From: a virus
IMG/VR virus record: IMGVR_UViG_3300021976_000023
Coordinates: 1-49,714 of that record
Strand: one strand, 5' to 3'
Length of the DNA stretch: 49,714 nucleotides
Shown here: piece by piece, positions 1 to 49,714 of the stretch
How the letters are laid out: each line of letters starts with the position of its first letter
Numbering within the stretch: position 1 is the stretch's first letter
Program-made: the position numbers and the translations under genes
The notes under the pieces: model-generated
Seen by the model: only the letters and a program-made list of their open reading frames with translations
What the model was told of the DNA's origin: nothing
The model's database searches: none

Positions 1-1105
1 AAATCTCGGACGGTGTACGGCCCGAGATTTCAGCCCATCTGAGTTTACTAGCCGTCAACCGCGCTTCGATGGCATCCAAAGTCGAGCGGAAGTTGGCGAC
101 TACCAACGTCGGTCGCGAACGCCCTTCGAGGAGTTCCATCATCGCGTCAAGCTTGCCAGAACCGACCCCGGTGTCGGAAGCAGCTTCGAGCGCGGTTGAG
201 ATCTGCCGTAGCCGTGTCAACAGGCCCCCGTGCGACCATGCCGCGATCGGCTCCCCCGAGTCGAGAAACGTGAGCATGGACCGTTTGAGATCGTCATAGG
301 CTTTCTGCTGCTTCGGGACCATCGGCACGATGTGCAGTTGCTCGGCTCCCATGAGCGGTGGTAGTTCGGTCAGCACGTCGTCTCGCAGGCGCCGAATCCA
401 CAGGTCTCCGAGTTCGACCTGACGGAAGTCTTCCCAATGGATACATCGGTCGGGATGCGCCGAGCATTCGCGGTCACACGCAGAGAGCTCGCCCGTGCAA
501 TGCCAGTCGGAGAAGCTCTGTCCGTTTTTCCCTTTCAGCGCGATGACTTTGAACCATTTCTGAACCCAACGCCAGTAGGCGCCTAGCGGCCCACCTCGAT
601 AGGCATCCTGCGGCCGGAGGATACGCAACAGGGAGAAAAGTTCAGGTGCCCAATTGGGGATCGGTGTACCTGAAAGCAACATGACTCGATCGGCATGCTT
701 CGCCAGGGTTTCTGCTGCTGCGGTCCAATGTGCTTTGCGGTTCTTCAGGTGATGGGCCTCATCGAAGACGACCGTATCCCAGTGTCTACGCAAATTAGGA
801 ACGAGGGTGTCTGTCCATTTGCCGCCAGATTTCACGATTAGTTCATGATACGAGACGTTGGTGATGTCGAGTCCGGGGCGCCATAGGTCGCGTTCGTCGC
901 GCCATATCGCCATGTCTCGGATAACGGCGGGTGCTACTACGAGGGTCCGCCCTTCGGCGGCTAGTAGCGCCTGTCGTGTCTTCCCGAGTCCCGGTTCATC
1001 CATGTTAAAGACGAGCGGCCGAGCTCGCATGAACTCGATTCCACGATCTTGATACTCGAACACGGGGTCAAACCGGACGGGTGTCGGGAAGACCAGGAGG
1101 GTCAT
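1..1105 (-). CDS. SNF2/DEAH-type helicase, N-terminal part (gene continues at the right end)
   Basis: Superfamily 2 helicase with the SNF2-like arrangement, presumably acting on phage DNA during replication or recombination. My reading starts at the ATG at 1105 and gives Walker A DEPGLGKT at about residues 36-43, motif II DEAHH at about 115-119 and a motif III-like SGTP further on. The frame runs off the left edge and continues at 49588-49275, where motif VI (QVMRRLHRPGQ) lies. Joined, the protein is about 470 residues, short for SNF2 proteins but usual for phage versions. The start overlaps the last 38 bases of the upstream XRE gene, so the two are probably translated from one message. Bases 1-6 are doubtful. 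Helicase family is secure; the exact role is inferred. Confidence 0.9.
   Translation of the reverse strand, partial: MTLLVFPTPVRFDPVFEYQDRGIEFMRARPLVFNMDEPGLGKTRQALLAAEGRTLVVAPAVIRDMAIWRDERDLWRPGLDITNVSYHELIVKSGGKWTDTLVPNLRRHWDTVVFDEAHHLKNRKAHWTAAAETLAKHADRVMLLSGTPIPNWAPELFSLLRILRPQDAYRGGPLGAYWRWVQKWFKVIALKGKNGQSFSDWHCTGELSACDRECSAHPDRCIHWEDFRQVELGDLWIRRLRDDVLTELPPLMGAEQLHIVPMVPKQQKAYDDLKRSMLTFLDSGEPIAAWSHGGLLTRLRQISTALEAASDTGVGSGKLDAMMELLEGRSRPTLVVANFRSTLDAIEARLTASKLRWAEISGRTPSEI
7..132. repeat. Contig-end direct repeat, left copy
   Basis: These 126 bases are identical to 49589-49714. A perfect repeat of roughly assembler k-mer length at both ends is the usual sign of a circular or circularly permuted molecule reported once plus an overlap. 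The helicase reading frame continues correctly when the two copies are merged, which supports a true join. Bases 1-6 do not match the right end. Bases 1-9 are the exact reverse complement of 22-30, so the first few bases look like a fold-back artefact rather than real sequence. Confidence 0.93.
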
Positions 1106-1349
1106 CCGGACCGTCGAAAGGGATCGCCCGGTTTCGATCCCATTGGTCAAGTTCGCGGACAAACCAGGGTCCGAAATATTCCATACCCTTTTGGTATGCC
1201 TCAATCGCTCGGTTCGCGTCGATGCCAAATTGAACGACGATGTTTGACAGTGTTTCGGCCGATGGCAGTCTCTCACCTGAACAAAGGCGAGATGCCATAG
1301 AATCCGACACCCCAATCATGTCGCCTATCTGTTTGTTGGTGAGTGCCAT
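1068..1349 (-). CDS. XRE/Cro-type helix-turn-helix regulator
   Basis: Small DNA-binding protein of 93 residues. The N-terminal half (NKQIGDMIGVSDSMASRLCSG followed by RLPSAETLSNIV) is a typical Cro/C1-type helix-turn-helix, with an acidic and proline-rich tail. I chose the ATG at 1349 rather than upstream codons because a -10 like TACCGT ends six bases before it, the same spacing seen at other leaderless starts here. The promoter carries TTGCCC-GTG-GGTCAA at 1372-1386, a variant of the dyad found at most promoters in this window. This makes it the best candidate for the regulator of that site and suggests autoregulation. It overlaps the helicase start. The link to the operators is inference. 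Confidence 0.85.
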   Translation of the reverse strand: MALTNKQIGDMIGVSDSMASRLCSGERLPSAETLSNIVVQFGIDANRAIEAYQKGMEYFGPWFVRELDQWDRNRAIPFDGPDDPPGLPDTRPV

Positions 1350-1386
1350 ACTCCAACGGTAGCACATCATATTGCCCGTGGGTCAA
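1350..1386 (-). promoter_or_regulatory. Promoter-operator of the XRE gene
   Basis: Reading leftward, TTGACC (1386-1381) belongs to the dyad TTGACC-CAC-GGGCAA. A -10 like TACCGT lies six bases before the ATG at 1349. The spacer is 19 bp, longer than the 17-18 bp at the other sites. Leaderless transcription is predicted. Confidence 0.6.
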
Positions 1387-1395
1387 GCCGACCGG

Positions 1396-2004
1396 TCACG
1401 GTCTGTCGCCTTGTGACCAGAGTCCAGTTCGCTCGGCCTGACGATTCCGTGCTTGTTCGATTTGACGTGCTAGTTCGGTACGAGATGGAATCGGCCGATT
1501 AACAAACTGCCATTCAGTCTGATTCTCATTTACTGTGCTACGCCACCACACATCCCAAGAGACTGCTGCTGTATCAATGTCTCTATCTTCGGTCACGTAA
1601 GCAGACATTTCTCGTTCGCGCTCTTGTTCCCGCTGGCGCCCTTCATTTATACGCCGTTCACTTGTGCAATGATTACACGGGCAATACACTCTCAACCCAG
1701 ATACCGGCGGCACATTTGGACGATCAAAGTTACGAACGTAGTTCGGGTTTTCCTCGGGCGGGTTCGCGACGGCACCTTCATATGAACCTAGCTTCGCGTT
1801 AAGCTTGTCAGCAGCTTTCCACGCGCGTTCCTCCGAGCTCGCGTAAGCTTTTGTCGGCGGCTTCCCGATCAACACGTCTTCGCCCGTAGCCGGGTCGAAC
1901 GTGAGCAAATCGAGATAGTGAGAGAACGAGATGACACACCACACGTCAGGCGCCGCCCACCTTGACGCGAGGCGGGAATCCGGAGAGACGACAACGTAAG
2001 TCAT
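1396..2004 (-). CDS. Unknown protein with a Cys/His cluster
   Basis: I do not recognise this 202-residue protein. It has an N-terminal region rich in aromatic residues, a central CPCNHC motif (residues about 110-115) that could bind zinc, a strongly charged stretch of Glu, Arg and Gln that looks like a coiled coil, and a Trp-rich part. The start at 2004 is preferred to the longer reading from 2040, because a -10 like GATCAT ends seven bases upstream with a TTGACC box 17 bp before it. It is the first gene leftward of the double operator and lies just upstream of the XRE gene, so it may be an early or regulatory gene. Confidence 0.7.
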   Translation of the reverse strand: MTYVVVSPDSRLASRWAAPDVWCVISFSHYLDLLTFDPATGEDVLIGKPPTKAYASSEERAWKAADKLNAKLGSYEGAVANPPEENPNYVRNFDRPNVPPVSGLRVYCPCNHCTSERRINEGRQREQEREREMSAYVTEDRDIDTAAVSWDVWWRSTVNENQTEWQFVNRPIPSRTELARQIEQARNRQAERTGLWSQGDRP

Positions 2005-2057
2005 AACACCCATGATCCCAGCACCTTGACCTACGGTCAAGCTTGACCTACGGTCAA
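2005..2057. promoter_or_regulatory. Divergent promoter with two tandem operators
   Basis: Two exact copies of TTGACC-TAC-GGTCAA lie at 2026-2040 and 2043-2057. Leftward, the copy nearer the gene gives TTGACC, 17 bp, then GATCAT, ending seven bases before the ATG at 2004. Rightward, TTGACC at 2026-2031 is followed after 17 bp by TACGGT (2049-2054), ending six bases before the ATG at 2061. The second operator covers the rightward -10, so a bound repressor would block both directions. Confidence 0.75.
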
Positions 2058-2060
2058 ACG

Positions 2061-2282
2061 ATGAGACGTCGATCCGAAGTGGTCCCGACCAAAGTTGCCG
2101 ATGCCCCTATCAACGATCCTGACACCCGACACGACAACGGCCACGGTATCCCCCGGGACGCGGTCGAGCGGCGGACCATCGCCCAGCTACAGGTCAAGAT
2201 CGCCGTTCTGTCCGCGAAGCGAGCTCGCGCAACCGGCCAACGTACCGAGACCTCGAAGGCTCGTAACCGGAAACTCTGGTAA
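2061..2282 (+). CDS. Small basic protein of unknown function, own promoter
   Basis: A 73-residue Arg/Lys-rich protein that I do not recognise, the only plus-strand gene inside the leftward left-hand block. Codon third positions are GC-rich, as in its neighbours, which supports coding. The residues after about 40 (ERRTIAQLQVKIAVLSAKRA) could form an amphipathic helix. The ATG sits six bases after the -10 of the rightward promoter, predicting a leaderless message. A strong inverted repeat at 2297-2329 follows the stop, making a complete single-gene unit. An antisense reading at 2054-2365 was rejected in favour of this one. A role in the control of the divergent genes is possible but only inferred from position. 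Confidence 0.6.
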   Translation: MRRRSEVVPTKVADAPINDPDTRHDNGHGIPRDAVERRTIAQLQVKIAVLSAKRARATGQRTETSKARNRKLW

Positions 2283-2296
2283 GCCTCCAACGCCAA

Positions 2297-2329
2297 TAGC
2301 CCCCGGGAACCCAGAAACCGGGGGCTATC
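2297..2329. terminator. Bidirectional hairpin terminator
   Basis: Perfect 11-bp stem (ATAGCCCCCGG with CCGGGGGCTAT) and an 11-base loop between two convergent genes, 2061-2282 and the endolysin ending at 2422. There is no clear T-tract on either side, so efficiency is uncertain. Confidence 0.65.
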
Positions 2330-2421
2330 AGGCAGGATCGGGACTGCACCGTGAGCGTAGCGCACCGAGCAGACGGCACTAGTCCCGGTGAACTAGGGCG
2401 TCCGGTACCACCGCCACGGTG

Positions 2422-3750
2422 TCAGGACGGTTCGTAATTGCTGCCGTGGCGACCGTGAGGGTCCGGCGGGACCTCGTAGCTCCCAGGAGGCGAACCTGTA
2501 AACGAGTCGATTTCTTGAGTGGTGCTCGGGTCCGGTGCCGGCGGAACCTCGTCGACGACGTCCCGACGTCGCGCAGCAGCCTCCGGGGGCGCCGTGTCCA
2601 TGTACGTGATCCGTTCGTTGGTGTACTCCGTAGGGTTCTGATCGAACCCCGGCGGGTACTCGTCCACCCACGTGCGGCCGAACGCTTCCGTTGTCGACAC
2701 CGGCGGCTCGGGTACATCCATCGCTTCCCTGAAGTCGGTAGTTGTAGCCGGCAATGTCCGGAGCAGTTCCACCACGAACGCGGACGCCAACGCCCGGTAG
2801 TCGATCTGAACCGAAGGCCCAGGAGGCGCCGTGTCCGGGAGGCGTGACAGAGCGGCTTGAATCGCCTGTACTGCGTCGTTGATGGCTTCAACCCACGCGC
2901 GCACTTCAGCGGTTGAAAGCCCAACCAAACCGATCGACTTTGCGAGCTCGCCGATTGCGGCGGTAGCCACCGCGTTCTGATTGAAGTCCTCTTGTGCGAG
3001 ACGCAACGTCTCCCGCGATGTACCCTGCCAAGCGCTCTGGCCAGGACCCGTGCCCTCATTCAATACGTCGCGGAAGATCTGCTTCAACTCATCTGCATTC
3101 ATGTCCTCGAAGTCTCCGATCTCAAGCCATTCGTTGACAACTCGGTTTGAATCGACATCGCCCGTAATACCGCGATGGGACCCGGTAGAGGTGAACTGCC
3201 GAGCGACCACCATCTGTCGAGACCAACCGGGAGGCAACACCACCTGATCGTCCGGTGTACTGTCATACAGCGAAATATGAAGATGCCGCCACTCTTCCGG
3301 AAGGTAGCTCGCCTGAAGTCGAGCGGGCTCCAAGTACCACCGACCCGAGTAGATAGCCCCACGCGGATAGCCGTATTGGGCCATAGCCGTGCAGAACTCG
3401 ACAGCATGAGCGCGAGCTCGCCACCACTCGGTAGACGGGCCGAGCCCTGTGTCCTCGACATCCAAACAGACCCAATCCCGGGCGGGGTCGAATCCGCCGA
3501 TACGTTGCAAAGTTGCTACGAAGAACGCAGCTTCATTGAAGCCTGTCGAGCGGGAAGGCGTCGCGTAGTGGTAGACCCCGCGACGCAACCCGTAGGCGCC
3601 TGCGCTATGCCACTGCGCGGCGAAGTACGGGTTCACGTACGAAGTACCTTGCGTGGCCTTTATCATCAGCCGATCGGGGCCACTGGCCGTGTAAGCCTCG
3701 ATACTGACGGCGCCTTGCCAGGATGAGATGTCAGCGAACGGCGAAGGCAC
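2422..3750 (-). CDS. Endolysin, GH25 muramidase
   Basis: Hydrolyses the peptidoglycan sugar backbone at lysis. Residues 1 to about 215 are a glycoside hydrolase family 25 domain: ADISSWQG at the N terminus (Asp7) and CLDVEDTG with Asp97 and Glu99, the usual catalytic positions. The second half (about 230-442) is not a recognised wall-binding domain. It has a helical stretch and then a proline- and acid-rich tail. It follows the tail genes and small proteins in the same direction, and a 60-residue two-helix protein at 13808 may be the holin. No lysin B accompanies it. The family assignment is firm; the role of the C-terminal half is unknown. Confidence 0.93.
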   Translation of the reverse strand: MPSPFADISSWQGAVSIEAYTASGPDRLMIKATQGTSYVNPYFAAQWHSAGAYGLRRGVYHYATPSRSTGFNEAAFFVATLQRIGGFDPARDWVCLDVEDTGLGPSTEWWRARAHAVEFCTAMAQYGYPRGAIYSGRWYLEPARLQASYLPEEWRHLHISLYDSTPDDQVVLPPGWSRQMVVARQFTSTGSHRGITGDVDSNRVVNEWLEIGDFEDMNADELKQIFRDVLNEGTGPGQSAWQGTSRETLRLAQEDFNQNAVATAAIGELAKSIGLVGLSTAEVRAWVEAINDAVQAIQAALSRLPDTAPPGPSVQIDYRALASAFVVELLRTLPATTTDFREAMDVPEPPVSTTEAFGRTWVDEYPPGFDQNPTEYTNERITYMDTAPPEAAARRRDVVDEVPPAPDPSTTQEIDSFTGSPPGSYEVPPDPHGRHGSNYEPS

Positions 3751-3756
3751 GCGAGC

Positions 3757-3990
3757 TCACCCACGAGCCTTGGTGCACACCTTGCATGAGCACTGATGAA
3801 CCGGGGCGGCAGCGTAGTGCTCGCGGAGGTAGTCGCTCGTGTTCTTCCGGGACTCGGGCCTTTCCGACAACCCTCGGGCACGCAACGTGCGGGGTCGGGG
3901 GTCGCGGTTCGTGTCGCGGGTTTCGTGACTCATGGGATTCTCTTCTCCGATCGGGCTGTAACCCTCATCATCCCCCGCGTCTTGCCCCAT
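3757..3990 (-). CDS. Small protein with C-terminal CxCxxC motif
   Basis: Unrecognised hydrophilic protein of 77 residues, Arg- and Asp-rich, ending in HQCSCKVCTKARG, a short cysteine cluster that could bind a metal. The start is uncertain. ATG 3990 follows a GAAAGG-type ribosome site and nearly touches the upstream stop. ATG 3933 has the better spaced GGAGAAGAG and would give 58 residues. The operator-like TTGCCC-CAT-GGTCAA (3982-3996) overlaps the first start and could form a promoter for the lysin end of the cluster (TTGACC, 18 bp, GATGAT). It lies directly before the endolysin gene. Confidence 0.6.
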   Translation of the reverse strand: MGQDAGDDEGYSPIGEENPMSHETRDTNRDPRPRTLRARGLSERPESRKNTSDYLREHYAAAPVHQCSCKVCTKARG

Positions 3991-3996
3991 GGTCAA
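3982..3996 (-). promoter_or_regulatory. Operator-like dyad with possible internal promoter
   Basis: TTGCCC-CAT-GGTCAA on the plus strand. Leftward it reads TTGACC, 18 bp, then GATGAT, upstream of the 3757 gene and the endolysin. It overlaps coding sequence, so it may be partly fortuitous, but the match to the dyad elsewhere is good. Confidence 0.45.
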
Positions 3997-4313
3997 ACCT
4001 TTCTCGGGTTCTTCTGGTTCTTGACGAAGGCTTCCCGGCGAGCCGCCACCGCCGCGTCACTCATCTGCCGGTTGCGCGCTTTCCACGCGCTGAAAGCTGC
4101 CCGCGTCGCCGCGTTAGGTTCGGTGTCTTCGAGGTCAGCTCGGACCTTCGCTTTGACCCGGTCGTGCAAGCTTGACGTCTCAACCTCGATCGGAGGCACA
4201 CTCGCCAATATCAGATCGATTTCGCCGGGGCGGGTGGCGCCGTCCGGATCCGGGGGTATGTTTTGGTTGGTCTCAGGATTTGTGATTGCCGAGTCCGGTA
4301 GTGGTCGCGTCAT
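3993..4313 (-). CDS. Unknown small protein in the tail-lysis interval
   Basis: 106-residue protein with no recognised domain. The first part is Pro/Asp-rich (PDSAITNPETNQNIPPDPDG). The second is helical and charged, ending in basic KNQKNPRKV. The start at 4313 overlaps the stop of the preceding gene by four bases (ATGA), which indicates translational coupling and rules out the longer upstream reading. It lies between the receptor-binding-like tail protein and the endolysin, where tail accessory or lysis regulators are usual. No function can be assigned. Confidence 0.65.
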   Translation of the reverse strand: MTRPLPDSAITNPETNQNIPPDPDGATRPGEIDLILASVPPIEVETSSLHDRVKAKVRADLEDTEPNAATRAAFSAWKARNRQMSDAAVAARREAFVKNQKNPRKV

Positions 4314-4747
4314 GACGTCGTCCGTAGACTTCCCTCGATCAGGAGAAAATCGTTCGCCGCCCACGTGATGGGCACGGTAGCCGCCCATCCCACCGAGCTC
4401 GGGCCGTAGATACGGTCCATGAACGTTCCGCCACCTGCTTGTAGCTTGATTCGGCCGGTGTAACCGGTCGCTGCACTGTTGTCCCACGCGAACGCTGACA
4501 TGGTCTGGGTGAACGCTGTTCCGTCACCTGAGAGACCCCCCGGCAGAGTCAACCCGAGAGTGCCGACCGCCGAACCGGTACCGAACACAAAGATGGCGTG
4601 CACATCGATCGAGTTCGTTCCGACCCGACGCCAGTAGCCGCTTACTTGGCCCGCGCCAACCGTGACATTGGCGAAGACGGGAGTAAACGGGGTCCAACCC
4701 GAAAATGCGTCGCCTGCTCTGATGATGTTTCCCGCGTAAGCTGCCAT
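4310..4747 (-). CDS. Tail tip / receptor-binding-like beta protein
   Basis: 145-residue Gly-, Thr- and aromatic-rich protein with the pattern of small phage tail proteins of C1q-like or head-domain fold: FTPVFANVTVGAGQVSGYW, then RRVGTNSIDVHAIFVFGTG. Similar proteins commonly end tail operons of actinophages and are thought to be receptor-binding or fibre-tip subunits. It follows the giant GH26 tail protein by six bases and overlaps the next gene by four. No membrane segment or enzyme motif is seen. The fold is inferred from composition and repeats, not from a search. Confidence 0.65.
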   Translation of the reverse strand: MAAYAGNIIRAGDAFSGWTPFTPVFANVTVGAGQVSGYWRRVGTNSIDVHAIFVFGTGSAVGTLGLTLPGGLSGDGTAFTQTMSAFAWDNSAATGYTGRIKLQAGGGTFMDRIYGPSSVGWAATVPITWAANDFLLIEGSLRTTS

Positions 4748-4753
4748 TCTGAC

Positions 4754-7700
4754 CTACCAAAGAGAGAGGTAACGAGCGCGACTGTTCGGGTTACGGTTGT
4801 CGTGGACGGGCAGTAGGTTCGACCACACGTTATTCTGGTTGGTGTCGTTGAAGTAGACCTCGGCATACATCAGACCAATGGCCTTCAGATGGTTGAACCA
4901 TTCTTTCATCCATGTAAAGAAGTCCGGGTTATCCTGGCCGCCGTCTGCGAGCTTGTTAACCGCGCCGTTCAGTCCCCACTCTGGGAAAATCATCTGCTTA
5001 TTGTGCAGATCGGCGAAGGCTTCCCAGTACTTCGCCCGACCCGTGACCGTGTTCTCACGGTTGTTGATTGCGTTGTAGCCGATGGCGCGCGGGTAATGAT
5101 CGTAGATGTCAAGGCCGATGTAATCGACGTATGAATCTCCGGGCCAGCAATCTGTTGAGTTGTGGCTCGGCGGATTCTGTGAGTACCCGGCGTTCATGGT
5201 CCAAGCGAACTTAGCCGCCGGACGCGTGATTCGGGTTTGCGTCACGATACGCGCGAATGCGGTTCGCCACGCTACCGCGTTGGTTGCCGAATGCGGGAAC
5301 CAGTTGCCGTTAAATTCCCATCCAATCTCCGTGATCGGTTCCGCCATCCCTCGCGCGACGTAGGCGTTAAGGGAACGTCCCCACTGTTGCCAATGCCCGT
5401 CATACGCACCGGAGTTGATGGCGGCTGCCTGCGCACCCATTCCGGCGATGCCGGTTGGTGTGAACGGTTGCGCGATGACAACGACCAACCGTGGATTAGT
5501 CCAGTTTCCGAGCACGTATCCTGGTTGTACGATTTGATCCCAGCCGCCGTTACGCACCGTGTAAGTCAATGTCGAAGTGACCTCGACACCACGGAAACTG
5601 GTATTCCAATAGTCGACGTTGGGTTGTGTGTACTGTCCCGCCACCTCCGGACGCACAGCACCGGAGAACCACCCGTATGACGTCCCGATAGGGTCCGGGT
5701 CCGGCGGCGGCGGCGGCGGCGGCGGGTCGACCCCTTCCGCGAGGATTTCGATTCCCATCACGACAGCCGCGTTATTTGTGCTTCCCGCGAGAGAGAACGC
5801 GATGGTGCAGATCCCCGAGGCAGGGATAGTGGTTGCGTACGTCTTGATGAGCTGTGCAAAGGTGCCGTTCGCTTCGTCGTACACGTCAAGGTTGTCGGAG
5901 ACCAGCACGCCGTTAAGCGTGACGTCGAACTGGCGGTAGCCGTTGCCGGGGGTACCGGCGAAGTTCTCCGAAAAGTAGAGCTTGACGGTCGCTGCACCGG
6001 CAGGCACGAACGGGATGGCGTAGTTGAACGCTCCCCACCGTTCGGTTTTGAGCATCTCATCGTGTTGGGTGCCGTAGCTTGGTGCGCCCTGATTGGCGAC
6101 CGTGCCTCCGGTGAAATGCTGGTCTGCCGCCCAGACGACGCCATCTGGCCCCGTGTACTGCGGCCCACCCGCGTTGATGCGGATAACAGTCGTAACGCCG
6201 GGGTCGGGAGGTGGCGGTTCGTCAGGTAGATCAGGTTCGATGAAACCAACCAATACGTCATCGCCGAGTGCGTAGTGTACCGGTTGGTAAACGTGTATTG
6301 GTTCTTCCGGGACGTGGCTCTTGATTACGCCGTTGACCGACCGGGTGACAATGAACTCTTGTGTAGTCAGGTCACCACTGAACGAGGAGCTTTGACCGGT
6401 CACTGAAATGACGGTCATTCGTTCGCCACCGATGACGACGTCGAACGGGAAGTCGCCTACCGTCTGCCATTGCGGCCCGGTCTCTGTCCGAACGATAAGG
6501 ACAAAGTCGGTTTCGTTGATGATGTTTACGAGCGATGATGCCTGCGAGTCGTATCGCGAGCTCGCAGCATCGTACACACCGACGCGGTATGGCGAATCCG
6601 GAGCACAGTTGATATCGATCGAGTGCGTGTGTCCGCCGAGCGTTTCGGAGAACCCGAGGGCTATCTGCTCAATATCGTCGGGCGGAAACCGATCGGGTGT
6701 GTTTGTGATGACAAGCTTGTCACCTACGTCTAGCTGCTTCACGCGCTTTGTGAGCTCAGGATTTGACACAAGCTGCGCGCGCTCCAACAACACCGATATC
6801 GTGGGGTAGCGAGCTTCGTCGACGGTGCCCATGTGGACCCGCCATGACGCCTGATCGACTAGTTGTTCATCGACATTGAGATTGATGGTAGGGGTATCGT
6901 CGTACCGACCGATTTCCGGTACGGAAAGTTCGGGTACCGTTATGTTGCCGACGTCGTTCGCGCTTCGAGCGCTAGATCCGTTTCGACGGGTCACGGTGAT
7001 GTCGTTACGAGTGCGTCGGTCGTCTTCGATCGGAGAAATACCGGTGAGTTGTTCTAGCGAGTAGTCGAAAGTGACGGCAGTTCCACCGAACGACGATTGC
7101 GCGTACATGCTCGCGCGCGTGCGATAAGCAAGCCCGAGGAAATCTCGCGGTTCGTGAAGGATACCTAGATCGGCATCGGCTGATTCGGTCAGCAGATTGA
7201 TGAGCGTATCGGGTAGCTGCGGCCCAAGTATCACCGAATCTGTGAAGCTACCGATGATGGAGATTGGTACTTTCTCCTCGGTGCACAACCTGTAGATCCG
7301 AGCTGCCGCGCGCTCTCCTCGATGTGCGTTCAGTTCCGCCGAGAGGTCAAAGAGCGAGATAATCTCCCGATGAACTGAGATATGACCGATGGCCACATCG
7401 TCCAGAATCCGCTCGTGATTGGAGTCGATGCGGGTGATGCGACCTAGCGTGGTGGCAGGTTCGATGGCGGTAAGGAAATTACCAATTACCGCACCTACTT
7501 CGAGTGTATGAAGAAACCACTCGACGCCCGTCCCGTTTTGCTGTAGACCGATGGAAACCCGTAGCAGCTTTCCGTTGACAGCAAAGGCCGATAGTCCGGA
7601 ATCGACCACGATTGACAGCCCCGCGTCGAAACCCAGGAACCGCAGATCTCCCGCCGCGTTGACATGCAGTTGCCACAACACGACTTGACTGTCTCGGGTC

Positions 7701-9742
7701 CAGATTCGGAAGACGCAACGCTCACTAGGAACTCCTCCCGGGGGTACATGCATCACAAACCAGGCTTGCATCTCGCCTGACACGTCAATGTAGGGCGGAA
7801 CAAACCCGAGGACCATTGCCTCGTTAAGGTGCGGTAGCGGTTTCGAGCATTCAAAAGCCGAATCGGTCGCAAACGTTGGTGTGCCATTGGAAATCATCGG
7901 GGGATAGTCGGCAATGGCACTCGCAAAGGCCGACGCGCCCTCTTCGTCTTCGAGCGGCCAATAGCTGATAAGAGCGGCGCCGAGCGACTCGATCCCACGG
8001 CGAAGGGTGGATTTCAACGGGCTTTCACCTTGCCCGATACGCCGTAGGGTGCCACTGGACACAGCCGGTACGTAGGCGTCAGTGCCCGTGAGATCCCAAC
8101 GCTGGGGCCACTCGGCGACAGCACCGAAGTGACGATCGTCGCGTCCGCTGATTTCCGCCGAGCCCGCTAGGCGCCAGATGTTCCCCTGCGCATCCGCGAA
8201 ATAACGAGTGTCGTTCGCTTGTGCTCCGAAGTCTGGCGAGGCACGAAGTGTTCCGTTGATACCACTGTAGATCCGAGCTCCGTAGAACCGCCCGTGCGCG
8301 GCTCCAGGATGCGCGCTCGAATAGCCGCCGAACCACACTTCAGCAGCACTATCGAAAATCGACGTAGTACCGGCGGTGACTACAGGGGCGCCTAACTGCG
8401 ACCATGGCCCGTCAAGGTTGTCGGCAATGTAGAACATGACTGTGTTCCCGCTCGCACCGTTGTTGATATCGAGTGTCGCGCGGATCGTCTTGCGCCCGTG
8501 GTGGGGAAGTGGAACGGGCTCGGTTGATTTTGCGCTAATCATTGACGTACCGGTAGCCGACCAAGACAGCCACACATAGCCTTCGTAGTCCGAAACCATG
8601 TAATAGCTGTTGTCTGCTGTGCCAAGGACTTTTGCAATCAGAAGCGTGTTCAAACCCTGCCAGGAAGTGAGTTCGACATCAACCCTGAGATCGAGATCGC
8701 CCGTCACTGACATCCCGGAAGAGTCGAGCGCGAAAGCGTAGTCATGAGAGGCCCGGTTGAGAACGAGCGCGGATTCATCCGCTGGCACACTCACGCGGTG
8801 CGGGGTGTTCCGTCGGAGCTTGCCGTAATACGGGCCGGTCGGATTCCGGGATGAGTAATGACCCTCGCGGTTGTCGAGCGTGAAAGCGCACGACGCGGGG
8901 TCTACCGAACTCGCTTCGCCCGACAACGCGCGTGAGATGACGATGTTGTCGGCGTAACGGGTGTCCGGAGTCGCGTTGATCCATTCTTGCCGGATGAAGC
9001 TGGACCCGAGCACCAACCAGTTGTTGCTTTCGCCATCCAAAAACTCTTCAGTGCCTCGCGGAATACGGGTGAAATCAGGGTTAGCAATTCGCTCACCGAA
9101 GAACTTATCCCAGATCTCGACAGAATAGATCTTGCCTTGGAAATTGCCGAACGTGCCGAATCCGGGACGCCCGAGATTAGAAGTACCAATTTCGATCGGC
9201 GTTGTGGTCTCGGCTATTTCGGTCGCGCCAGCACCAACGAACACAGCACCAAGCTGTGTCCAAGGACCGTTGATTCCATCGCCCAAATAGAACGTAACGG
9301 TATGCTCGGGGACGGTGGCGCCGTTGTCCGCGTCCATCACGATGCGGATCGTCTTACGAGTGCCGTCGGAGAGCCCGACACCGACTGTCGAAACCGCTTC
9401 TTTCAACCCGCCGAAAGTGCCGTCAGCAGACCAGATGAAACGGACTGTGCCATCGACGAGCAATTCGAGTTCGTAGCTGAGTTGCGCATCCAACACGCCG
9501 TAAGAGTAGTTCTTGGCTAGAAAGACGATGTTACGCGGGGGTGTCCAATCATCCGCCGCACAGTCGATCCGCAGATCGATATCAGAGCCGATGTGCACTT
9601 CGTTGGAGGATTCCATATAGACGAGTCCACCCGTAGGGGCGTCAATGCCACTCGCGACTGCCCCCGAAGAGAGATAGCTGCTACCGAGCTGTAGTTCCGA
9701 AGAGATTTCGAGGGGGGTTTCCGGAAATGCCATTGACGCCAC
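4754..9742 (-). CDS. Giant minor tail protein with LamG-like, malectin and GH26 domains
   Basis: 1662 residues, probably a tail-tip protein that binds and cuts a surface polysaccharide. Two LamG/concanavalin-like domains, about 30-225 and 330-520, repeat the pattern RKTIR...NGAS...VxFYxxD...GPWxQLGAxxV. Between them is a minor-tail signature (DNREGHYSSRNPTGPYYGK). Residues about 1186-1337 match malectin (IRINAGGPQYTG, YFSENFAG). A run of eight prolines follows, then a C-terminal domain (1356-1662) resembling glycoside hydrolase family 26. Glu1476 in GWEFNGNWF and Glu1588 in FPEWG fit the acid/base and nucleophile, 112 apart, as in known GH26 mannanases. The substrate is unknown; a mannan-containing capsule or wall polymer is plausible. 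It lies between the signal-peptide protein and the receptor-binding-like gene. Confidence 0.85.
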   Translation of the reverse strand: MASMAFPETPLEISSELQLGSSYLSSGAVASGIDAPTGGLVYMESSNEVHIGSDIDLRIDCAADDWTPPRNIVFLAKNYSYGVLDAQLSYELELLVDGTVRFIWSADGTFGGLKEAVSTVGVGLSDGTRKTIRIVMDADNGATVPEHTVTFYLGDGINGPWTQLGAVFVGAGATEIAETTTPIEIGTSNLGRPGFGTFGNFQGKIYSVEIWDKFFGERIANPDFTRIPRGTEEFLDGESNNWLVLGSSFIRQEWINATPDTRYADNIVISRALSGEASSVDPASCAFTLDNREGHYSSRNPTGPYYGKLRRNTPHRVSVPADESALVLNRASHDYAFALDSSGMSVTGDLDLRVDVELTSWQGLNTLLIAKVLGTADNSYYMVSDYEGYVWLSWSATGTSMISAKSTEPVPLPHHGRKTIRATLDINNGASGNTVMFYIADNLDGPWSQLGAPVVTAGTTSIFDSAAEVWFGGYSSAHPGAAHGRFYGARIYSGINGTLRASPDFGAQANDTRYFADAQGNIWRLAGSAEISGRDDRHFGAVAEWPQRWDLTGTDAYVPAVSSGTLRRIGQGESPLKSTLRRGIESLGAALISYWPLEDEEGASAFASAIADYPPMISNGTPTFATDSAFECSKPLPHLNEAMVLGFVPPYIDVSGEMQAWFVMHVPPGGVPSERCVFRIWTRDSQVVLWQLHVNAAGDLRFLGFDAGLSIVVDSGLSAFAVNGKLLRVSIGLQQNGTGVEWFLHTLEVGAVIGNFLTAIEPATTLGRITRIDSNHERILDDVAIGHISVHREIISLFDLSAELNAHRGERAAARIYRLCTEEKVPISIIGSFTDSVILGPQLPDTLINLLTESADADLGILHEPRDFLGLAYRTRASMYAQSSFGGTAVTFDYSLEQLTGISPIEDDRRTRNDITVTRRNGSSARSANDVGNITVPELSVPEIGRYDDTPTINLNVDEQLVDQASWRVHMGTVDEARYPTISVLLERAQLVSNPELTKRVKQLDVGDKLVITNTPDRFPPDDIEQIALGFSETLGGHTHSIDINCAPDSPYRVGVYDAASSRYDSQASSLVNIINETDFVLIVRTETGPQWQTVGDFPFDVVIGGERMTVISVTGQSSSFSGDLTTQEFIVTRSVNGVIKSHVPEEPIHVYQPVHYALGDDVLVGFIEPDLPDEPPPPDPGVTTVIRINAGGPQYTGPDGVVWAADQHFTGGTVANQGAPSYGTQHDEMLKTERWGAFNYAIPFVPAGAATVKLYFSENFAGTPGNGYRQFDVTLNGVLVSDNLDVYDEANGTFAQLIKTYATTIPASGICTIAFSLAGSTNNAAVVMGIEILAEGVDPPPPPPPPDPDPIGTSYGWFSGAVRPEVAGQYTQPNVDYWNTSFRGVEVTSTLTYTVRNGGWDQIVQPGYVLGNWTNPRLVVVIAQPFTPTGIAGMGAQAAAINSGAYDGHWQQWGRSLNAYVARGMAEPITEIGWEFNGNWFPHSATNAVAWRTAFARIVTQTRITRPAAKFAWTMNAGYSQNPPSHNSTDCWPGDSYVDYIGLDIYDHYPRAIGYNAINNRENTVTGRAKYWEAFADLHNKQMIFPEWGLNGAVNKLADGGQDNPDFFTWMKEWFNHLKAIGLMYAEVYFNDTNQNNVWSNLLPVHDNRNPNSRARYLSLW

Positions 9743-9779
9743 CCTTCCGAGAGGCTATCGACTTACGCGAGCTCGTGGT

Positions 9780-10295
9780 CTAGAACAGGGCGACCCATCC
9801 ACCCCATGCCGGAATGCATTTCCATATGTTGCCGGACGTCCCGACGAACCACATTGAGTTGGCTTCGCTGGCCGCGTCCGGGCCGCCGCACCGCGTGGGG
9901 TCCGGGTCGTACTGCGATGTCGTCGACCACTGAACGAGCCCGCCACCCTTGATGATGCCTAGATTGTCGCCCAGAACCCAGGCGCCCCCGGCTTTGTTCA
10001 CCGCGAGAATCGGCTGATTGAGTTCGTCGTCGATTTGGAGGCACTGTCCGTTCACCCCGCCGTTGCATCGAATCCGCAGACCCACTTGTGGGGTGCCTAC
10101 GGCGTTGTCCATCTGGAACACCCACGGGCTATCCGTGGTAGTCGAGCCAGGTGCCGTGGCGACCGTGCTCGGGTGCGCCTCCGCTGTCCCGACGATGAGG
10201 CTTCCGCTGACCCCACCCGCGAGGAACGCGGCTAGTGCGAGAGGCACCAATGAACGGCGTATCCGACCGCGAGCTCTTTCGACAATGCGGGTCAT
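9780..10295 (-). CDS. Signal-peptide or membrane-anchored tail-region protein
   Basis: 171-residue protein with a textbook export signal: a basic start (RARGRIRRS), a hydrophobic core and an AEA cleavage-like site at about residue 40. The rest resembles fibre proteins (GTPQVGLRI, PILAVNKAGGAWVLGDN) and has four Cys residues that could form disulphides outside the cell. Export of a protein encoded between the tape measure and the tail-tip gene is unusual. It may be displayed on the infected cell, for example for superinfection exclusion or adhesion, or the hydrophobic stretch may be a virion anchor. Function is unknown; the signal is seen directly. Confidence 0.75.
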   Translation of the reverse strand: MTRIVERARGRIRRSLVPLALAAFLAGGVSGSLIVGTAEAHPSTVATAPGSTTTDSPWVFQMDNAVGTPQVGLRIRCNGGVNGQCLQIDDELNQPILAVNKAGGAWVLGDNLGIIKGGGLVQWSTTSQYDPDPTRCGGPDAASEANSMWFVGTSGNIWKCIPAWGGWVALF

Positions 10296-10314
10296 TCCCG
10301 ATCCTTCCCTTTAT

Positions 10315-12282
10315 CTAGCTACCTAGGACTACTTGGACGTTACCGCCCTTGACCCGGATCGAGCTCCGGAGGATCTCCAATAGGAGTTGATCTAGCTTGC
10401 TCGCGCCTGCCCGCAACTCCAAAAGGATCTTTCCGCTGCCGCGTCCACCTCCTGAGAGCATCGCTTCCGACTGCCCGTGAGGAATCACCGAAGATCCGAA
10501 CGGCAACCTGACAAGCTCGCGCCCCCGTTCGCCCACCTCGACCAGACCCCCTCGGGCGCCTCCGCTCGCCGCTCGCCCGATGCCTGCTAGCCCGCCCACA
10601 ACGCCTCCGGATGCGAATCCGGGGACCAAACCGCGTAGCACCGATCCTGGGCTCGGGAGGATTGACTTGATGGCACCAGCGACCCGTCCGGCAGCACCCT
10701 TGATAAAGCCCACCAACCCATCAATCAAATTGCCTGCAACACGACGGCCGAGCCCCGCCAGGTCGCCGATTCCGTCCTTGATCGCGTTGAAGATGTTTCG
10801 CGCGGCTGTCGAAATGAGCGAGATTCCGGCTTGAATCGCGCCCGAGACGAGCCCGCCGAGCGTCCGGAAGATCGCGGTGATGTTGTTGACGATCTGCGAC
10901 GCGATAGCGCCGAGAATGCCGACCATTCCTTCAATGATCCGCTGTATTCCGGACCATGCTTTTGACCAGTCGCCCGTGAGTACACCGGTGAATACTTGAA
11001 AGATTCCGATGATGATGTTGATGACGCCTCGAATGATATTCAAGACGTTGTTCATCGTATTAGTGACCCAAGGGCCAAAGATGTTTATGAACCACGCGGC
11101 TACGGGCGCCGCCGCAGCGAGGAAATCGCCGAACGCTGGAATCAAATCGTTCTTGATAAGCGTGACGATTCGAGAGATCGTCGGTCCGACCGACGCTACC
11201 AAGTCGTTAAACGCCTGTTTCACGGCGGGCAGAACAATAGCCGCCGCAGTCTTCAGGTCGTCGATGAAGCCCATTCCTTCGGGCTTCTTTGTGAAGTAGT
11301 CCATCACCGCTTGGTAAGCGGCCTTGATGTCATCGAAGTGGCGGATCACCAATCCGACAGCAGCGATGATGACCGTAACAGGCCCACCAAAGGCGATCGC
11401 TACCAAAGCTAGCGCATCGGCGAGCATCCAAAACTGCGTTTGATAGATCTCGTACCAGTTAGCGAGCTTCTTTATCCACTCGACCACGGTCCCGATCACG
11501 TCGCCCACGGTGGACGCGGTATCTTTGAGTTTGCCGAGCCCCTCGCTTACCGTCTCAGCGTTGACGCCGTCCATTGCGGCGGCTAGCCGGTACATGATGT
11601 CCGTGAGCCCGCTGGTACCGGCAGCTAGAGACACGCCCATGATGCGGCCGAGCATCTGCGCGAACGCAATTCCGACCTGAAGGATCGGTTCCCGCAAACG
11701 GTCGACTGATTGCCAGATCGGGTGCAGAATGCCGTTGATCGTTTGGAGTCCTTCAGCGGAAGAACCCCATTCCATGAACTTGCCGACGATCACGCCTACG
11801 CTCTCGCCGATCTGCGTAAACGTATGGTTGATCTCCGGCCAAAACTTCGCATTGAACGACTCGACGAACGGGCGGATACCCTTCGCTGCCGCCTCGCTTG
11901 CGTTCTCCCCTGCTTTCTTGAAACCATCCGCTATGGGCTGTAATGCAAGTCGAGCCGCACTGCCTTCGGCAAAGATCGCTTTCAATGCCGACGATACGAC
12001 TAGTCCAGCTACCGCGAACGCGGCCAACGCAGGCGCCGCCGCGACAGCAGCTTGACCTACCGCGAAAACCGCTTGACCCGCCGCGATGACTTGAGGCCCA
12101 AGACTTATCGCGAGGGAACCGACACCCGCGAGCTTGGTAGCCATCTGCCCCAACGGCGCGAGCAACGACATCGCCCGACGCCCGAGGGCTGAAAACGCAG
12201 AGCCCGCGACGCGGTCAATACCAGCAAACGTGGACGACACCATATCGCGCCCACGAATGACGATATCAACAACGTTGCTCAC
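10315..12282 (-). CDS. Tail tape measure protein
   Basis: 655 residues, sets tail length and is ejected with DNA. Typical features are present: a long Ala/Gly/Ile-rich helical protein with a hydrophobic middle, repeated VINIIIGIF and ITAIFRTLGGLVSG-like helices, and a Gly-rich stretch near the C terminus (FASGGVVGGLAGIGRAASGGARGG). It directly follows the tail chaperone pair, its usual position. The GTG start at 12282 comes right after the stop of the frameshifted chaperone (12283). The length predicts a tail of about 100 nm by the usual 0.15 nm per residue rule. Confidence 0.93.
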   Translation of the reverse strand: MSNVVDIVIRGRDMVSSTFAGIDRVAGSAFSALGRRAMSLLAPLGQMATKLAGVGSLAISLGPQVIAAGQAVFAVGQAAVAAAPALAAFAVAGLVVSSALKAIFAEGSAARLALQPIADGFKKAGENASEAAAKGIRPFVESFNAKFWPEINHTFTQIGESVGVIVGKFMEWGSSAEGLQTINGILHPIWQSVDRLREPILQVGIAFAQMLGRIMGVSLAAGTSGLTDIMYRLAAAMDGVNAETVSEGLGKLKDTASTVGDVIGTVVEWIKKLANWYEIYQTQFWMLADALALVAIAFGGPVTVIIAAVGLVIRHFDDIKAAYQAVMDYFTKKPEGMGFIDDLKTAAAIVLPAVKQAFNDLVASVGPTISRIVTLIKNDLIPAFGDFLAAAAPVAAWFINIFGPWVTNTMNNVLNIIRGVINIIIGIFQVFTGVLTGDWSKAWSGIQRIIEGMVGILGAIASQIVNNITAIFRTLGGLVSGAIQAGISLISTAARNIFNAIKDGIGDLAGLGRRVAGNLIDGLVGFIKGAAGRVAGAIKSILPSPGSVLRGLVPGFASGGVVGGLAGIGRAASGGARGGLVEVGERGRELVRLPFGSSVIPHGQSEAMLSGGGRGSGKILLELRAGASKLDQLLLEILRSSIRVKGGNVQVVLGS

Positions 12283-12932
12283 TTAGCTACCCTCTTCGCT
12301 TCGCTCGGGAGTCCCGCGCGATTCGATTTTCAAGAGTCGGAGTAGTGATGAATCCTCGCGCAGAACTTCGCTAGGTAGCTTCCCGAATCGTTCGCAAAGT
12401 CCGAGGATTAGTTCAGCGTGCGCTAGTTCGATAGGCTTGTGGTTAGTGGTTCCATCGGAATTGAGACCCCCCGGGACGGCGGCCCAGAGGTCAATTCTTT
12501 TCCCAGATCTTCGCTGACTCCCGCGATAGTGTTAATCCAAGCGAGGATGACAGGAATGTTGAACTCGAAATCCTGTGATTCCACTCCCACGAGCGTGGCG
12601 GGTACCGGCTGATTGTCTTCGTCAAGAACATTCCACGAAATCAGAGCTTCAGCGAAACCGTCGAAAAGCTGCTTGATAGCTCTGATGTCTTCAGGCGAGA
12701 AACTCGCAGATTCATCCTCCTCGCCATCCTCGTTCGACTGCGCTGTGAAATCGCGACCGGTGAACCGTTCCGCGAGAGCCATCAACCCGAGCAGGCGCCC
12801 CGTCGACAGACCTCGAATCGTGATTTGCAACCCCGGGAAATCGGTGTCGTCATCGAAGTTCAGATTGAAGATGCGCCGTTTAGGCTTGTAGCCTTTCGGT
12901 GTCGCGCCTCGGGGACGCCGGGTAGCTGTCAT
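12283..12932 (-). CDS. Tail assembly chaperone, frameshifted long form (gpGT-like)
   Basis: Long product made by -1 frameshifting on the G6 run at 12472-12467. After the codons for GPPSRG, the shifted frame continues GLNSDGTTNHKPIELAHAE and ends with RSEEGS at 12283, directly before the tape measure start. The product is about 216 residues, against 169 unshifted. The arrangement (two overlapping frames just before the tape measure gene, T-domain with an acidic helical character) is the conserved G/GT system of long-tailed phages. The shifted frame is not otherwise opened by a start codon, which supports recoding. The exact slip codon is inferred. Confidence 0.8.
12423..12932 (-). CDS. Tail assembly chaperone, short form (gpG-like)
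   Basis: 169 residues, helps load the tape measure and tail tube during assembly. It has a basic N terminus (TRRPRGATPKGYKPKRR), then FNLNFDDDTDFPGLQITIRGLSTG, typical of phage tail chaperones that process tail-tube interactions, and helical acidic parts. The start at 12932 overlaps the previous stop by four bases (ATGA). The upstream reading to 12989 lies inside the tail-tube gene and was rejected. A -1 frameshift near its end makes the longer form. Confidence 0.88.
   Translation of the reverse strand: MTATRRPRGATPKGYKPKRRIFNLNFDDDTDFPGLQITIRGLSTGRLLGLMALAERFTGRDFTAQSNEDGEEDESASFSPEDIRAIKQLFDGFAEALISWNVLDEDNQPVPATLVGVESQDFEFNIPVILAWINTIAGVSEDLGKELTSGPPSRGVSIPMEPLTTSLSN
12467..12472 (-). other. 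Programmed -1 frameshift site (G6)
   Basis: On the coding strand TCC CGG GGG GTC; six consecutive G let the GGG codon re-pair one base back, giving GGT in the new frame. The heptamer is not a canonical X-XXY-YYZ site, so the slip may involve only the P-site tRNA. The open -1 frame runs to 12283. Confidence 0.75.
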
Positions 12933-13345
12933 GGGATGATGGTCCAGGTAGGGAGTGTGCCGTCGGCAAGCACGCCAGGAGCGGCCCATGTAAGCTCACC
13001 GGACGCCGCTCGGGTGAGCGCGTAGTCCGTGAACAACAGATTGCCAGGGAGCCGTTGCCCGGACACGTCGATGATGACGTCACGAGGGATCGCAGTCGAC
13101 GGGACCGTACGCATCACAGCATGCGACTTGTTAGCCGCCGGATTGAAGACGCCGTTCAGTTCCAACGTGAAATCGGCGAGCAACAGAAGTCGTTCCATCG
13201 CGTACTTGTCAACGCCCGTGACGTCTTGGACGGCTTTCGGTGTGGCAAATGAGAAGTTGGTGACGTCGTTTCGGATGTCCTGACCGGTGCCTGTCGCGTC
13301 GTCGACGAGTAGACCCGTCCACCCGAGTCCGGTTTCCTTCGCCAT
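12929..13345 (-). CDS. Major tail tube-like protein, second copy
   Basis: 138 residues, probably a tail tube subunit or a decorated variant. It shares layout with the protein at 13990-14730: a GxxxxLLVDDATGTGQDI start, then a line with xxYAMERLLLLADFTLELNGVFN corresponding to QYAFERAGGKRDGAIEFTAFFN, then A-H-A-V-M/L-STxP. It lies immediately before the chaperone genes, the usual place of the tube gene, so this copy rather than the longer one may form the tube. The two together look like an old duplication. The similarity was judged by eye. Confidence 0.75.
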   Translation of the reverse strand: MAKETGLGWTGLLVDDATGTGQDIRNDVTNFSFATPKAVQDVTGVDKYAMERLLLLADFTLELNGVFNPAANKSHAVMRTVPSTAIPRDVIIDVSGQRLPGNLLFTDYALTRAASGELTWAAPGVLADGTLPTWTIIP

Positions 13346-13348
13346 CGG

Positions 13349-13798
13349 TTAACCCCTTTCACGTAGGGTTTTAAGCCGATCCTGATGTGATGAGAAATTG
13401 TCTAGCCATTGATCGGCTCGATCGAAGCGATGGATACCACCAGTTGCTCGTGTTCGGGAATCGCCTTGACGGAGCAGATAGATTTCTGGTTTGTCAATTC
13501 GAGCTTTATGCTCCGAGAAACAGATTTGTCCAGCCTCGAAAGTGAACTTGATAAAGCCAAGCTCTGGCATTTTCTCGGCGACGAACTTACGCCCCGACTG
13601 ACGCCGGATGTATTCTGCCTGTTGTTTCCCTAGTTGCGTGTTCGTGTCGATGAGCGAAGACCACCCGCATCGATAGTTGACACAATCGACCTCTTCACAC
13701 GTCGCTCGGCGCCAATGAGTAGGCGTTGGCGCGAGGATTTGGTACGACTGAAATGCTCGCGCGGGTAGCGCAGGCTCTATACGAGTGACCCGTGTCAT
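13349..13798 (-). CDS. Conserved tail-region protein with Cys motif
   Basis: 149 residues, no assigned domain. It has a recognisable central line HWRRATCEEVDCVNYRCGW, with three Cys and aromatic residues, and a C-terminal charged helical region. Proteins with a similar CEEVDC line occur near tail genes of other actinophages as far as I recall, without known function. It sits between the two tail-tube-like genes and is separated from the second by three bases, so it belongs to the tail operon. It could be a structural or assembly factor. Confidence 0.7.
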   Translation of the reverse strand: MTRVTRIEPALPARAFQSYQILAPTPTHWRRATCEEVDCVNYRCGWSSLIDTNTQLGKQQAEYIRRQSGRKFVAEKMPELGFIKFTFEAGQICFSEHKARIDKPEIYLLRQGDSRTRATGGIHRFDRADQWLDNFSSHQDRLKTLRERG

Positions 13799-13807
13799 TG
13801 TCTGGGT

Positions 13808-13990
13808 TTAGCTCGCGGGCGGCTTATCGTTGCCGCCTCCGTAAAGGGTCATAACAAACGCGGCGACACCGAACAACGCCCCCCAGAACGTTGCCTGAAC
13901 ATTGTCGTCAATGACGAACACGCCACCCGCCGCTAGCGCTGCGAGGAGTGACGTCGCCAGATCCTTTGCCGCTCTGATCTTGTCCATCAT
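13808..13990 (-). CDS. Small two-helix membrane protein, possible holin
   Basis: 60 residues with two hydrophobic segments (TSLLAALAAGGVFVI and FWGALFGVAAFVMTLYGG) joined by a short polar turn, and a short charged C terminus. Size and topology suit a class II holin. The location inside the tail cluster instead of beside the endolysin is unusual but occurs in actinophages. The start overlaps the preceding stop (TGATG). A second ATG one codon on is also possible. Membrane insertion is clear; the holin role is inferred. Confidence 0.65.
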   Translation of the reverse strand: MMDKIRAAKDLATSLLAALAAGGVFVIDDNVQATFWGALFGVAAFVMTLYGGGNDKPPAS

Positions 13991-14730
13991 CAGAAGGTCA
14001 CCTCTACCTCGTTACGCACCACGATGACCGCGATCCACAGAAGGGAAAAGGTCCCGGTCGTGCGGACACGTAGCCATTGTTTGATGTTCTCGTTTCGTGC
14101 TGTTTGGATCCGTTGATCGCCGATACCGGTCATACTCGCGAAGGACGCGACGGTGGTGTACGGGTCGGCTCCCCCGTTGTTGCTGTCTTCGAGGCTGACG
14201 ACAACCGATGTCCCCGTGAAAGCGAACACGTGAAGGTACGCCTGTAGACCGAAAGCGGTAGCGGCGCCTACCCCGTCGGCATAGCCTGTCAGGGTGCCGG
14301 CTGCCGTCTGCGCGGCTACGCCGGCTGTAAGGTTGTGTCCCCACTCAAGCCCGTAACTGTTGCCCTCGGCAACCGTACCGATTGTCAGTGCCCCGTCTTC
14401 CGCTCGGGTAGGGTCGTAGCCGATCTGTTTTCCATTGAGACACGCTGCCGGGGCACCAAGACTGGTCCCACGGAGGTAAGAGACGATGCTGTCTGCCGTC
14501 GGCATCGTTGAAAGAGCTTCGTGAGCGCGCCCCGGACTTTTGTTGAAAAACGCCGTAAACTCGATCGCACCATCGCGCTTGCCACCCGCACGCTCGAAAG
14601 CGTACTGCTCAATACTCGTGAGATCGAGCGCAGCGGGACCACCACCGACGCGCTTAACACTTTGGATGTCACCCGACACGTTGTAACCACCGACGTATAG
14701 CGCATCGCCGAGCCCGCCTTGTTTAGTCAT
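13990..14730 (-). CDS. Tail tube-like protein, long copy
   Basis: 246 residues, structural tail protein. It begins GGLGDALYVGGYNVSGDIQS and continues QYAFERAGGKRDGAIEFTAF, the pattern of a phage major tail or tube protein. The second half (SYGLEWGHNLTAGVAAQT to the end) has beta-rich repeats like an Ig- or carbohydrate-binding-type add-on. It follows the tail terminator and a coiled-coil membrane protein. A shorter relative lies at 12929-13345, so either the tube is made of two subunits or one is a tail-end adaptor. Family is fairly secure; the division of labour is not. Confidence 0.75.
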   Translation of the reverse strand: MTKQGGLGDALYVGGYNVSGDIQSVKRVGGGPAALDLTSIEQYAFERAGGKRDGAIEFTAFFNKSPGRAHEALSTMPTADSIVSYLRGTSLGAPAACLNGKQIGYDPTRAEDGALTIGTVAEGNSYGLEWGHNLTAGVAAQTAAGTLTGYADGVGAATAFGLQAYLHVFAFTGTSVVVSLEDSNNGGADPYTTVASFASMTGIGDQRIQTARNENIKQWLRVRTTGTFSLLWIAVIVVRNEVEVTF

Positions 14731-15032
14731 CTCGGGTTTCTCCTGCCCGACGGAGGGGGTTGCCCGTGCTCACGTCGTAAGTGTTCACCGTGCCAATCAT
14801 GTGAATTGACGAGTTGCTGTTCCATCATTGTAAAGCGTCGCACATTCTCTACGTGCTGTTGCGCGCTTTGTTCGACGAGTTGTTCTATCTCGGCTTTGAT
14901 TTCTGGCAATTCGTTAAGCTTGTCAAGCCGCCTAAGAATACGAGCTCCGAAAGCACCGAGAGCTCCGATGATGCCCACGCTAAGCGAGATAATTGTGAGC
15001 CACCGTAGCCATATCTCTAAATTCGCACTCAT
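14727..15032 (-). CDS. Single-helix membrane protein with coiled coil
   Basis: 101 residues: a membrane helix (LTIISLSVGIIGALGAFGARIL) near the N terminus, then a charged coiled-coil region (RRLDKLNELPEIKAEIEQLVEQ) and a His/Arg/Pro-rich tail. It overlaps both neighbours by four bases (ATGA at 15032 and at 14730), so it is a real, coupled gene of the tail operon. The size and N-terminal anchor resemble phage holin or antiholin-like and accessory proteins, for example a partner for the two-helix protein at 13808. No enzyme motif is seen. Confidence 0.68.
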   Translation of the reverse strand: MSANLEIWLRWLTIISLSVGIIGALGAFGARILRRLDKLNELPEIKAEIEQLVEQSAQQHVENVRRFTMMEQQLVNSHDWHGEHLRREHGQPPPSGRRNPR

Positions 15033-15484
15033 GCGGCCTGTTCCCAAGCATCGGCAACAATAATTGGGATGGTTAACGTCATGACTCGGAAAGTGACGGT
15101 GTCTATTTCGAGATAGCCTGCTTGCGCGTGAAGAGGGTCGCCATAAGCGCCTAGCAAATCAATCGCGGTTGCAAGTCCGCTAAGTTCAAAATCTCCGTTA
15201 TAAGCAGACATTAGCACGTCGGTCGCGTGGAGCAAGCTCGGGTCGATTCCATCCATTGGCTTTTGTGCCATATTGCTGTATATCCTGCCCAGGCACACCA
15301 CCCGCGCTGAGGTAGCGGCGAGCCCGGACATCTGCGCTACGGGCCGGATCAAATCAACCCATACGGAATAGGTGAGACCTTTTCCCGGCGGATGCAGGGG
15401 TTCATGTCCGTTGACCGCCTCGAAGAGACCTTGCTTCAACGCATGATCCTGTAGCACAGCAGTAAGCCCGTTGGAATCGATCAC
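15029..15484 (-). CDS. Tail terminator-like protein
   Basis: 151 residues, start GTG at 15484 overlapping the preceding stop (TAGTG). The longer upstream reading to 15634 runs inside the connector gene and was rejected. The line LHPPGKGLTYSVWVDLIRPV followed by ARVVCLGRIYSNMAQKPMDGIDP is typical of actinophage tail terminators, which cap the tail tube and join it to the head. It is placed correctly, after the HK97 gp10-like protein and before the tail tube. Confidence 0.75.
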   Translation of the reverse strand: MIDSNGLTAVLQDHALKQGLFEAVNGHEPLHPPGKGLTYSVWVDLIRPVAQMSGLAATSARVVCLGRIYSNMAQKPMDGIDPSLLHATDVLMSAYNGDFELSGLATAIDLLGAYGDPLHAQAGYLEIDTVTFRVMTLTIPIIVADAWEQAA

Positions 15485-15900
15485 TATTGCATTCTCCGTA
15501 GGTACTGAGCTCGCAAAAGCTCGGTGGCGACCCGCGCGGCATCGGCATTGATCTTTCGGAACATCCGCCGGAACGTGGAGTAACCCTTGAAGCGCGTTAC
15601 CGGAGAGTTCCTCGATCCCGTGCCTTCGAGCCACGGACCGTAGATCACCCGGTTGTCGTCGATGGTGACGTGGGCACCCCGCTTGACCGCGTGGATATTC
15701 GATCGGTAGTAGCCCGTCGGGTGTTTCAGCACTCGATCAAGCTCTCGTCGAATGATCTGTACGCCATGTTCTCCGACGTCAAGCTCGGCCGCACCGACGT
15801 ACTCTCTCGCTGCTCGGATCGCGCGTCCGTCGAACATGGGTCCAGAGAGATCGATACGTGTACTGATATGGCTTGATGTGAACGACATTCTTCGGGCCAT
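15484..15900 (-). CDS. Head-tail connector / neck protein (HK97 gp10-like)
   Basis: 138 residues. Basic, with the characteristic connector line TGYYRSNIHAV and VIYGPWLEGTGSRN, as in HK97 gp10-type neck proteins that sit between the portal complex and tail. The start overlaps the preceding stop by one base, and the following GTG overlaps its own stop, so the three connector genes are tightly coupled. Assignment rests on the motif and gene order. Confidence 0.75.
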   Translation of the reverse strand: MARRMSFTSSHISTRIDLSGPMFDGRAIRAAREYVGAAELDVGEHGVQIIRRELDRVLKHPTGYYRSNIHAVKRGAHVTIDDNRVIYGPWLEGTGSRNSPVTRFKGYSTFRRMFRKINADAARVATELLRAQYLRRMQ

Positions 15901-16940
15901 TAGACCGCACCTATCCGCTTGCGCCCATACTGCTGGTACAGCGCCTCACGCATCGCGCGGACCCCGCGTCCGGAAGCCTCGCGTTCGTTGTCCCCGGAAC
16001 CGACCGTGCGCCCGTAGCCGGACGTTTCCTGTAGGACTTGTGAGATGGCTGCTGCGAGCACGAATGACCGGACGGGTTCCGGAGCTTGGTTTCGCATGAT
16101 TTCAGTGGATGCGAGATGGGTAGCGGGATAGGTTCCGTACGCGCCTCGCGTGACCTGTAGAGCTCTCTGGGCGTAAATGGTGGTGCCGCTTGGGTGCGCG
16201 CCGAGCACGCTGCCGTCAACGGCTCGGCGAACCATGAGGTTGTTCCCGAAGACGTCGACGATGGTCATACGCTCGGTGTCGAGCGTGATGGTTTCATCGA
16301 CGTTGAAGATCGAACCATCGGACACCGGAACGAGCACGGTAGCCGAGCCGTTATCAACGATGGCCGTCGTGGTCTGCCCGGTTGTTGCCGAGCTCCGTGA
16401 CGTCACGAGCAGGCGTTCATCGCCGATGCGGATGAGGTCTCCGATACCGATGATCGATGCGTTTGTGATCGTGATGGTGTTCGCACTGATCGCGGCATCG
16501 GCGGCTAGTTCGTCAGCGGATTCTTCGTCCGCGTTGTAACCAAACACGCCGGTTATCGCGATAGCCCGCTGATGTGTCGCGCCACCATCGAAGGCTGACG
16601 ACGTCCCGATATTCAATTCGAGTCGCGTGAATGGCGGGCCAGTGTTGGCGGGCTCCAAAAGCACTTCGCTCGGAGAGATCGTGATTCCTCCTGATGTAAG
16701 CGACATCAGGGAAACCATCTCGTCCTCTTCGAGCCAAATTCGCCATGGGGTCGGCATGTTCCGTTCGGGCCATGGGAAATAACGTGTTGCAACGACAGGA
16801 TAGAACTTCCGGTGCAATTGCTGTTCCACTGCTCGGGAAGCTGCTTCGAGCGCACGATCAATCTGCCGATTCATTCGAGCACTTGATTTGATGTCGGTTG
16901 CGTTCATTACCTCTTCGCGTGTTGAATACCACGGTCCCAC
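15900..16940 (-). CDS. Head-tail adaptor with beta-rich insert
   Basis: 346 residues, first connector after the head genes. The N-terminal helical part (MNRQIDRALEAASRAVEQQLHR followed by FYPVVATRYFPWP) matches head completion adaptors of the gp6 type. The middle (SANTITITNASIIGIGDLIRI) is a beta-rich repeat insert with two similar passages of the form GD-x-I-x-I-x-D/E-E. The C terminus resumes the adaptor pattern (RNQAPEPVRSFVLAAAI). The insert makes it about three times longer than the HK97 protein and probably projects from the neck. Confidence 0.72.
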   Translation of the reverse strand: MGPWYSTREEVMNATDIKSSARMNRQIDRALEAASRAVEQQLHRKFYPVVATRYFPWPERNMPTPWRIWLEEDEMVSLMSLTSGGITISPSEVLLEPANTGPPFTRLELNIGTSSAFDGGATHQRAIAITGVFGYNADEESADELAADAAISANTITITNASIIGIGDLIRIGDERLLVTSRSSATTGQTTTAIVDNGSATVLVPVSDGSIFNVDETITLDTERMTIVDVFGNNLMVRRAVDGSVLGAHPSGTTIYAQRALQVTRGAYGTYPATHLASTEIMRNQAPEPVRSFVLAAAISQVLQETSGYGRTVGSGDNEREASGRGVRAMREALYQQYGRKRIGAV

Positions 16941-16979
16941 GGTGACCCCCTTTCTACATTGCGGAACTACGTTGCGGAA

Positions 16980-18707
16980 CTACGTTGCGGATGTCCAGCC
17001 ATCAAACCGACAATGCAAGACGCCCCGTACCCCATTCAATGTACCTCCGCAATTCGGGCAAGATCGTGGGGGTTGAGCCTGGTCGAACGCGATGGTCTGC
17101 CGAGCCTCCGTGATGATGGCCTGGTATTGCCGCCACCCGTGCGGGCGGGGTACCGGCAGAGCTGCATTGTCGACAACCAAAACGGATGCGTTGAACGCGA
17201 GCCCGGACGCCTGCGCAACGGTTGCCAACGGTGCGGCACTCAACGACACGTCCGCTTCGAGCGCGGCAGCGTCGGCGGTCGCCACGTCGCTCGAAGCGTA
17301 GATGTTCGGCTGCCCGTGCGAGCTCGCGCCCGCTTCGGCGGTGACAGCCGTCGGCCGGATGAGAGTGGACGAGCCGAAAGCGGTAGCGTCCGCGTGCGCG
17401 GCTTCAGCCTGCGCTGAAACGTGACCTTCCGGATCGAGTGCCGAGCCGGTAGCCGTCGCGGTCGGAGACACCGGAGCAACCCGAGTCGCGCCCGGTGGCG
17501 AGCTCGCGACACCTACGGCTGTATCAGGCGATACTCCGATACTCGGCTGTACGTCATCAGCGATCGCCGTGCCTGCCGCAGTCGAGGCATGCGAACTCGC
17601 GGACCCGCCTGGTTGCTCGGCGGTAGCCGTGGCCTGGGCCGTCGCGGGAAGCGCGTTCGGCGAAATGATCAATGCAGGCCCATGAGCAGTGGCAACCGCC
17701 GTCGCAGTCTCGGCGAGTGCCGCCGTACCGATGGTGGCTCCGAGCCCAGAAGCGACAGCCGACGCCCCGACCGACGTGGGTTTGATCATCGTGTGGGGAT
17801 CGAGCGCGAGTGCCTGCGCGTTCGCGACCCCTGAGGGAATGGCGATGCCCGGGTTTGGTAGCTGTCCGTTTCCGGTCGCTGACGCGGTCACGGCATTCGC
17901 GCGGATGGTTGTATTACTTCCGTTGGCCGTGGCGTCTGCCGTTGCCGTTTCGGCGAACGCATTGACGTGTACAGCTACAGATGCGTTGAGCGCGGAGGCT
18001 ACGCCTGACGCGGTCGGGCTCGCGGGCGCGATCTTCGTTGTGGGTTGACCTGCGACGGCCGAGCCCGCCGGGGCGTTGGCTACCGACGGCCGGACTCGCG
18101 GAGTGGCGGGGTTTGCGGTTGCGACACCGGCCGCGTTCTCCGCGTTGGCGCTGACAGGACCGACAACTAGGTTGACATGAGAAACAACCATCGATCCGTC
18201 GGTGCCAGAGTAACGACCTGCGTTGAAGCGAGCTCCGACACTCGCGATATTCCACGTCGGAGCTGTAGTGGTGCCGTACGTCGTCCACACAGCGCCGTCG
18301 GGGGACACAGCGAAGACGACATTACCCGTCGACGTGCTGTGACTGATTTTCCAGTACCTATGGTTGATCGCACTAAACGCGGCGGTAGTGACCGTGGTCT
18401 GAACGCCAGCGATTCGCTTTTCCGCTACAAGCGTTGTTTCAGTGAGAATGAACGCGCAATAATTGTTATTGTCGAAATTGTCGAGCTCGACATACATGAA
18501 GTATTGCCGACCCGTGCCCGTGACTGGTGCGATTTCAGCACTAAGAAACGAATCGGTAAAGTCGAACGCGGCATTGACAGACCAACAATGCAGATACGAA
18601 AGCGTACCCGGAATCGTTACTTGTGTTGCGGCCCGAGTAACAGTTGCGCTAGAACTGTACTGCGCATTATCGTTGAAAGTGCTGTTAAGCGACTGTGTCA
18701 ACGCCAC
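16980..18707 (-). CDS. Ala-rich repeat fibre-like protein with lectin-like head and zinc ribbon
   Basis: 575 residues in three parts. Residues 1-175 are a beta-sandwich like a concanavalin/LamG fold (YFMYVELDNFDNNNYCAF). Residues about 180-510 are around fourteen repeats of 19-22 residues, each an alternating Ala-x-Ala run, a Gly or Asn turn, a hydrophobic Ile/Val and a Pro (for example AETATADATANGSNTTIR). The C terminus is a zinc ribbon (SCPNCGG ... LHC). Such a repeat series suggests a rod or solenoid. Its place between small head genes and the adaptor suggests a capsid or neck fibre. GC-rich codons match its neighbours. Not recognised as a named family. Confidence 0.75.
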   Translation of the reverse strand: MALTQSLNSTFNDNAQYSSSATVTRAATQVTIPGTLSYLHCWSVNAAFDFTDSFLSAEIAPVTGTGRQYFMYVELDNFDNNNYCAFILTETTLVAEKRIAGVQTTVTTAAFSAINHRYWKISHSTSTGNVVFAVSPDGAVWTTYGTTTAPTWNIASVGARFNAGRYSGTDGSMVVSHVNLVVGPVSANAENAAGVATANPATPRVRPSVANAPAGSAVAGQPTTKIAPASPTASGVASALNASVAVHVNAFAETATADATANGSNTTIRANAVTASATGNGQLPNPGIAIPSGVANAQALALDPHTMIKPTSVGASAVASGLGATIGTAALAETATAVATAHGPALIISPNALPATAQATATAEQPGGSASSHASTAAGTAIADDVQPSIGVSPDTAVGVASSPPGATRVAPVSPTATATGSALDPEGHVSAQAEAAHADATAFGSSTLIRPTAVTAEAGASSHGQPNIYASSDVATADAAALEADVSLSAAPLATVAQASGLAFNASVLVVDNAALPVPRPHGWRQYQAIITEARQTIAFDQAQPPRSCPNCGGTLNGVRGVLHCRFDGWTSAT

Positions 18708-18743
18708 GACAGCACCCCCAAACGATGGCGTCTGGTAAGGAGC

Positions 18744-19226
18744 TTACGAAAGCGTGATACGCCAAATCCCGTTGGCGTTGTAGACGACGGTAAACGTCCC
18801 GTTGACGACGGAGTTTGCGCCTCCGAGGTAGTTGTAGCAAACTCCCTGGTCAGCTACCGGTGTGGTCAGAGTGTCGTCATAGACGAGGATGCCGTACACG
18901 TTCGCCAGATCGGCGGTTGTGCCCGACGCGGTGTCTGCCGCATCCCAGAACACGACGTCGGCAACGCTCACGTCGATCGCGGGGGTGGTGAGCGCGACGC
19001 CCCCCGAAGGCCACTCGGTGACCTCGGAGACCTCGTTAGAAGCCGACGCCCATTGACCGGCGTTGTAGGCACTGTTTGCGGCGGACACGTCGTTGTCGGG
19101 GGTGATGTCGTTGTCGTAAAGCGCGACTTTGAACGTGTCAGGCGTTATGGACAGATCGAAAGCAGCAGTGTTACTCAGCGCATCGGCGAGAAACTGGCGG
19201 AAGATGCGCGAATTGGCCCATGCCAT
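18744..19226 (-). CDS. Head-region structural protein, unknown
   Basis: 160 residues, rich in Ala, Asp and Thr, with a small helical start (MAWANSRIFRQFLADAL) followed by beta-type sequence (DTFKVALYDNDITPDND, VYGILVYDD). This look is shared by small virion proteins of actinophages encoded after the capsid gene. It starts two bases after the preceding stop; the longer reading to 19274 was rejected for that reason. The Ala-rich fibre-like gene follows, so it could be its partner or base. No enzyme motif is seen. Confidence 0.7.
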   Translation of the reverse strand: MAWANSRIFRQFLADALSNTAAFDLSITPDTFKVALYDNDITPDNDVSAANSAYNAGQWASASNEVSEVTEWPSGGVALTTPAIDVSVADVVFWDAADTASGTTADLANVYGILVYDDTLTTPVADQGVCYNYLGGANSVVNGTFTVVYNANGIWRITLS

Positions 19227-19228
19227 GG

Positions 19229-19540
19229 CTAACCGTCTCTCTGGGCGGTCGCGCACGGTGCGAAGACCATGCAATCCTGCCCGTCATCGCGGGTGGTGAC
19301 GATAGACATTGCCGGGCGTCCGTCATTGTCCTTGGTGACAAGTTCCGAGCCGATGTAGTCTTCCCGTTCGCGCACTTCAACTTTCGCGCGGGTGCCCTCG
19401 CGGACGAATGGAGTCATGAGACCACGCATACCGCCGCACGGGTGCAACGGTATGCGCGAGCTCGCACCCTTGACGATCAAACGACGCTCGCAATGCGAGC
19501 ACGCCCATCGGACAACCGTCGGAAGGATGGGAACGTTCAT
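19229..19540 (-). CDS. Zinc-ribbon-like small head protein
   Basis: 103 residues with CSHCERR near the N terminus and a further Cys-Gly (HPCGGMRG) about twenty residues on, compatible with a zinc ribbon. The rest is charged (EVREREDYIGSELVTKDND) with a final Cys pair. It overlaps the preceding gene by four bases. Small Cys-rich proteins of this size are common between capsid and connector genes in actinophages and are of unknown function. Confidence 0.7.
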   Translation of the reverse strand: MNVPILPTVVRWACSHCERRLIVKGASSRIPLHPCGGMRGLMTPFVREGTRAKVEVREREDYIGSELVTKDNDGRPAMSIVTTRDDGQDCMVFAPCATAQRDG

Positions 19541-19809
19541 GACTTCGAGCCGCCACCCTTCCCCGAAGAATTAGCCGAACCGGATGCGTGCGCCGTGCCT
19601 GCCTGCGCGCGCGTCTGCGTCTTCGGCTTTTCCTTGACAGGCTCGGGAGGATCGACAGGCTCGGGAGGATCGATCGCGGCGAGCTCGGGTTCCTCTTCCG
19701 GGATGTCGTGGAACGAAAAGTCCTCGGGCTTGGCCTCGATATCCGCCGCGACGCTGTGTATCGCGGGAAGATAGATCGTCGGTCCGTTTGCCTTCGTGAT
19801 CTTTGGCAT
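19537..19809 (-). CDS. Proline-rich small virion protein
   Basis: 90 residues, starting MPKITKANGPTIYLPAIHSV. The middle carries the near-exact duplication PPEPVDPPEPV, and the tail is Gly/Ser/Lys-rich. The start at 19809 uses the TGATG overlap with the preceding stop; the upstream frame to 19863 has no such signal. It looks like a small linker or decoration protein of the head. No family is recognised. Confidence 0.65.
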   Translation of the reverse strand: MPKITKANGPTIYLPAIHSVAADIEAKPEDFSFHDIPEEEPELAAIDPPEPVDPPEPVKEKPKTQTRAQAGTAHASGSANSSGKGGGSKS

Positions 19810-20327
19810 CAGATTGCCACCACCGACGCGCCCGTGTCGAGCGGGACGTACGTGAGACGCCACGCGACTGCCCCTGTACCCGGGTCGTGGTTCGACGAGA
19901 GCATGCGGAGCACGCCGGAGGGCAGCACGATCGGTCGGAACAGAAGCGGCGCGTACGTGACGCTGGGCGCCTCGGAGGCGGCAACCGGCGTGCCGCCGAT
20001 CGAAGACACCGACTGAACGGAGAGCAGATCGGTGGCGACCCCGGACGTAAGGCTGTAGATGGTCCCTACCGCGTCGTTCGTGATGACGGTAGCTCCGGAG
20101 AGGTCACCCGCCGAGCCGCTCGTAGGGGTGTGCTGAAGCTTCATCGTGAGTGAGGCAGTGTTGGCGACGATCGTCGAAACGACCCCCACGAGCGACGTCA
20201 CAACGACGAGCCCGCCAGCGACCGTGAAGAGGTTCGTGCCCGCGTTGATGACCAGTGTCCCGGTCTTCGCCACCCGGTTGCCGAGTGTGATGCCCCGAAG
20301 CTGGTCACCTTGAATGAAAACAGACAT
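19809..20327 (-). CDS. Head protein, possible capsid decoration subunit
   Basis: 172 residues, almost free of charged residues and rich in Val, Thr, Ser and Gly, with beta-strand rhythm (TGTLVINAGTNLFTVAGGLV). It follows the 20334 gene by six bases. Proteins of this composition directly after the capsid gene are often decoration or head-fibre proteins. It has similarities of composition, not clear sequence, to the 20334-20759 protein. No catalytic motif. Confidence 0.65.
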   Translation of the reverse strand: MSVFIQGDQLRGITLGNRVAKTGTLVINAGTNLFTVAGGLVVVTSLVGVVSTIVANTASLTMKLQHTPTSGSAGDLSGATVITNDAVGTIYSLTSGVATDLLSVQSVSSIGGTPVAASEAPSVTYAPLLFRPIVLPSGVLRMLSSNHDPGTGAVAWRLTYVPLDTGASVVAI

Positions 20328-20333
20328 TGGATC

Positions 20334-20759
20334 TCAACCCTTCACAGTCGAAAGGTTTTCGGGCGCGCGGGCCACGATCAGATCGTGGACAAACGCAACC
20401 ACAGTTCCAGACGCCGATGACGACACCCGAACGTGGGTGAAACCGTCAGAGAGCTCGCTCTGATGAACCGTGAACACAGCGACCGGGTAGGCGGTTGCGG
20501 TAGTGACGACGGCCGCAGTCGTTGGAGCGTTGTCGCGCACCCACGCGGTAGCGCCTACGGCACCTGAGTTCTTCGAGTAGCGGGCCAGCGTGAGCAAACT
20601 CGCCGCACCAGTACCGCCAGAGTTTTGTGCTTCCTGAAGGGTGAAGGTTTCCGCATCAGCACCGACACACACGAACGTGACGGCCGACGCTTCCTTCAGT
20701 GCCACCCACGCGGCATCCGCCGTCGGGGTGACGTTGAAGATCCTACCGAGTGCATCCAT
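20334..20759 (-). CDS. Head protein, first gene after capsid
   Basis: 141 residues starting MDALGRIFNVTPTADAAW. Beta-rich and neutral, with VTFVCVGADAETFTLQEA. The ATG at 20759 is preceded by GAAAGG, the ribosome site used repeatedly in this genome. The longer reading to 20912 overlaps the capsid gene and was rejected. Proteins of similar layout occur just after the major capsid gene in actinophages and may be decoration or head-stabilising proteins. Confidence 0.68.
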   Translation of the reverse strand: MDALGRIFNVTPTADAAWVALKEASAVTFVCVGADAETFTLQEAQNSGGTGAASLLTLARYSKNSGAVGATAWVRDNAPTTAAVVTTATAYPVAVFTVHQSELSDGFTHVRVSSSASGTVVAFVHDLIVARAPENLSTVKG

Positions 20760-20803
20760 TGCATAGTGCCTTTCTGTCGGGGGTGTAAATGCCCTACAGA
20801 ACA

Positions 20804-20837
20804 ACCGCGCGCAGGGGGTTGAGTGCCTGCGCGCGGT
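20804..20837 (-). terminator. Hairpin after the capsid gene
   Basis: Perfect 12-bp stem (ACCGCGCGCAGG with CCTGCGCGCGGT) and a 10-base loop between the capsid stop and the next ribosome site. On the leftward transcript it is followed by TTGTTCTGT, a weak T-rich tract. Partial terminators here are common and raise capsid over downstream gene expression. Confidence 0.75.
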
Positions 20838-20844
20838 GGCTCGG

Positions 20845-22251
20845 CTAGGTACGCTCGGCCAACTGCACGAACGGCGAAAGGGTCGAGCCCGCGTTCTTCG
20901 GAGTGATGGCACTCCGTAGCCACGGCGTACCGTCCAACCGCTGAATGATGCGGTAGACGGTCTCGTCTGTGTCGAACTTGAAGTGCTGCGAAGACATCGC
21001 GGACATCACCTGGCGGTCACCGATCAGGTAGTACGACAGATCGACGAAGTTGATGTCGCCGTCGTTGCCGACCGACGGGGCCTTCTCCGTGAAGATGACC
21101 GGGCGCCCGAGGATCGAGATCGGAGGGGTGTTCACGCCGTTCGACAACCAGATAGCCGAGCCTCCGGTACCGACCGACAACGCCATCGTCGCGAGCTCGG
21201 GAAGGGTGTCGATCGACGCGATCCACACCGCGCGCGAAAGCGACCCCGGCAGCATCCGCGCGTACATCTTGATGAGGTTTTCCCAATGGATGGTGCCGGC
21301 GCCCTGCCCGACTTCCTTCGCAACCTCGATCATGGCGGTTGCGTTCAGGAAACCGAGCGGCATCCCGACGCCGGATCCGTTCATGAACCCGTCATCCTCG
21401 TAGAACCCGAGGGCTTCCGGGAAGACCTGATCGATGAACGCGGCGAACGAAACGAGCGAGTCAGACAGAAGCTCGTTCGGGACTTGCGTGTACGCGGTCA
21501 GTTTCTTCGCTTCGAGAACGATCCGCGAGAAAGCCGCCTGCGACTGCTGAAGCTGGCCGCCCTCTTCTGTCCAGAACCCGACGATGCCACCGTAGACACT
21601 CGACACGTTCGACGTGGAGTCGATCGCGGGGAACGGGACGCGCAACGTGTCCATGGGGATGACGCGAGCTCGCGGGCGCACCACGCTGTTTTCGAGCGAG
21701 ACACGGAGCATCTCCGACCGGAGGGTTTCCGGGATGAGGAAACCGCCCTCGGACGGGACGGTGGAAGAGAAAGCGTTCCGCAGCTTCGCGATCTTCGCAG
21801 CGTCGGCCGCAGAGCGGTTATTGTTGTGCCAGATCAGGTGAAAGAATTCGGCCGCGTCTTCCACGACGTTGTTGATGGGGTTGCCCATGGCCCTCTTGTT
21901 GTAGAGGCCCATCTTCGCGTGGAACTTCGCTGATGCCGAGTCTTCCGCGTGGATGAGCGGAAGCATTTCCTGGTTGACATTCAGGTTGAACGGCGAAGCG
22001 CCGTCCGATTCCTGCTGCTCGCGGAGCCATGCTCCGAGCACGCGCGTAGTCTCGTCCTTGACCTGAGTCGCGATCGACATGTCATGGTCAAGAATGGTCT
22101 TCGCGTAGTTGCGGATGAAGTCCTTGAAGCCTTCCGGCTGTGCGAAAAGTGCTGTCATCTTGCTCGAATCGGCAAGCATCTCTTCGAGTCCGGCGGCGGT
22201 GTCCGGGATCGTCATCCGGTCGACGTCGTCCTTGGTAACGGTGCGCGTCAC
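20845..22251 (-). CDS. Major capsid protein (HK97 fold)
   Basis: 468 residues, builds the icosahedral head. Residues 1 to about 140 are charged and helical, a scaffold-like delta domain that the prohead protease should remove. The HK97-type body follows with SEGGFLIPETLRSEMLRV, then KKLTAYTQVPNELLSDS and ALGFYEDDGFMNGSGVGMP, all typical of the E-loop, P-domain and A-domain lines of this family. It lies right after the protease gene, overlapping it by four bases, and is followed by a hairpin. Confidence is high from motif and order. Confidence 0.95.
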   Translation of the reverse strand: MTRTVTKDDVDRMTIPDTAAGLEEMLADSSKMTALFAQPEGFKDFIRNYAKTILDHDMSIATQVKDETTRVLGAWLREQQESDGASPFNLNVNQEMLPLIHAEDSASAKFHAKMGLYNKRAMGNPINNVVEDAAEFFHLIWHNNNRSAADAAKIAKLRNAFSSTVPSEGGFLIPETLRSEMLRVSLENSVVRPRARVIPMDTLRVPFPAIDSTSNVSSVYGGIVGFWTEEGGQLQQSQAAFSRIVLEAKKLTAYTQVPNELLSDSLVSFAAFIDQVFPEALGFYEDDGFMNGSGVGMPLGFLNATAMIEVAKEVGQGAGTIHWENLIKMYARMLPGSLSRAVWIASIDTLPELATMALSVGTGGSAIWLSNGVNTPPISILGRPVIFTEKAPSVGNDGDINFVDLSYYLIGDRQVMSAMSSQHFKFDTDETVYRIIQRLDGTPWLRSAITPKNAGSTLSPFVQLAERT

Positions 22252-23207
22252 GTTAGAGCCTCTCTCAGTGCGTCCGCTAGCTCGGACAGGGTGAACGTCG
22301 ATCGGGGGGTTGGGTCAGCTTGTGGGGGGTCGGGAATCGGCACGTTCCCGGTAAGGTCACGCATCGACGTGCGGAAGTTGTCCGCGAAATCGTCGGCATC
22401 GAAGAACTCGGGCCGGAAGACCGACCGGAAGACGTCAGCGAAGGAAGCTGTATCAAGCGGGGTGTCTGGCTCGGAGATCAGCACCGGTGCGGGCTCGGGT
22501 TCGGCAACCGGAGGCACGATAGGATCGCGGTTCGTCGGTCGGAAGATCGTAGGAGCGGGAGCTACCTCACGCCGCTCGAAACGGAACGCCTTGCGCTGTT
22601 CCGCGAAGTCGTTCTTCGGTGCCTCTTTTGGTTCATCTACGTAGATACGATCCGCGAGTCCGGCGGCTACCGCTTCATCAGCGTTGTACCACGTTTCGGC
22701 GAGCATGAATGCTCGCCACTCTTCGGTTTTCATCCCGGTACGCTCGGCGTAAATGCTCGCGATGTTGTCCGACGCTTTGTCGAGCACATCAGCCTGCTTG
22801 CGCATGTCACTCGCGTTGCCCATGACCATCCCCATTCCATCATGAATCATCATGGTGGCATTCTTGGTCATGACAACTTCATCGCCTGCTTGTGCGATGA
22901 AAGAGGCAGCAGATGCGGCGAGCCCATCGACTTGCACAGTCACATGCGCGCGATGCTGCTTAATCGCGTTGTAGATCGCGATCCCATCGAACACTTCGCC
23001 GCCGGGCGAGTTCAAACGCACCGTGAAAGCGTCGGTGTCAAGACTCTGTAGTGCGCGCGCGAAATCGGCGGCAGTGATGCCCCAGTACCCGATCTCATCG
23101 TAGATGAAAATTTCGGGTGCGGAATCGTCATGGAAGACGATGCGAAAATCGCGCGGGCGGGAATCGTCACCTACAAACGCGAACGGCCAGATTTGCCGAT
23201 GCTTCAC
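22248..23207 (-). CDS. ClpP-like prohead maturation protease
   Basis: 319 residues, cuts the capsid scaffold domain. Residues about 30-205 are a ClpP/S14 serine protease: LNSPGGEVFDGIAIYNAI, catalytic Ser99 in GLAASAASF, His122 in MMIHDGMG and a following Asp. The remaining hundred residues are an acidic, proline-rich and aromatic tail (FADVFRSVFRPEFFDADDF), possibly a fused scaffold or capsid-binding segment. It begins three bases after the portal stop and overlaps the capsid gene by four bases. Confidence 0.93.
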   Translation of the reverse strand: MKHRQIWPFAFVGDDSRPRDFRIVFHDDSAPEIFIYDEIGYWGITAADFARALQSLDTDAFTVRLNSPGGEVFDGIAIYNAIKQHRAHVTVQVDGLAASAASFIAQAGDEVVMTKNATMMIHDGMGMVMGNASDMRKQADVLDKASDNIASIYAERTGMKTEEWRAFMLAETWYNADEAVAAGLADRIYVDEPKEAPKNDFAEQRKAFRFERREVAPAPTIFRPTNRDPIVPPVAEPEPAPVLISEPDTPLDTASFADVFRSVFRPEFFDADDFADNFRTSMRDLTGNVPIPDPPQADPTPRSTFTLSELADALREALT

Positions 23208-23210
23208 TCA

Positions 23211-25412
23211 TCACGCTCCATCGGTGATCCATTGCAACCGAAACGTTCCTCGGCAACGGTCCCGACCCGCGCACTCTATATATCCACCTGTCCCATACAC
23301 GCTAGCAACTTCTGACAAATCCGCAAACACTCGTCCGTCGATAGCCTCGCACGGGTCACAGGTGTTGGCGTCGTTGCGCTCGTCTGCGACCAGAATGGCG
23401 GTTTGCGGCTTGATCTTGATACCGGCTGCCGCTACAGCTATCCGTCCGAGGTTCGTGGCGCGGTGCAGCGCGCCTCCGAGTCGAGAGCGCCTCGCCTTCC
23501 CGGTGAGCCCGGTTAGGAAGCTCTTGACCTGATTTGCAACCGTGGTTCCCTCGACCCCCGGTCGGAAGCGTCGAACCGCTTCACTCGCAGCGCTTGAAAT
23601 CAAGTCACGCGACAGAAGAACAGCCATGACTGCCGCTATGTCAAGCATCTCCCCACCAAAGTTGACGATGCGGGCGCTCATTTCCGCTCGTACTCTTTCG
23701 TCGACTTCCGGGATGTCGATGTAAACGCCTTGCTCGGCGAGCTCGCGCGCCATACGGAACGCGGCCGTCTGCGCCATCGCGCCCATAGACCGGCGTAGCG
23801 TCGTCTCAGCAGCTTCTGTGTTGACCTTCAGTTCGGACAGAAGATGGATTTTGCCCGACGTGATGACGTCTTCGATCTGATCGCCAATTTCCCTGATCTG
23901 CGAATTTACGACACCGGCGTACTGTGAGTCGAGTATGTCGAGCATCATTTCGAGGTCTGTCAGGACCTCTGAGATGGGCGCGTCGGCGGTCTCGTCTTCG
24001 GACTCGGCCGCGACTAGCTCAGCCAACATACGATCCTCGCGGTTGCGTGCCATGACAGCCGCTAGACCCTTGCTAGGCGTCTTCGCTGGAGGTTTCTTAG
24101 CCGGACCCCCGGGCCCCTTTCCGCCATCCTCCCCGGGAAGACCAGGCGCCCCAGGCGGCGCGATCGGCTCGGGCTTCTCAAACTTCATTTCGGGTAGGCC
24201 GATGGCCTTACAGACGTCGGCCGCGTCGAACCCGAGCGGGACCAACGCTGCCGCCGCGTTCGCGCGGGCGGTCAACTCGACTGACGCGAGCTCGCGATCG
24301 GGTGGTACGGGATCGTCATAGTCGAATTCGATGTCAGGATCGACGCCCGGCGGGAAGAACAGAGCGAGATAATCGGCGTTCAGTGCGTCGCGGATACGAT
24401 CGAGCCGTGGGACGAGCGACCAACGGGCGAAGATGACACCGCCAGCTTCGGCGTTCGCTCGGTTGATGTCGTCGACTGCACCGGTCATGGGTTTCGGGAA
24501 CGAGAATGCGTTCCGGATCGTCTCGCGCGAGACGTCACGGAGTTCTACGAACTGCATTTCGCGGTTCGTGTACTTCCGGTCAACCCATTCGCCTGCTTCA
24601 ATGATGGCCACGCGATGCGCCTGCGCGACTCCTTGGTGCTGTTCACGCCAACGAGTGGTAAGCGTTTTGAACTCATCGTCGTTCAGGTTGTGGTCGAATT
24701 GGATGATGCCGCCCGGCTCGGCCGAGTTGATAAAGAAGTTTCGGTTCCATTCCGCGCTATACCGGGTCGCGTCAAGATCTGCGAGGATGGTTTGCACCGG
24801 ACCCATGCCCCGGAACGGGTCGAGCGGGTTGGGCATGCGAAGGAAGATGACGTCTTCAATTTCGAGCGGGACCTTTTCCCCATCCGGGCCGGTATAGACG
24901 TAGCCCGCGAGGAACTTTGTCGGGTGCGGAACGGGCTTCATTCGGTCGGGACGTACGGGCCACATACCGGTTGGGAGCCCGGCAGCCTTGGTGACGACGA
25001 TCCACGCTTCGCCGGTCAGGTCGAGATGCTGTTGGATGACCTCGATGAATTCCTGTTGTGTGTAGAACTTGTTCGGTTTGTTCCACACGTCGAGCGCCCA
25101 ATGTCGGGTGACCTCGACTCGTTCGTCAACCTCGACCGTGTCGTTTGCGTACCAGTCAAACACATTGCTGGTCTTCTTTAGCTTCACGCGCGATGCGGGA
25201 ACCTTTTTTTCGTAGAGTTTCCACCCGACTTGCGCGGTTGACGTCGCGAGCTTCGAGACGATCGCGAAGAGATCGCCCACCTGCCCGAAGGCAGCCATCT
25301 CGGATGTCTTATCGTCGGAGGCGGTCGGAAACGCACTCGGCATCGCGGTACGCGCAGATGAGTAGGGAGGTGGCGTACTCCGATTGAGCACCGCTCCTAG
25401 GAACGAGCGCAT
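23211..25412 (-). CDS. Portal protein fused to a MuF-like domain
   Basis: 733 residues. Residues about 60-420 are an HK97-type portal, the ring through which DNA enters and leaves (QHLDLTGEAWIVV, FLRMPNPLDPFRGMGP, NFFINSAEPGGIIQF). A Pro/Gly linker follows at about 425-450. The C-terminal 280 residues are helical and end in a MuF-like domain with NTCDPCEAIDGRVFADL and CAGRDRCRGTFR, whose Cys residues may bind zinc. MuF proteins are normally separate minor head proteins, so the fusion would place twelve copies at the portal. The ATG has AAGGA eight bases upstream. Confidence 0.93.
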   Translation of the reverse strand: MRSFLGAVLNRSTPPPYSSARTAMPSAFPTASDDKTSEMAAFGQVGDLFAIVSKLATSTAQVGWKLYEKKVPASRVKLKKTSNVFDWYANDTVEVDERVEVTRHWALDVWNKPNKFYTQQEFIEVIQQHLDLTGEAWIVVTKAAGLPTGMWPVRPDRMKPVPHPTKFLAGYVYTGPDGEKVPLEIEDVIFLRMPNPLDPFRGMGPVQTILADLDATRYSAEWNRNFFINSAEPGGIIQFDHNLNDDEFKTLTTRWREQHQGVAQAHRVAIIEAGEWVDRKYTNREMQFVELRDVSRETIRNAFSFPKPMTGAVDDINRANAEAGGVIFARWSLVPRLDRIRDALNADYLALFFPPGVDPDIEFDYDDPVPPDRELASVELTARANAAAALVPLGFDAADVCKAIGLPEMKFEKPEPIAPPGAPGLPGEDGGKGPGGPAKKPPAKTPSKGLAAVMARNREDRMLAELVAAESEDETADAPISEVLTDLEMMLDILDSQYAGVVNSQIREIGDQIEDVITSGKIHLLSELKVNTEAAETTLRRSMGAMAQTAAFRMARELAEQGVYIDIPEVDERVRAEMSARIVNFGGEMLDIAAVMAVLLSRDLISSAASEAVRRFRPGVEGTTVANQVKSFLTGLTGKARRSRLGGALHRATNLGRIAVAAAGIKIKPQTAILVADERNDANTCDPCEAIDGRVFADLSEVASVYGTGGYIECAGRDRCRGTFRLQWITDGA

Positions 25413-25415
25413 GGG

Positions 25416-25589
25416 CTATTCCTTATCTTCCCGCAACCAATCGAGAATCAGAAACGTTAGCCCGATCGCAACGATCCCAAGGGTAGGGTGCACTTGCCAT
25501 GCCGCAACACACAACGCAATTAGACCAACAGCGGAAAGGATACCGAATTTCAGAACCTGTCGAATCCAACGTTCGACTTTCTCAGCCAC
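25416..25589 (-). CDS. Small membrane protein between terminase and portal
   Basis: 57 residues, GTG start at 25589, shorter than most gene finders accept. It begins MAEKVERWIRQVL and has two hydrophobic helices (GILSAVGLIALCVAAW and LGIVAIGLTFLILDWL) with a charged REDKE end. It fits the gap between the terminase stop (25598) and portal start (25412) exactly, and codon usage matches its neighbours. Function is unknown; its topology would suit a holin-like or membrane-associated accessory protein. Confidence 0.68.
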   Translation of the reverse strand: MAEKVERWIRQVLKFGILSAVGLIALCVAAWQVHPTLGIVAIGLTFLILDWLREDKE

Positions 25590-25597
25590 CCGCCCAC

Positions 25598-26965
25598 CTA
25601 TCCCATCATTCGGACATTAGCACGTGCGGCCAGGTCACGGTATTCCACGATGTAGCGCATGGCATCACAGCCATGATCGTTCTCTTTGAGCGGTTCGTCC
25701 TTTTCTACAATGCCAGTCGAATCGATAGCCGAGCGTTTGGTTGCCCAAATGTAGCCGGGAATTTCCTCGATTGTTGAAGTCGGCCTCTTGTTGTCAACCA
25801 GTTCCTGGTCTATCTCTACTCGCGCGTCACGCATGATGAAGAGTCGATTGGCAATCATGCGTCGTTGGACAGCTTGAATACCTTCGGTGACGACCTTACG
25901 CGCGGGTGCCGTGTAGATGCCGGTTTCGCGTTCTAGTACCGCGCGCCCCTCCGCGTCGTGGTCGCAGATGACGCCCGTGGGTTTGGGTTCGCGCCAGTTG
26001 CCTTTCTTATCGAGCACGTATTCATTGATCTTCGCAGCGTGTACGTCGACAGTGCGCCGCGTGTGGTATATCTCGCGATACAGGTAGAGTTTGCCGTCGG
26101 GATCTTCCGCCCAGAACTGGCAGACGAAAGGGTTCGTGTAACCGAAGTCGACCGCCCACCAACGGGTCCAGGACATCGGAATCTCGAAAGCATTGATGAG
26201 ATGGATGGATTCATCCCACTGCTCGAAGATGACCCCCTCAGCAGCCGCCCAAATGCCATCGCGCAGGCGTAGCCGGCGGACTCCCGTGAGCGCGTCTAGC
26301 TTGCGCAGATAGGCCACACCGATTGGTGTCGGTGTGCCATCGACGTTGACATACGCTGGGTTGTCGCGGTGCCGCGAGATGAGATGCTTCATCTTGCCCT
26401 GGTCCGCGCGGAGCTTAATCCAGTGTTGCGGGTGGCTCGGGTTGCATGCAGCTATGATTTGCTGCCAAGGCAACGCGCCGTTACGCAAACGGGTGTTGAG
26501 CACTTCCCAGTCGGTAACGGTGAGCTCTGTTGCTTCATCGCAAAAGATGACATCGTATTCGGAGGACAGAACTTTCTCAGGTTTGTCCATGCCACCGACG
26601 ACGATCGAGCTGCTGTTGCTGTATTTGTACGCGGCGGCTTCGTGCTGTGATCCGCCGAACCATTTCGTAAGGCCGACCGCTAGCGCTTCCTTAGCGACTT
26701 GCTTTTCAAAGGATACGAGCGTGGTCGATGTGAGGGATACGGCGGTCTTACGAACGATGAGACACCGCACGCCCGGGTTGGCTAAGGCAATCAGATGTAC
26801 GCGGTAAAGACACGCGAGGGACTTGCCAGTGCCTGCCGGTCCGGCGATGAGGACTTCATCGTCGCGAGTGAAAAAGAGCTCGCGCGCGGCGCCTCGCGGT
26901 TCGTACCGAACCACGACCCCGTCAGATTCAGTGCCTTCAGGTGGCTCGGTAGTGGCTACCGTCAA
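25598..26965 (-). CDS. Terminase large subunit
   Basis: 455 residues, the ATP-driven DNA packaging motor and nuclease. Walker A GPAGTGKS at 42-49, Walker B VIFCDEATE with Glu144, and coupling motif-like IIAACNPSHP. The RNase H-like nuclease has Asp273 (AVDFGYTNP), Asp335/337 (ICDHDAEGR) and Asp434 (DHGCDAMRY). Lengths and motifs match the Terminase_3/PBSX-type large subunits. The start overlaps the small subunit stop by four bases. The packaging mechanism (headful or cos) cannot be decided from this gene alone. Confidence 0.96.
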   Translation of the reverse strand: MTVATTEPPEGTESDGVVVRYEPRGAARELFFTRDDEVLIAGPAGTGKSLACLYRVHLIALANPGVRCLIVRKTAVSLTSTTLVSFEKQVAKEALAVGLTKWFGGSQHEAAAYKYSNSSSIVVGGMDKPEKVLSSEYDVIFCDEATELTVTDWEVLNTRLRNGALPWQQIIAACNPSHPQHWIKLRADQGKMKHLISRHRDNPAYVNVDGTPTPIGVAYLRKLDALTGVRRLRLRDGIWAAAEGVIFEQWDESIHLINAFEIPMSWTRWWAVDFGYTNPFVCQFWAEDPDGKLYLYREIYHTRRTVDVHAAKINEYVLDKKGNWREPKPTGVICDHDAEGRAVLERETGIYTAPARKVVTEGIQAVQRRMIANRLFIMRDARVEIDQELVDNKRPTSTIEEIPGYIWATKRSAIDSTGIVEKDEPLKENDHGCDAMRYIVEYRDLAARANVRMMG

Positions 26966-27420
26966 TGCAGAGCTTCAGTTGGAATACCCACGATCGTGTA
27001 GTTCACGGATTGCACGCTGATTTCCGCGCGTGCGGGTGCGTCAAGTCCAAGGAGCTTCGCCTGTCGTTCCTCAATTTTCAGGAGCGTGAGAATCGCGTTG
27101 AGACGAGGTCCGTCGTCGAGCACCGGTTGACCGTTGTAAATGACAACTTGACCGTTTGATATGGTGATATGTTTGGTGTTCAGAATGCCGATCGCTTCGC
27201 GGCGTAGCTCGCCGATTCGCTCCAATTGTTCTAGCCGGTATTCACTTACCTCGGCGAAAGGTACTTCTTTGACAACCGCCCAGTAGATCTGTCGAGCTCG
27301 CTCTGCGGAAATATGATGTTCGAGGCCAAGCTCGCGAAAGGACTTACCGTCTCGATACGCCTTGAATATTTCAAGGTTTCGTTCGTTGTCCAAGACGTTA
27401 AGCGCAACCGGTCTCGCCAT
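26962..27420 (-). CDS. Terminase small subunit-like DNA-binding protein
   Basis: 152 residues. A helix-turn-helix at about 20-50 (YRDGKSFRELGLEHHISAER followed by ARQIYWAVV) is followed by a helical oligomerisation region (EQLERIGELRREAIGIL) and a beta end. It lies immediately before the large terminase and overlaps its start by four bases, the standard arrangement, so it probably selects the phage DNA end. Sequence similarity to known small subunits is weak; the call rests on HTH plus position. Confidence 0.75.
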   Translation of the reverse strand: MARPVALNVLDNERNLEIFKAYRDGKSFRELGLEHHISAERARQIYWAVVKEVPFAEVSEYRLEQLERIGELRREAIGILNTKHITISNGQVVIYNGQPVLDDGPRLNAILTLLKIEERQAKLLGLDAPARAEISVQSVNYTIVGIPTEALH

Positions 27421-27428
27421 CTGGTCAC

Positions 27429-28052
27429 CTACCCATTGAACGACCCATAATCGTTAAGGCGGGGCAGACCCCGGGGGTTGATTCCGGGCATCAAGCCACG
27501 CTCTGACAGTAGCAAATACCACCAATGCAGCTCAGCATCCCGAGCGTGGTCACTCCCTCGCGTAGCCGCCCGTATGCCGTAATGCTTCAATACCGACGCG
27601 GTTGTTTTCTTCAAGCTCGGTGGCTGCATGATTAGCTTAGGCAGATTCATACGGTCGGTTTGTATTGCATTATGGATAAGCATCCATTTGAGCGCGCCTA
27701 TCATCTGCGACGTCGGCATATCCGAGCCCGTTTGCGCCATCGCCTTATCGGGCTGTAGCCGGAAGTCCTCGATCACAAGGACGTCGATCCATCCACACGT
27801 GATCGCCGTGTGCAGTGCACGCAACGCGATCGCGGGTGTCGTCTCGAAGCTCATGGCCAGTTCGTCGTGCTCGGACGTAAAGCCGAGTCCGACTCCGACG
27901 GCCATACCGACATGCGCTTCTCCGGGATCTACTGAGACAATCCCATATTGCTCGTACGAGGGCCTGTTCATCTGTGCTGCCCGCGCGAGTTCATTTTCCG
28001 CCGCTTCAACAGATGTGCCGAGCTCGCGCGCGTGGGGGCGTAGGTCAGACAT
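27429..28052 (-). CDS. RuvC-like Holliday junction resolvase
   Basis: 207 residues with an RNase H-type nuclease core: Asp42 in IVSVDPGEAHVGMAV, Glu95 in VLVIEDFRL, and Asp168 and Asp172 in SDHARDAELH. The positions match phage RuvC-like endonucleases, which resolve branched DNA before packaging. It lies directly upstream of the terminase pair, a logical place for trimming concatemers. It overlaps the DUF2637 gene end by eight bases. Confidence 0.85.
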   Translation of the reverse strand: MSDLRPHARELGTSVEAAENELARAAQMNRPSYEQYGIVSVDPGEAHVGMAVGVGLGFTSEHDELAMSFETTPAIALRALHTAITCGWIDVLVIEDFRLQPDKAMAQTGSDMPTSQMIGALKWMLIHNAIQTDRMNLPKLIMQPPSLKKTTASVLKHYGIRAATRGSDHARDAELHWWYLLLSERGLMPGINPRGLPRLNDYGSFNG

Positions 28053-28914
28053 CAGAGTTCTCCGTTTCGAGCTTCAGGCGCCACCGTCGCGCGAGCTTAC
28101 GTGCGTTGTCGATGTCATCGGACGTCGTGTAGTCGTGGTCGATCGCCCAACGGGCCGCGTCTGACACCGTCATCCGCTTCGCGATCACATCGGCGATGAT
28201 GGGCCGGGCGTCGTCGGGAACGGCGGCACTCGCACGACCCCGCGCGAACCGACGGCGGACCCCCGTCTCCGAGGACTCCGGGAGTTCCGAGGACCCCGGG
28301 AGTTCCGAGGACTCAGCAGCCTCGATCGCGGCAGGTTCGACTAGCTCAGCATCGTCGATAGGCGTGCCCGCGTCCGAGCCCGTGTCCGTGCTCGTGACAG
28401 GCTCGGCCGAAGGCCGTATGAACATCGGCGGGTCAAGAGGCTGACGGCCTGCCCGCGCGAGGGTGACCGCGAGATGCAGCGCAAGCGCGGAAGCAAGCGC
28501 GGGGATCGTCGCGATCAACGGCGCCCAGTCGGGTACGGTCCGCACGGCTTCCCCCGGGACACGTGGGGCACCTGGCACCACCGTGCCCACGAGCGACCGG
28601 GTATGCAGGTACTGGCCTAGGGCAGACAGGCCAACGAACGCGAGCACGATAGCCCAGGCGTAGGCGCGGTGGCGCACCTTCCGGAAGGCGTAGGCCGCCA
28701 GGTAGGCCACGAAGACCACCCCATCAACCAGGGCAGGGAAGAGGGCACCTTGCCACCGCGTGTAGCCCGCCTCGCGCGCAAGCCCGTACATGCCGTAGTA
28801 GAGAACGGCCATCGCGGCGCCTGTAATCGTGATGGCACCCAGACGCGCAAGTACGGGGACAGACAACTGACGTAGCAATTGGACGCCGTCGCGAGTGTGG
28901 GCAAAATTCAGCAT
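28045..28914 (-). CDS. DUF2637-type membrane protein (plasmid-spread-like)
   Basis: 289 residues. Four hydrophobic segments in the first 165 residues (for example GAITITGAAMAVLYYGMYGL and ALVDGVVFVAYLAAYAF) match the DUF2637 family, best known from conjugative plasmids and integrative elements of Streptomyces and relatives, where they accompany TraB. The linker carries a short repeat (ELPGSSELPESSE), and the C-terminal 80 residues resemble a helix-turn-helix-containing soluble domain. It heads the leftward late operon. Its ATG starts six bases after the -10 TAAAAT, so the mRNA is probably leaderless. The partner TraB/FtsK-like gene is at 35765. Confidence 0.8.
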   Translation of the reverse strand: MLNFAHTRDGVQLLRQLSVPVLARLGAITITGAAMAVLYYGMYGLAREAGYTRWQGALFPALVDGVVFVAYLAAYAFRKVRHRAYAWAIVLAFVGLSALGQYLHTRSLVGTVVPGAPRVPGEAVRTVPDWAPLIATIPALASALALHLAVTLARAGRQPLDPPMFIRPSAEPVTSTDTGSDAGTPIDDAELVEPAAIEAAESSELPGSSELPESSETGVRRRFARGRASAAVPDDARPIIADVIAKRMTVSDAARWAIDHDYTTSDDIDNARKLARRWRLKLETENSDV

Positions 28915-28976
28915 GGACCAATTTTACCCATGGGCTTGACCAGGGGTCAAGGTGGGCATACGCTTGCCCCAGGCAA
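28915..28976. promoter_or_regulatory. Divergent promoter-operator between the two transcription blocks
   Basis: The dyad TTGACC-AGG-GGTCAA is at 28936-28950. Leftward, TTGACC, 18 bp, then TAAAAT (28926-28921) ends six bases before the ATG at 28914. Rightward, TTGACC, 17 bp, then TACGCT (28959-28964). A shorter dyad, TTGCC-CCA-GGCAA, follows at 28964-28976. One bound repressor would control both the late operon and the plus-strand block. Confidence 0.8.
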
Positions 28977-29037
28977 AATCCTGCCTACCGTCGGTGGCCT
29001 ACGCCACCCCTCTCGAGAGGGCCGTCCCGTGGTGCCC

Positions 29038-29379
29038 ATGCCCCACGTTCACGTGATCCTGTATCCGCACTCCAACACCAACCCGAGCGACGCCTACCGC
29101 GTGGCGCCTCACGACGCGTGGATGACCTACTTCAACGGGCTCGGTAAGACCTATCCGCACGAAGATTTCAAGTCGTATCACGAGGCTCGGATCTGTCGCG
29201 ACCAGCACAACAACCCGAGTCTGCACCGGAAATGCCTATGCGAGCACGGTTTGGTCGAGTGCTCGAACCAGGAAGTTGACCCTAGCGCTGACTCACCGTT
29301 CATCGGGTTGTGTCCGGACTGCCGATTGAATCGGAACCGCAGCGTCTGCGATCACAGCGCGGCTCGAAAGGACTCTTGA
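29038..29379 (+). CDS. Cys/His-rich small protein
   Basis: 113 residues of no recognised family. It begins MPHVHVILYPHSNTNPSDAY. The second half carries CRDQHNNPSLHRKCLCEHGLV and then LCPDCRLN...SVCDH, two Cys/His groups that could bind zinc. The ATG at 29038 follows GAGAGG; a GTG nine bases earlier is also possible. Upstream, the leader has a GGTGGC/GCCACC hairpin and the palindrome CTCTCGAGAG. It is the first gene of the plus-strand block. Confidence 0.65.
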   Translation: MPHVHVILYPHSNTNPSDAYRVAPHDAWMTYFNGLGKTYPHEDFKSYHEARICRDQHNNPSLHRKCLCEHGLVECSNQEVDPSADSPFIGLCPDCRLNRNRSVCDHSAARKDS

Positions 29380-29381
29380 CC

Positions 29382-29933
29382 ATGGCCCGTCCGATTGACC
29401 TCATGGCCCGACCGCGTTTCAGTTGGATCTCACGAAGCCGCGTCCCCTCGAAGCGCCCCCTCCTCGATAAGCCGTCCGCCGGTTACACCGCACAGCAGTT
29501 GGATGAGGGCGAAGAGACGTTCTTCGGGCTCGGGTTCCGTGTCTATCAGGGTCCGTCAGGGATGACCGGCCGCGCCGTGCATGTGAAGTTGACCGTGCGC
29601 GAGGCGGAAGATCTGGTCTGCTCTCTGTCGGAGCTGTTGGACGCGCACCGGCTGGACAACGATCCTCGTGAGCAGGCGCGCGCCCGTGACGCGAAGGTGG
29701 CGCGGGCGCGCGCCCGACAGACCGGCATCAACCCGATCGATCCCGAGTACCCACGTCCGCAGCATGAGGTTGCTCCGACCGCTCGCTCGAGCCTGAACCC
29801 GAGCCGTCCCGCCGCGTCCCTCGACAGGGCTGAGGGATGCGAACGGTGTAATTACGACAACCACGTTTGTCCTGGTTGTGGGGAGCCGTTGCCCCACGGA
29901 ACTGAGATCTGTCCGCCCTGCCGGGCGTTGTGA
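29382..29933 (+). CDS. Protein with C-terminal double zinc ribbon
   Basis: 183 residues, start ATG 29382 two bases after the preceding stop, with GAAAGGA upstream. The first part (DEGEETFFGLGFRVYQGP, VHVKLTVREAEDLVCSLSEL) looks like a small beta-helix domain. A basic Arg/Ala-rich stretch follows. The end is CERCNYDNHVCPGCG then CPPC, a zinc ribbon pair. A nucleic acid- or protein-binding role is plausible, unproven. It is in one unit with its neighbours. Confidence 0.7.
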   Translation: MARPIDLMARPRFSWISRSRVPSKRPLLDKPSAGYTAQQLDEGEETFFGLGFRVYQGPSGMTGRAVHVKLTVREAEDLVCSLSELLDAHRLDNDPREQARARDAKVARARARQTGINPIDPEYPRPQHEVAPTARSSLNPSRPAASLDRAEGCERCNYDNHVCPGCGEPLPHGTEICPPCRAL

Positions 29934-30124
29934 TCATGTCGCGACGTCGGGACCGCGAACAGAAGATCCGCTACGTGCACACCGTCACGGTGCGACGGGC
30001 AAACGGACGTTACGTAACGTCTCGGGACTTTCCCTCTCGCTACGCCGCGCGCGTACAACTACGGGCTTGGGTAGCCACGTACGACGAAACGTACTCGGTT
30101 ACGCACGACTCCCGACCGATGTGA
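29930..30124 (+). CDS. Small basic protein
   Basis: 64 residues from a GTG overlapping the preceding stop (GTGA); an ATG two codons later is the alternative start. Very rich in Arg and Tyr (VRRANGRYVTSRDFPSRYAA), beta-rich and probably nucleic acid-binding. No family recognised. It ends next to GTGAC-GCAC-GTCAC (30121-30134), an inverted repeat that precedes the next promoter. Confidence 0.6.
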   Translation: MIMSRRRDREQKIRYVHTVTVRRANGRYVTSRDFPSRYAARVQLRAWVATYDETYSVTHDSRPM

Positions 30125-30151
30125 CGCACGTCACACGCGAGCTTGCCTCCC

Positions 30152-30180
30152 TTGACCCGGGGGCAAGCCTGGTATTAGAT
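30152..30180 (+). promoter_or_regulatory. Promoter-operator of the DUF932 gene
   Basis: TTGACC-CGG-GGGCAA dyad (30152-30166), 17-bp spacer from TTGACC and -10 like TTAGAT at 30175-30180, followed by a leader of about 40 bases with a GGAAGG ribosome site. The 30175 stretch TTAGATGGTC recurs at 31934. Confidence 0.75.
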
Positions 30181-30223
30181 GGTCCTACACAAAGTTCTGC
30201 CCACTTCCCGGAAGGCAACGATC

Positions 30224-31276
30224 ATGTCGAACGAGACCCTTGGCTGGCTGAACGACAACGTCCTTGTTGGATTCACCGAACAGCGTAACGGCGCGTGGTG
30301 GTCCCGTGGTGGCGTCGATTCGAAGGGTCGCCCGAACCACTTCGAGACTGCCGTTCCGCTCGTTGAGGTGGAAAAGCGCCTGTTCAACTGGACACCCGAG
30401 CCCGCCTCGCTCCAATACGTGTTGCTCGGTAACAAGGTGCGGCATATCACGGAGAAGATCGGCGTCACCCGCTCGGACACCGGTGACCTCCTCGGCATCT
30501 TCGCCGAAAACTACCCGTTCACCTCATACCGGGAGCGCCTGTTGGACGGCCTCTCCGACATCCTCGACACCAACACGAACGATCTGGGCATCGGCTCGGC
30601 CGGTCTACTGCGCGGAGGCGCGCAGGCTTGGGTGCAGATCGAAGAACCCGACACCACCGAAGGCCCCGGAGGGATCAAGTTCCGGACCTCTCTCCTCGCG
30701 GCGACGTCGTTGGACGGTTCACTGTCGAACACCTTCAAGCGCGTTCTGACCATGGTCGTCTGCGACAACACGTTGTCCGCTGCGCTGGGTGAGACCGGTC
30801 CGTCCTACCGGTACAAGAACACCGCCAACAACAAGTTGAACGTGATGTCCGCTCGGGAAGCGCTTCAGATCGTGCAGCAGACCACCGACGCCGTGTCGCG
30901 CGAGCTCGCCACGCTGATCGACACGAAGCTCTCCGACGACGGGTGGTCAGCGTTCCTCGCGGAGCATGTCGAGCTGGATCGTGCGAAGGCGAAGGCTGCT
31001 GCCGGCACTCCGAAGGGCGGCAACGCGCTCACCCGCGCTACAAAGAAGATGTCCGAATTGAACGGTCTGTACCGCGAGGATGAGCGAGTGGCGCCGTGGA
31101 CGGGAACGGTGTTCGGCGCCCTTCAGGCGGTCAACACGTGGGATCACTGGGTACAGGGTGGTGTCCGCGAGGGTACCCAGCGGGTTGAGCGGAACGCAGA
31201 GCGGATGGTCACGGGCTACTACGAGGCTCTGGACGACACGACTCTTACCGCGATCAAGCGGTTCGCCACTGTCTGA
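30224..31276 (+). CDS. DUF932 phage/plasmid-like protein
   Basis: 350 residues of the DUF932 (TIGR03299) family, found on phages and plasmids and of unknown function. Family lines visible: NETLGWLNDNVLVGFTEQRN near the start, LQYVLLGNKVRHITEKIGV, TMVVCDNTLSAALGETGP followed by YRYKNTANN, and a C-terminal WDHWVQGGVREGTQRVERNAE. The ATG at 30224 has GGAAGG eight bases upstream. Single-gene unit with its own promoter and a 13-bp hairpin after the stop. Confidence 0.88.
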   Translation: MSNETLGWLNDNVLVGFTEQRNGAWWSRGGVDSKGRPNHFETAVPLVEVEKRLFNWTPEPASLQYVLLGNKVRHITEKIGVTRSDTGDLLGIFAENYPFTSYRERLLDGLSDILDTNTNDLGIGSAGLLRGGAQAWVQIEEPDTTEGPGGIKFRTSLLAATSLDGSLSNTFKRVLTMVVCDNTLSAALGETGPSYRYKNTANNKLNVMSAREALQIVQQTTDAVSRELATLIDTKLSDDGWSAFLAEHVELDRAKAKAAAGTPKGGNALTRATKKMSELNGLYREDERVAPWTGTVFGALQAVNTWDHWVQGGVREGTQRVERNAERMVTGYYEALDDTTLTAIKRFATV

Positions 31277-31310
31277 CAGGCGTTCCCGCGCGAGTTCGGG
31301 CGCGCGAGGC

Positions 31311-31344
31311 AACGGGCGTCACCTCGAAAGGGGTGGCGCCCGTT
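31311..31344 (+). terminator. Hairpin terminator after DUF932 gene
   Basis: 13-bp stem (AACGGGCGTCACC with GGTGGCGCCCGTT, one wobble) and an 8-base loop. No strong T-tract follows. Confidence 0.6.
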
Positions 31345-31358
31345 CGGCGTGTCGGAGG

Positions 31359-31388
31359 TTGCCTCACGGTCAAGCCCATGCCTATAAT
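31359..31388 (+). promoter_or_regulatory. Promoter-operator with consensus TATAAT
   Basis: TTGCCT-CAC-GGTCAA dyad (31359-31373) then 18 bp from the -35 to a perfect TATAAT (31383-31388). It drives the 37-codon gene at 31426. Only the right half of the dyad is canonical. Confidence 0.8.
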
Positions 31389-31425
31389 TGCGGGGCACAG
31401 TCAAAAACGAGCGGAAGGATTCGGG

Positions 31426-31539
31426 ATGACGAAGACCGAAATCGAGACCGAAATCTGCTGGTACTGCGGAAATGAGACCGATCCGGATGACCGGTGCCAC
31501 GGCTCCGAGCCCGACGAAGACGCTGGGAGCGACCGGTAG
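31426..31539 (+). CDS. Tiny zinc-finger-like protein
   Basis: 37 residues (MTKTEIETEICWYCGNETDP, then DDRCHGSEPDEDAG). CWYCGN and a later Cys-His could hold one zinc. The ATG has GGAAGGA upstream and its own consensus promoter, so this is a real gene despite its size. The acid tail resembles small phage host-takeover proteins, for example those that mimic DNA or bind RNA polymerase, but nothing specific is established. Confidence 0.68.
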   Translation: MTKTEIETEICWYCGNETDPDDRCHGSEPDEDAGSDR

Positions 31540-31547
31540 CCTCGCGC

Positions 31548-31586
31548 CCACGGAGCTTGACTCCCGGTCAAGCTCCGTGGTTAAAT
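31548..31586 (+). promoter_or_regulatory. Palindromic terminator-operator and promoter
   Basis: Perfect 14-bp inverted repeat with a 5-base loop (31548-31580) containing the dyad TTGACT-CCC-GGTCAA. The -35 TTGACT is followed after 18 bp by TTAAAT (31581-31586). The hairpin should terminate the previous transcript, while the DNA form is the operator of the next gene. Confidence 0.75.
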
Positions 31587-31625
31587 AGCCCTACGCCGCA
31601 ATATGCCTTCCCGAGAGGACCCACC

Positions 31626-31865
31626 ATGACCATCGACACCGCCGCCCTCGACAGCCGCCCGATGACCGCGCACGCTGCCGGCGTCGTCATGGGCATCACC
31701 ACTGCCCGGATGTGGGACACGGCTCGGCTCCTGATTGGTGGGGTCGACGGGATGACCCCCGAAGAGAACGAGCTCGCGTGCGCGATGGCGCATCGTGCGG
31801 CTCGCGCGGTGTCAGACGTGTACGAGACGATTTCGGAGCTGCCCCGGCGTTCGTGGATCGCCTGA
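31626..31865 (+). CDS. Small helical protein of unknown function
   Basis: 79 residues, ATG 31626 with GAGAGGA upstream. Helical, Ala/Met-rich (GVVMGITTARMWDTARLLIG), with an acidic middle (MTPEENELACAMAHRAARAV). No motif or family recognised. Its unit is bounded by the palindrome at 31548-31580 and the double operator at 31878-31924. Possibly a small regulator or host-directed protein. Confidence 0.65.
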   Translation: MTIDTAALDSRPMTAHAAGVVMGITTARMWDTARLLIGGVDGMTPEENELACAMAHRAARAVSDVYETISELPRRSWIA

Positions 31866-31877
31866 TCTGATCGAATC

Positions 31878-31939
31878 TGACCCCTGGTCAAGATGTGACC
31901 CGTGTCACTCTTGACCAGGGGTCACGTCTGTTATTAGAT
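31878..31939 (+). promoter_or_regulatory. Inverted pair of operators forming a 16-bp hairpin, plus promoter
   Basis: Two dyads (31877-31891 and 31911-31925) face each other, so that TGACCCCTGGTCAAGA pairs perfectly with TCTTGACCAGGGGTCA across a 15-base loop that itself holds GTGAC-CCGT-GTCAC. The second copy gives TTGACC, 17 bp, TTAGAT (31934-31939). It could act as terminator in RNA and as a high-affinity operator in DNA. Confidence 0.8.
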
Positions 31940-31980
31940 GGTCTTAGCCAAAGTTGTGCCCCGCCAAAGGAGCTTCCCCC

Positions 31981-32463
31981 ATGATCCTCACCGAAACCGC
32001 CAACGTAGCAGTCGGAACCCTCCCCGTGGGCGCCATGTTCCTCCACCCGACGACGCTCGAAGTTCTCAAGGTGCGCGCCGGTGCTGTTAACCCTGGTCTC
32101 TACGCTCCCGTTCCTGATTCTGATGTTGTTTACGCTGTTCCGGTCGGCAGCGATGATGTTATCGCCGGGTCGTACGTCTTCAAGGCTGACCGCAAAGTGA
32201 CGGTGGTGGTCGAGACCAAGATTGACCTCACCAACACCGGCCTCCACAACACCAAGATGATTTCGGTGCGCAAGCTCACCGAAGACCACATCGTGGTCGC
32301 GAGGAACGGTAGCCGCTTCACGATCAAGCCCGGTTCGCTTTACCGGTCGCAGTTCGGCGCCCCCGGCGGGGCAGCCCAGAGCGTGTGCACGCGGTTCGTG
32401 CTCAGCAATGGGCAAGTCTTCACAATGAACAACAACTGTATGCGAGTTCGGGTTGCTGTCTGA
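31981..32463 (+). CDS. Unknown beta-rich protein with own promoter
   Basis: 160 residues, starting MILTETANVAVGTLPVGAMF after AAAGGAG. Neutral, Val- and Thr-rich, with repeated short beta runs (DVVYAVPVGSDDVIAGSYVF) and a C-terminal Cys pair. No family recognised. A perfect terminator follows the stop. Expression from its own strong-looking promoter suggests abundant product, possibly early. Confidence 0.68.
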   Translation: MILTETANVAVGTLPVGAMFLHPTTLEVLKVRAGAVNPGLYAPVPDSDVVYAVPVGSDDVIAGSYVFKADRKVTVVVETKIDLTNTGLHNTKMISVRKLTEDHIVVARNGSRFTIKPGSLYRSQFGAPGGAAQSVCTRFVLSNGQVFTMNNNCMRVRVAV

Positions 32464-32475
32464 CAGATCGACAGA

Positions 32476-32503
32476 GCGGCCTACGTCACCCGACGTAGGC
32501 CGC
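32476..32503 (+). terminator. Rho-independent terminator
   Basis: Perfect 12-bp stem (GCGGCCTACGTC with GACGTAGGCCGC), 4-base loop, then TTTCGCGTTT. It immediately precedes the next operator at 32512. Confidence 0.85.
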
Positions 32504-32511
32504 TTTCGCGT

Positions 32512-32540
32512 TTGACCCCTGGTCAAGGTGTCGCTAAGCT
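32512..32540 (+). promoter_or_regulatory. Promoter-operator of 32578 gene
   Basis: Dyad TTGACC-CCT-GGTCAA (32512-32526), 17-bp spacer and -10 like TAAGCT (32535-32540). The leader is short, with GGAAGG before the ATG. Confidence 0.78.
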
Positions 32541-32577
32541 GCTCATGTATCCCACACCACAACGGAAGGCACGGACC

Positions 32578-33102
32578 ATGACCGACGCCCCCCGCGAGCC
32601 CGCCCACTCGCTCGGTGATGACCAGATCGAAGACCTCGACATCAACGGCCTGATGTCCGCCCTGTTCGGCGACGGCTCGGGCCCCGTTCCTGTCGTCGAA
32701 ATCGGGAGCCTGTCTCAGGAGGATGCGGACGCTATCGCGAAGCTCCTGACCGACGCCATGATGCCGAAGATCTGTAAGACGTGTGGGGTCGACCATGAGG
32801 CGGACATGGCCAAGCGACTCCATCGAGTGAAGACGGAAACGCGGTACGAAGAGCTCCTTGACCGAATCAAGGATCGACTGGCGGCCATCCTCGCAGATGG
32901 AGCGCTTCGCATGCTCGCCGCAACGGTCGCCGCCATCATGCCCGGATACGAGTCCTACTACTCCCCCGAGACGTGGGAGAAGACCGTTTCGGCGACGCTG
33001 GCGATCGCGATCAACGCGACGATGGAGGACATCAACGTCAGTCTCATGACCGAGTCGCGTAAGGCGATGGCAAAGGACGCGCCGGAAAAGGACCACAAGT
33101 AG
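32578..33102 (+). CDS. Acidic helical protein with Cys pair
   Basis: 174 residues starting MTDAPREPAHSLGDDQIEDL. An acidic N terminus, a CKTCGVDHEAD motif near the middle, then basic/acidic helices (RVKTETRYEELLDRIKDRLA) and an amphipathic Ala-rich segment. No known family; the CxxC with nearby His suggests a metal. First gene of the last plus-strand unit, with the SWIM and Pth2 genes downstream. Confidence 0.67.
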   Translation: MTDAPREPAHSLGDDQIEDLDINGLMSALFGDGSGPVPVVEIGSLSQEDADAIAKLLTDAMMPKICKTCGVDHEADMAKRLHRVKTETRYEELLDRIKDRLAAILADGALRMLAATVAAIMPGYESYYSPETWEKTVSATLAIAINATMEDINVSLMTESRKAMAKDAPEKDHK

Positions 33103-33135
33103 CCGCGCAGCGATTTCGAGGCGTATACTAGAACC

Positions 33136-33501
33136 ATGCCGACGACGCCCGAACTTTGCCCCCCGACCGTCCGTTGCATCCGGTGCGGACGCAAGCTCAC
33201 GTCTCGCAAGTCCATCGCCGATGGCTTCGGTCGTGAGTGCGGGCGCAAGGTTCGGGCGTCGCTCGTAGCGGTTGAGCAGAACTACAGCCGGATGCAGATC
33301 GTCAAGGCCCTCGATCTGATCGCGGCTCGGCGGATCGAACGGGATCATGCCGCCACCGTCGGTCTGTTCTACGTGGTGTGCGGATCGAACGCCTCGAAGT
33401 ACTACGCCACCCCGCGCGGCTGCACGTGCAAGGCGGCCGAGCATGGCCGTCGCTGCTACCACCTGGCGGCGGTTGAGATGCTGTCAGGAGCGATGCTGTG
33501 A
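33136..33501 (+). CDS. SWIM-type zinc finger protein
   Basis: 121 residues. The N-terminal half (RCIRCGRKLTSRKSIADGFG then RECG) is a four-Cys treble-clef-like motif of the DUF6011 type. The C-terminal part (YYATPRGCTCKAAEHGRRCYH) is a SWIM zinc finger, CxC-x(n)-CxH, often involved in DNA or protein binding. The stop overlaps the GTG of the next gene. A regulatory or DNA-binding role is inferred. Confidence 0.78.
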   Translation: MPTTPELCPPTVRCIRCGRKLTSRKSIADGFGRECGRKVRASLVAVEQNYSRMQIVKALDLIAARRIERDHAATVGLFYVVCGSNASKYYATPRGCTCKAAEHGRRCYHLAAVEMLSGAML

Positions 33502-33854
33502 CGGAACTCTATAAGCAAGTGATAGTCGTTCGGCTTGACCTGAACATGAGCAACGGGAAACTAGCCGCACAGGTGGCGCATGCAGCCACTAGCGCGGCTC
33601 TTTCCGCGCACGAATACGACATCGCGCGGTGGCGTGGCAACGGCATGGCTAAGATCGTGCTCTCGGTACCCGACATCTTCGGGCTTGCTCTCGTTCAGAG
33701 CAACGCGACTCGGTACGATTTGAACATGGCGGCGATTCGCGACGCCGGACGCACAGAACTCGCGCCCGAAACATGGACCGTGATAGCCGTCGGTCCGAAT
33801 CAGGCGAGCTTGATAGACCGCGTCACGGGCTCGTTGCCGCTCCTGAGAGGGTAG
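33498..33854 (+). CDS. Pth2-type peptidyl-tRNA hydrolase
   Basis: 118 residues matching the archaeal/eukaryotic-type PTH2 fold: KQVIVVRLDLNMSNGKLAAQ followed by VAHAA near the start, and IRDAGRTELAPETWTVIAVGP, the usual substrate-loop line. The expected activity is release of stalled peptides from tRNA. Finding it in an actinophage is unusual and may help the phage when translation stalls, or salvage tRNAs. It uses a GTG start overlapping the previous stop. No extra domain. Confidence 0.82.
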   Translation: MTELYKQVIVVRLDLNMSNGKLAAQVAHAATSAALSAHEYDIARWRGNGMAKIVLSVPDIFGLALVQSNATRYDLNMAAIRDAGRTELAPETWTVIAVGPNQASLIDRVTGSLPLLRG

Positions 33855-33856
33855 GA

Positions 33857-34249
33857 ATGGACATCCCGATCGCAGAGTGCATGCACTGTGAGACCACCGT
33901 CGCGTGGCTCGGCACCGCTCATTGCCTCGACTCACCCGCTGATATGTGGCATCCCCACGGGCTATGCGGGTGGCGTCACGCGGCGGGTGACGGCACGTTT
34001 TGGTGCTACCCAGACAAGAGGACAGGCGCCTACCCGCGCGCAACTCGTATCTGCCGGAAGGTTGAATCGCCGTACGGATGCGATGGCCCACACGAGCACG
34101 CGGGTAGCTGCCACGTGAGCTATATCGGCGTGTTCCAAGACGCTCCTTACCAGCCTCTGAACATCGAACATGGTGTGTGGTACCAAGCTCCTTCGTTTGG
34201 CTCGAAAACGGAATGGCTCGAAGCATGGACGAGGAAAGAGGCGCCGTGA
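33857..34249 (+). CDS. Cys/His-rich protein
   Basis: 130 residues starting MDIPIAECMHCETTVAWLGT. Paired motifs (CMHC, HCLD, HPHGLCGWRH, CRKVESPYGCDGPHEHAGSC) spread over the whole length indicate two or three metal sites. Aromatic-rich (WYQAPSFG). No family recognised. It follows the Pth2 gene by two bases, and its stop overlaps the next GTG. Confidence 0.66.
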   Translation: MDIPIAECMHCETTVAWLGTAHCLDSPADMWHPHGLCGWRHAAGDGTFWCYPDKRTGAYPRATRICRKVESPYGCDGPHEHAGSCHVSYIGVFQDAPYQPLNIEHGVWYQAPSFGSKTEWLEAWTRKEAP

Positions 34250-34452
34250 CGAAACCCGACCCCAACAGTGAGATCATTATGGTGCGTATGGTGGTCTCGC
34301 TCGAAGTGAACAAACGTTCATGGAGCGAGGAATTCGGCATCGACCCGCGATCCGATATTGTCCGACACGACGTGAAATCGTATGTGCGTACGCTACTTCA
34401 GGACCACGGGCCATCCCAAGACGAGCTCTGGACGGTCAAGAGCGTCACCTAG
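34246..34452 (+). CDS. Small acidic/basic protein, last plus-strand gene
   Basis: 68 residues, GTG start overlapping the previous stop (GTGA). One beta strand run (EIIMVRMVVSLEV) then a charged helical end (RHDVKSYVRTLLQDHG). No motif. The next promoter at 34458 starts six bases after its stop, so it ends the coding part of the plus-strand block. Confidence 0.62.
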   Translation: MTKPDPNSEIIMVRMVVSLEVNKRSWSEEFGIDPRSDIVRHDVKSYVRTLLQDHGPSQDELWTVKSVT

Positions 34453-34457
34453 CAGGC

Positions 34458-34486
34458 TTGACCCCGGGGCAAGCGGCGCCCATACT
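34458..34486 (+). promoter_or_regulatory. Promoter-operator driving the non-coding locus
   Basis: TTGACC-CCG-GGGCAA dyad (34458-34472), 17 bp from the -35, then CATACT (34481-34486). No protein gene lies downstream before the convergent block, so the transcript would carry only structured RNA (34508-35141). Confidence 0.75.
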
Positions 34487-34507
34487 GAGATCACAACTTC
34501 ATAGAAC

Positions 34508-34577
34508 CCCACTCTCCCGAGCCGCATCTTTGGCTCCCTTCCGTGGACACGGCGGAAGGTAGGCTCGGGAGAGTGGG
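34508..34577 (+). ncRNA. Long hairpin 0 with inner stem
   Basis: Perfect 16-bp stem (CCCACTCTCCCGAGCC with GGCTCGGGAGAGTGGG), with an internal hairpin CTTCCG/CGGAAG in the loop. There is no T-tract, so it is not an ordinary terminator. It lies at the very 5' end of the predicted transcript and could protect it. Confidence 0.7.
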
Positions 34578-34587
34578 TCACCAACAT

Positions 34588-34693
34588 GGGGGCTGTAGCT
34601 CAACTGGCAGAGCGAAGGCGGCACCTAGGCAGCACAAAGAACGGTCGTGCTGGTCGACCTGTGGTTGAAGGTTCAAATCCTTTCAGCCCCCCT
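34588..34693 (+). tRNA. tRNA-like element with expanded centre (anticodon unclear)
   Basis: Canonical parts: acceptor GGGGCTG paired with CAGCCCC, TA, D-arm GCTC-AACTGGCA-GAGC, and T-arm GAAGG-TTCAAAT-CCTTT. A G before the acceptor faces the C after it, as in tRNA-His. Between the D-arm and T-arm there are 53 bases instead of about 23. They hold CAGCAC/GTGCTG and CGACC-TGT-GGTTG hairpins, and no 7-base loop with T33 flanked by a good stem was found. No CCA is encoded. It may be a degraded tRNA, a tRNA with an insertion, or a tRNA mimic. Confidence 0.5.
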
Positions 34694-34710
34694 AATCGAG
34701 CTTGGTTCGT

Positions 34711-34814
34711 GGTGTCCCGAAGAGTGGTACGCCCGGGAGAGCGGTAAGCCTGAACGTTGGGGATATTCCGCCGGTATGGGTGCGCGGATGTCGCGTCAGG
34801 GACTTCGGGGCATC
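34711..34814 (+). ncRNA. Long hairpin 1
   Basis: 12-bp closing stem (34711-34722 with 34803-34814, two wobbles) around an 80-base structured loop. It is preceded by AATCGAGCTTGGTTCGTG, a linker that recurs before hairpin 2 with two changes. Confidence 0.6.
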
Positions 34815-34834
34815 TCGAATCGAGCTCGGTTTGT

Positions 34835-34918
34835 GAGGTTGCGAAGCACGCTACTGATGTGCGTTGCTTGTCTGCGAATCCCGCGAGACAGTGATGCCGG
34901 GGCGTGCTTCGCAACCTC
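34835..34918 (+). ncRNA. Long hairpin 2, 17-bp perfect stem
   Basis: 34835-34851 pairs perfectly with 34902-34918. The loop contains TGTCT-GCG-AATCC-CGC-(G)-AGACA, an eight-pair stem with one bulge. The chance of both stems occurring at random is low. It is flanked by CGAGCTCG linkers on both sides (34821 and 34924). No coding capacity is seen on either strand. Confidence 0.75.
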
Positions 34919-34949
34919 TCATGGCGAGCTCGGTAAGACTTGACGACAA

Positions 34950-35020
34950 GATAAGAATGGGTCGCAGCGCGCTACATGTCGGTTGGGCGCGAATCCTGGC
35001 CATTGCCACCCATCTCTATC
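34950..35020 (+). ncRNA. Long hairpin 3, weaker
   Basis: GATA-(3)-ATGGGT at 34950-34962 pairs with ACCCAT-(3)-TATC at 35008-35020, with CGCGC/GCGCG inside. It shares GCGAATCC with hairpin 2. The linker TATCGAGCTCGATTC follows. After it, GCTACC/GGTAGC forms another small stem. Confidence 0.45.
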
Positions 35021-35088
35021 GAGCTCGATTCACAAGCTCCCGGCTAGCTACCGGGCACCTCGCGGGTAGCCTCGCGAGGCGACAAACA

Positions 35089-35141
35089 CGAATCCCCCTC
35101 GGAGATCCTTCCAACAGCGAAGGTGGCCCGAGGGGGATTCG
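35089..35141 (-). terminator. Tandem terminator 1
   Basis: 14-bp perfect stem (CGAATCCCCCTCGG with CCGAGGGGGATTCG), loop holding a CCTT/AAGG stem, followed leftward by GTGTTTGTC. It can also stop the rightward non-coding transcript. Confidence 0.75.
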
Positions 35142-35164
35142 TCTTTGCCCAGACAAACAGAAAA

Positions 35165-35210
35165 CCCCCCTCCGTCAACCCTGCTGTATGAGGGAATCGC
35201 GGGAGGGGGG
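35165..35210 (-). terminator. Tandem terminator 2
   Basis: 9-bp stem (CCCCCCTCC with GGAGGGGGG), loop with CCCT/AGGG, followed leftward by TTTTCTGTTTGTCT: a good rho-independent terminator for the leftward block. Confidence 0.75.
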
Positions 35211-35324
35211 CTCTCTGCGCGCCGTCGCGCTATAGCGCCCCCGGCAGCTCGAGCCGCTCAAAGCGCGACGCCCAACCCAAGCCGCTCGGGAACGCACACC
35301 CATCATAACCCAGAGCAAACAGAA

Positions 35325-35376
35325 ACCCCCCCGTTCCGCTGGCCTCTCACGAGGGCAACTGAAGGAACGGAGGGGT
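35325..35376 (-). terminator. Tandem terminator 3
   Basis: 12-13 pair stem with one mismatch (ACCCC-C-CCGTTCC with GGAACGG-A-GGGGT), followed leftward by TTCTGTTTGCTC. It is the first terminator met after the last leftward gene (35502). It shares the flank CTGTTTG with terminator 2. Confidence 0.72.
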
Positions 35377-35501
35377 CTGCGGGTGCCCGCCCGGATGATA
35401 CCGCCACCATACCCGACTGGCGGCTACCCGTCAGGATCCGGTGCTTCCCTCACCGAAAGGTGGCGGACCATCCGTGCCCGTGGCGGGAACACCCTCGGTG
35501 G

Positions 35502-35768
35502 TCAGAACGTGCTGTCGCTCGCGTCGTCCACGTCGAGCTCGTCGAGCACGTACTTGTCATGCCGGACGATCGCCCTGTCCTTCAGGAGCTTGACGCCACC
35601 CGCGTGGCGCACGAGCACATCCTTGCCCGTCAGCGCCTCGACAGAGTCCGCGAACAGGGCGTGCAGCGTCTGACCGCGCCGGTAGACGATGCGGTGAATC
35701 ATGTCAGGCGCTTCGGGCGTCTCCACGGCGACATCCTCGGAGGTCTCAGTCTCGGCAATGGCGGTCAT
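35502..35768 (-). CDS. Small acidic protein after the translocase gene
   Basis: 88 residues with an acidic N terminus (TETSEDVAVETPEAPD), then HRIVYRRGQTLHALFADSVE, and a mixed C terminus. No family recognised. The start overlaps the translocase stop by four bases (ATGA) and has GAGAGGA upstream. It is the last gene of the leftward block; an internal promoter (35810-35838) may boost it. Confidence 0.65.
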   Translation of the reverse strand: MTAIAETETSEDVAVETPEAPDMIHRIVYRRGQTLHALFADSVEALTGKDVLVRHAGGVKLLKDRAIVRHDKYVLDELDVDDASDSTF

Positions 35769-37387
35769 GCGTGGGTCCTCTCATCGGGCATGGATTGCGC
35801 GTCGACTTCAGTGTACGCAGCGTTTGCCTCATGGGCAAACGTTACCGCCGGCAGGCTCGGCAGTGCGTACGGGTCGTCTTCCGGCGGCACCATGCCACCA
35901 ATGGCGATGAAGTCCGACAGTGCGTCGTCGATCCACGCGGTACGGAACCGGATGTAGTCGCGAGCTCCATCCTTGTACATGTAACCGGTACCCTGCATCC
36001 TTATGCTGATCTTGTGACAACGGGCGCCTTCAGCCGTCGCGCCCTGGCCCAACGTGATATCGGTCTGTTCCCGGTTGCGCGTCGCGAGGCACGCCCGTTG
36101 CGGGAACAGATCCCGGACCGGCCCGAGCGTCTCCTTTTGCGGCACCTGCGCTAGCGCGAGCACCGTGTACGCCGCTTTCCGGCCTATGGCCAAAGACTCA
36201 CCGAGCGGGCTGGACGTTCCATCCTTCAGCAGATCGGACAGTAGCAGCATCTCATCGATAATGAGCAGGTCGTGTGGTTGCTCCAACGATGGCGTATGCT
36301 TCCGAGATGTCATCCCATCCAACCGAGCATCCAACGCCTCACGCTGTTCGCTGATGACCCGTTCCGCGTCTTTCACCCTGTCCGTGTAGCTGTGCACATG
36401 GAACATGGGCCGCTCGCCGCGCAAGCATGGGCCACACACCCGACGGGCGCTCTTGTCCGTCGCGAGAGCCTTGGGTGGGCCACCCACCGATCTAGCTGGT
36501 CCATGAACCAGACGGCTATGGCCCATGTACTGAACCACCCGCGACCCGTCGACAGGCTCGGATGTCCTAGTGGTCCACACCCACTCTCCCGCCTCGCGTA
36601 GGGCAGCAAGCTCAACCCCACCGGCAGGGTCGACCACTCGGACCCGCAATGGGATACGCCTCCGTTGGAACCCCGCGAGGGTCGCCCAGGCGAGCGAGCT
36701 CTTACCGGAACCGGATTGACCTATGACAAGCATCGACAAGCGGGTGTCCACTTCGGCGTCATCGGCGTCGTCATCCATGCCGATCGAAACCGACAACTGA
36801 TCTTCCGGGATGCCCAGTTGATCTAGCTCGATTACTCTCCGTAGCGGGTCTGCCCATCGGAACTCGATCTCGCACTCTGACGGCCAATCACCATCCAAAA
36901 TCCGAACGGATCTACAGCGAAGCGAGCTACAAAGGCGCCCGGCAACCTTTCTCAGATCGTCGATGGTAAGTCCGGAACCTCCCAAGTCGACGAAACCGGC
37001 GACTGCTTCGCCACGCGCATGCACACCCGCTATTGTCGGTGCTTCCTTATCGAGCTCGCCCGTGAATCGCGCGGCCTCGCAGGCGTTTGCCCACCGACGC
37101 CGAACACGTGTTACTCTGGACACGGCTCGGACTCGCATCGGGAATCCCATCAAGGCGAAGCCTTGATGTGATACCGCAGCAAACCGAATCGTGTAACTGA
37201 AGAACGGTACGGTGAGAGCGAGTAGGGCGCCAAAACGTGAGCTAGTCCGCAGCATTCCGGCAGAGCCGAGAATGAAAGCGACCGTCCATCCCGGGTGCAG
37301 CCTCGCACCGCGAAACGTCAAACGGATTAGCCACATTGCAAAGGTTGCGACCAACACCCGCATAGACAATTTCACTGTGAATGCCAT
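35765..37387 (-). CDS. TraB/FtsK-SpoIIIE-type DNA translocase
   Basis: 540 residues. N-terminal hydrophobic segments (about 35-70) anchor it in the membrane. Walker A GQSGSGKS is at about 223-230, Walker B LLIIDE at about 374-379, and VVDPAGGVEL is a typical line after Walker A. This matches TraB-like translocases that move double-stranded plasmid DNA between mycelial cells of Streptomyces, which FtsK-type motors resemble. Between the two motifs is an insert of about 50 residues (280-330) with CGPC, absent from the relatives I know. SD AAGGAGG precedes the ATG. With the DUF2637 and basic membrane proteins it looks like a transfer unit. Confidence 0.85.
   Translation of the reverse strand: MAFTVKLSMRVLVATFAMWLIRLTFRGARLHPGWTVAFILGSAGMLRTSSRFGALLALTVPFFSYTIRFAAVSHQGFALMGFPMRVRAVSRVTRVRRRWANACEAARFTGELDKEAPTIAGVHARGEAVAGFVDLGGSGLTIDDLRKVAGRLCSSLRCRSVRILDGDWPSECEIEFRWADPLRRVIELDQLGIPEDQLSVSIGMDDDADDAEVDTRLSMLVIGQSGSGKSSLAWATLAGFQRRRIPLRVRVVDPAGGVELAALREAGEWVWTTRTSEPVDGSRVVQYMGHSRLVHGPARSVGGPPKALATDKSARRVCGPCLRGERPMFHVHSYTDRVKDAERVISEQREALDARLDGMTSRKHTPSLEQPHDLLIIDEMLLLSDLLKDGTSSPLGESLAIGRKAAYTVLALAQVPQKETLGPVRDLFPQRACLATRNREQTDITLGQGATAEGARCHKISIRMQGTGYMYKDGARDYIRFRTAWIDDALSDFIAIGGMVPPEDDPYALPSLPAVTFAHEANAAYTEVDAQSMPDERTHA
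35810..35838 (-). promoter_or_regulatory. Internal promoter-operator inside the translocase gene end
   Basis: TTGCCT-CAT-GGGCAA dyad (35824-35838). Leftward, TTGCCC, 17 bp, TACACT (35815-35810). It overlaps coding sequence, so it is less certain than intergenic copies. Confidence 0.5.
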
Positions 37388-37393
37388 GACTGC

Positions 37394-37951
37394 TTACCCT
37401 CCTTTCGCCGCTCTCCGAGCCCGCGACTGCGGTGTGTTTTTCGTTGTCATAGCTGTCTTCCCAGTGCCTCTCCTAACCCCTGGTGCCACATACGCAGAGT
37501 GACGACCGGGAGTAGCCGTTGGCTTAGCCTTAGCCCGAGCTGTTGATGACCTACCCTTCCCGCGCCTGCGAGGGGTCGCCGTTGACTTGCCTGCCGCGAT
37601 CGCCCCGGCGGACAGCAGCAGCGCGAGGGTGGCGAGAGTGATGCCCAGCGTGCGGAAGATGGCCCAGGCTAGAAGTTCGACCATTCCGAGCCCGACCATG
37701 AACGCGATCTTCTTACGGTGCCTTCGGTTGATGTTCCGTCCGTTCGCTCGTCTGCCTGTCATGTGGCGGAATCCTCTCCGTGCCTGGAACGTCCCTCGTC
37801 CGCGTATCCCGTTGCGTGCACCCGCGCCATAGGCAACCGCGCGCGCGTGCTTGCGTACGCGCACCACTTTGCCTCCCTTGATTCGTCGCTTGTGTTGCCG
37901 GACCGTGGCCTGTCCCATCGTTCGTCCCATCGTTCGACGGGTCGCGCCCAT
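37394..37951 (-). CDS. Highly basic membrane protein, possible spread protein
   Basis: 185 residues, extremely Arg/Lys-rich at both ends (VRQHKRRIKGGKVVRVRKHA and TPRRRGKGRSSTARAKAKP) around two hydrophobic segments (FMVGLGMVELLAWAIF and LGITLATLALLLSAGAI). The basic tails could bind DNA, the helices the membrane. Such proteins accompany TraB on Streptomyces plasmids as spread (Spd) proteins, but similarity is in character only. It lies six bases upstream of the translocase start. Confidence 0.68.
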   Translation of the reverse strand: MGATRRTMGRTMGQATVRQHKRRIKGGKVVRVRKHARAVAYGAGARNGIRGRGTFQARRGFRHMTGRRANGRNINRRHRKKIAFMVGLGMVELLAWAIFRTLGITLATLALLLSAGAIAAGKSTATPRRRGKGRSSTARAKAKPTATPGRHSAYVAPGVRRGTGKTAMTTKNTPQSRARRAAKGG

Positions 37952-37954
37952 GGG

Positions 37955-38326
37955 TCACACTCCGATCAGTAAGGCGACGTAGGCCACGGCGAACACAAGC
38001 GGCGACCTGATGAACCAACGTCCGGCGTAGGTGACCCAGGCGTGAGCCCATCGGTGGCGTTGGCGGGTGCTGAACCAGTAGCGGCACACCCTGGTTTCGA
38101 TGTCGTGGCATCTGGCGCACATGGGGCGTAGGAACGCGAGGGGTGGCGTTGCCTGCCCGAAAAGGTACGTCAGATGATGTATCTCAATGTTGACATGCTT
38201 CACACGTCGGCACCAAAAGCAACGCTTCCGAGTCCACCATGCGGCTCGGAAGCGTTGCTTGGTGTGCACCCATTCGGGTCCGTATCCCTGTGCGAAACGA
38301 TCCCAACCGGAATCGCCCGATCTCAT
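37955..38326 (-). CDS. HNH nuclease-like protein with C-terminal membrane segment
   Basis: 123 residues from ATG 38326, which has AAAGGAG eight bases upstream. CFWCRR, then IEIHHLTY, then CARCHDIETRVC fit an HNH-type zinc/metal nuclease core (Cys pairs and two His). The end (SPLVFAVAYVALLIGV) is a membrane helix, unusual for HNH proteins. It could nick DNA at the membrane near the translocase. An upstream start at 38359 is weaker. Confidence 0.72.
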   Translation of the reverse strand: MRSGDSGWDRFAQGYGPEWVHTKQRFRAAWWTRKRCFWCRRVKHVNIEIHHLTYLFGQATPPLAFLRPMCARCHDIETRVCRYWFSTRQRHRWAHAWVTYAGRWFIRSPLVFAVAYVALLIGV

Positions 38327-38343
38327 CCGGTATTGCTCCTTTC

Positions 38344-38571
38344 TTAGGCTTGGACCCATCCATCAATGCGTGAATCCCATGTGCGGAGGCTCGGCTTATT
38401 GCTCCCGGGGCAAGGTGTCATCGTGCCTTCAATCATATGACGGGTAACCTTGGAGGACAACGGCTTGAAGACACGACCTATTCCCACGTTGGGAGCCGAC
38501 GACATCAGGCCCATGAGTCGATGACACTCGCAACACTCACCCTTGAAACGCACGATCCTATTGCTGGTCAC
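38344..38571 (-). CDS. Small zinc-finger-like protein
   Basis: 75 residues, GTG start at 38571 with GGAAGGGAG upstream, overlapping the previous gene by 14 bases in another frame. GECCECHRLMG and TPCPGSN suggest a Cys/His metal site. The longer reading upstream (to 38778) lies antiparallel in frame to a real gene and was rejected. Function unknown. Confidence 0.6.
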   Translation of the reverse strand: MTSNRIVRFKGECCECHRLMGLMSSAPNVGIGRVFKPLSSKVTRHMIEGTMTPCPGSNKPSLRTWDSRIDGWVQA

Positions 38572-38827
38572 TTGAACTCCCTTCCGTTTCGCTTCCCGTT
38601 TCACGTGAAACAGGATAGACGTGGGGGATGCGTTCGATTTTCTCAGGCAAGATGAACGGGTTCGCTTTTGCCATCCCCTGCCAAGTGAAGTGACATAGCG
38701 CGCACACTGGGTGACGCTTTTCAGCGACGTACCAATAGAACCGAGGCGGCCCGCACTCACTTTCCGAGCCTGTCTCACGCGTAATCGTTTGCGTCACGCA
38801 TTCCTCGGGCGCTTCAGGTGGCTTCAT
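38558..38827 (-). CDS. Small CxxC-H protein
   Basis: 89 residues. CALCHFTWQGMAK in the middle and a duplicated SRETGSE/TRETGSE line. The start overlaps the preceding stop by four bases (ATGA). Probably a small metal-binding accessory protein of the replication block. No family recognised. Confidence 0.63.
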   Translation of the reverse strand: MKPPEAPEECVTQTITRETGSESECGPPRFYWYVAEKRHPVCALCHFTWQGMAKANPFILPEKIERIPHVYPVSRETGSETEGSSSDQQ

Positions 38828-39531
38828 TCTGCCTGCTCATTCCGTTGTTCTTCAGTCGCGCGCACCCCATGCACCCACACCACCTCCGCGTAGTCTTCGG
38901 TGTCGGTGTCGGGCCGTGGGATGGGCCGCGCGTGTATCACCTCTGCTGCGTAGCGATTCGTCTTGTCCCCAAGCGCGACGAATGCCACGTCATCCAAGAC
39001 AGCTTTGATTGCATCGTTCAATGTGTGCGCCCACGCGAGATAGGTAACGTTCTTCCCCATGTTCGTTTGTATCTTCACGTCCCACAGTCGAAAGAGCAGG
39101 CGTCGGCGGACCATCGCGAGCTCGCCAAAAACCAAATCCGATTCATCGGGTAGAGTTTGCGTCGCGGAATTGACCGGGGTTACACCGGCGATAGATTCGG
39201 TATCCCGCGCGGGTTCGTCAGCCTTGACTCGACGCGTGACCTCCGCAGCAGCAGTCATCCATGCCGTTTGGACGATGAGCGGTAGCTCTGCCCATCCGCG
39301 TTGCCCGTTGAGTCCTAGGTACTCGGTACCGTCCATTGAACGCCCGAACGCTTCGTACGCCGCTTTACCGATCTCGCGCTCTTTCGTTGTCATCTCACTG
39401 TTCCTCTCCTTGCTTTGATAACCCTGATAACATCCACAAACCCACTCCCGAAAGACACCAGGACTTGGAGTGACATCAATCCGGTACGGACAGATTCGTC
39501 CCAACGGATGAGGAATCAAACGCCTAGTCAT
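38824..39531 (-). CDS. Unknown protein following DNA polymerase
   Basis: 235 residues from the ATG that overlaps the polymerase stop (ATGA). The first 46 residues carry a CPYR...CGCYQGY cysteine group. An internal ATG at 39393 has a strong AAGGAGAGG upstream and would yield 189 residues, so two forms may exist. The body is helical with AAYEAFGRSMDGTEYLGLNG and ends in an acidic stretch. No enzyme motif seen. Confidence 0.65.
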   Translation of the reverse strand: MTRRLIPHPLGRICPYRIDVTPSPGVFREWVCGCYQGYQSKERNSEMTTKEREIGKAAYEAFGRSMDGTEYLGLNGQRGWAELPLIVQTAWMTAAAEVTRRVKADEPARDTESIAGVTPVNSATQTLPDESDLVFGELAMVRRRLLFRLWDVKIQTNMGKNVTYLAWAHTLNDAIKAVLDDVAFVALGDKTNRYAAEVIHARPIPRPDTDTEDYAEVVWVHGVRATEEQRNEQAE

Positions 39532-41534
39532 ACGAGCACCAATCCTCGCGCCTCTACATGGCGATCAATCGAACCGGGGATATCAAACGTCTCTTCAAAC
39601 ATGCGCAGGCCGTTATCGATGATGTCCTGGACACGCCACTCTTCGTCGTGAGCCACTTCGAGGTACGCCGCGTCGTGCACCCAGTTGACCAGCACGCCGG
39701 GGTGCGTGGCTTCGATCCACAACATCCAATCGATACCGAACTCGGCGAGCGACGCCTGTACGAAACGGTTGAACCCCTTGTGCGCGTCCATTCGCCTTTC
39801 CTCTTCGGTGAACCACGAAAGCTTCCCGTTTTTCAGCTTGACGTAGCCGCGCGACTCAACCAGGCGCATACACTGATACACGCTGTTACGGAACTCAGGA
39901 TATTCGTTCCGCCAATTCATAATGAAGTTGGTGACGCGCTGTAGCGGCCACTCGATTCCTGCCTGCCTTGACAAGAGCTGCTGAAACGTACGCGGCCCGA
40001 CATCGAAGATCAGCGAAAAGTTGCCGTTCTTCGCGACCTGACGCATCAACGCCCAATCTTCCGAGCCATCGTTGACAGCACCAAGAGCTGTGATCGCCGT
40101 ATGCGCGTGGAGATCGACACCCTCAACAATCATGTCAATCATCTTCTGGCATTTGGCCCAACGCGCCCCGACACGGAGCTCTGCCTGCCCCAAGTCAAGC
40201 GACCACAGATCATGCCCCTCGCGCGCGGTGACAAGCTCACGGATCGTCGGACAACCCTCGGGCAACCGGTCGCGTATCTGATAGTCCTTCGGAACGGCGA
40301 GCAGATTGATGCGCCCGACGGAGAGCCGCGAGCTCTTGACCGCCACCTGCCGGTAGACCGGCCGTAGCCTGCCGTCGGGTCCGATCGCGTTCGGGTAGGC
40401 CGCATACCATTTCGAGTAGCTGTCGCCAAGCTTTTTCCAACGATCATATTCGGCCGCGTATTTGACCTTGTCACGTTTCATCTTGCCGACGATCTCGGAC
40501 GTGAGTTGAATCTGCCCGGTTGGGGTCATGCTGTACGGTTGGTGGCGGGTTCGCCGAGCCGCACCATCACCGATGATCTGTTCAAAGAAGTAGTGCCGCG
40601 CATGGTTGATGGTGATGTCGTTGTGTGGTTTGCCGGGGGCTGTGCCGAACGGGAGCGCGGCGGCGACGATCGCTTGTTCGTCAAGGATCGAGCTCGCCGC
40701 CTGTAGGCAACCGGCCGCGTTGAATCCGATTCCGCGTTGTTCCATCGCGTACAGCACGCGGCGTAGTTCCAGCGCGCGGTAGGCCCATTCTTCAACGCGG
40801 GTGGCTCCTGGTCGGAAGTCACCGAGCTGCCTCGCGTCGCCCAACCACTGATCCTGTTTGATCATGAGTCGGAGGGTGAGTTCGGCGTCGAGCGAGGCGT
40901 ACCGCGCGATAACGTCCCAGTCGATCAGGTCGTATCGTCCGGTCGGTATCCGATGTTTCTTCAGATACGTCTTGATGATTCGTTCGTCTTCGTTCTCGAC
41001 ACCTGGCGTCCAGGGCAGTCCGGGACGCGGATTGGTGATCCACAGTGCCGGGTTGAGTAGGCCGAGCCGTACCGCCGTCGCTTTCAGCCCGACGGATTCC
41101 ACGGGCCAGATCTCACGGCATACCAGCATGGTGTCCCACACCACGTTTGGGCTGAGTTCCAACCCTGCCCAGTCGCCATCCTCGCGGGCTACTCCCGCGC
41201 GCATCTGCGGACAGTCGTGGTTCGCGTTGTGCATCACAAGGTTGCGGTCGGCGAGCCACCCAAGCAGACATCGCCATTCGTCGCTGTCAAGGTTTACCGC
41301 AACATCATCGAACAACCCGAGCTGGCCGGTCCATTCGGGTTTCCATTCGGTGACACCTTGGTTGAACGGAAACACCCGCGTCTCAATTTGATCACTCTCG
41401 GGGAGCATCCACGCGAGTGAGACGATCGAGACGCGGGCGCCATCGTCGATGTGTAGGCCGGATCCTTCGGTGTCGAGCGCAACCACGATGTCATCTGGCA
41501 AGTCGGGTAGTTCACTAGGCCGATCGATGGTCAT
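39528..41534 (-). CDS. polA: Family A DNA polymerase with 3'-5' exonuclease
   Basis: 668 residues; replicates phage DNA. Start ATG at 41534, because -10 TATGAT ends six bases before it. Exonuclease lines: VALDTEGSGLH (motif I) and HNANHDC (motif II-like). Polymerase lines: DLWSLDLGQAELRVGARWA (motif A), then QVAKNGNFSLIFDVG (motif B), then NWVHDAAYLEV (motif C). It lacks the 5'-3' exonuclease domain, usual for phage PolA-like enzymes. A leaderless message is predicted from the operator-bearing promoter. Confidence 0.93.
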   Translation of the reverse strand: MTIDRPSELPDLPDDIVVALDTEGSGLHIDDGARVSIVSLAWMLPESDQIETRVFPFNQGVTEWKPEWTGQLGLFDDVAVNLDSDEWRCLLGWLADRNLVMHNANHDCPQMRAGVAREDGDWAGLELSPNVVWDTMLVCREIWPVESVGLKATAVRLGLLNPALWITNPRPGLPWTPGVENEDERIIKTYLKKHRIPTGRYDLIDWDVIARYASLDAELTLRLMIKQDQWLGDARQLGDFRPGATRVEEWAYRALELRRVLYAMEQRGIGFNAAGCLQAASSILDEQAIVAAALPFGTAPGKPHNDITINHARHYFFEQIIGDGAARRTRHQPYSMTPTGQIQLTSEIVGKMKRDKVKYAAEYDRWKKLGDSYSKWYAAYPNAIGPDGRLRPVYRQVAVKSSRLSVGRINLLAVPKDYQIRDRLPEGCPTIRELVTAREGHDLWSLDLGQAELRVGARWAKCQKMIDMIVEGVDLHAHTAITALGAVNDGSEDWALMRQVAKNGNFSLIFDVGPRTFQQLLSRQAGIEWPLQRVTNFIMNWRNEYPEFRNSVYQCMRLVESRGYVKLKNGKLSWFTEEERRMDAHKGFNRFVQASLAEFGIDWMLWIEATHPGVLVNWVHDAAYLEVAHDEEWRVQDIIDNGLRMFEETFDIPGSIDRHVEARGLVLV

Positions 41535-41588
41535 TCTTAGATCATAGTCGAACCTTGACCCCTGGTCACGGTGTTGCCCGAGGGTCAA
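41535..41588 (-). promoter_or_regulatory. Promoter with two operators, DNA polymerase gene
   Basis: Dyads TTGACC-CCT-GGTCAC (41555-41569) and TTGCCC-GAG-GGTCAA (41574-41588). Leftward: GTGACC, 17 bp, TATGAT, then six bases to the ATG at 41534. The best -10 in the replication block. Confidence 0.82.
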
Positions 41589-41643
41589 GCTCGAATGTCG
41601 TCCGCGATCCTGCCGGCCCGCCCGGACACCCCCTCGCGGGCGG

Positions 41644-41940
41644 CTAGTTGAGGGTGTGTGCTGGCACATTCCATCGGGGGGTGGGGGTGGTGGCGTCGAA
41701 CGTGACTGGTTCTATCTCGCCTGTCCGCTTGTTGATCGCGAAGACCACCGCGAAGATCGAGCCGTTGGGACCGAACATCATCATTGATGTTCGTCGTTCG
41801 ACGGTGGCGACGCCTTGGATCGGGTCGTCGAACGTCACGACTCGTCGGTGCTCCGACATCCCCCCTGACATAAAGACACCGTTCGATTGCAATAAGTCAC
41901 AAGCACGACACACGATCATCCCTATCTGATCTTGATCCAC
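41644..41940 (-). CDS. Small protein upstream of polymerase promoter
   Basis: 98 residues from a GTG at 41940 with AAAGGAC upstream; an ATG seven codons later is possible. It begins DQDQIGMIVCRACDLL (CRAC motif), then beta-rich GVATVERRTSMMMFGPNGSIFA, ending with a Pro/Thr-rich part. No function evident. It lies between the 42083 gene and the polymerase promoter. The 142 bases to the right (41941-42082) hold no clear gene. Confidence 0.6.
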   Translation of the reverse strand: MDQDQIGMIVCRACDLLQSNGVFMSGGMSEHRRVVTFDDPIQGVATVERRTSMMMFGPNGSIFAVVFAINKRTGEIEPVTFDATTPTPRWNVPAHTLN

Positions 41941-42082
41941 CCGAGAGAAGATCCACTAGTCCTTTTCGCGCGACCCGGACGGGCCAGAGCGACCACACAC
42001 GCCATTCTTGCCGCCCCGCGTCGCCGTGAGCGCCTCAAATCCCTGACTTGGACAAGAGGGCCGGGACCAAATTGTGATCTTG

Positions 42083-42949
42083 TTAGGAGGGCTCTGAGCC
42101 GTTCTGCTCCGATGCGGTGAGTAGCCATCGTTTCGCCCGTCCGTCGACGTCGTCGATCACACACGCAACCCGTCGGGCCGCGTGTAGGGCTCGCAACGCG
42201 GAACGCACCGAATCGTTGCTCTTTCCGGTGAACACCGAAAGTGTCCGCACTGTGAAGCCGTGAGCCGATTCGACGGGATCCGCGAGCCCCGCCCGTTGCA
42301 TGGCATGCATGATCGCATCCTGTACGGGGGTGTTGGCGATGGCGACCGGGATCGCGGGGTCGAGCGATCCGGCGTCGACGGCCAACCGGAGTGCCCGGGT
42401 GGCCTGCGCTTCGAGCTCGGCTATCTCGCGGTGGATCTTCCGGAGCTTGCGTACCCGGTCCCGCTTCTGATCGTCGAGCCAGAGCAGGTACCGGGAGTGT
42501 CTGGCCCGCTCGTGGTCGAGTTTGGCGACTCGTTGCCGGCTGTCGTACGGCAGCATCCGCAGCAGATGATCGGGGAACGTGGCCTCGTTCGCGGGAGTGG
42601 GCTCGTCGCGCGGCGGCAGGGTCACGGTGAGCTCCCCTTCGGGTAGCGCCGCGATCCTGGCCTGTATCCGGGCCTCTTCGGCATGAGCCGGCCCGTAGGC
42701 CGCTTCCCACGCGTCGGCTCTGTCCTGGACGGCAGTCCAGTCCGCTTCAGCCTCGACCGCGCGCCAGTCCGCCGGTCCGAGTCCGCCGGCCCGTTGCCGG
42801 CGTTGTTCGTCAACCCGCTTCTGAAGGTCACCAACCGGGTCAAGATAGGTCGTACCGGGCAATCCTCGTTTGGATGCGACGTTGGTTGCTTCCTGAAGCC
42901 GCTGGCGCTCATGCTCGGCAGCCAATTGATCATGGTCTGGATCATGCAT
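42083..42949 (-). CDS. Coiled-coil protein with C-terminal winged helix, origin-proximal
   Basis: 288 residues. A long charged coiled-coil region (LQKRVDEQRRQRAGG to about 185) and a C-terminal winged-helix-like segment (HGFTVRTLSVFTGKSNDSVR). The start ATG at 42949 has AAAGGAAG upstream and directly borders the predicted origin, so it may be an origin-binding or replication control protein, though it could equally be a general DNA-binding protein. Not recognised as a known Rep family. Confidence 0.68.
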   Translation of the reverse strand: MHDPDHDQLAAEHERQRLQEATNVASKRGLPGTTYLDPVGDLQKRVDEQRRQRAGGLGPADWRAVEAEADWTAVQDRADAWEAAYGPAHAEEARIQARIAALPEGELTVTLPPRDEPTPANEATFPDHLLRMLPYDSRQRVAKLDHERARHSRYLLWLDDQKRDRVRKLRKIHREIAELEAQATRALRLAVDAGSLDPAIPVAIANTPVQDAIMHAMQRAGLADPVESAHGFTVRTLSVFTGKSNDSVRSALRALHAARRVACVIDDVDGRAKRWLLTASEQNGSEPS

Positions 42950-43371
42950 TTGATCTTCCTTTCAAGATCGGGTACCCGGGGACACCGTTTCTGAGTACAC
43001 ACACACACCTTTTACAGAAGGACGAATATAAAATTGACCACCAAGGGGTACCCCCCTCCCCTCACTACTATACAACTAGAGGCCCTCTCACACACACGTC
43101 ATACATCCACATCTACCATGTACCTGATCTATCTTTCTTATATATACCAAGGGATACAGGGGTGTACCTAGGGGGGTACCCAAGGGTGCCCCTGGGGGTG
43201 GCCGTGAGCTTCTGGAGGTGGTCCCCCAGCTCTCTCTCTGGCTAATTGATCTTCTACCGTTCATAGAAGATCTTTTAGCCATTCCACACAGTTAAGATCG
43301 CTAGTTATGACTCACAGTTACGGCCACCCACCAATCCGTGATGGGCCCCTTGGGGACGGGTGTCCCGGCCT
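42950..43371. other. Gene-free region, candidate replication origin
   Basis: 422 bases without a gene between the prim-pol/helicase gene and the coiled-coil gene. AT-rich patches (43024-43038 and 43110-43150, including TTCTTATATATACC) alternate with GC repeats. GGTACC occurs within palindromes at 42971, 43047 and 43176. GATCTT or AAGATC occurs five times. GATCTTCTA-7-TAGAAGATC forms a perfect 9-bp inverted repeat (43248-43272), and CTGGGGG/CCCCCAG another. Iteron-like repeats, an AT-rich melt zone and a neighbouring primase suggest an origin. No DnaA box was seen. Confidence 0.55.
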
Positions 43372-46098
43372 CTAAAGGCCACTCAGGGGGGTGTCCGGAG
43401 GGAAGTTCGGATTCGAGCCCGGCGGACGCGGACGCTCACGAGCGAAGTCGGTACGGGCCAGCACTACCGCCGACACCGCATCCGGTAGCCGCCAGTACCG
43501 AGCCCGCCGCCGCTCGTCCCCATCGATCCGCAACCGCATCGAGTCCGTGACCGCGTTGGTGATGCCCAGGCGCCTCTTCTGCGCATGCAAAGCCGCCGCG
43601 TCGTCCGTTCTGGCCTCGACCGTCCAATGTTTTTCAGCCATATAGGCAATCATCCGTTCGGGGCTGAACAGGACCACGAACGGGCCGTCGATTTTGAGCT
43701 GCCGAACGATGACCGGCGGAACGAGACCACGATTATCGGTCACCAATTCGGACGGGAAGACGCACGCGGTCAGCATCTTGGGCAACAGCTCCAACACGAG
43801 TCTGTTGTATCCGTCCGCGCTAGCGTCCCTACTACCTACCCACGCATCCACATATCCGATCCATTTCGGGTCGTCGGTCATTACGGACAAAAGACGCGCC
43901 CCGAGTCGCAGCAGCGCGATCTTGTCACCGGTGCGACCCGAGAGTTCACCGCGCAACGTGTTCCAGTCCTCGACCACCCCCCCGTCCACACTTCCATTTA
44001 CGCCACCCGCCGCGAGCTGATCGAACGCCTGCCCCGCGAGGCGCAGCACGTCCGCCGACAGCACCGTGAGATCGGCGGTACCGACCCGGTCCACCGAGGG
44101 GTAGCGGCGCATCAGCGCCTTGACGTCGTCCCACTGGCTACGTCCAGGCTCGCCTGGACGGACCGACAACCGACCTTTGATCTCGGGAGGTTCGATCAGC
44201 ACCACCCGTTCGATCATGGCCTGTTGGCCGCCCAGAGCGAGCGTCTCCCCGGACAGCAGCAACGACCCGCGTAGCACCGCGTCGACCGTGTCAACGCGGT
44301 TCTCGCCTTTCTTCGAGACCGATGACGATGACGCAACCGCGCGGACGATCTCCTGATAGGCGTCGGGTTTCGTCGCGTCATCCACCCACACGATGCCCGC
44401 GTTGTTCACCCGCAACTCGTCACGCAGAACGGGCACCGTCGGCACGGTAGGCCCCTGAACGTTGCCGGAAAGGGAAACAAGCAAGGCGAACATGCCGGTT
44501 GTCTTAGCGGCGCCCGATGGCGCCTCGATACCCATGATCGGGAAGTGGGAGACGTCGGTAAGCCGGGGGCGTACCAGTGCAGCCGCCCACCACGCGCCGA
44601 ATATCGCGGCGATCGTCTCATCATGAAAGGTGAGTACCTCTCGGAGAACCGACCTGGCCTCTTCGAGGCCGCGTGAACCGTACCGGTAACGCTGCGAACC
44701 CTTCGCGGGTATCCGGGGACGGATCTCCTTGTGGTCGCCGATCGTGTCCGAGTCGGCCCGGATGATTCCCTCGTAGCAGATGAATTCGTTTCCGTGCCAA
44801 CCGAGCGAGGCGGCTACCGCGTATTCGGCGGGTTTCTGGGATTCGAGATAAAGCCTGAGAGCCTCCCCGGTCGGAATCGCTTTCGCCTTACCGGCGATGG
44901 TGGTCGGCGGATGGATACCAGACCCATGACGCGCAAGCCACCGTCGCAGCGCTTTACCGTCTGCAAAAACATCGGAAGACAACCGATCCAATACTGTTGA
45001 TCCGTCTGGCTTTGAAACGAGCACGTCGTACACACGTTCGGACTCAGAATCACCTTGTGTGACACCTGTGGCAAGGAGATCACAGTCAGCCCATTCTCCA
45101 AGGCTCGGACTGAATCCGCCGGAAGCGGTCGGGACCGCCGTGACCACCAAAATCCGTTGCCCATCGCCGGTCAGCCATCCACTTTCTGTTGTTGGTGCCT
45201 TGGTCGAGTTCGCGCCGTTGGCTGTCGCGCGCTTTCTTTCTTCTGTCAGCCATACCGAGCGGGTGGTTTTGTCGGTGTTCTCACGGGCCTGCGGGTGGTC
45301 CGACAGACCCTCGATCGCATATACGATGTCACGGTAGAATTCAAATGGCTTCCCGGCATCGTGGAACAGTGCGGCGAAGTGCCCGCATACTTGCGTGTAC
45401 CAGTTGTTACCGCGTTGCGGGCTGTCGGGCTTGACCGCGAGTAGCTCTCCGAGTTTGGAGCGGGTCCCGACCCCTATAGCACTCCCCGAGCTCCCAGGGC
45501 TACCGCCCATCGAGCCACCGGCACCCGAGCTCGCCGCCAGACCTGGCACGGTGTCGAGCCCGGCATGCGCCCGCGAGAGCAGGACATCCGGGAGTTTCGG
45601 CCACCACCCGTCGGTGTCGGTGCGCCCTGGCCACACCCCCGGCATGTTCACCCAGACGTAGCGGTGCCCCGATTCGTGCAAGGAGGGTGGCGTGACGATG
45701 CCACCGCCACCTGATCGCACTTCACATTCGATAAGGGTGCCTTCGTACGGCTTACGGAAAGACCAGTTATCAGCCTCTTCCCGCCATGCGAAGTAAAAAT
45801 GCCATCCCTTCGAGGTTTTGGCTTTCGGTCCGTCTTCGAGGCCAGGAATACGCGCACGCCAGAAAGTCAGGGTGTCATCGTTGTCCGTGTCTAGCACGAC
45901 GATGCCTGAGACTTTCCCAGCTACCACCCAATAGTTGGTAGGAAGGACGAACCATTGACGGATCTGTCCTTCCGGAACCATTTGATCCTGAAACTTGCGC
46001 CATTCAATGATCGGCTTTTTCTTGCGCAACGGGGCGGGTAGAACGTTGAGGCCCCAACCGCGTAGTTGCAACGCCGCTTCAATGTTCTGATTGCCCAC
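43372..46098 (-). CDS. Prim-pol primase fused to DUF927/AAA helicase
   Basis: 908 residues from GTG 46098, chosen because a terminator-like hairpin (46125-46163) lies between it and the upstream frame. Residues about 5-175 are a bifunctional primase/polymerase (RGWGLNVLPAPLRKKKPIIEW, then VVLDTDNDD, then TSKGWHFYF). The second half is a DUF927-type ATPase: GIEAPSGAAKTTG as Walker A and GIVWVDDATKP as Walker B, then the NRVDTVDAVLRGSLLLSGET line. It primes and unwinds phage DNA. The predicted origin follows directly. Family is secure. Confidence 0.92.
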   Translation of the reverse strand: MGNQNIEAALQLRGWGLNVLPAPLRKKKPIIEWRKFQDQMVPEGQIRQWFVLPTNYWVVAGKVSGIVVLDTDNDDTLTFWRARIPGLEDGPKAKTSKGWHFYFAWREEADNWSFRKPYEGTLIECEVRSGGGGIVTPPSLHESGHRYVWVNMPGVWPGRTDTDGWWPKLPDVLLSRAHAGLDTVPGLAASSGAGGSMGGSPGSSGSAIGVGTRSKLGELLAVKPDSPQRGNNWYTQVCGHFAALFHDAGKPFEFYRDIVYAIEGLSDHPQARENTDKTTRSVWLTEERKRATANGANSTKAPTTESGWLTGDGQRILVVTAVPTASGGFSPSLGEWADCDLLATGVTQGDSESERVYDVLVSKPDGSTVLDRLSSDVFADGKALRRWLARHGSGIHPPTTIAGKAKAIPTGEALRLYLESQKPAEYAVAASLGWHGNEFICYEGIIRADSDTIGDHKEIRPRIPAKGSQRYRYGSRGLEEARSVLREVLTFHDETIAAIFGAWWAAALVRPRLTDVSHFPIMGIEAPSGAAKTTGMFALLVSLSGNVQGPTVPTVPVLRDELRVNNAGIVWVDDATKPDAYQEIVRAVASSSSVSKKGENRVDTVDAVLRGSLLLSGETLALGGQQAMIERVVLIEPPEIKGRLSVRPGEPGRSQWDDVKALMRRYPSVDRVGTADLTVLSADVLRLAGQAFDQLAAGGVNGSVDGGVVEDWNTLRGELSGRTGDKIALLRLGARLLSVMTDDPKWIGYVDAWVGSRDASADGYNRLVLELLPKMLTACVFPSELVTDNRGLVPPVIVRQLKIDGPFVVLFSPERMIAYMAEKHWTVEARTDDAAALHAQKRRLGITNAVTDSMRLRIDGDERRRARYWRLPDAVSAVVLARTDFARERPRPPGSNPNFPPDTPLSGL

Positions 46099-46124
46099 TT
46101 CACACGCTCGTTTCTTGGAGACAA

Positions 46125-46163
46125 CTACGGCCGGTAGCCGCCGGACGCAGCTACCGGCCGTAG
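46125..46163 (-). terminator. Hairpin between SSB and prim-pol
   Basis: Perfect 13-bp stem (CTACGGCCGGTAG with CTACCGGCCGTAG), 13-base loop, then TTGTCTCC leftward. Probably a partial terminator that sets lower primase expression. Confidence 0.72.
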
Positions 46164-46182
46164 GCCGAACATCAGCAGACAA

Positions 46183-46677
46183 TCAGTCCCATGCGGCCGA
46201 TTCGTCGGCACTGGCCATCTTCGAGACGGTACCGCCAGCGCCTCCCGCCGCTACGGCGCCCGAGCCCGGAAGCAGAGCGATGATCTTGTTCTCCTGTTCG
46301 CCTTCGGCGCCCTTGTACTTCGCCTTGACGCCGATGTTCGCGAGGCACTCGGCGTCGATGAACTCACGGTCTTCGGACTCGAAGGTTAGTCCGTGCGCAC
46401 GGAACGGCATCGCCATGAGCGAAGCAGCTTCCGGGGCGTACGACGCGGTGTGCCAGAACTTCGCCCGACGGACCGCCCGTCCCTCACTGTCGAGCTGGTC
46501 AGGAACGATCTCGTACTCCCATTCGGCTTTGAGCGCGTCCGGGTCACTCTTCAGCGGAATTCCGAACGAAACCTTGGTGCAGCGCACCCGGTAGATCCCC
46601 GGGAGAATCGGCTTGAAGCCCGTCGACACTTCCGACTGTTCCGCCGTTTGCGCGATATTTTGCGGCAACCTAGGCAT
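46183..46677 (-). CDS. Single-stranded DNA-binding protein-like (DUF669-type)
   Basis: 164 residues from ATG 46677 after GAAAGG. The core (FKPILPGIYRVRCTKVSFGI, then KFWHTASYAPE) is beta-rich and matches the DUF669-like SSB substitutes that accompany Sak4 recombinases. The C terminus is Ala/Gly-rich and ends acidic (DESAAWD), as in SSB proteins that recruit partners. The 157-base gap from the Sak4 gene contains only a loose GCCGGCAGG/CCTGCCGGC hairpin. Confidence 0.78.
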   Translation of the reverse strand: MPRLPQNIAQTAEQSEVSTGFKPILPGIYRVRCTKVSFGIPLKSDPDALKAEWEYEIVPDQLDSEGRAVRRAKFWHTASYAPEAASLMAMPFRAHGLTFESEDREFIDAECLANIGVKAKYKGAEGEQENKIIALLPGSGAVAAGGAGGTVSKMASADESAAWD

Positions 46678-46834
46678 GACTGTACCTTTCGTGAGACAAA
46701 CAGTGTCAAACATTGATGTGTTGTTCGAGAAAGCTAAGAGCCGGCAGGCACCTTTACAACCCTCACGTAGTGGTTTTTCGACGGACGTTTCGTAGTTACC
46801 CGTTCGGTCCGGGCAACCCTGCCGGCCTTCCCGG

Positions 46835-47860
46835 TCACGCGACGGTTGGTTCCGCTACCGCCGCGATCTCGGGAGTCTGGGTCAGCACGGGAGTCTGCGC
46901 CATCGCGCGAGCCTTCGCGAGCTGAAAGATCTCATCGGTGTCTTTGGTGAGCGTGCCGTTGATGTAGGCGAGAATGCGCGTGAACGTCGCCGAAGGCATG
47001 CGCTTAGGGAGATCAGCGCTGTTCCGATCCTTGCCTCGGTACTTGCCGCCGTGCGGCACGGTCCAACCGGCGTACAACACGTCCGCGTTCTCATCATCCG
47101 AACCAGTGACGGCCACGGTGTGAACGAGCACATCCACAAATCCCGGGATCTCACTCATCAGTGCGGGGTTGACCGCCGGCCCGTACGCCACCTTGCCGTC
47201 CGGGTCACTGTCGCGCCGTTCCAGCGCGGTCAAACCGAAGTGGCAAGGCAGAGCTCGAAACTTGCGCAACAGATCCGAAACCTGATTGGTGGCGACGCCG
47301 TAGTCCGACCGATCGGTGAACCATCGGTCGCGGGCCTTCGAGGTCCCCCGGTTCTTCGTGAACTGCCGTTCCCGTTCGGTGGCGATCAGGATGCGCACGA
47401 TTTCAGTGAGGCTGTCGAATCCGACACCGGCCCACGAATGGGGGTCCGCGAGGAGATCGGATTTCATGCTGTAGTAGACCGCTTCGAGCCCGTCGAACGA
47501 GAGTTCCTCGCCTGCGAGGGTATTGGGCCACGGGATGATGTTGTCGGTGTCGATGCCTCGCTTGCGCAGAGCCCGTGGCTTCGCGCCAGCTTCAGCGTTC
47601 ACGAGTAGCACGCGGCCGAGATTGGCCATATCCAGGAGGTTGGTCGTCTTGCCGGTGCCTTCCTGCCCGTAGAATCCGAGCGTCAGGAAGTCGGTTTCAT
47701 CAGACAGACCCGGGAGGGCGCCCAGATTGATCCGTGCGGGACTGGTCGAGCTCGCCGGGGGTGCAGCAGCTACCGGGCGGATATCGGGGACCTTCGGTTC
47801 GCCTGTCGCTACTGCCGTCTGAACCTCGGGCGATAGTGCGGGGGTCGCAGCTTTCGGCAT
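46835..47860 (-). CDS. Sak4-like RecA-family recombination ATPase
   Basis: 341 residues; promotes strand annealing or exchange. Proline- and alanine-rich N terminus, then TLGFYGQEGTGKTTNLLDMA (Walker A), an Asp in GVGFDSLTE as Walker B-like, and ERDRWFTDRSDYG-type lines typical of phage Sak4 (AAA_24). It follows a Cas4-like nuclease and precedes an SSB, the standard exonuclease-recombinase-SSB group. ATG 47860 has GGAG upstream. Confidence 0.87.
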   Translation of the reverse strand: MPKAATPALSPEVQTAVATGEPKVPDIRPVAAAPPASSTSPARINLGALPGLSDETDFLTLGFYGQEGTGKTTNLLDMANLGRVLLVNAEAGAKPRALRKRGIDTDNIIPWPNTLAGEELSFDGLEAVYYSMKSDLLADPHSWAGVGFDSLTEIVRILIATERERQFTKNRGTSKARDRWFTDRSDYGVATNQVSDLLRKFRALPCHFGLTALERRDSDPDGKVAYGPAVNPALMSEIPGFVDVLVHTVAVTGSDDENADVLYAGWTVPHGGKYRGKDRNSADLPKRMPSATFTRILAYINGTLTKDTDEIFQLAKARAMAQTPVLTQTPEIAAVAEPTVA

Positions 47861-47927
47861 AGGGAAGACTCCAATCTCAATGTCTGCCCATCATGGCACG
47901 GCCTTGACCCCTGGTCAAACCCCTGGT
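47861..47927 (-). promoter_or_regulatory. Promoter-operator of the Sak4 gene
   Basis: Dyad TTGACC-CCT-GGTCAA (47904-47918). Leftward TTGACC, 17 bp, CATGAT, then a 29-base leader with GGAG. A second half-site (TGGTCTA) overlaps the right side. Confidence 0.72.
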
Positions 47928-48959
47928 CTAGTCGCCCTCCTCCTCGGTTATTGCGCCCTGTCGCTCAAAATTCTGTCGGAATCCCTGGTCAAAGAGGTAG
48001 CCTCGCAGGTCGGCAAATCCCTTGCGTGAGGCAATATGTGCTCCGGAGAAGTCGCAGGCCCGTTGGCACCACTCGGGGTCGGGAGACGAGGGAAGATCGC
48101 CACTCTCCTCGGGGTTCCACCCGTAGGCGAGCCCGAGCATCTTGGTGGCGTCGATGGCGAGCATGACAAGTTCGTGATCGGTTTTGTCGAAGAGATGTCG
48201 TTTCACGTAGTCGCGCGGCGTGTGCCCGTTATTGGCTTTCCACGCTGGCATACCCGCCGCTAGGAGCCTTTCTCGTTCTGCTGCCGCTTTCTTCGTTTCC
48301 TTATCGACGTGCCGGTAAGTTGAAGTCCATATCATCATCGACCCGAAGACGTTCTTACCGAGCTGCCGAAGTATCCACGTGTACAGCCCGAACTGATCGT
48401 TAAGGTCGTTGAGTTTCGAGCCTGGATCGCGGGAGCCCGACTTGTGATCGACGATCCATATCTGATTGACGACCTGATCGAGCACAACTAGGTCGACAAA
48501 CACCTTGCAATCGAAGTTGGACTTTTGGCCGTCGGTGCGAGGCAACCATCCCACGGCGTTGTATTCAACCGCGAGAATAGTCCAATTCGGCGTTAGGTCG
48601 TAAACCGTGCAGTAGTTGTGATACATCCATGTGAGTTTGTCGATGACATCATCGTGGTAACCACCGTTCGTTAGCTGCGCGGTAGCGGCTTCGGCGACCC
48701 GCAACGTTTCAGCGGTGTCGTATTGCCAGTAACCCCCCGCGCGGGGTCCGGTGTCAGCTTCGAGGCGCTCCCGTTGGATGGCGAACAGCTCCCGGAAGTG
48801 CGCGGCCATGACTTCATGCCATGCGATACCGAGTGCTCGCGGCCCGCCGACGTCGTCCTGTGTCCAACGCTCCTTGTAACCAAGCTGCCATTTCAGAAGG
48901 CATTGACGCATCATGTTGATTTCGGACCACGACACGGTGATCCTGTCTTCGCCGGTCAT
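47928..48959 (-). CDS. Cas4/RecB-like PD-(D/E)XK exonuclease
   Basis: 343 residues. N-terminal SWSEINMMRQCLLKWQLGYKE is the usual Cas4-like start with its first Cys; GIAWHEVM supplies the His; CKVFVDLVVLD gives an Asp, and IWIVDHKSGS gives the D-x-K of the nuclease. CQRACDF near the C terminus may complete an iron-sulphur site. It probably degrades DNA ends for recombination with the neighbouring Sak4. It begins four bases inside the preceding gene. Confidence 0.86.
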   Translation of the reverse strand: MTGEDRITVSWSEINMMRQCLLKWQLGYKERWTQDDVGGPRALGIAWHEVMAAHFRELFAIQRERLEADTGPRAGGYWQYDTAETLRVAEAATAQLTNGGYHDDVIDKLTWMYHNYCTVYDLTPNWTILAVEYNAVGWLPRTDGQKSNFDCKVFVDLVVLDQVVNQIWIVDHKSGSRDPGSKLNDLNDQFGLYTWILRQLGKNVFGSMMIWTSTYRHVDKETKKAAAERERLLAAGMPAWKANNGHTPRDYVKRHLFDKTDHELVMLAIDATKMLGLAYGWNPEESGDLPSSPDPEWCQRACDFSGAHIASRKGFADLRGYLFDQGFRQNFERQGAITEEEGD

Positions 48960-49243
48960 ACCGGAGGCTCCTGAGTCCAGATGCGCCGCTCGTCTTGCTC
49001 GCGCTTTAGCTGCTCTTTTGCCTCTTTGAGTTCGGTAAGGATCTTACCGATTGTTTTATCCGCTTTCGTGGCCGCGCGGATACGATCGTGACGAATCACG
49101 AACGAAACCATTTCACGAATGGATAGAAAAGAGCAATCATCGTGGGACAAAAGCGCTTCGAGTGTTTCGTTCAGTTCATCATCGGACAGACTGATTGGAC
49201 GAGGCATGGGGATGCCCGAGTCAGCATCAAAATCGGGAGTCAT
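48956..49243 (-). CDS. Small charged helical protein
   Basis: 95 residues starting MTPDFDADSGIPMPRPISLS. Mid part with FLSIREMVSFVIRHDR, C-terminal coiled-coil (ILTELKEAKEQLKREQDE). No family known. It starts six bases after TACCAT, predicting a leaderless message from the operator promoter, and its stop overlaps the Cas4-like start by four bases. First gene of the replication block. Confidence 0.65.
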   Translation of the reverse strand: MTPDFDADSGIPMPRPISLSDDELNETLEALLSHDDCSFLSIREMVSFVIRHDRIRAATKADKTIGKILTELKEAKEQLKREQDERRIWTQEPPV

Positions 49244-49278
49244 ACCGCCATGGTAGGCCGGGCTTGACCCCTGGTCAA
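49244..49278 (-). promoter_or_regulatory. Promoter-operator of the replication block
   Basis: Dyad TTGACC-CCT-GGTCAA (49264-49278), leftward TTGACC, 17 bp, TACCAT, six bases, ATG 49243. It overlaps the last codons of the helicase gene. Confidence 0.8.
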
Positions 49279-49714
49279 AGGATCGCGGCGAAATCGCGTT
49301 GCGGCAGAGCCTTGACCTGATGATCCGTCTTGCGTTGAAGCAGATCTTGCATGGCGCGGTCGACGCCCGGCGAGACGAGGCGCACCACCGTGACCGGCCG
49401 CTCCTGGCCCGGACGGTGCAACCGCCGCATCACTTGCGTGTTTTTGTCTGGTCTCCACGAATGTTCGACGATGATGAGCATGTCCCCGGCGGTCAACGTC
49501 AGACCTTCGCTCACGGTCTCGATCTGCCCCACCAGAACGTCTAATCTGCCAGCTTGAAAGGATTCCATCGCGTTTCGTCGATGGGAAGCGGACGGTGTAC
49601 GGCCCGAGATTTCAGCCCATCTGAGTTTACTAGCCGTCAACCGCGCTTCGATGGCATCCAAAGTCGAGCGGAAGTTGGCGACTACCAACGTCGGTCGCGA
49701 ACGCCCTTCGAGGA
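49275..49714 (-). CDS. SNF2/DEAH-type helicase, C-terminal part
   Basis: Continuation of the gene at 1-1105; 49589-49714 is the duplicate of 7-132, so the unique part is 49588-49275. It carries the second RecA-like domain: VGQIETVSEGLTLTAGDM (motif V-like) and HSWRPDKNTQVMRRLHRPGQ (motif VI), as in SNF2 enzymes. The stop lies inside the operator of the next promoter. A TTG codon at 49688 that looks like a start is internal. Confidence 0.9.
   Translation of the reverse strand, partial: LEGRSRPTLVVANFRSTLDAIEARLTASKLRWAEISGRTPSASHRRNAMESFQAGRLDVLVGQIETVSEGLTLTAGDMLIIVEHSWRPDKNTQVMRRLHRPGQERPVTVVRLVSPGVDRAMQDLLQRKTDHQVKALPQRDFAAIL
49589..49714. repeat. Contig-end direct repeat, right copy
   Basis: Identical to 7-132, 126 bases. 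Removing one copy and the six odd bases at the left edge gives a unit of about 49,582 bp. It shows closure of the molecule, not a biological terminal repeat, as far as sequence alone can tell. Confidence 0.93.

Follow-up and report, generated by a model that had tools for sequence, protein, structure and literature searches.

The phage genome analysed here carries 17 copies of a 15-letter dyad, TTGACC-N3-GGTCAA, which are probably the operators of a single dimeric phage-encoded protein, most likely the XRE protein at 1068-1349, acting as a global repressor that silences phage promoters. The sequence, number and placement of the dyad, the conservation of its half-sites and its geometry relative to -35, -10 and ATG elements were observed directly (Table 1). 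The window, by which we mean the whole stretch of DNA analysed, is an entire IMG/VR virus record of 49714 bases with a G+C content of 59.8%. Its ends overlap by 126 bases, the sequence from window position 7 being repeated at 49589, so that the assembly can be closed into a 49582-bp circle. The host is probably an actinomycete, Streptomyces-like. Structural genes (endolysin, tape measure, capsid, portal and terminase) occupy the minus strand at 2379-28914, followed by a plus-strand block (~29038-34452) and then by a minus-strand replication block with FtsK-like, HNH, PolA, Prim-Pol, Sak4-like, PD-(D/E)XK exonuclease and SNF2 helicase genes.

Table 1. Putative operators and associated genes in the window; promoter elements are predicted.
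Feature	Position	Strand	Details
XRE/HTH_3 protein, 93 aa, candidate DNA-binding partner	1068..1349	-	only HTH_3 match in genome
Operator/-35, XRE gene	1372..1386	-	-10 TACCGT 1361-1356, spacer 19, 6 nt, ATG 1349 (leaderless)
202-aa protein, no assigned function	1396..2004	-	operators on both flanks
Two-way operator/-35	2026..2040	both	+ strand: -10 TACGGT 2049-2054, 6 nt, ATG 2061; - strand: -10 GATCAT, 7 nt, ATG 2004
Second tandem copy	2043..2057		contains + strand -10 of 2026 promoter; 17 bp from promoter copy
Operator/-35	3982..3996	-	-10 GATGAT 3972-3967; upstream of small gene 3757-3933 and endolysin 3099-3747
Divergent operator	28936..28950	both	- strand: -10 TAAAAT 28926-28921, 6 nt, ATG 28914 (first gene of structural block); + strand: -10 TACGCT 28959-28964 towards 29038
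Operator/-35	30152..30166	+	upstream of 30224-31276 (phrog_1221)
Operator/-35	31359..31373	+	-10 TATAAT 31383-31388, gene 31429
Operator/-35	31557..31571	+	-10 TTAAAT, gene 31626
Auxiliary copy	31877..31891		no -10 of its own; 34 bp upstream of 31911
Operator/-35	31911..31925	+	gene 31981
Operator/-35	32512..32526	+	-10 TAAGCT 32535-32540, gene 32578
Operator/-35	34458..34472	+	-10 CATACT; reads into hairpin and tRNA-like array 34508-35080
Operator/-35	35824..35838	-	-10 TACACT 35815-35810, gene 35502-35768; inside 3' end of FtsK-like gene 35765-37387
Operator/-35, DNA polymerase A gene	41555..41569	-	-10 TATGAT, 6 nt, ATG 41534 (leaderless)
Auxiliary copy	41574..41588		adjoins 41555, 19 bp away; no -10 of its own
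Operator/-35	47904..47918	-	-10 CATGAT, Sak4-like gene 46835-47860
Operator/-35	49264..49278	-	-10 TACCAT 49255-49250, 6 nt, ATG 49243 (leaderless); 4-base overlap with SNF2 gene stop

Number and placement of the dyad

An unbiased search for any repeated palindrome with 6-bp arms returned TTGACC-N3-GGTCAA as the top motif of the window. Six copies were exact, and a reversed-pattern control gave none. With at most one mismatch there were 15 matches at a gap of 3 and only 0 or 1 at every other gap within 0-14, and a relaxed half-site pattern gave 15 copies against 0.1 expected. Allowing three mismatches produced only mild enrichment (34 versus 20 by chance); this cut-off was judged the wrong one for the dyad, at most one mismatch being informative. 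The original prediction had listed about 17 copies, all 17 of which were found where it had placed them, and a symmetric matrix built from these sites was used to scan the genome. The 17 sites scored 16.7-26.1 bits, followed by a match at 38399 with 11.4 bits and then by scores of 8.3 or less; the break between 16.7 and 11.4 bits indicates that the list is complete. The match at 38399, which is coding and has no good -10, was left out.

Nearly all copies had been claimed to be intergenic, and a weight-matrix comparison of intergenic with coding DNA had been suggested as a check. The claim held in this comparison: 16 of the 17 sites separated by the matrix have non-coding midpoints, compared with a window that is 93.65% coding by the gene calls made in this analysis (binomial p ~1e-18). 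The sole coding copy, 35824, is within the FtsK-like gene, at its 3' end and a short distance upstream of the gene that follows. Early, replication and structural units all have sites, consistent with the coverage of early and late blocks originally proposed. The conservation of the arms was also as proposed, but the spacer is not entirely free, its centre being partly constrained, with CCT/AGG recurring in 7/17 copies. The arms are unequal in 11/17 copies (e.g. TTGCCC opposite GGTCAA), and most of these asymmetric copies alter one arm with no compensating change in the other; thus it is a DNA dyad, and not RNA pairing, that is kept, and a reading as RNA hairpins was ruled out. The conserved half-sites are spaced by roughly one helical turn, as would suit an HTH dimer.

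Promoter geometry

We scored -10-like hexamers 16-19 bp from each arm (threshold >=2.8) at 18 sites, including the weak site at 38399. Of the 18 sites, 12 had such a hexamer on one or both strands (10% expected); counted by strand position, 15 of 36 had one, compared with a background of 5%. At 14 of the 17 sites a TTGACC-like half lies 16-19 bp (mostly 17-18) from a -10-like hexamer aimed at a gene or at the tRNA-like array. This count takes in the sibling promoters 30152 and 31911, which were read as promoters via a shared block: the 31911 promoter shares 59 nt, 80% identical and including TATTAGATGGT, with 30144-30202 at the 30152 promoter. The remaining three copies (2043, 31877 and 41574) sit beside a promoter copy. 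The predicted -10 distance of 17-18 bp is therefore mostly correct, but the full range is 16-19 bp and these three copies lack their own -10. Similarly, the left half, which had been assigned as the -35 throughout, has this position for plus-strand genes, but for minus-strand genes it is the right half. Copies with weaker -35 arms (31359, 31557, 35824 and 41555) carry good -10s, although this is a trend only. The tandem copies 2026 and 2043 are both perfect and lie 0.65 kb from the XRE gene. A CRP-like palindrome, TGTGACGCACGTCACA, is found at 30120, by operator 30152, and another at 31894.

At five sites, 1372(-), 2026(+), 28936(-), 41555(-) and 49264(-), exactly 6 nt separate the -10 from a downstream ATG; at 2026(-) the distance is seven bases. 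A -10 followed by 5-8 nt and an ATG thus occurs on 6 of 34 strands, compared with a background of 0.3% (0.1 expected). Judged by geometry, the five promoters with 6 nt are leaderless, and they suggest where the XRE, polymerase and other genes truly start. Two sites, 28936 and 2026, fit a promoter on both strands; the symmetry of the dyad allows a single site to be used by promoters of either orientation.

A candidate DNA-binding protein

The XRE protein matches PF01381 with 29.6 bits, above the curated cut-off of 23. The match starts at profile position 10, and the protein is without helix 1 of the standard XRE domain. PHROGs class it with transcription regulators. A single-sequence structure model of moderate confidence (pLDDT 67) was used only for the label 'XRE-like'; its best Foldseek hits were XRE proteins (e.g. 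ClgR, C.BclI, HigA and lambda repressor), none with E <0.001. Site 1372 is carried by the XRE gene's own leaderless promoter. From this adjacent site and the protein fold, we consider it likely, but not secure, that the XRE protein is the operator binder. A relative of the protein in Streptomyces phage Hiyaa adjoins lysis genes, and the 30 kb of Hiyaa examined contained no repeated dyad. Relatives of the XRE protein were found neither by an IMG/VR scan nor in plasmids.

Relatives of the phage

The nearest named relatives are distant, with terminase identities of 58% to Thermobifida phage P1312 and 52% to Streptomyces phage Dagobah, and a capsid identity of 52% to Dagobah. The first 25 kb of the window gave no nucleotide match. 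Scanning related phages for the dyad, the other part of the suggested matrix check, did not extend the finding: P1312, Dagobah and several IMG/VR records, related by terminase and capsid, carry neither the window's dyad nor a clear dyad of their own, and IMG/VR scans for phrog_1221 and the capsid revealed no relative. The terminase relatives, being without the operator, thus give no comparative support for the pairing of XRE protein and operator. Some of them carry integrases or lie in chromosomes, e.g. a prophage in Prauserella muralis. Two IMG/VR contigs with tandem copies (L059 and L060) were rejected as relatives, their copies being inside coding regions and the phages apparently unrelated, as were five contigs with a dyad-promoter-ATG arrangement, each with one copy.

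The genome itself had no match to tyrosine or serine integrases (PF00589 and PF00239) or to ParA (PF13614); any lysogenic state is therefore putative. No sigma factor or RNA polymerase gene was seen among the proteins scanned, a subset of the ORFs.

Proposed mode of action and alternatives

We propose that a symmetric (dimeric) phage-encoded protein would bind all 17 copies, and that the XRE protein would autoregulate via site 1372. Each TTGACC arm would double as a -35 hexamer recognized by the host's housekeeping sigma factor, such that a bound dimer, covering the -35 and the spacer's upstream part, would block RNA polymerase. Binding would silence regulatory, early, replication, structural and lysis transcription units together, in the manner of a global prophage or carrier-state repressor such as that of phiC31. 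Operator binding, the identity of the protein, the direction of its effect and lysogeny are what we infer here, and a repressor acting genome-wide would point to a phage that is temperate or kept in a carrier state. A more specific version, tentative and somewhat doubtful, is that in this integrase-less phage one symmetric module may combine the roles of operator and -35 at almost all promoters, divergent and leaderless ones among them, and that the whole genome, non-integrated or in a carrier state, may be silenced by a single very small XRE dimer through a block of initiation only, with neither stoperators nor a phage sigma factor.

The same operators might instead serve a lytic phage, in which a Cro-like damper lowers all phage transcription while it accumulates and there is no lysogenic state. 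The missing integrase and ParA matches are consistent with this, as is the avoidance of CCGCGG, CTGCAG and CAGCTG, seen also in Streptomyces phages, which suggests frequent exposure to restriction during infection. Temperate phiC31, however, avoids the same sites, the terminase relatives include the Prauserella muralis prophage and integrase-bearing records, and a damper would not obviously need to cover the structural operon; we regard a damper as rather unlikely. It is improbable that the dyad is an activator site, at which a phage protein bound at the -35 would recruit polymerase to phage-specific promoters. Some -10s are indeed weak (30152, 31911 and 3982) and the dyad occurs in every phage block, but the dyad itself holds a near-consensus -35, whereas activators usually bind upstream of the -35 or replace a poor one, and several -10s are near consensus (TATAAT, TAAAAT and TATGAT) and so need no help.

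If a host regulator bound the dyad and the phage belonged to its regulon, some copies should occur in host DNA, but there were no exact copies in three actinomycete genomes with terminase relatives (~28 Mb). Although the CRP-like palindromes at 30120 and 31894 suggest that other regulators may act here, we consider a host regulator of the dyad highly improbable. Finally, the palindromic, dispersed and intergenic nature of the copies would also suit partition, replication or packaging sites that fall between genes by chance. Such an explanation is hard to credit given the fixed -10/ATG geometry, the unclustered spread of copies across all transcription units and the absence of a ParA match.

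If the dyads are indeed the operators of a global repressor, a single dimeric protein could turn off almost every phage gene, and the phage would be a clean case of whole-genome silencing by initiation block alone, intermediate between lambda, whose switch uses few operators, and L5, in which elongation is blocked at many sites. This reading predicts immunity, start sites and regulon from sequence. An operator that is also a -35 would provide a compact repressible promoter part for actinomycetes.

Comparison with known systems

The closest known layout is that of the actinophage phiC31, in which one perfect palindrome (core TACTCACGTGAGTA) recurs at 16 dispersed positions, 15 of them intergenic. 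Applied to phiC31, the scan for repeated dyads used here ranked this palindrome first, which serves as a positive control for the layout. Both phiC31 and L5 have been described as carrying multiple repressor sites, 18-30 in number and dispersed (PMC4557955). The phiC31 palindrome differs in sequence from the window's dyad, and its copies are near-identical. TTGAC is at no fixed offset from the phiC31 palindrome (1/32 strands), whereas in the window it is the arm itself and is present on 23/34 strands of the dyads. No homologue of the phiC31 repressor (gene c) was found in the window (tblastn, E 0.05). The original prediction had overlooked phiC31 with its 16 near-perfect dispersed palindromes, as well as the leaderless starts, the two-strand use and the missing integrase.

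In L5 and other Cluster A phages, 20-30 dispersed stoperators, an early-promoter operator among them, are bound by one repressor (PMC6550527). The L5 sites are 13-14 bp long and asymmetric; a monomer binds them, their orientation follows transcription, and most lie away from promoters (PMC6550527; PMC9283540). The contrast originally drawn with L5 stoperators is thus well founded, those sites being asymmetric, unidirectional and mostly not promoter-associated (PMC6550527), whereas the window's site is symmetric, with TTGACC on both strands, and promoter-bound (14/17 with a -10). The consensus quoted for one Cluster A phage, 5'-GGTGGTTGTCAAG, does also contain the TTGAC complement. Streptomyces phage R4 has multiple intergenic repressor sites (PMC10276819); its repressor gp29, annotated as similar to L5 gp71, had no match in the window, and the same scan revealed no dominant repeated dyad in the R4 genome. 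In mycobacteriophage BPs one repressor, gp33, binds several regions and regulates four promoters (PMC4557955), but the regions number only five, and the operators are composites of 12-bp palindromic half sites, one of them between -10 and -35.

Genome-wide dispersed operators are already known from phiC31 and hence are not new. The new aspects are that operator and -35 are fused, that the sites are used by leaderless and divergent promoters, and that neither an integrase nor ParA was detected. The arrangement most likely represents a phiC31-like system of dispersed operators in which operator and -35 are merged as one element.

Additional sequence features of the phage genome

The gene at 33136 is preceded by a leaderless-type promoter (a -10 hexamer, 6 nucleotides, then ATG) that lacks the TTGACC-N3-GGTCAA operator; the dyad is therefore not present on every promoter in the window. 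The operator promoter at 34458 is predicted to drive a tRNA-like array. The tRNA-like gene matches the Rfam tRNA model, holds a long insert in its anticodon arm and was not called by ARAGORN; further stem-loop units follow it, separated by GAGCTCG-containing repeats. A peptidyl-tRNA hydrolase gene lies about 0.7 kb upstream of the array. CRP-like palindromes, found upstream of two sibling operator promoters, showed no excess over chance across the window. Matches to the FtsK/SpoIIIE-like ATPase are carried by actinomycete plasmids, which possibly bears on non-integrated maintenance.

Features located in the window
Feature	Position	Remark
DUF2637 protein	28045-28914	
CRP-like palindrome TGTGAC-N4-GTCAC(A/T)	30120-30135	upstream of promoter 30152
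CRP-like palindrome TGTGAC-N4-GTCAC(A/T)	31894-31909	upstream of promoter 31911
Promoter TATACT-6 nt-ATG	33122-33138	gene 33136
PTH2	33498-33854	
tRNA-like gene and stem-loop array	34589-35080	tRNA-like gene: Rfam tRNA, 45.7 bits
FtsK/SpoIIIE-like ATPase	35765-37387	
CGAGCTCG, example copies	1020, 2220, 31769, 47747	

Short palindromes and the host

There are 31 copies of CGAGCTCG, an 8-bp palindrome for which base composition alone predicts 1.4; they are scattered along the window and lie mostly within coding DNA. CCGCGG is absent against about 37-41 expected copies, as are CTGCAG, CAGCTG and AGGCCT, and TTCGAA is almost missing. Avoidance of CCGCGG, CTGCAG and CAGCTG was not seen in the Thermobifida phage P1312 or three prophage relatives. 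In contrast, it is common to the Streptomyces phages Dagobah, phiC31 (where expectation is low) and R4, a match hinting at a Streptomyces-like host.

Follow-up and report, generated by a model that had tools for sequence, protein, structure and literature searches.

What does a glycosidase-like domain do at the end of a phage tail protein, and on which sugar would it act? The locus lies in IMG/VR record IMGVR_UViG_3300021976_000023, the complete record, 49,714 bases long, of a soil-type bacterial virus; it is called the window here. An earlier note, made from the letters alone, had read one long gene as a tail protein carrying two LamG-like domains, malectin, a proline hinge and a GH26-like glycosidase. 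We consider it likely that a mobile cassette of malectin, hinge and GH26-type endoglycanase has been fused here to a phage tail protein that probably belongs to the tail tip. The computation shows a core belonging to a tail-protein family, a cassette lying past the end of the relatives, conservation of the GH26 fold and catalytic pair, and the presence of the same cassette in two prophages, where the tail proteins that carry it are unrelated.

The tail gene and its neighbourhood

The gene is one uninterrupted minus-strand frame of 1662 codons, and the opposite (+) frame across it contains many stops. Translation probably starts at ATG 9733, giving 1659 aa and leaving the first three residues untranslated, because a Shine-Dalgarno-like ggaagg stands 10 nt ahead of this ATG, versus only 2 nt ahead of GTG 9742, and because the relatives begin with MAFP. 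Residue numbers throughout count from GTG 9742 (the 1662-aa version). The tape measure gene upstream places the tail protein within the tail module (Table 1). The two genes are separated by a 171-aa ORF with a hydrophobic N-terminus, which gave no family match in profile searches; in prophage L110 the tape measure directly abuts the tail gene. Past the 145-aa ORF on the downstream side lie a 164-aa ORF and the endolysin.

Elsewhere in the window, a 575-aa Ala/Thr-rich protein (16980-18707) that has repeated motifs and, at its C-terminus, a zinc-ribbon-like CPNCGG...C is encoded among structural genes and matched no family significantly. The virus may also have plasmid-like features: an FtsK/SpoIIIE-type ATPase (35765-37387) that is 30-38% identical to plasmid FtsK domain proteins, a multi-TM protein (28045-28914) that resembles plasmid spread proteins and had no match in the plasmid search, and a prim-pol.

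Table 1. Tail locus of the window: genes, domains and predicted catalytic residues.
Feature	Residues	Position	Strand	Match or remark
GH25 endolysin, downstream of the tail module		2422..3750	-	PF01183, E 8.6e-27
145-aa ORF, immediately downstream of the tail gene		4310..4747	-	L110 homologue, 51% identity
Tail protein with malectin-GH26 cassette		4754..9742	-	single ORF, 1662 codons from GTG 9742
Predicted GH26-type glycosidase domain	1356-1662	4757..5677	-	
Glu1588, predicted nucleophile, strand 7	1588	4979..4981	-	FPEWG; aligned with CtLic26A E222
Glu1476, predicted acid/base, after strand 4	1476	5315..5317	-	WEFNG; aligned with CtLic26A E109
Proline hinge	1340-1352	5687..5725	-	PPPPPPPPDPDPI
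Malectin domain	1186-1317	5792..6187	-	PF11721, E 1.1e-20
First linker, core-cassette junction	1160-1185	6188..6265	-	PDEPPPPDPG; missing in relatives
Tail-protein core	~252-1159	6266..8989	-	phrog_5313, E 6e-227
Repeat domain, copy 2	~330-530	8153..8755	-	insert, absent in relatives L168, L173, L175
Repeat domain, copy 1	~46-250	8993..9607	-	first 'LamG' of the earlier note
171-aa ORF, hydrophobic N-terminus		9780..10295	-	
Tape measure protein		10315..12282	-	phrog_58, E 6.5e-26

The core of the tail protein

The core matches phrog_5313 nearly end to end (residues 252-1156 on profile positions 158-1049 of 1052), shares 26-38% identity with Streptomyces phage minor tail proteins and closes on a conserved C-terminal ending, ...FIVTRSVNGVIKSH...YAL. 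The isolates that carry this core are Streptomyces phages, where its gene directly follows the tape measure. Family match and upstream tape measure together bear out the original call of a tail protein. The two segments that had been called LamG-like proved to be genuine copies of one duplicated domain (35% identity, E 2e-26); the LamG label itself stays putative, as profiles of the repeat domain matched no LamG/ConA family in Pfam or PDB. A third, jelly-roll-like segment (residues 585-800) had no significant profile match. In Thermobifida phage P1312 (L109, 5332-8622), a phrog_5313-related tail protein is joined to a PhoD-like phosphodiesterase domain, another tail-carried enzyme.

A cassette appended at the natural end of the core

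Scanning IMG/VR with the core alignment gave 80 relatives, 75 of them full-length, and the C-termini were inspected by reading. In 73 of the 75 the protein terminates at the position of residue 1159, with the same motif, and neither malectin nor GH26 was found in any of the 80 core relatives. Supposed alternative C-terminal modules in some relatives (extensions of 200-437 aa) were rejected, since on inspection the additional residues are inserted internally, ahead of the usual conserved terminus. In the window protein 503 residues follow the core: a proline linker, a malectin domain, the proline hinge and the GH26-type domain. The proline linker, with its prolines at residues 1177-1181 and additional to the hinge, had been overlooked at first reading. 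The malectin call stands well clear of the Pfam cut-off (74.7 bits versus 23), the same region matches PDB malectins at 7e-4, and the hinge is present as described.

The closest core relative, prophage L110, is 48-52% identical to the window core. Its tail gene ends at 9390 and, after a gap of 10 nt, the next gene starts at 9400 and encodes the homologue of the 145-aa protein. Because the relatives end at residue 1159 and the next gene in L110 is a homologue of the next gene in the window, gene order and alignment place an in-frame insertion of ~1.5 kb exactly at the natural C-terminal end of the protein.

The fusion was seen in this single metagenomic record, and the viral record searches found no second one with this core-cassette junction, as would fit an assembly chimera of two viruses. 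We hold such a chimera to be extremely improbable: the 1662 codons run in one frame without stops, GC is similar throughout (0.57-0.59), and L110 matches both flanks (the tail core and the syntenic 145-aa gene), so that two joins would be needed, one of them in frame.

The C-terminal domain is predicted to be a GH26-type glycosidase

Searched alone, the domain scored narrowly above the PF02156 cut-off (22.5 bits versus 20.2); within the whole protein it fell just under it (20.1 bits), and relatives in prophages, described below, scored 26.6-32.5 bits. A tblastn search against 50,697 phage records found nothing related up to E 10, and scanning IMG/VR and GTDB contigs with the single protein was equally fruitless, so that alignments were required. 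'Glycosyl hydrolases' of Streptomyces plasmids align to the domain at 28-33%, and a profile built from those alignments retrieved 18 viral and 79 genomic loci. A PDB search with the single sequence had given one weak GH26 match; it was superseded by a search with a profile of 58 relatives, which found GH26 enzymes, the best being the lichenase CtLic26A (2.4e-20). The two glutamates lie 112 residues apart, as first noted, and both are invariant across the 58 relatives, phage and cellular.

For the structure, AlphaFold was run with an alignment (from the single sequence it reached a pLDDT of only 32). The resulting model (pLDDT 75, pTM 0.82) has eight strands in a (beta/alpha)8 barrel; strand 7 bears E1588, and E1476 comes directly behind strand 4. 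GH26 structures top both the Foldseek and the VIA-align lists, at a TM of only 0.5-0.6 to solved members. The barrel on which the earlier note had staked its reading is thus present in the predicted model, with a GH26 Z of 21. Profiles, invariant catalytic residues, predicted barrel and gene context all support a GH26-like glycosidase, and profile and structure matches at this level lie well outside what chance would give.

A cassette that only binds carbohydrate, its barrel serving as a non-catalytic, lectin-like receptor-binding module, would be in keeping with the malectin and repeat domains, which suggest binding, and phages do put enzyme folds to such use. The invariance of both catalytic glutamates in phage and cellular members argues against this, and we regard it as quite improbable.

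The same cassette on unrelated prophage tail proteins

We searched for malectin plus GH26 in 395 Actinomycetes genomes and found two much closer relatives of the cassette (51-58% identity), both in prophages. In genome G156 (C2; L211/L221) a 713-aa protein consists of an unrelated N-terminus followed by malectin, hinge and GH26, with 53% identity over malectin and GH26; its neighbours are a phrog_5313-like tail protein, a GDSL-lipase tail protein and an amidase endolysin. In genome G086 (C116; L212/L220) a 542-aa protein next to Dit-like and minor tail proteins carries a long proline linker and GH26 (58% over GH26) behind a different N-terminus. Both thus resemble the window protein in linker or hinge and enzyme, the former also in malectin, and differ from it in the N-terminal tail part. 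The two loci correspond to IMG/VR proviruses L221 and L220 at 100% identity. No further cassette match appeared at E 1e-55 in 396 genomes sampled from the phylum, and at E 1e-4 the window shared no other protein with the compared stretches of the two prophage contigs. G156 also holds L110, on another contig and without the cassette (same IMG genome number, 2684623035); both halves of the window protein have close relatives in prophages of one genome, for the tail core the closest found. Since unrelated prophages carry it on other tail proteins, the cassette has the appearance of an exchangeable tool with which a phage would cut its way through host surface sugars.

Two further genes lie near these loci. 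A 995-aa prophage tail protein (L211, 12532-15519), encoded in G156 two genes upstream of the one with GH26, combines GDSL/SGNH hydrolase and Laminin_G_3 domains. Just past the endolysin of the G086 prophage, a second GH26-type protein with a membrane-anchored look (L212, 3590-4945) is possibly prophage-borne or a host paralogue.

In the tree, the GH26 domains of the window, G086 and G156 phages form one clade (100/100), and its sister is a group of 15 cellular GH26 proteins of the G156 family (100/99); row L195, from Actinomadura hibisca, is placed elsewhere and leaves this result untouched. These secreted paralogues share proline linkers and 35-41% identity with the phage domains, and differ in having signal-peptide-like N-termini and other binding modules and in not being tail proteins.

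The family that includes G156 and G086 has 35 genomes and is the entire order among the genomes examined. We infer that this family is Frankiaceae, because nifH is present in 25 of these 35 genomes within the Actinomycetes. Each of the 35 holds 3-23 candidate GH26-like stretches (first-look counts), and several of the encoded proteins, inspected over their full length, show signal-peptide-like N-termini as well as proline linkers. Some host GH26 genes stand in tandem (L213, 4908-7028 and 7852-9957), with repeated IEDTAxGxGxxQVxYxGxW modules before the enzyme. An actinobacterial host is plausible for the window virus, because the closest relatives of core and cassette occur in Frankiaceae-like prophages and terminase kin in Thermobifida and Streptomyces phages. 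These phages, which carry the closest isolate terminases, point away from Frankiaceae itself; GC is 60% in the window virus versus 68-71% in the Frankiaceae-like prophages.

Substrate of the predicted enzyme

The earlier note had proposed a mannanase whose target would be a mannan-type surface polymer of actinobacteria, such as mannan or arabinomannan. GH26 does include many beta-mannanases, which are present among the profile and structure matches, and a Frankia annotation and secretome paper notes secreted ManB/GH26-like proteins (PMC2266912). In two Actinomycetota MAGs (L029, 5692-10964; L043, 5779-11129) a four-gene cluster holds genes of 411 and 504 aa between two GH26 genes; the families of the intervening genes were identified in L029 only, where they are GT4-like and PMT_2-like. 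The cluster suggests one locus that makes and trims a glycan, and such a pairing would also suit a mannanase. By profile, however, the lichenase stands ahead of the best mannanase (1.6e-17), and by structure CtLic26A and the xylanase AlXyn26A reach a Z of ~21 versus 17.7-18.9 for mannanases; the closest enzymes of known structure are thus a beta-1,3-1,4-glucanase and a mixed-linkage xylanase. The spacing of the glutamates, offered as a mannanase hallmark, matches the lichenase pair E109/E222, 113 apart. The GH26 enzymes characterised so far cleave beta-linkages, while actinobacterial arabinomannan has alpha-linkages. A mannanase is therefore unlikely: alignments and model point to a GH26-type barrel and do not indicate a mannanase.

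Gene context is suggestive of bacterial exopolysaccharides as a broad class. Relatives in Rhizobiales (L024, 144-9021, and L083) sit in an exopolysaccharide locus in which GH16 with RTX repeats and GH26-type enzymes stand beside an ExoY-type sugar transferase, GT2, an epimerase and an oxidoreductase, and because of this a bacterial exopolysaccharide would fit as the substrate class.

GH26-type genes of more distant kinship are also present in the tail modules of environmental viruses. These lie beside collagen-like fibres in L007 and L008 (in L007 also beside the sheath), have fibre-like C-termini in L006 and L008, are fused to a collagen-like part in L022, and follow shortly after a 2022-aa minor tail protein in L015 or directly after the tape measure in L020. 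The L020 neighbour was rejected as a case of the shared phrog_5313 core, since the match covers a small part of the profile, in the repeat-domain region. Malectin was looked for in nine other viral GH26 records and was absent from them. Because these distant viral genes are scattered over several separate places in the tree, the pattern suggests that viruses have recruited GH26 more than once.

A proposed role during adsorption

As the cassette is fused to a tail protein, the enzyme is likely to be located in the virion. Viral glycosidases have also been read as auxiliary metabolic enzymes, which here would mean a virus-encoded aid to the degradation of plant polysaccharides for carbon. GH26 'mannanase' genes are listed among the viral CAZymes of mangrove soil, with predicted actinobacterial hosts (PMC6460857), the GX15bay record is annotated 'mannanase', and a viral GH5 endomannanase has been interpreted in this way (PMC6786970). 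The in-frame fusion to a structural tail protein speaks against such a role here, and so do the closest relatives, borne on tail proteins whose gene neighbours are tail and lysis genes. On the tree the GX15bay gene forms a long, distant branch, and it lies within a glycosyltransferase cluster. We consider an auxiliary role very unlikely.

On the reading of a tail-borne endoglycanase, the GH26-type enzyme would be displayed at the tip of the mature tail. Malectin and the N-terminal repeats would bind a surface glycan, the hinge would give the barrel access to the polymer, and the two glutamates, working by a retaining mechanism, would cut a beta-linked polysaccharide on the surface of the host, be it exopolysaccharide, sheath or capsule. 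Cutting during adsorption would allow the tail to bind and reach the membrane. The target need not be mannan; it would probably be a polymer that is remodelled by the secreted GH26 paralogues of the actinobacterial host family itself. More tentatively, phages of Frankiaceae or allied soil actinobacteria could trade a malectin-GH26 'key' cassette, kin of the expanded secreted GH26 set of their hosts, among unrelated tail-tip proteins; it would cut a surface polysaccharide specific to the host group and help to set which hosts can be entered.

Comparison with known systems

Tail depolymerases are a known kind, and phage depolymerases are known mainly from the capsule-degrading spikes of phages of Gram-negative bacteria. 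In the open-access literature we found no paper that describes a tail-borne GH26, and such an enzyme appears to be undescribed in actinobacteriophages. New here are this GH26-type tail enzyme, the malectin-hinge-GH26 cassette common to otherwise unrelated phages, and the kinship with the enzymes of the host family. The earlier note had seen tail protein, malectin, hinge and glycosidase; it had missed that they form a cassette past the natural protein end, shared with unrelated prophages. The cassette offers a handle on a polymer at the surface of soil actinobacteria, among them probably the nitrogen-fixing Frankia with its many secreted GH26 proteins. Some viral glycosidases from soils that are now classed as auxiliary carbon-cycling genes may be components of the tail that serve in entry.

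The phrog_5313 proteins (Dubu gp16, Vondra gp18, phiSASD1 gp38 and prophage L110) share the core of residues 252-1159 and its place after the tape measure, but end at residue 1159 without malectin or GH26. With CtLic26A (endoglucanase H of C. thermocellum, PDB 2bv9/2cit) the predicted domain shares the barrel fold and the aligned catalytic pair. It is only 16-18% identical to CtLic26A, AlXyn26A and CjMan26A, and differs from them in being borne on a phage tail. The residue before the acid/base is Trp in the window domain and His in CtLic26A, and because of this replacement the subsite chemistry may differ. The mangrove soil genes (PMC6460857; GX15bay record) are likewise GH26 in viruses with a predicted actinobacterial host, but were read as auxiliary metabolism, are distant in sequence and are not fused to a tail protein. 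Erwinia phage S6, which requires bacterial cellulose as its first receptor and encodes beta-1,4-glucosidases (PMC9544554), resembles the proposed system in directing phage glycosidases (GH5 verified) against a bacterial exopolysaccharide used as first receptor; it differs from the window virus in its glycosidase family and its host, and in being a podovirus.
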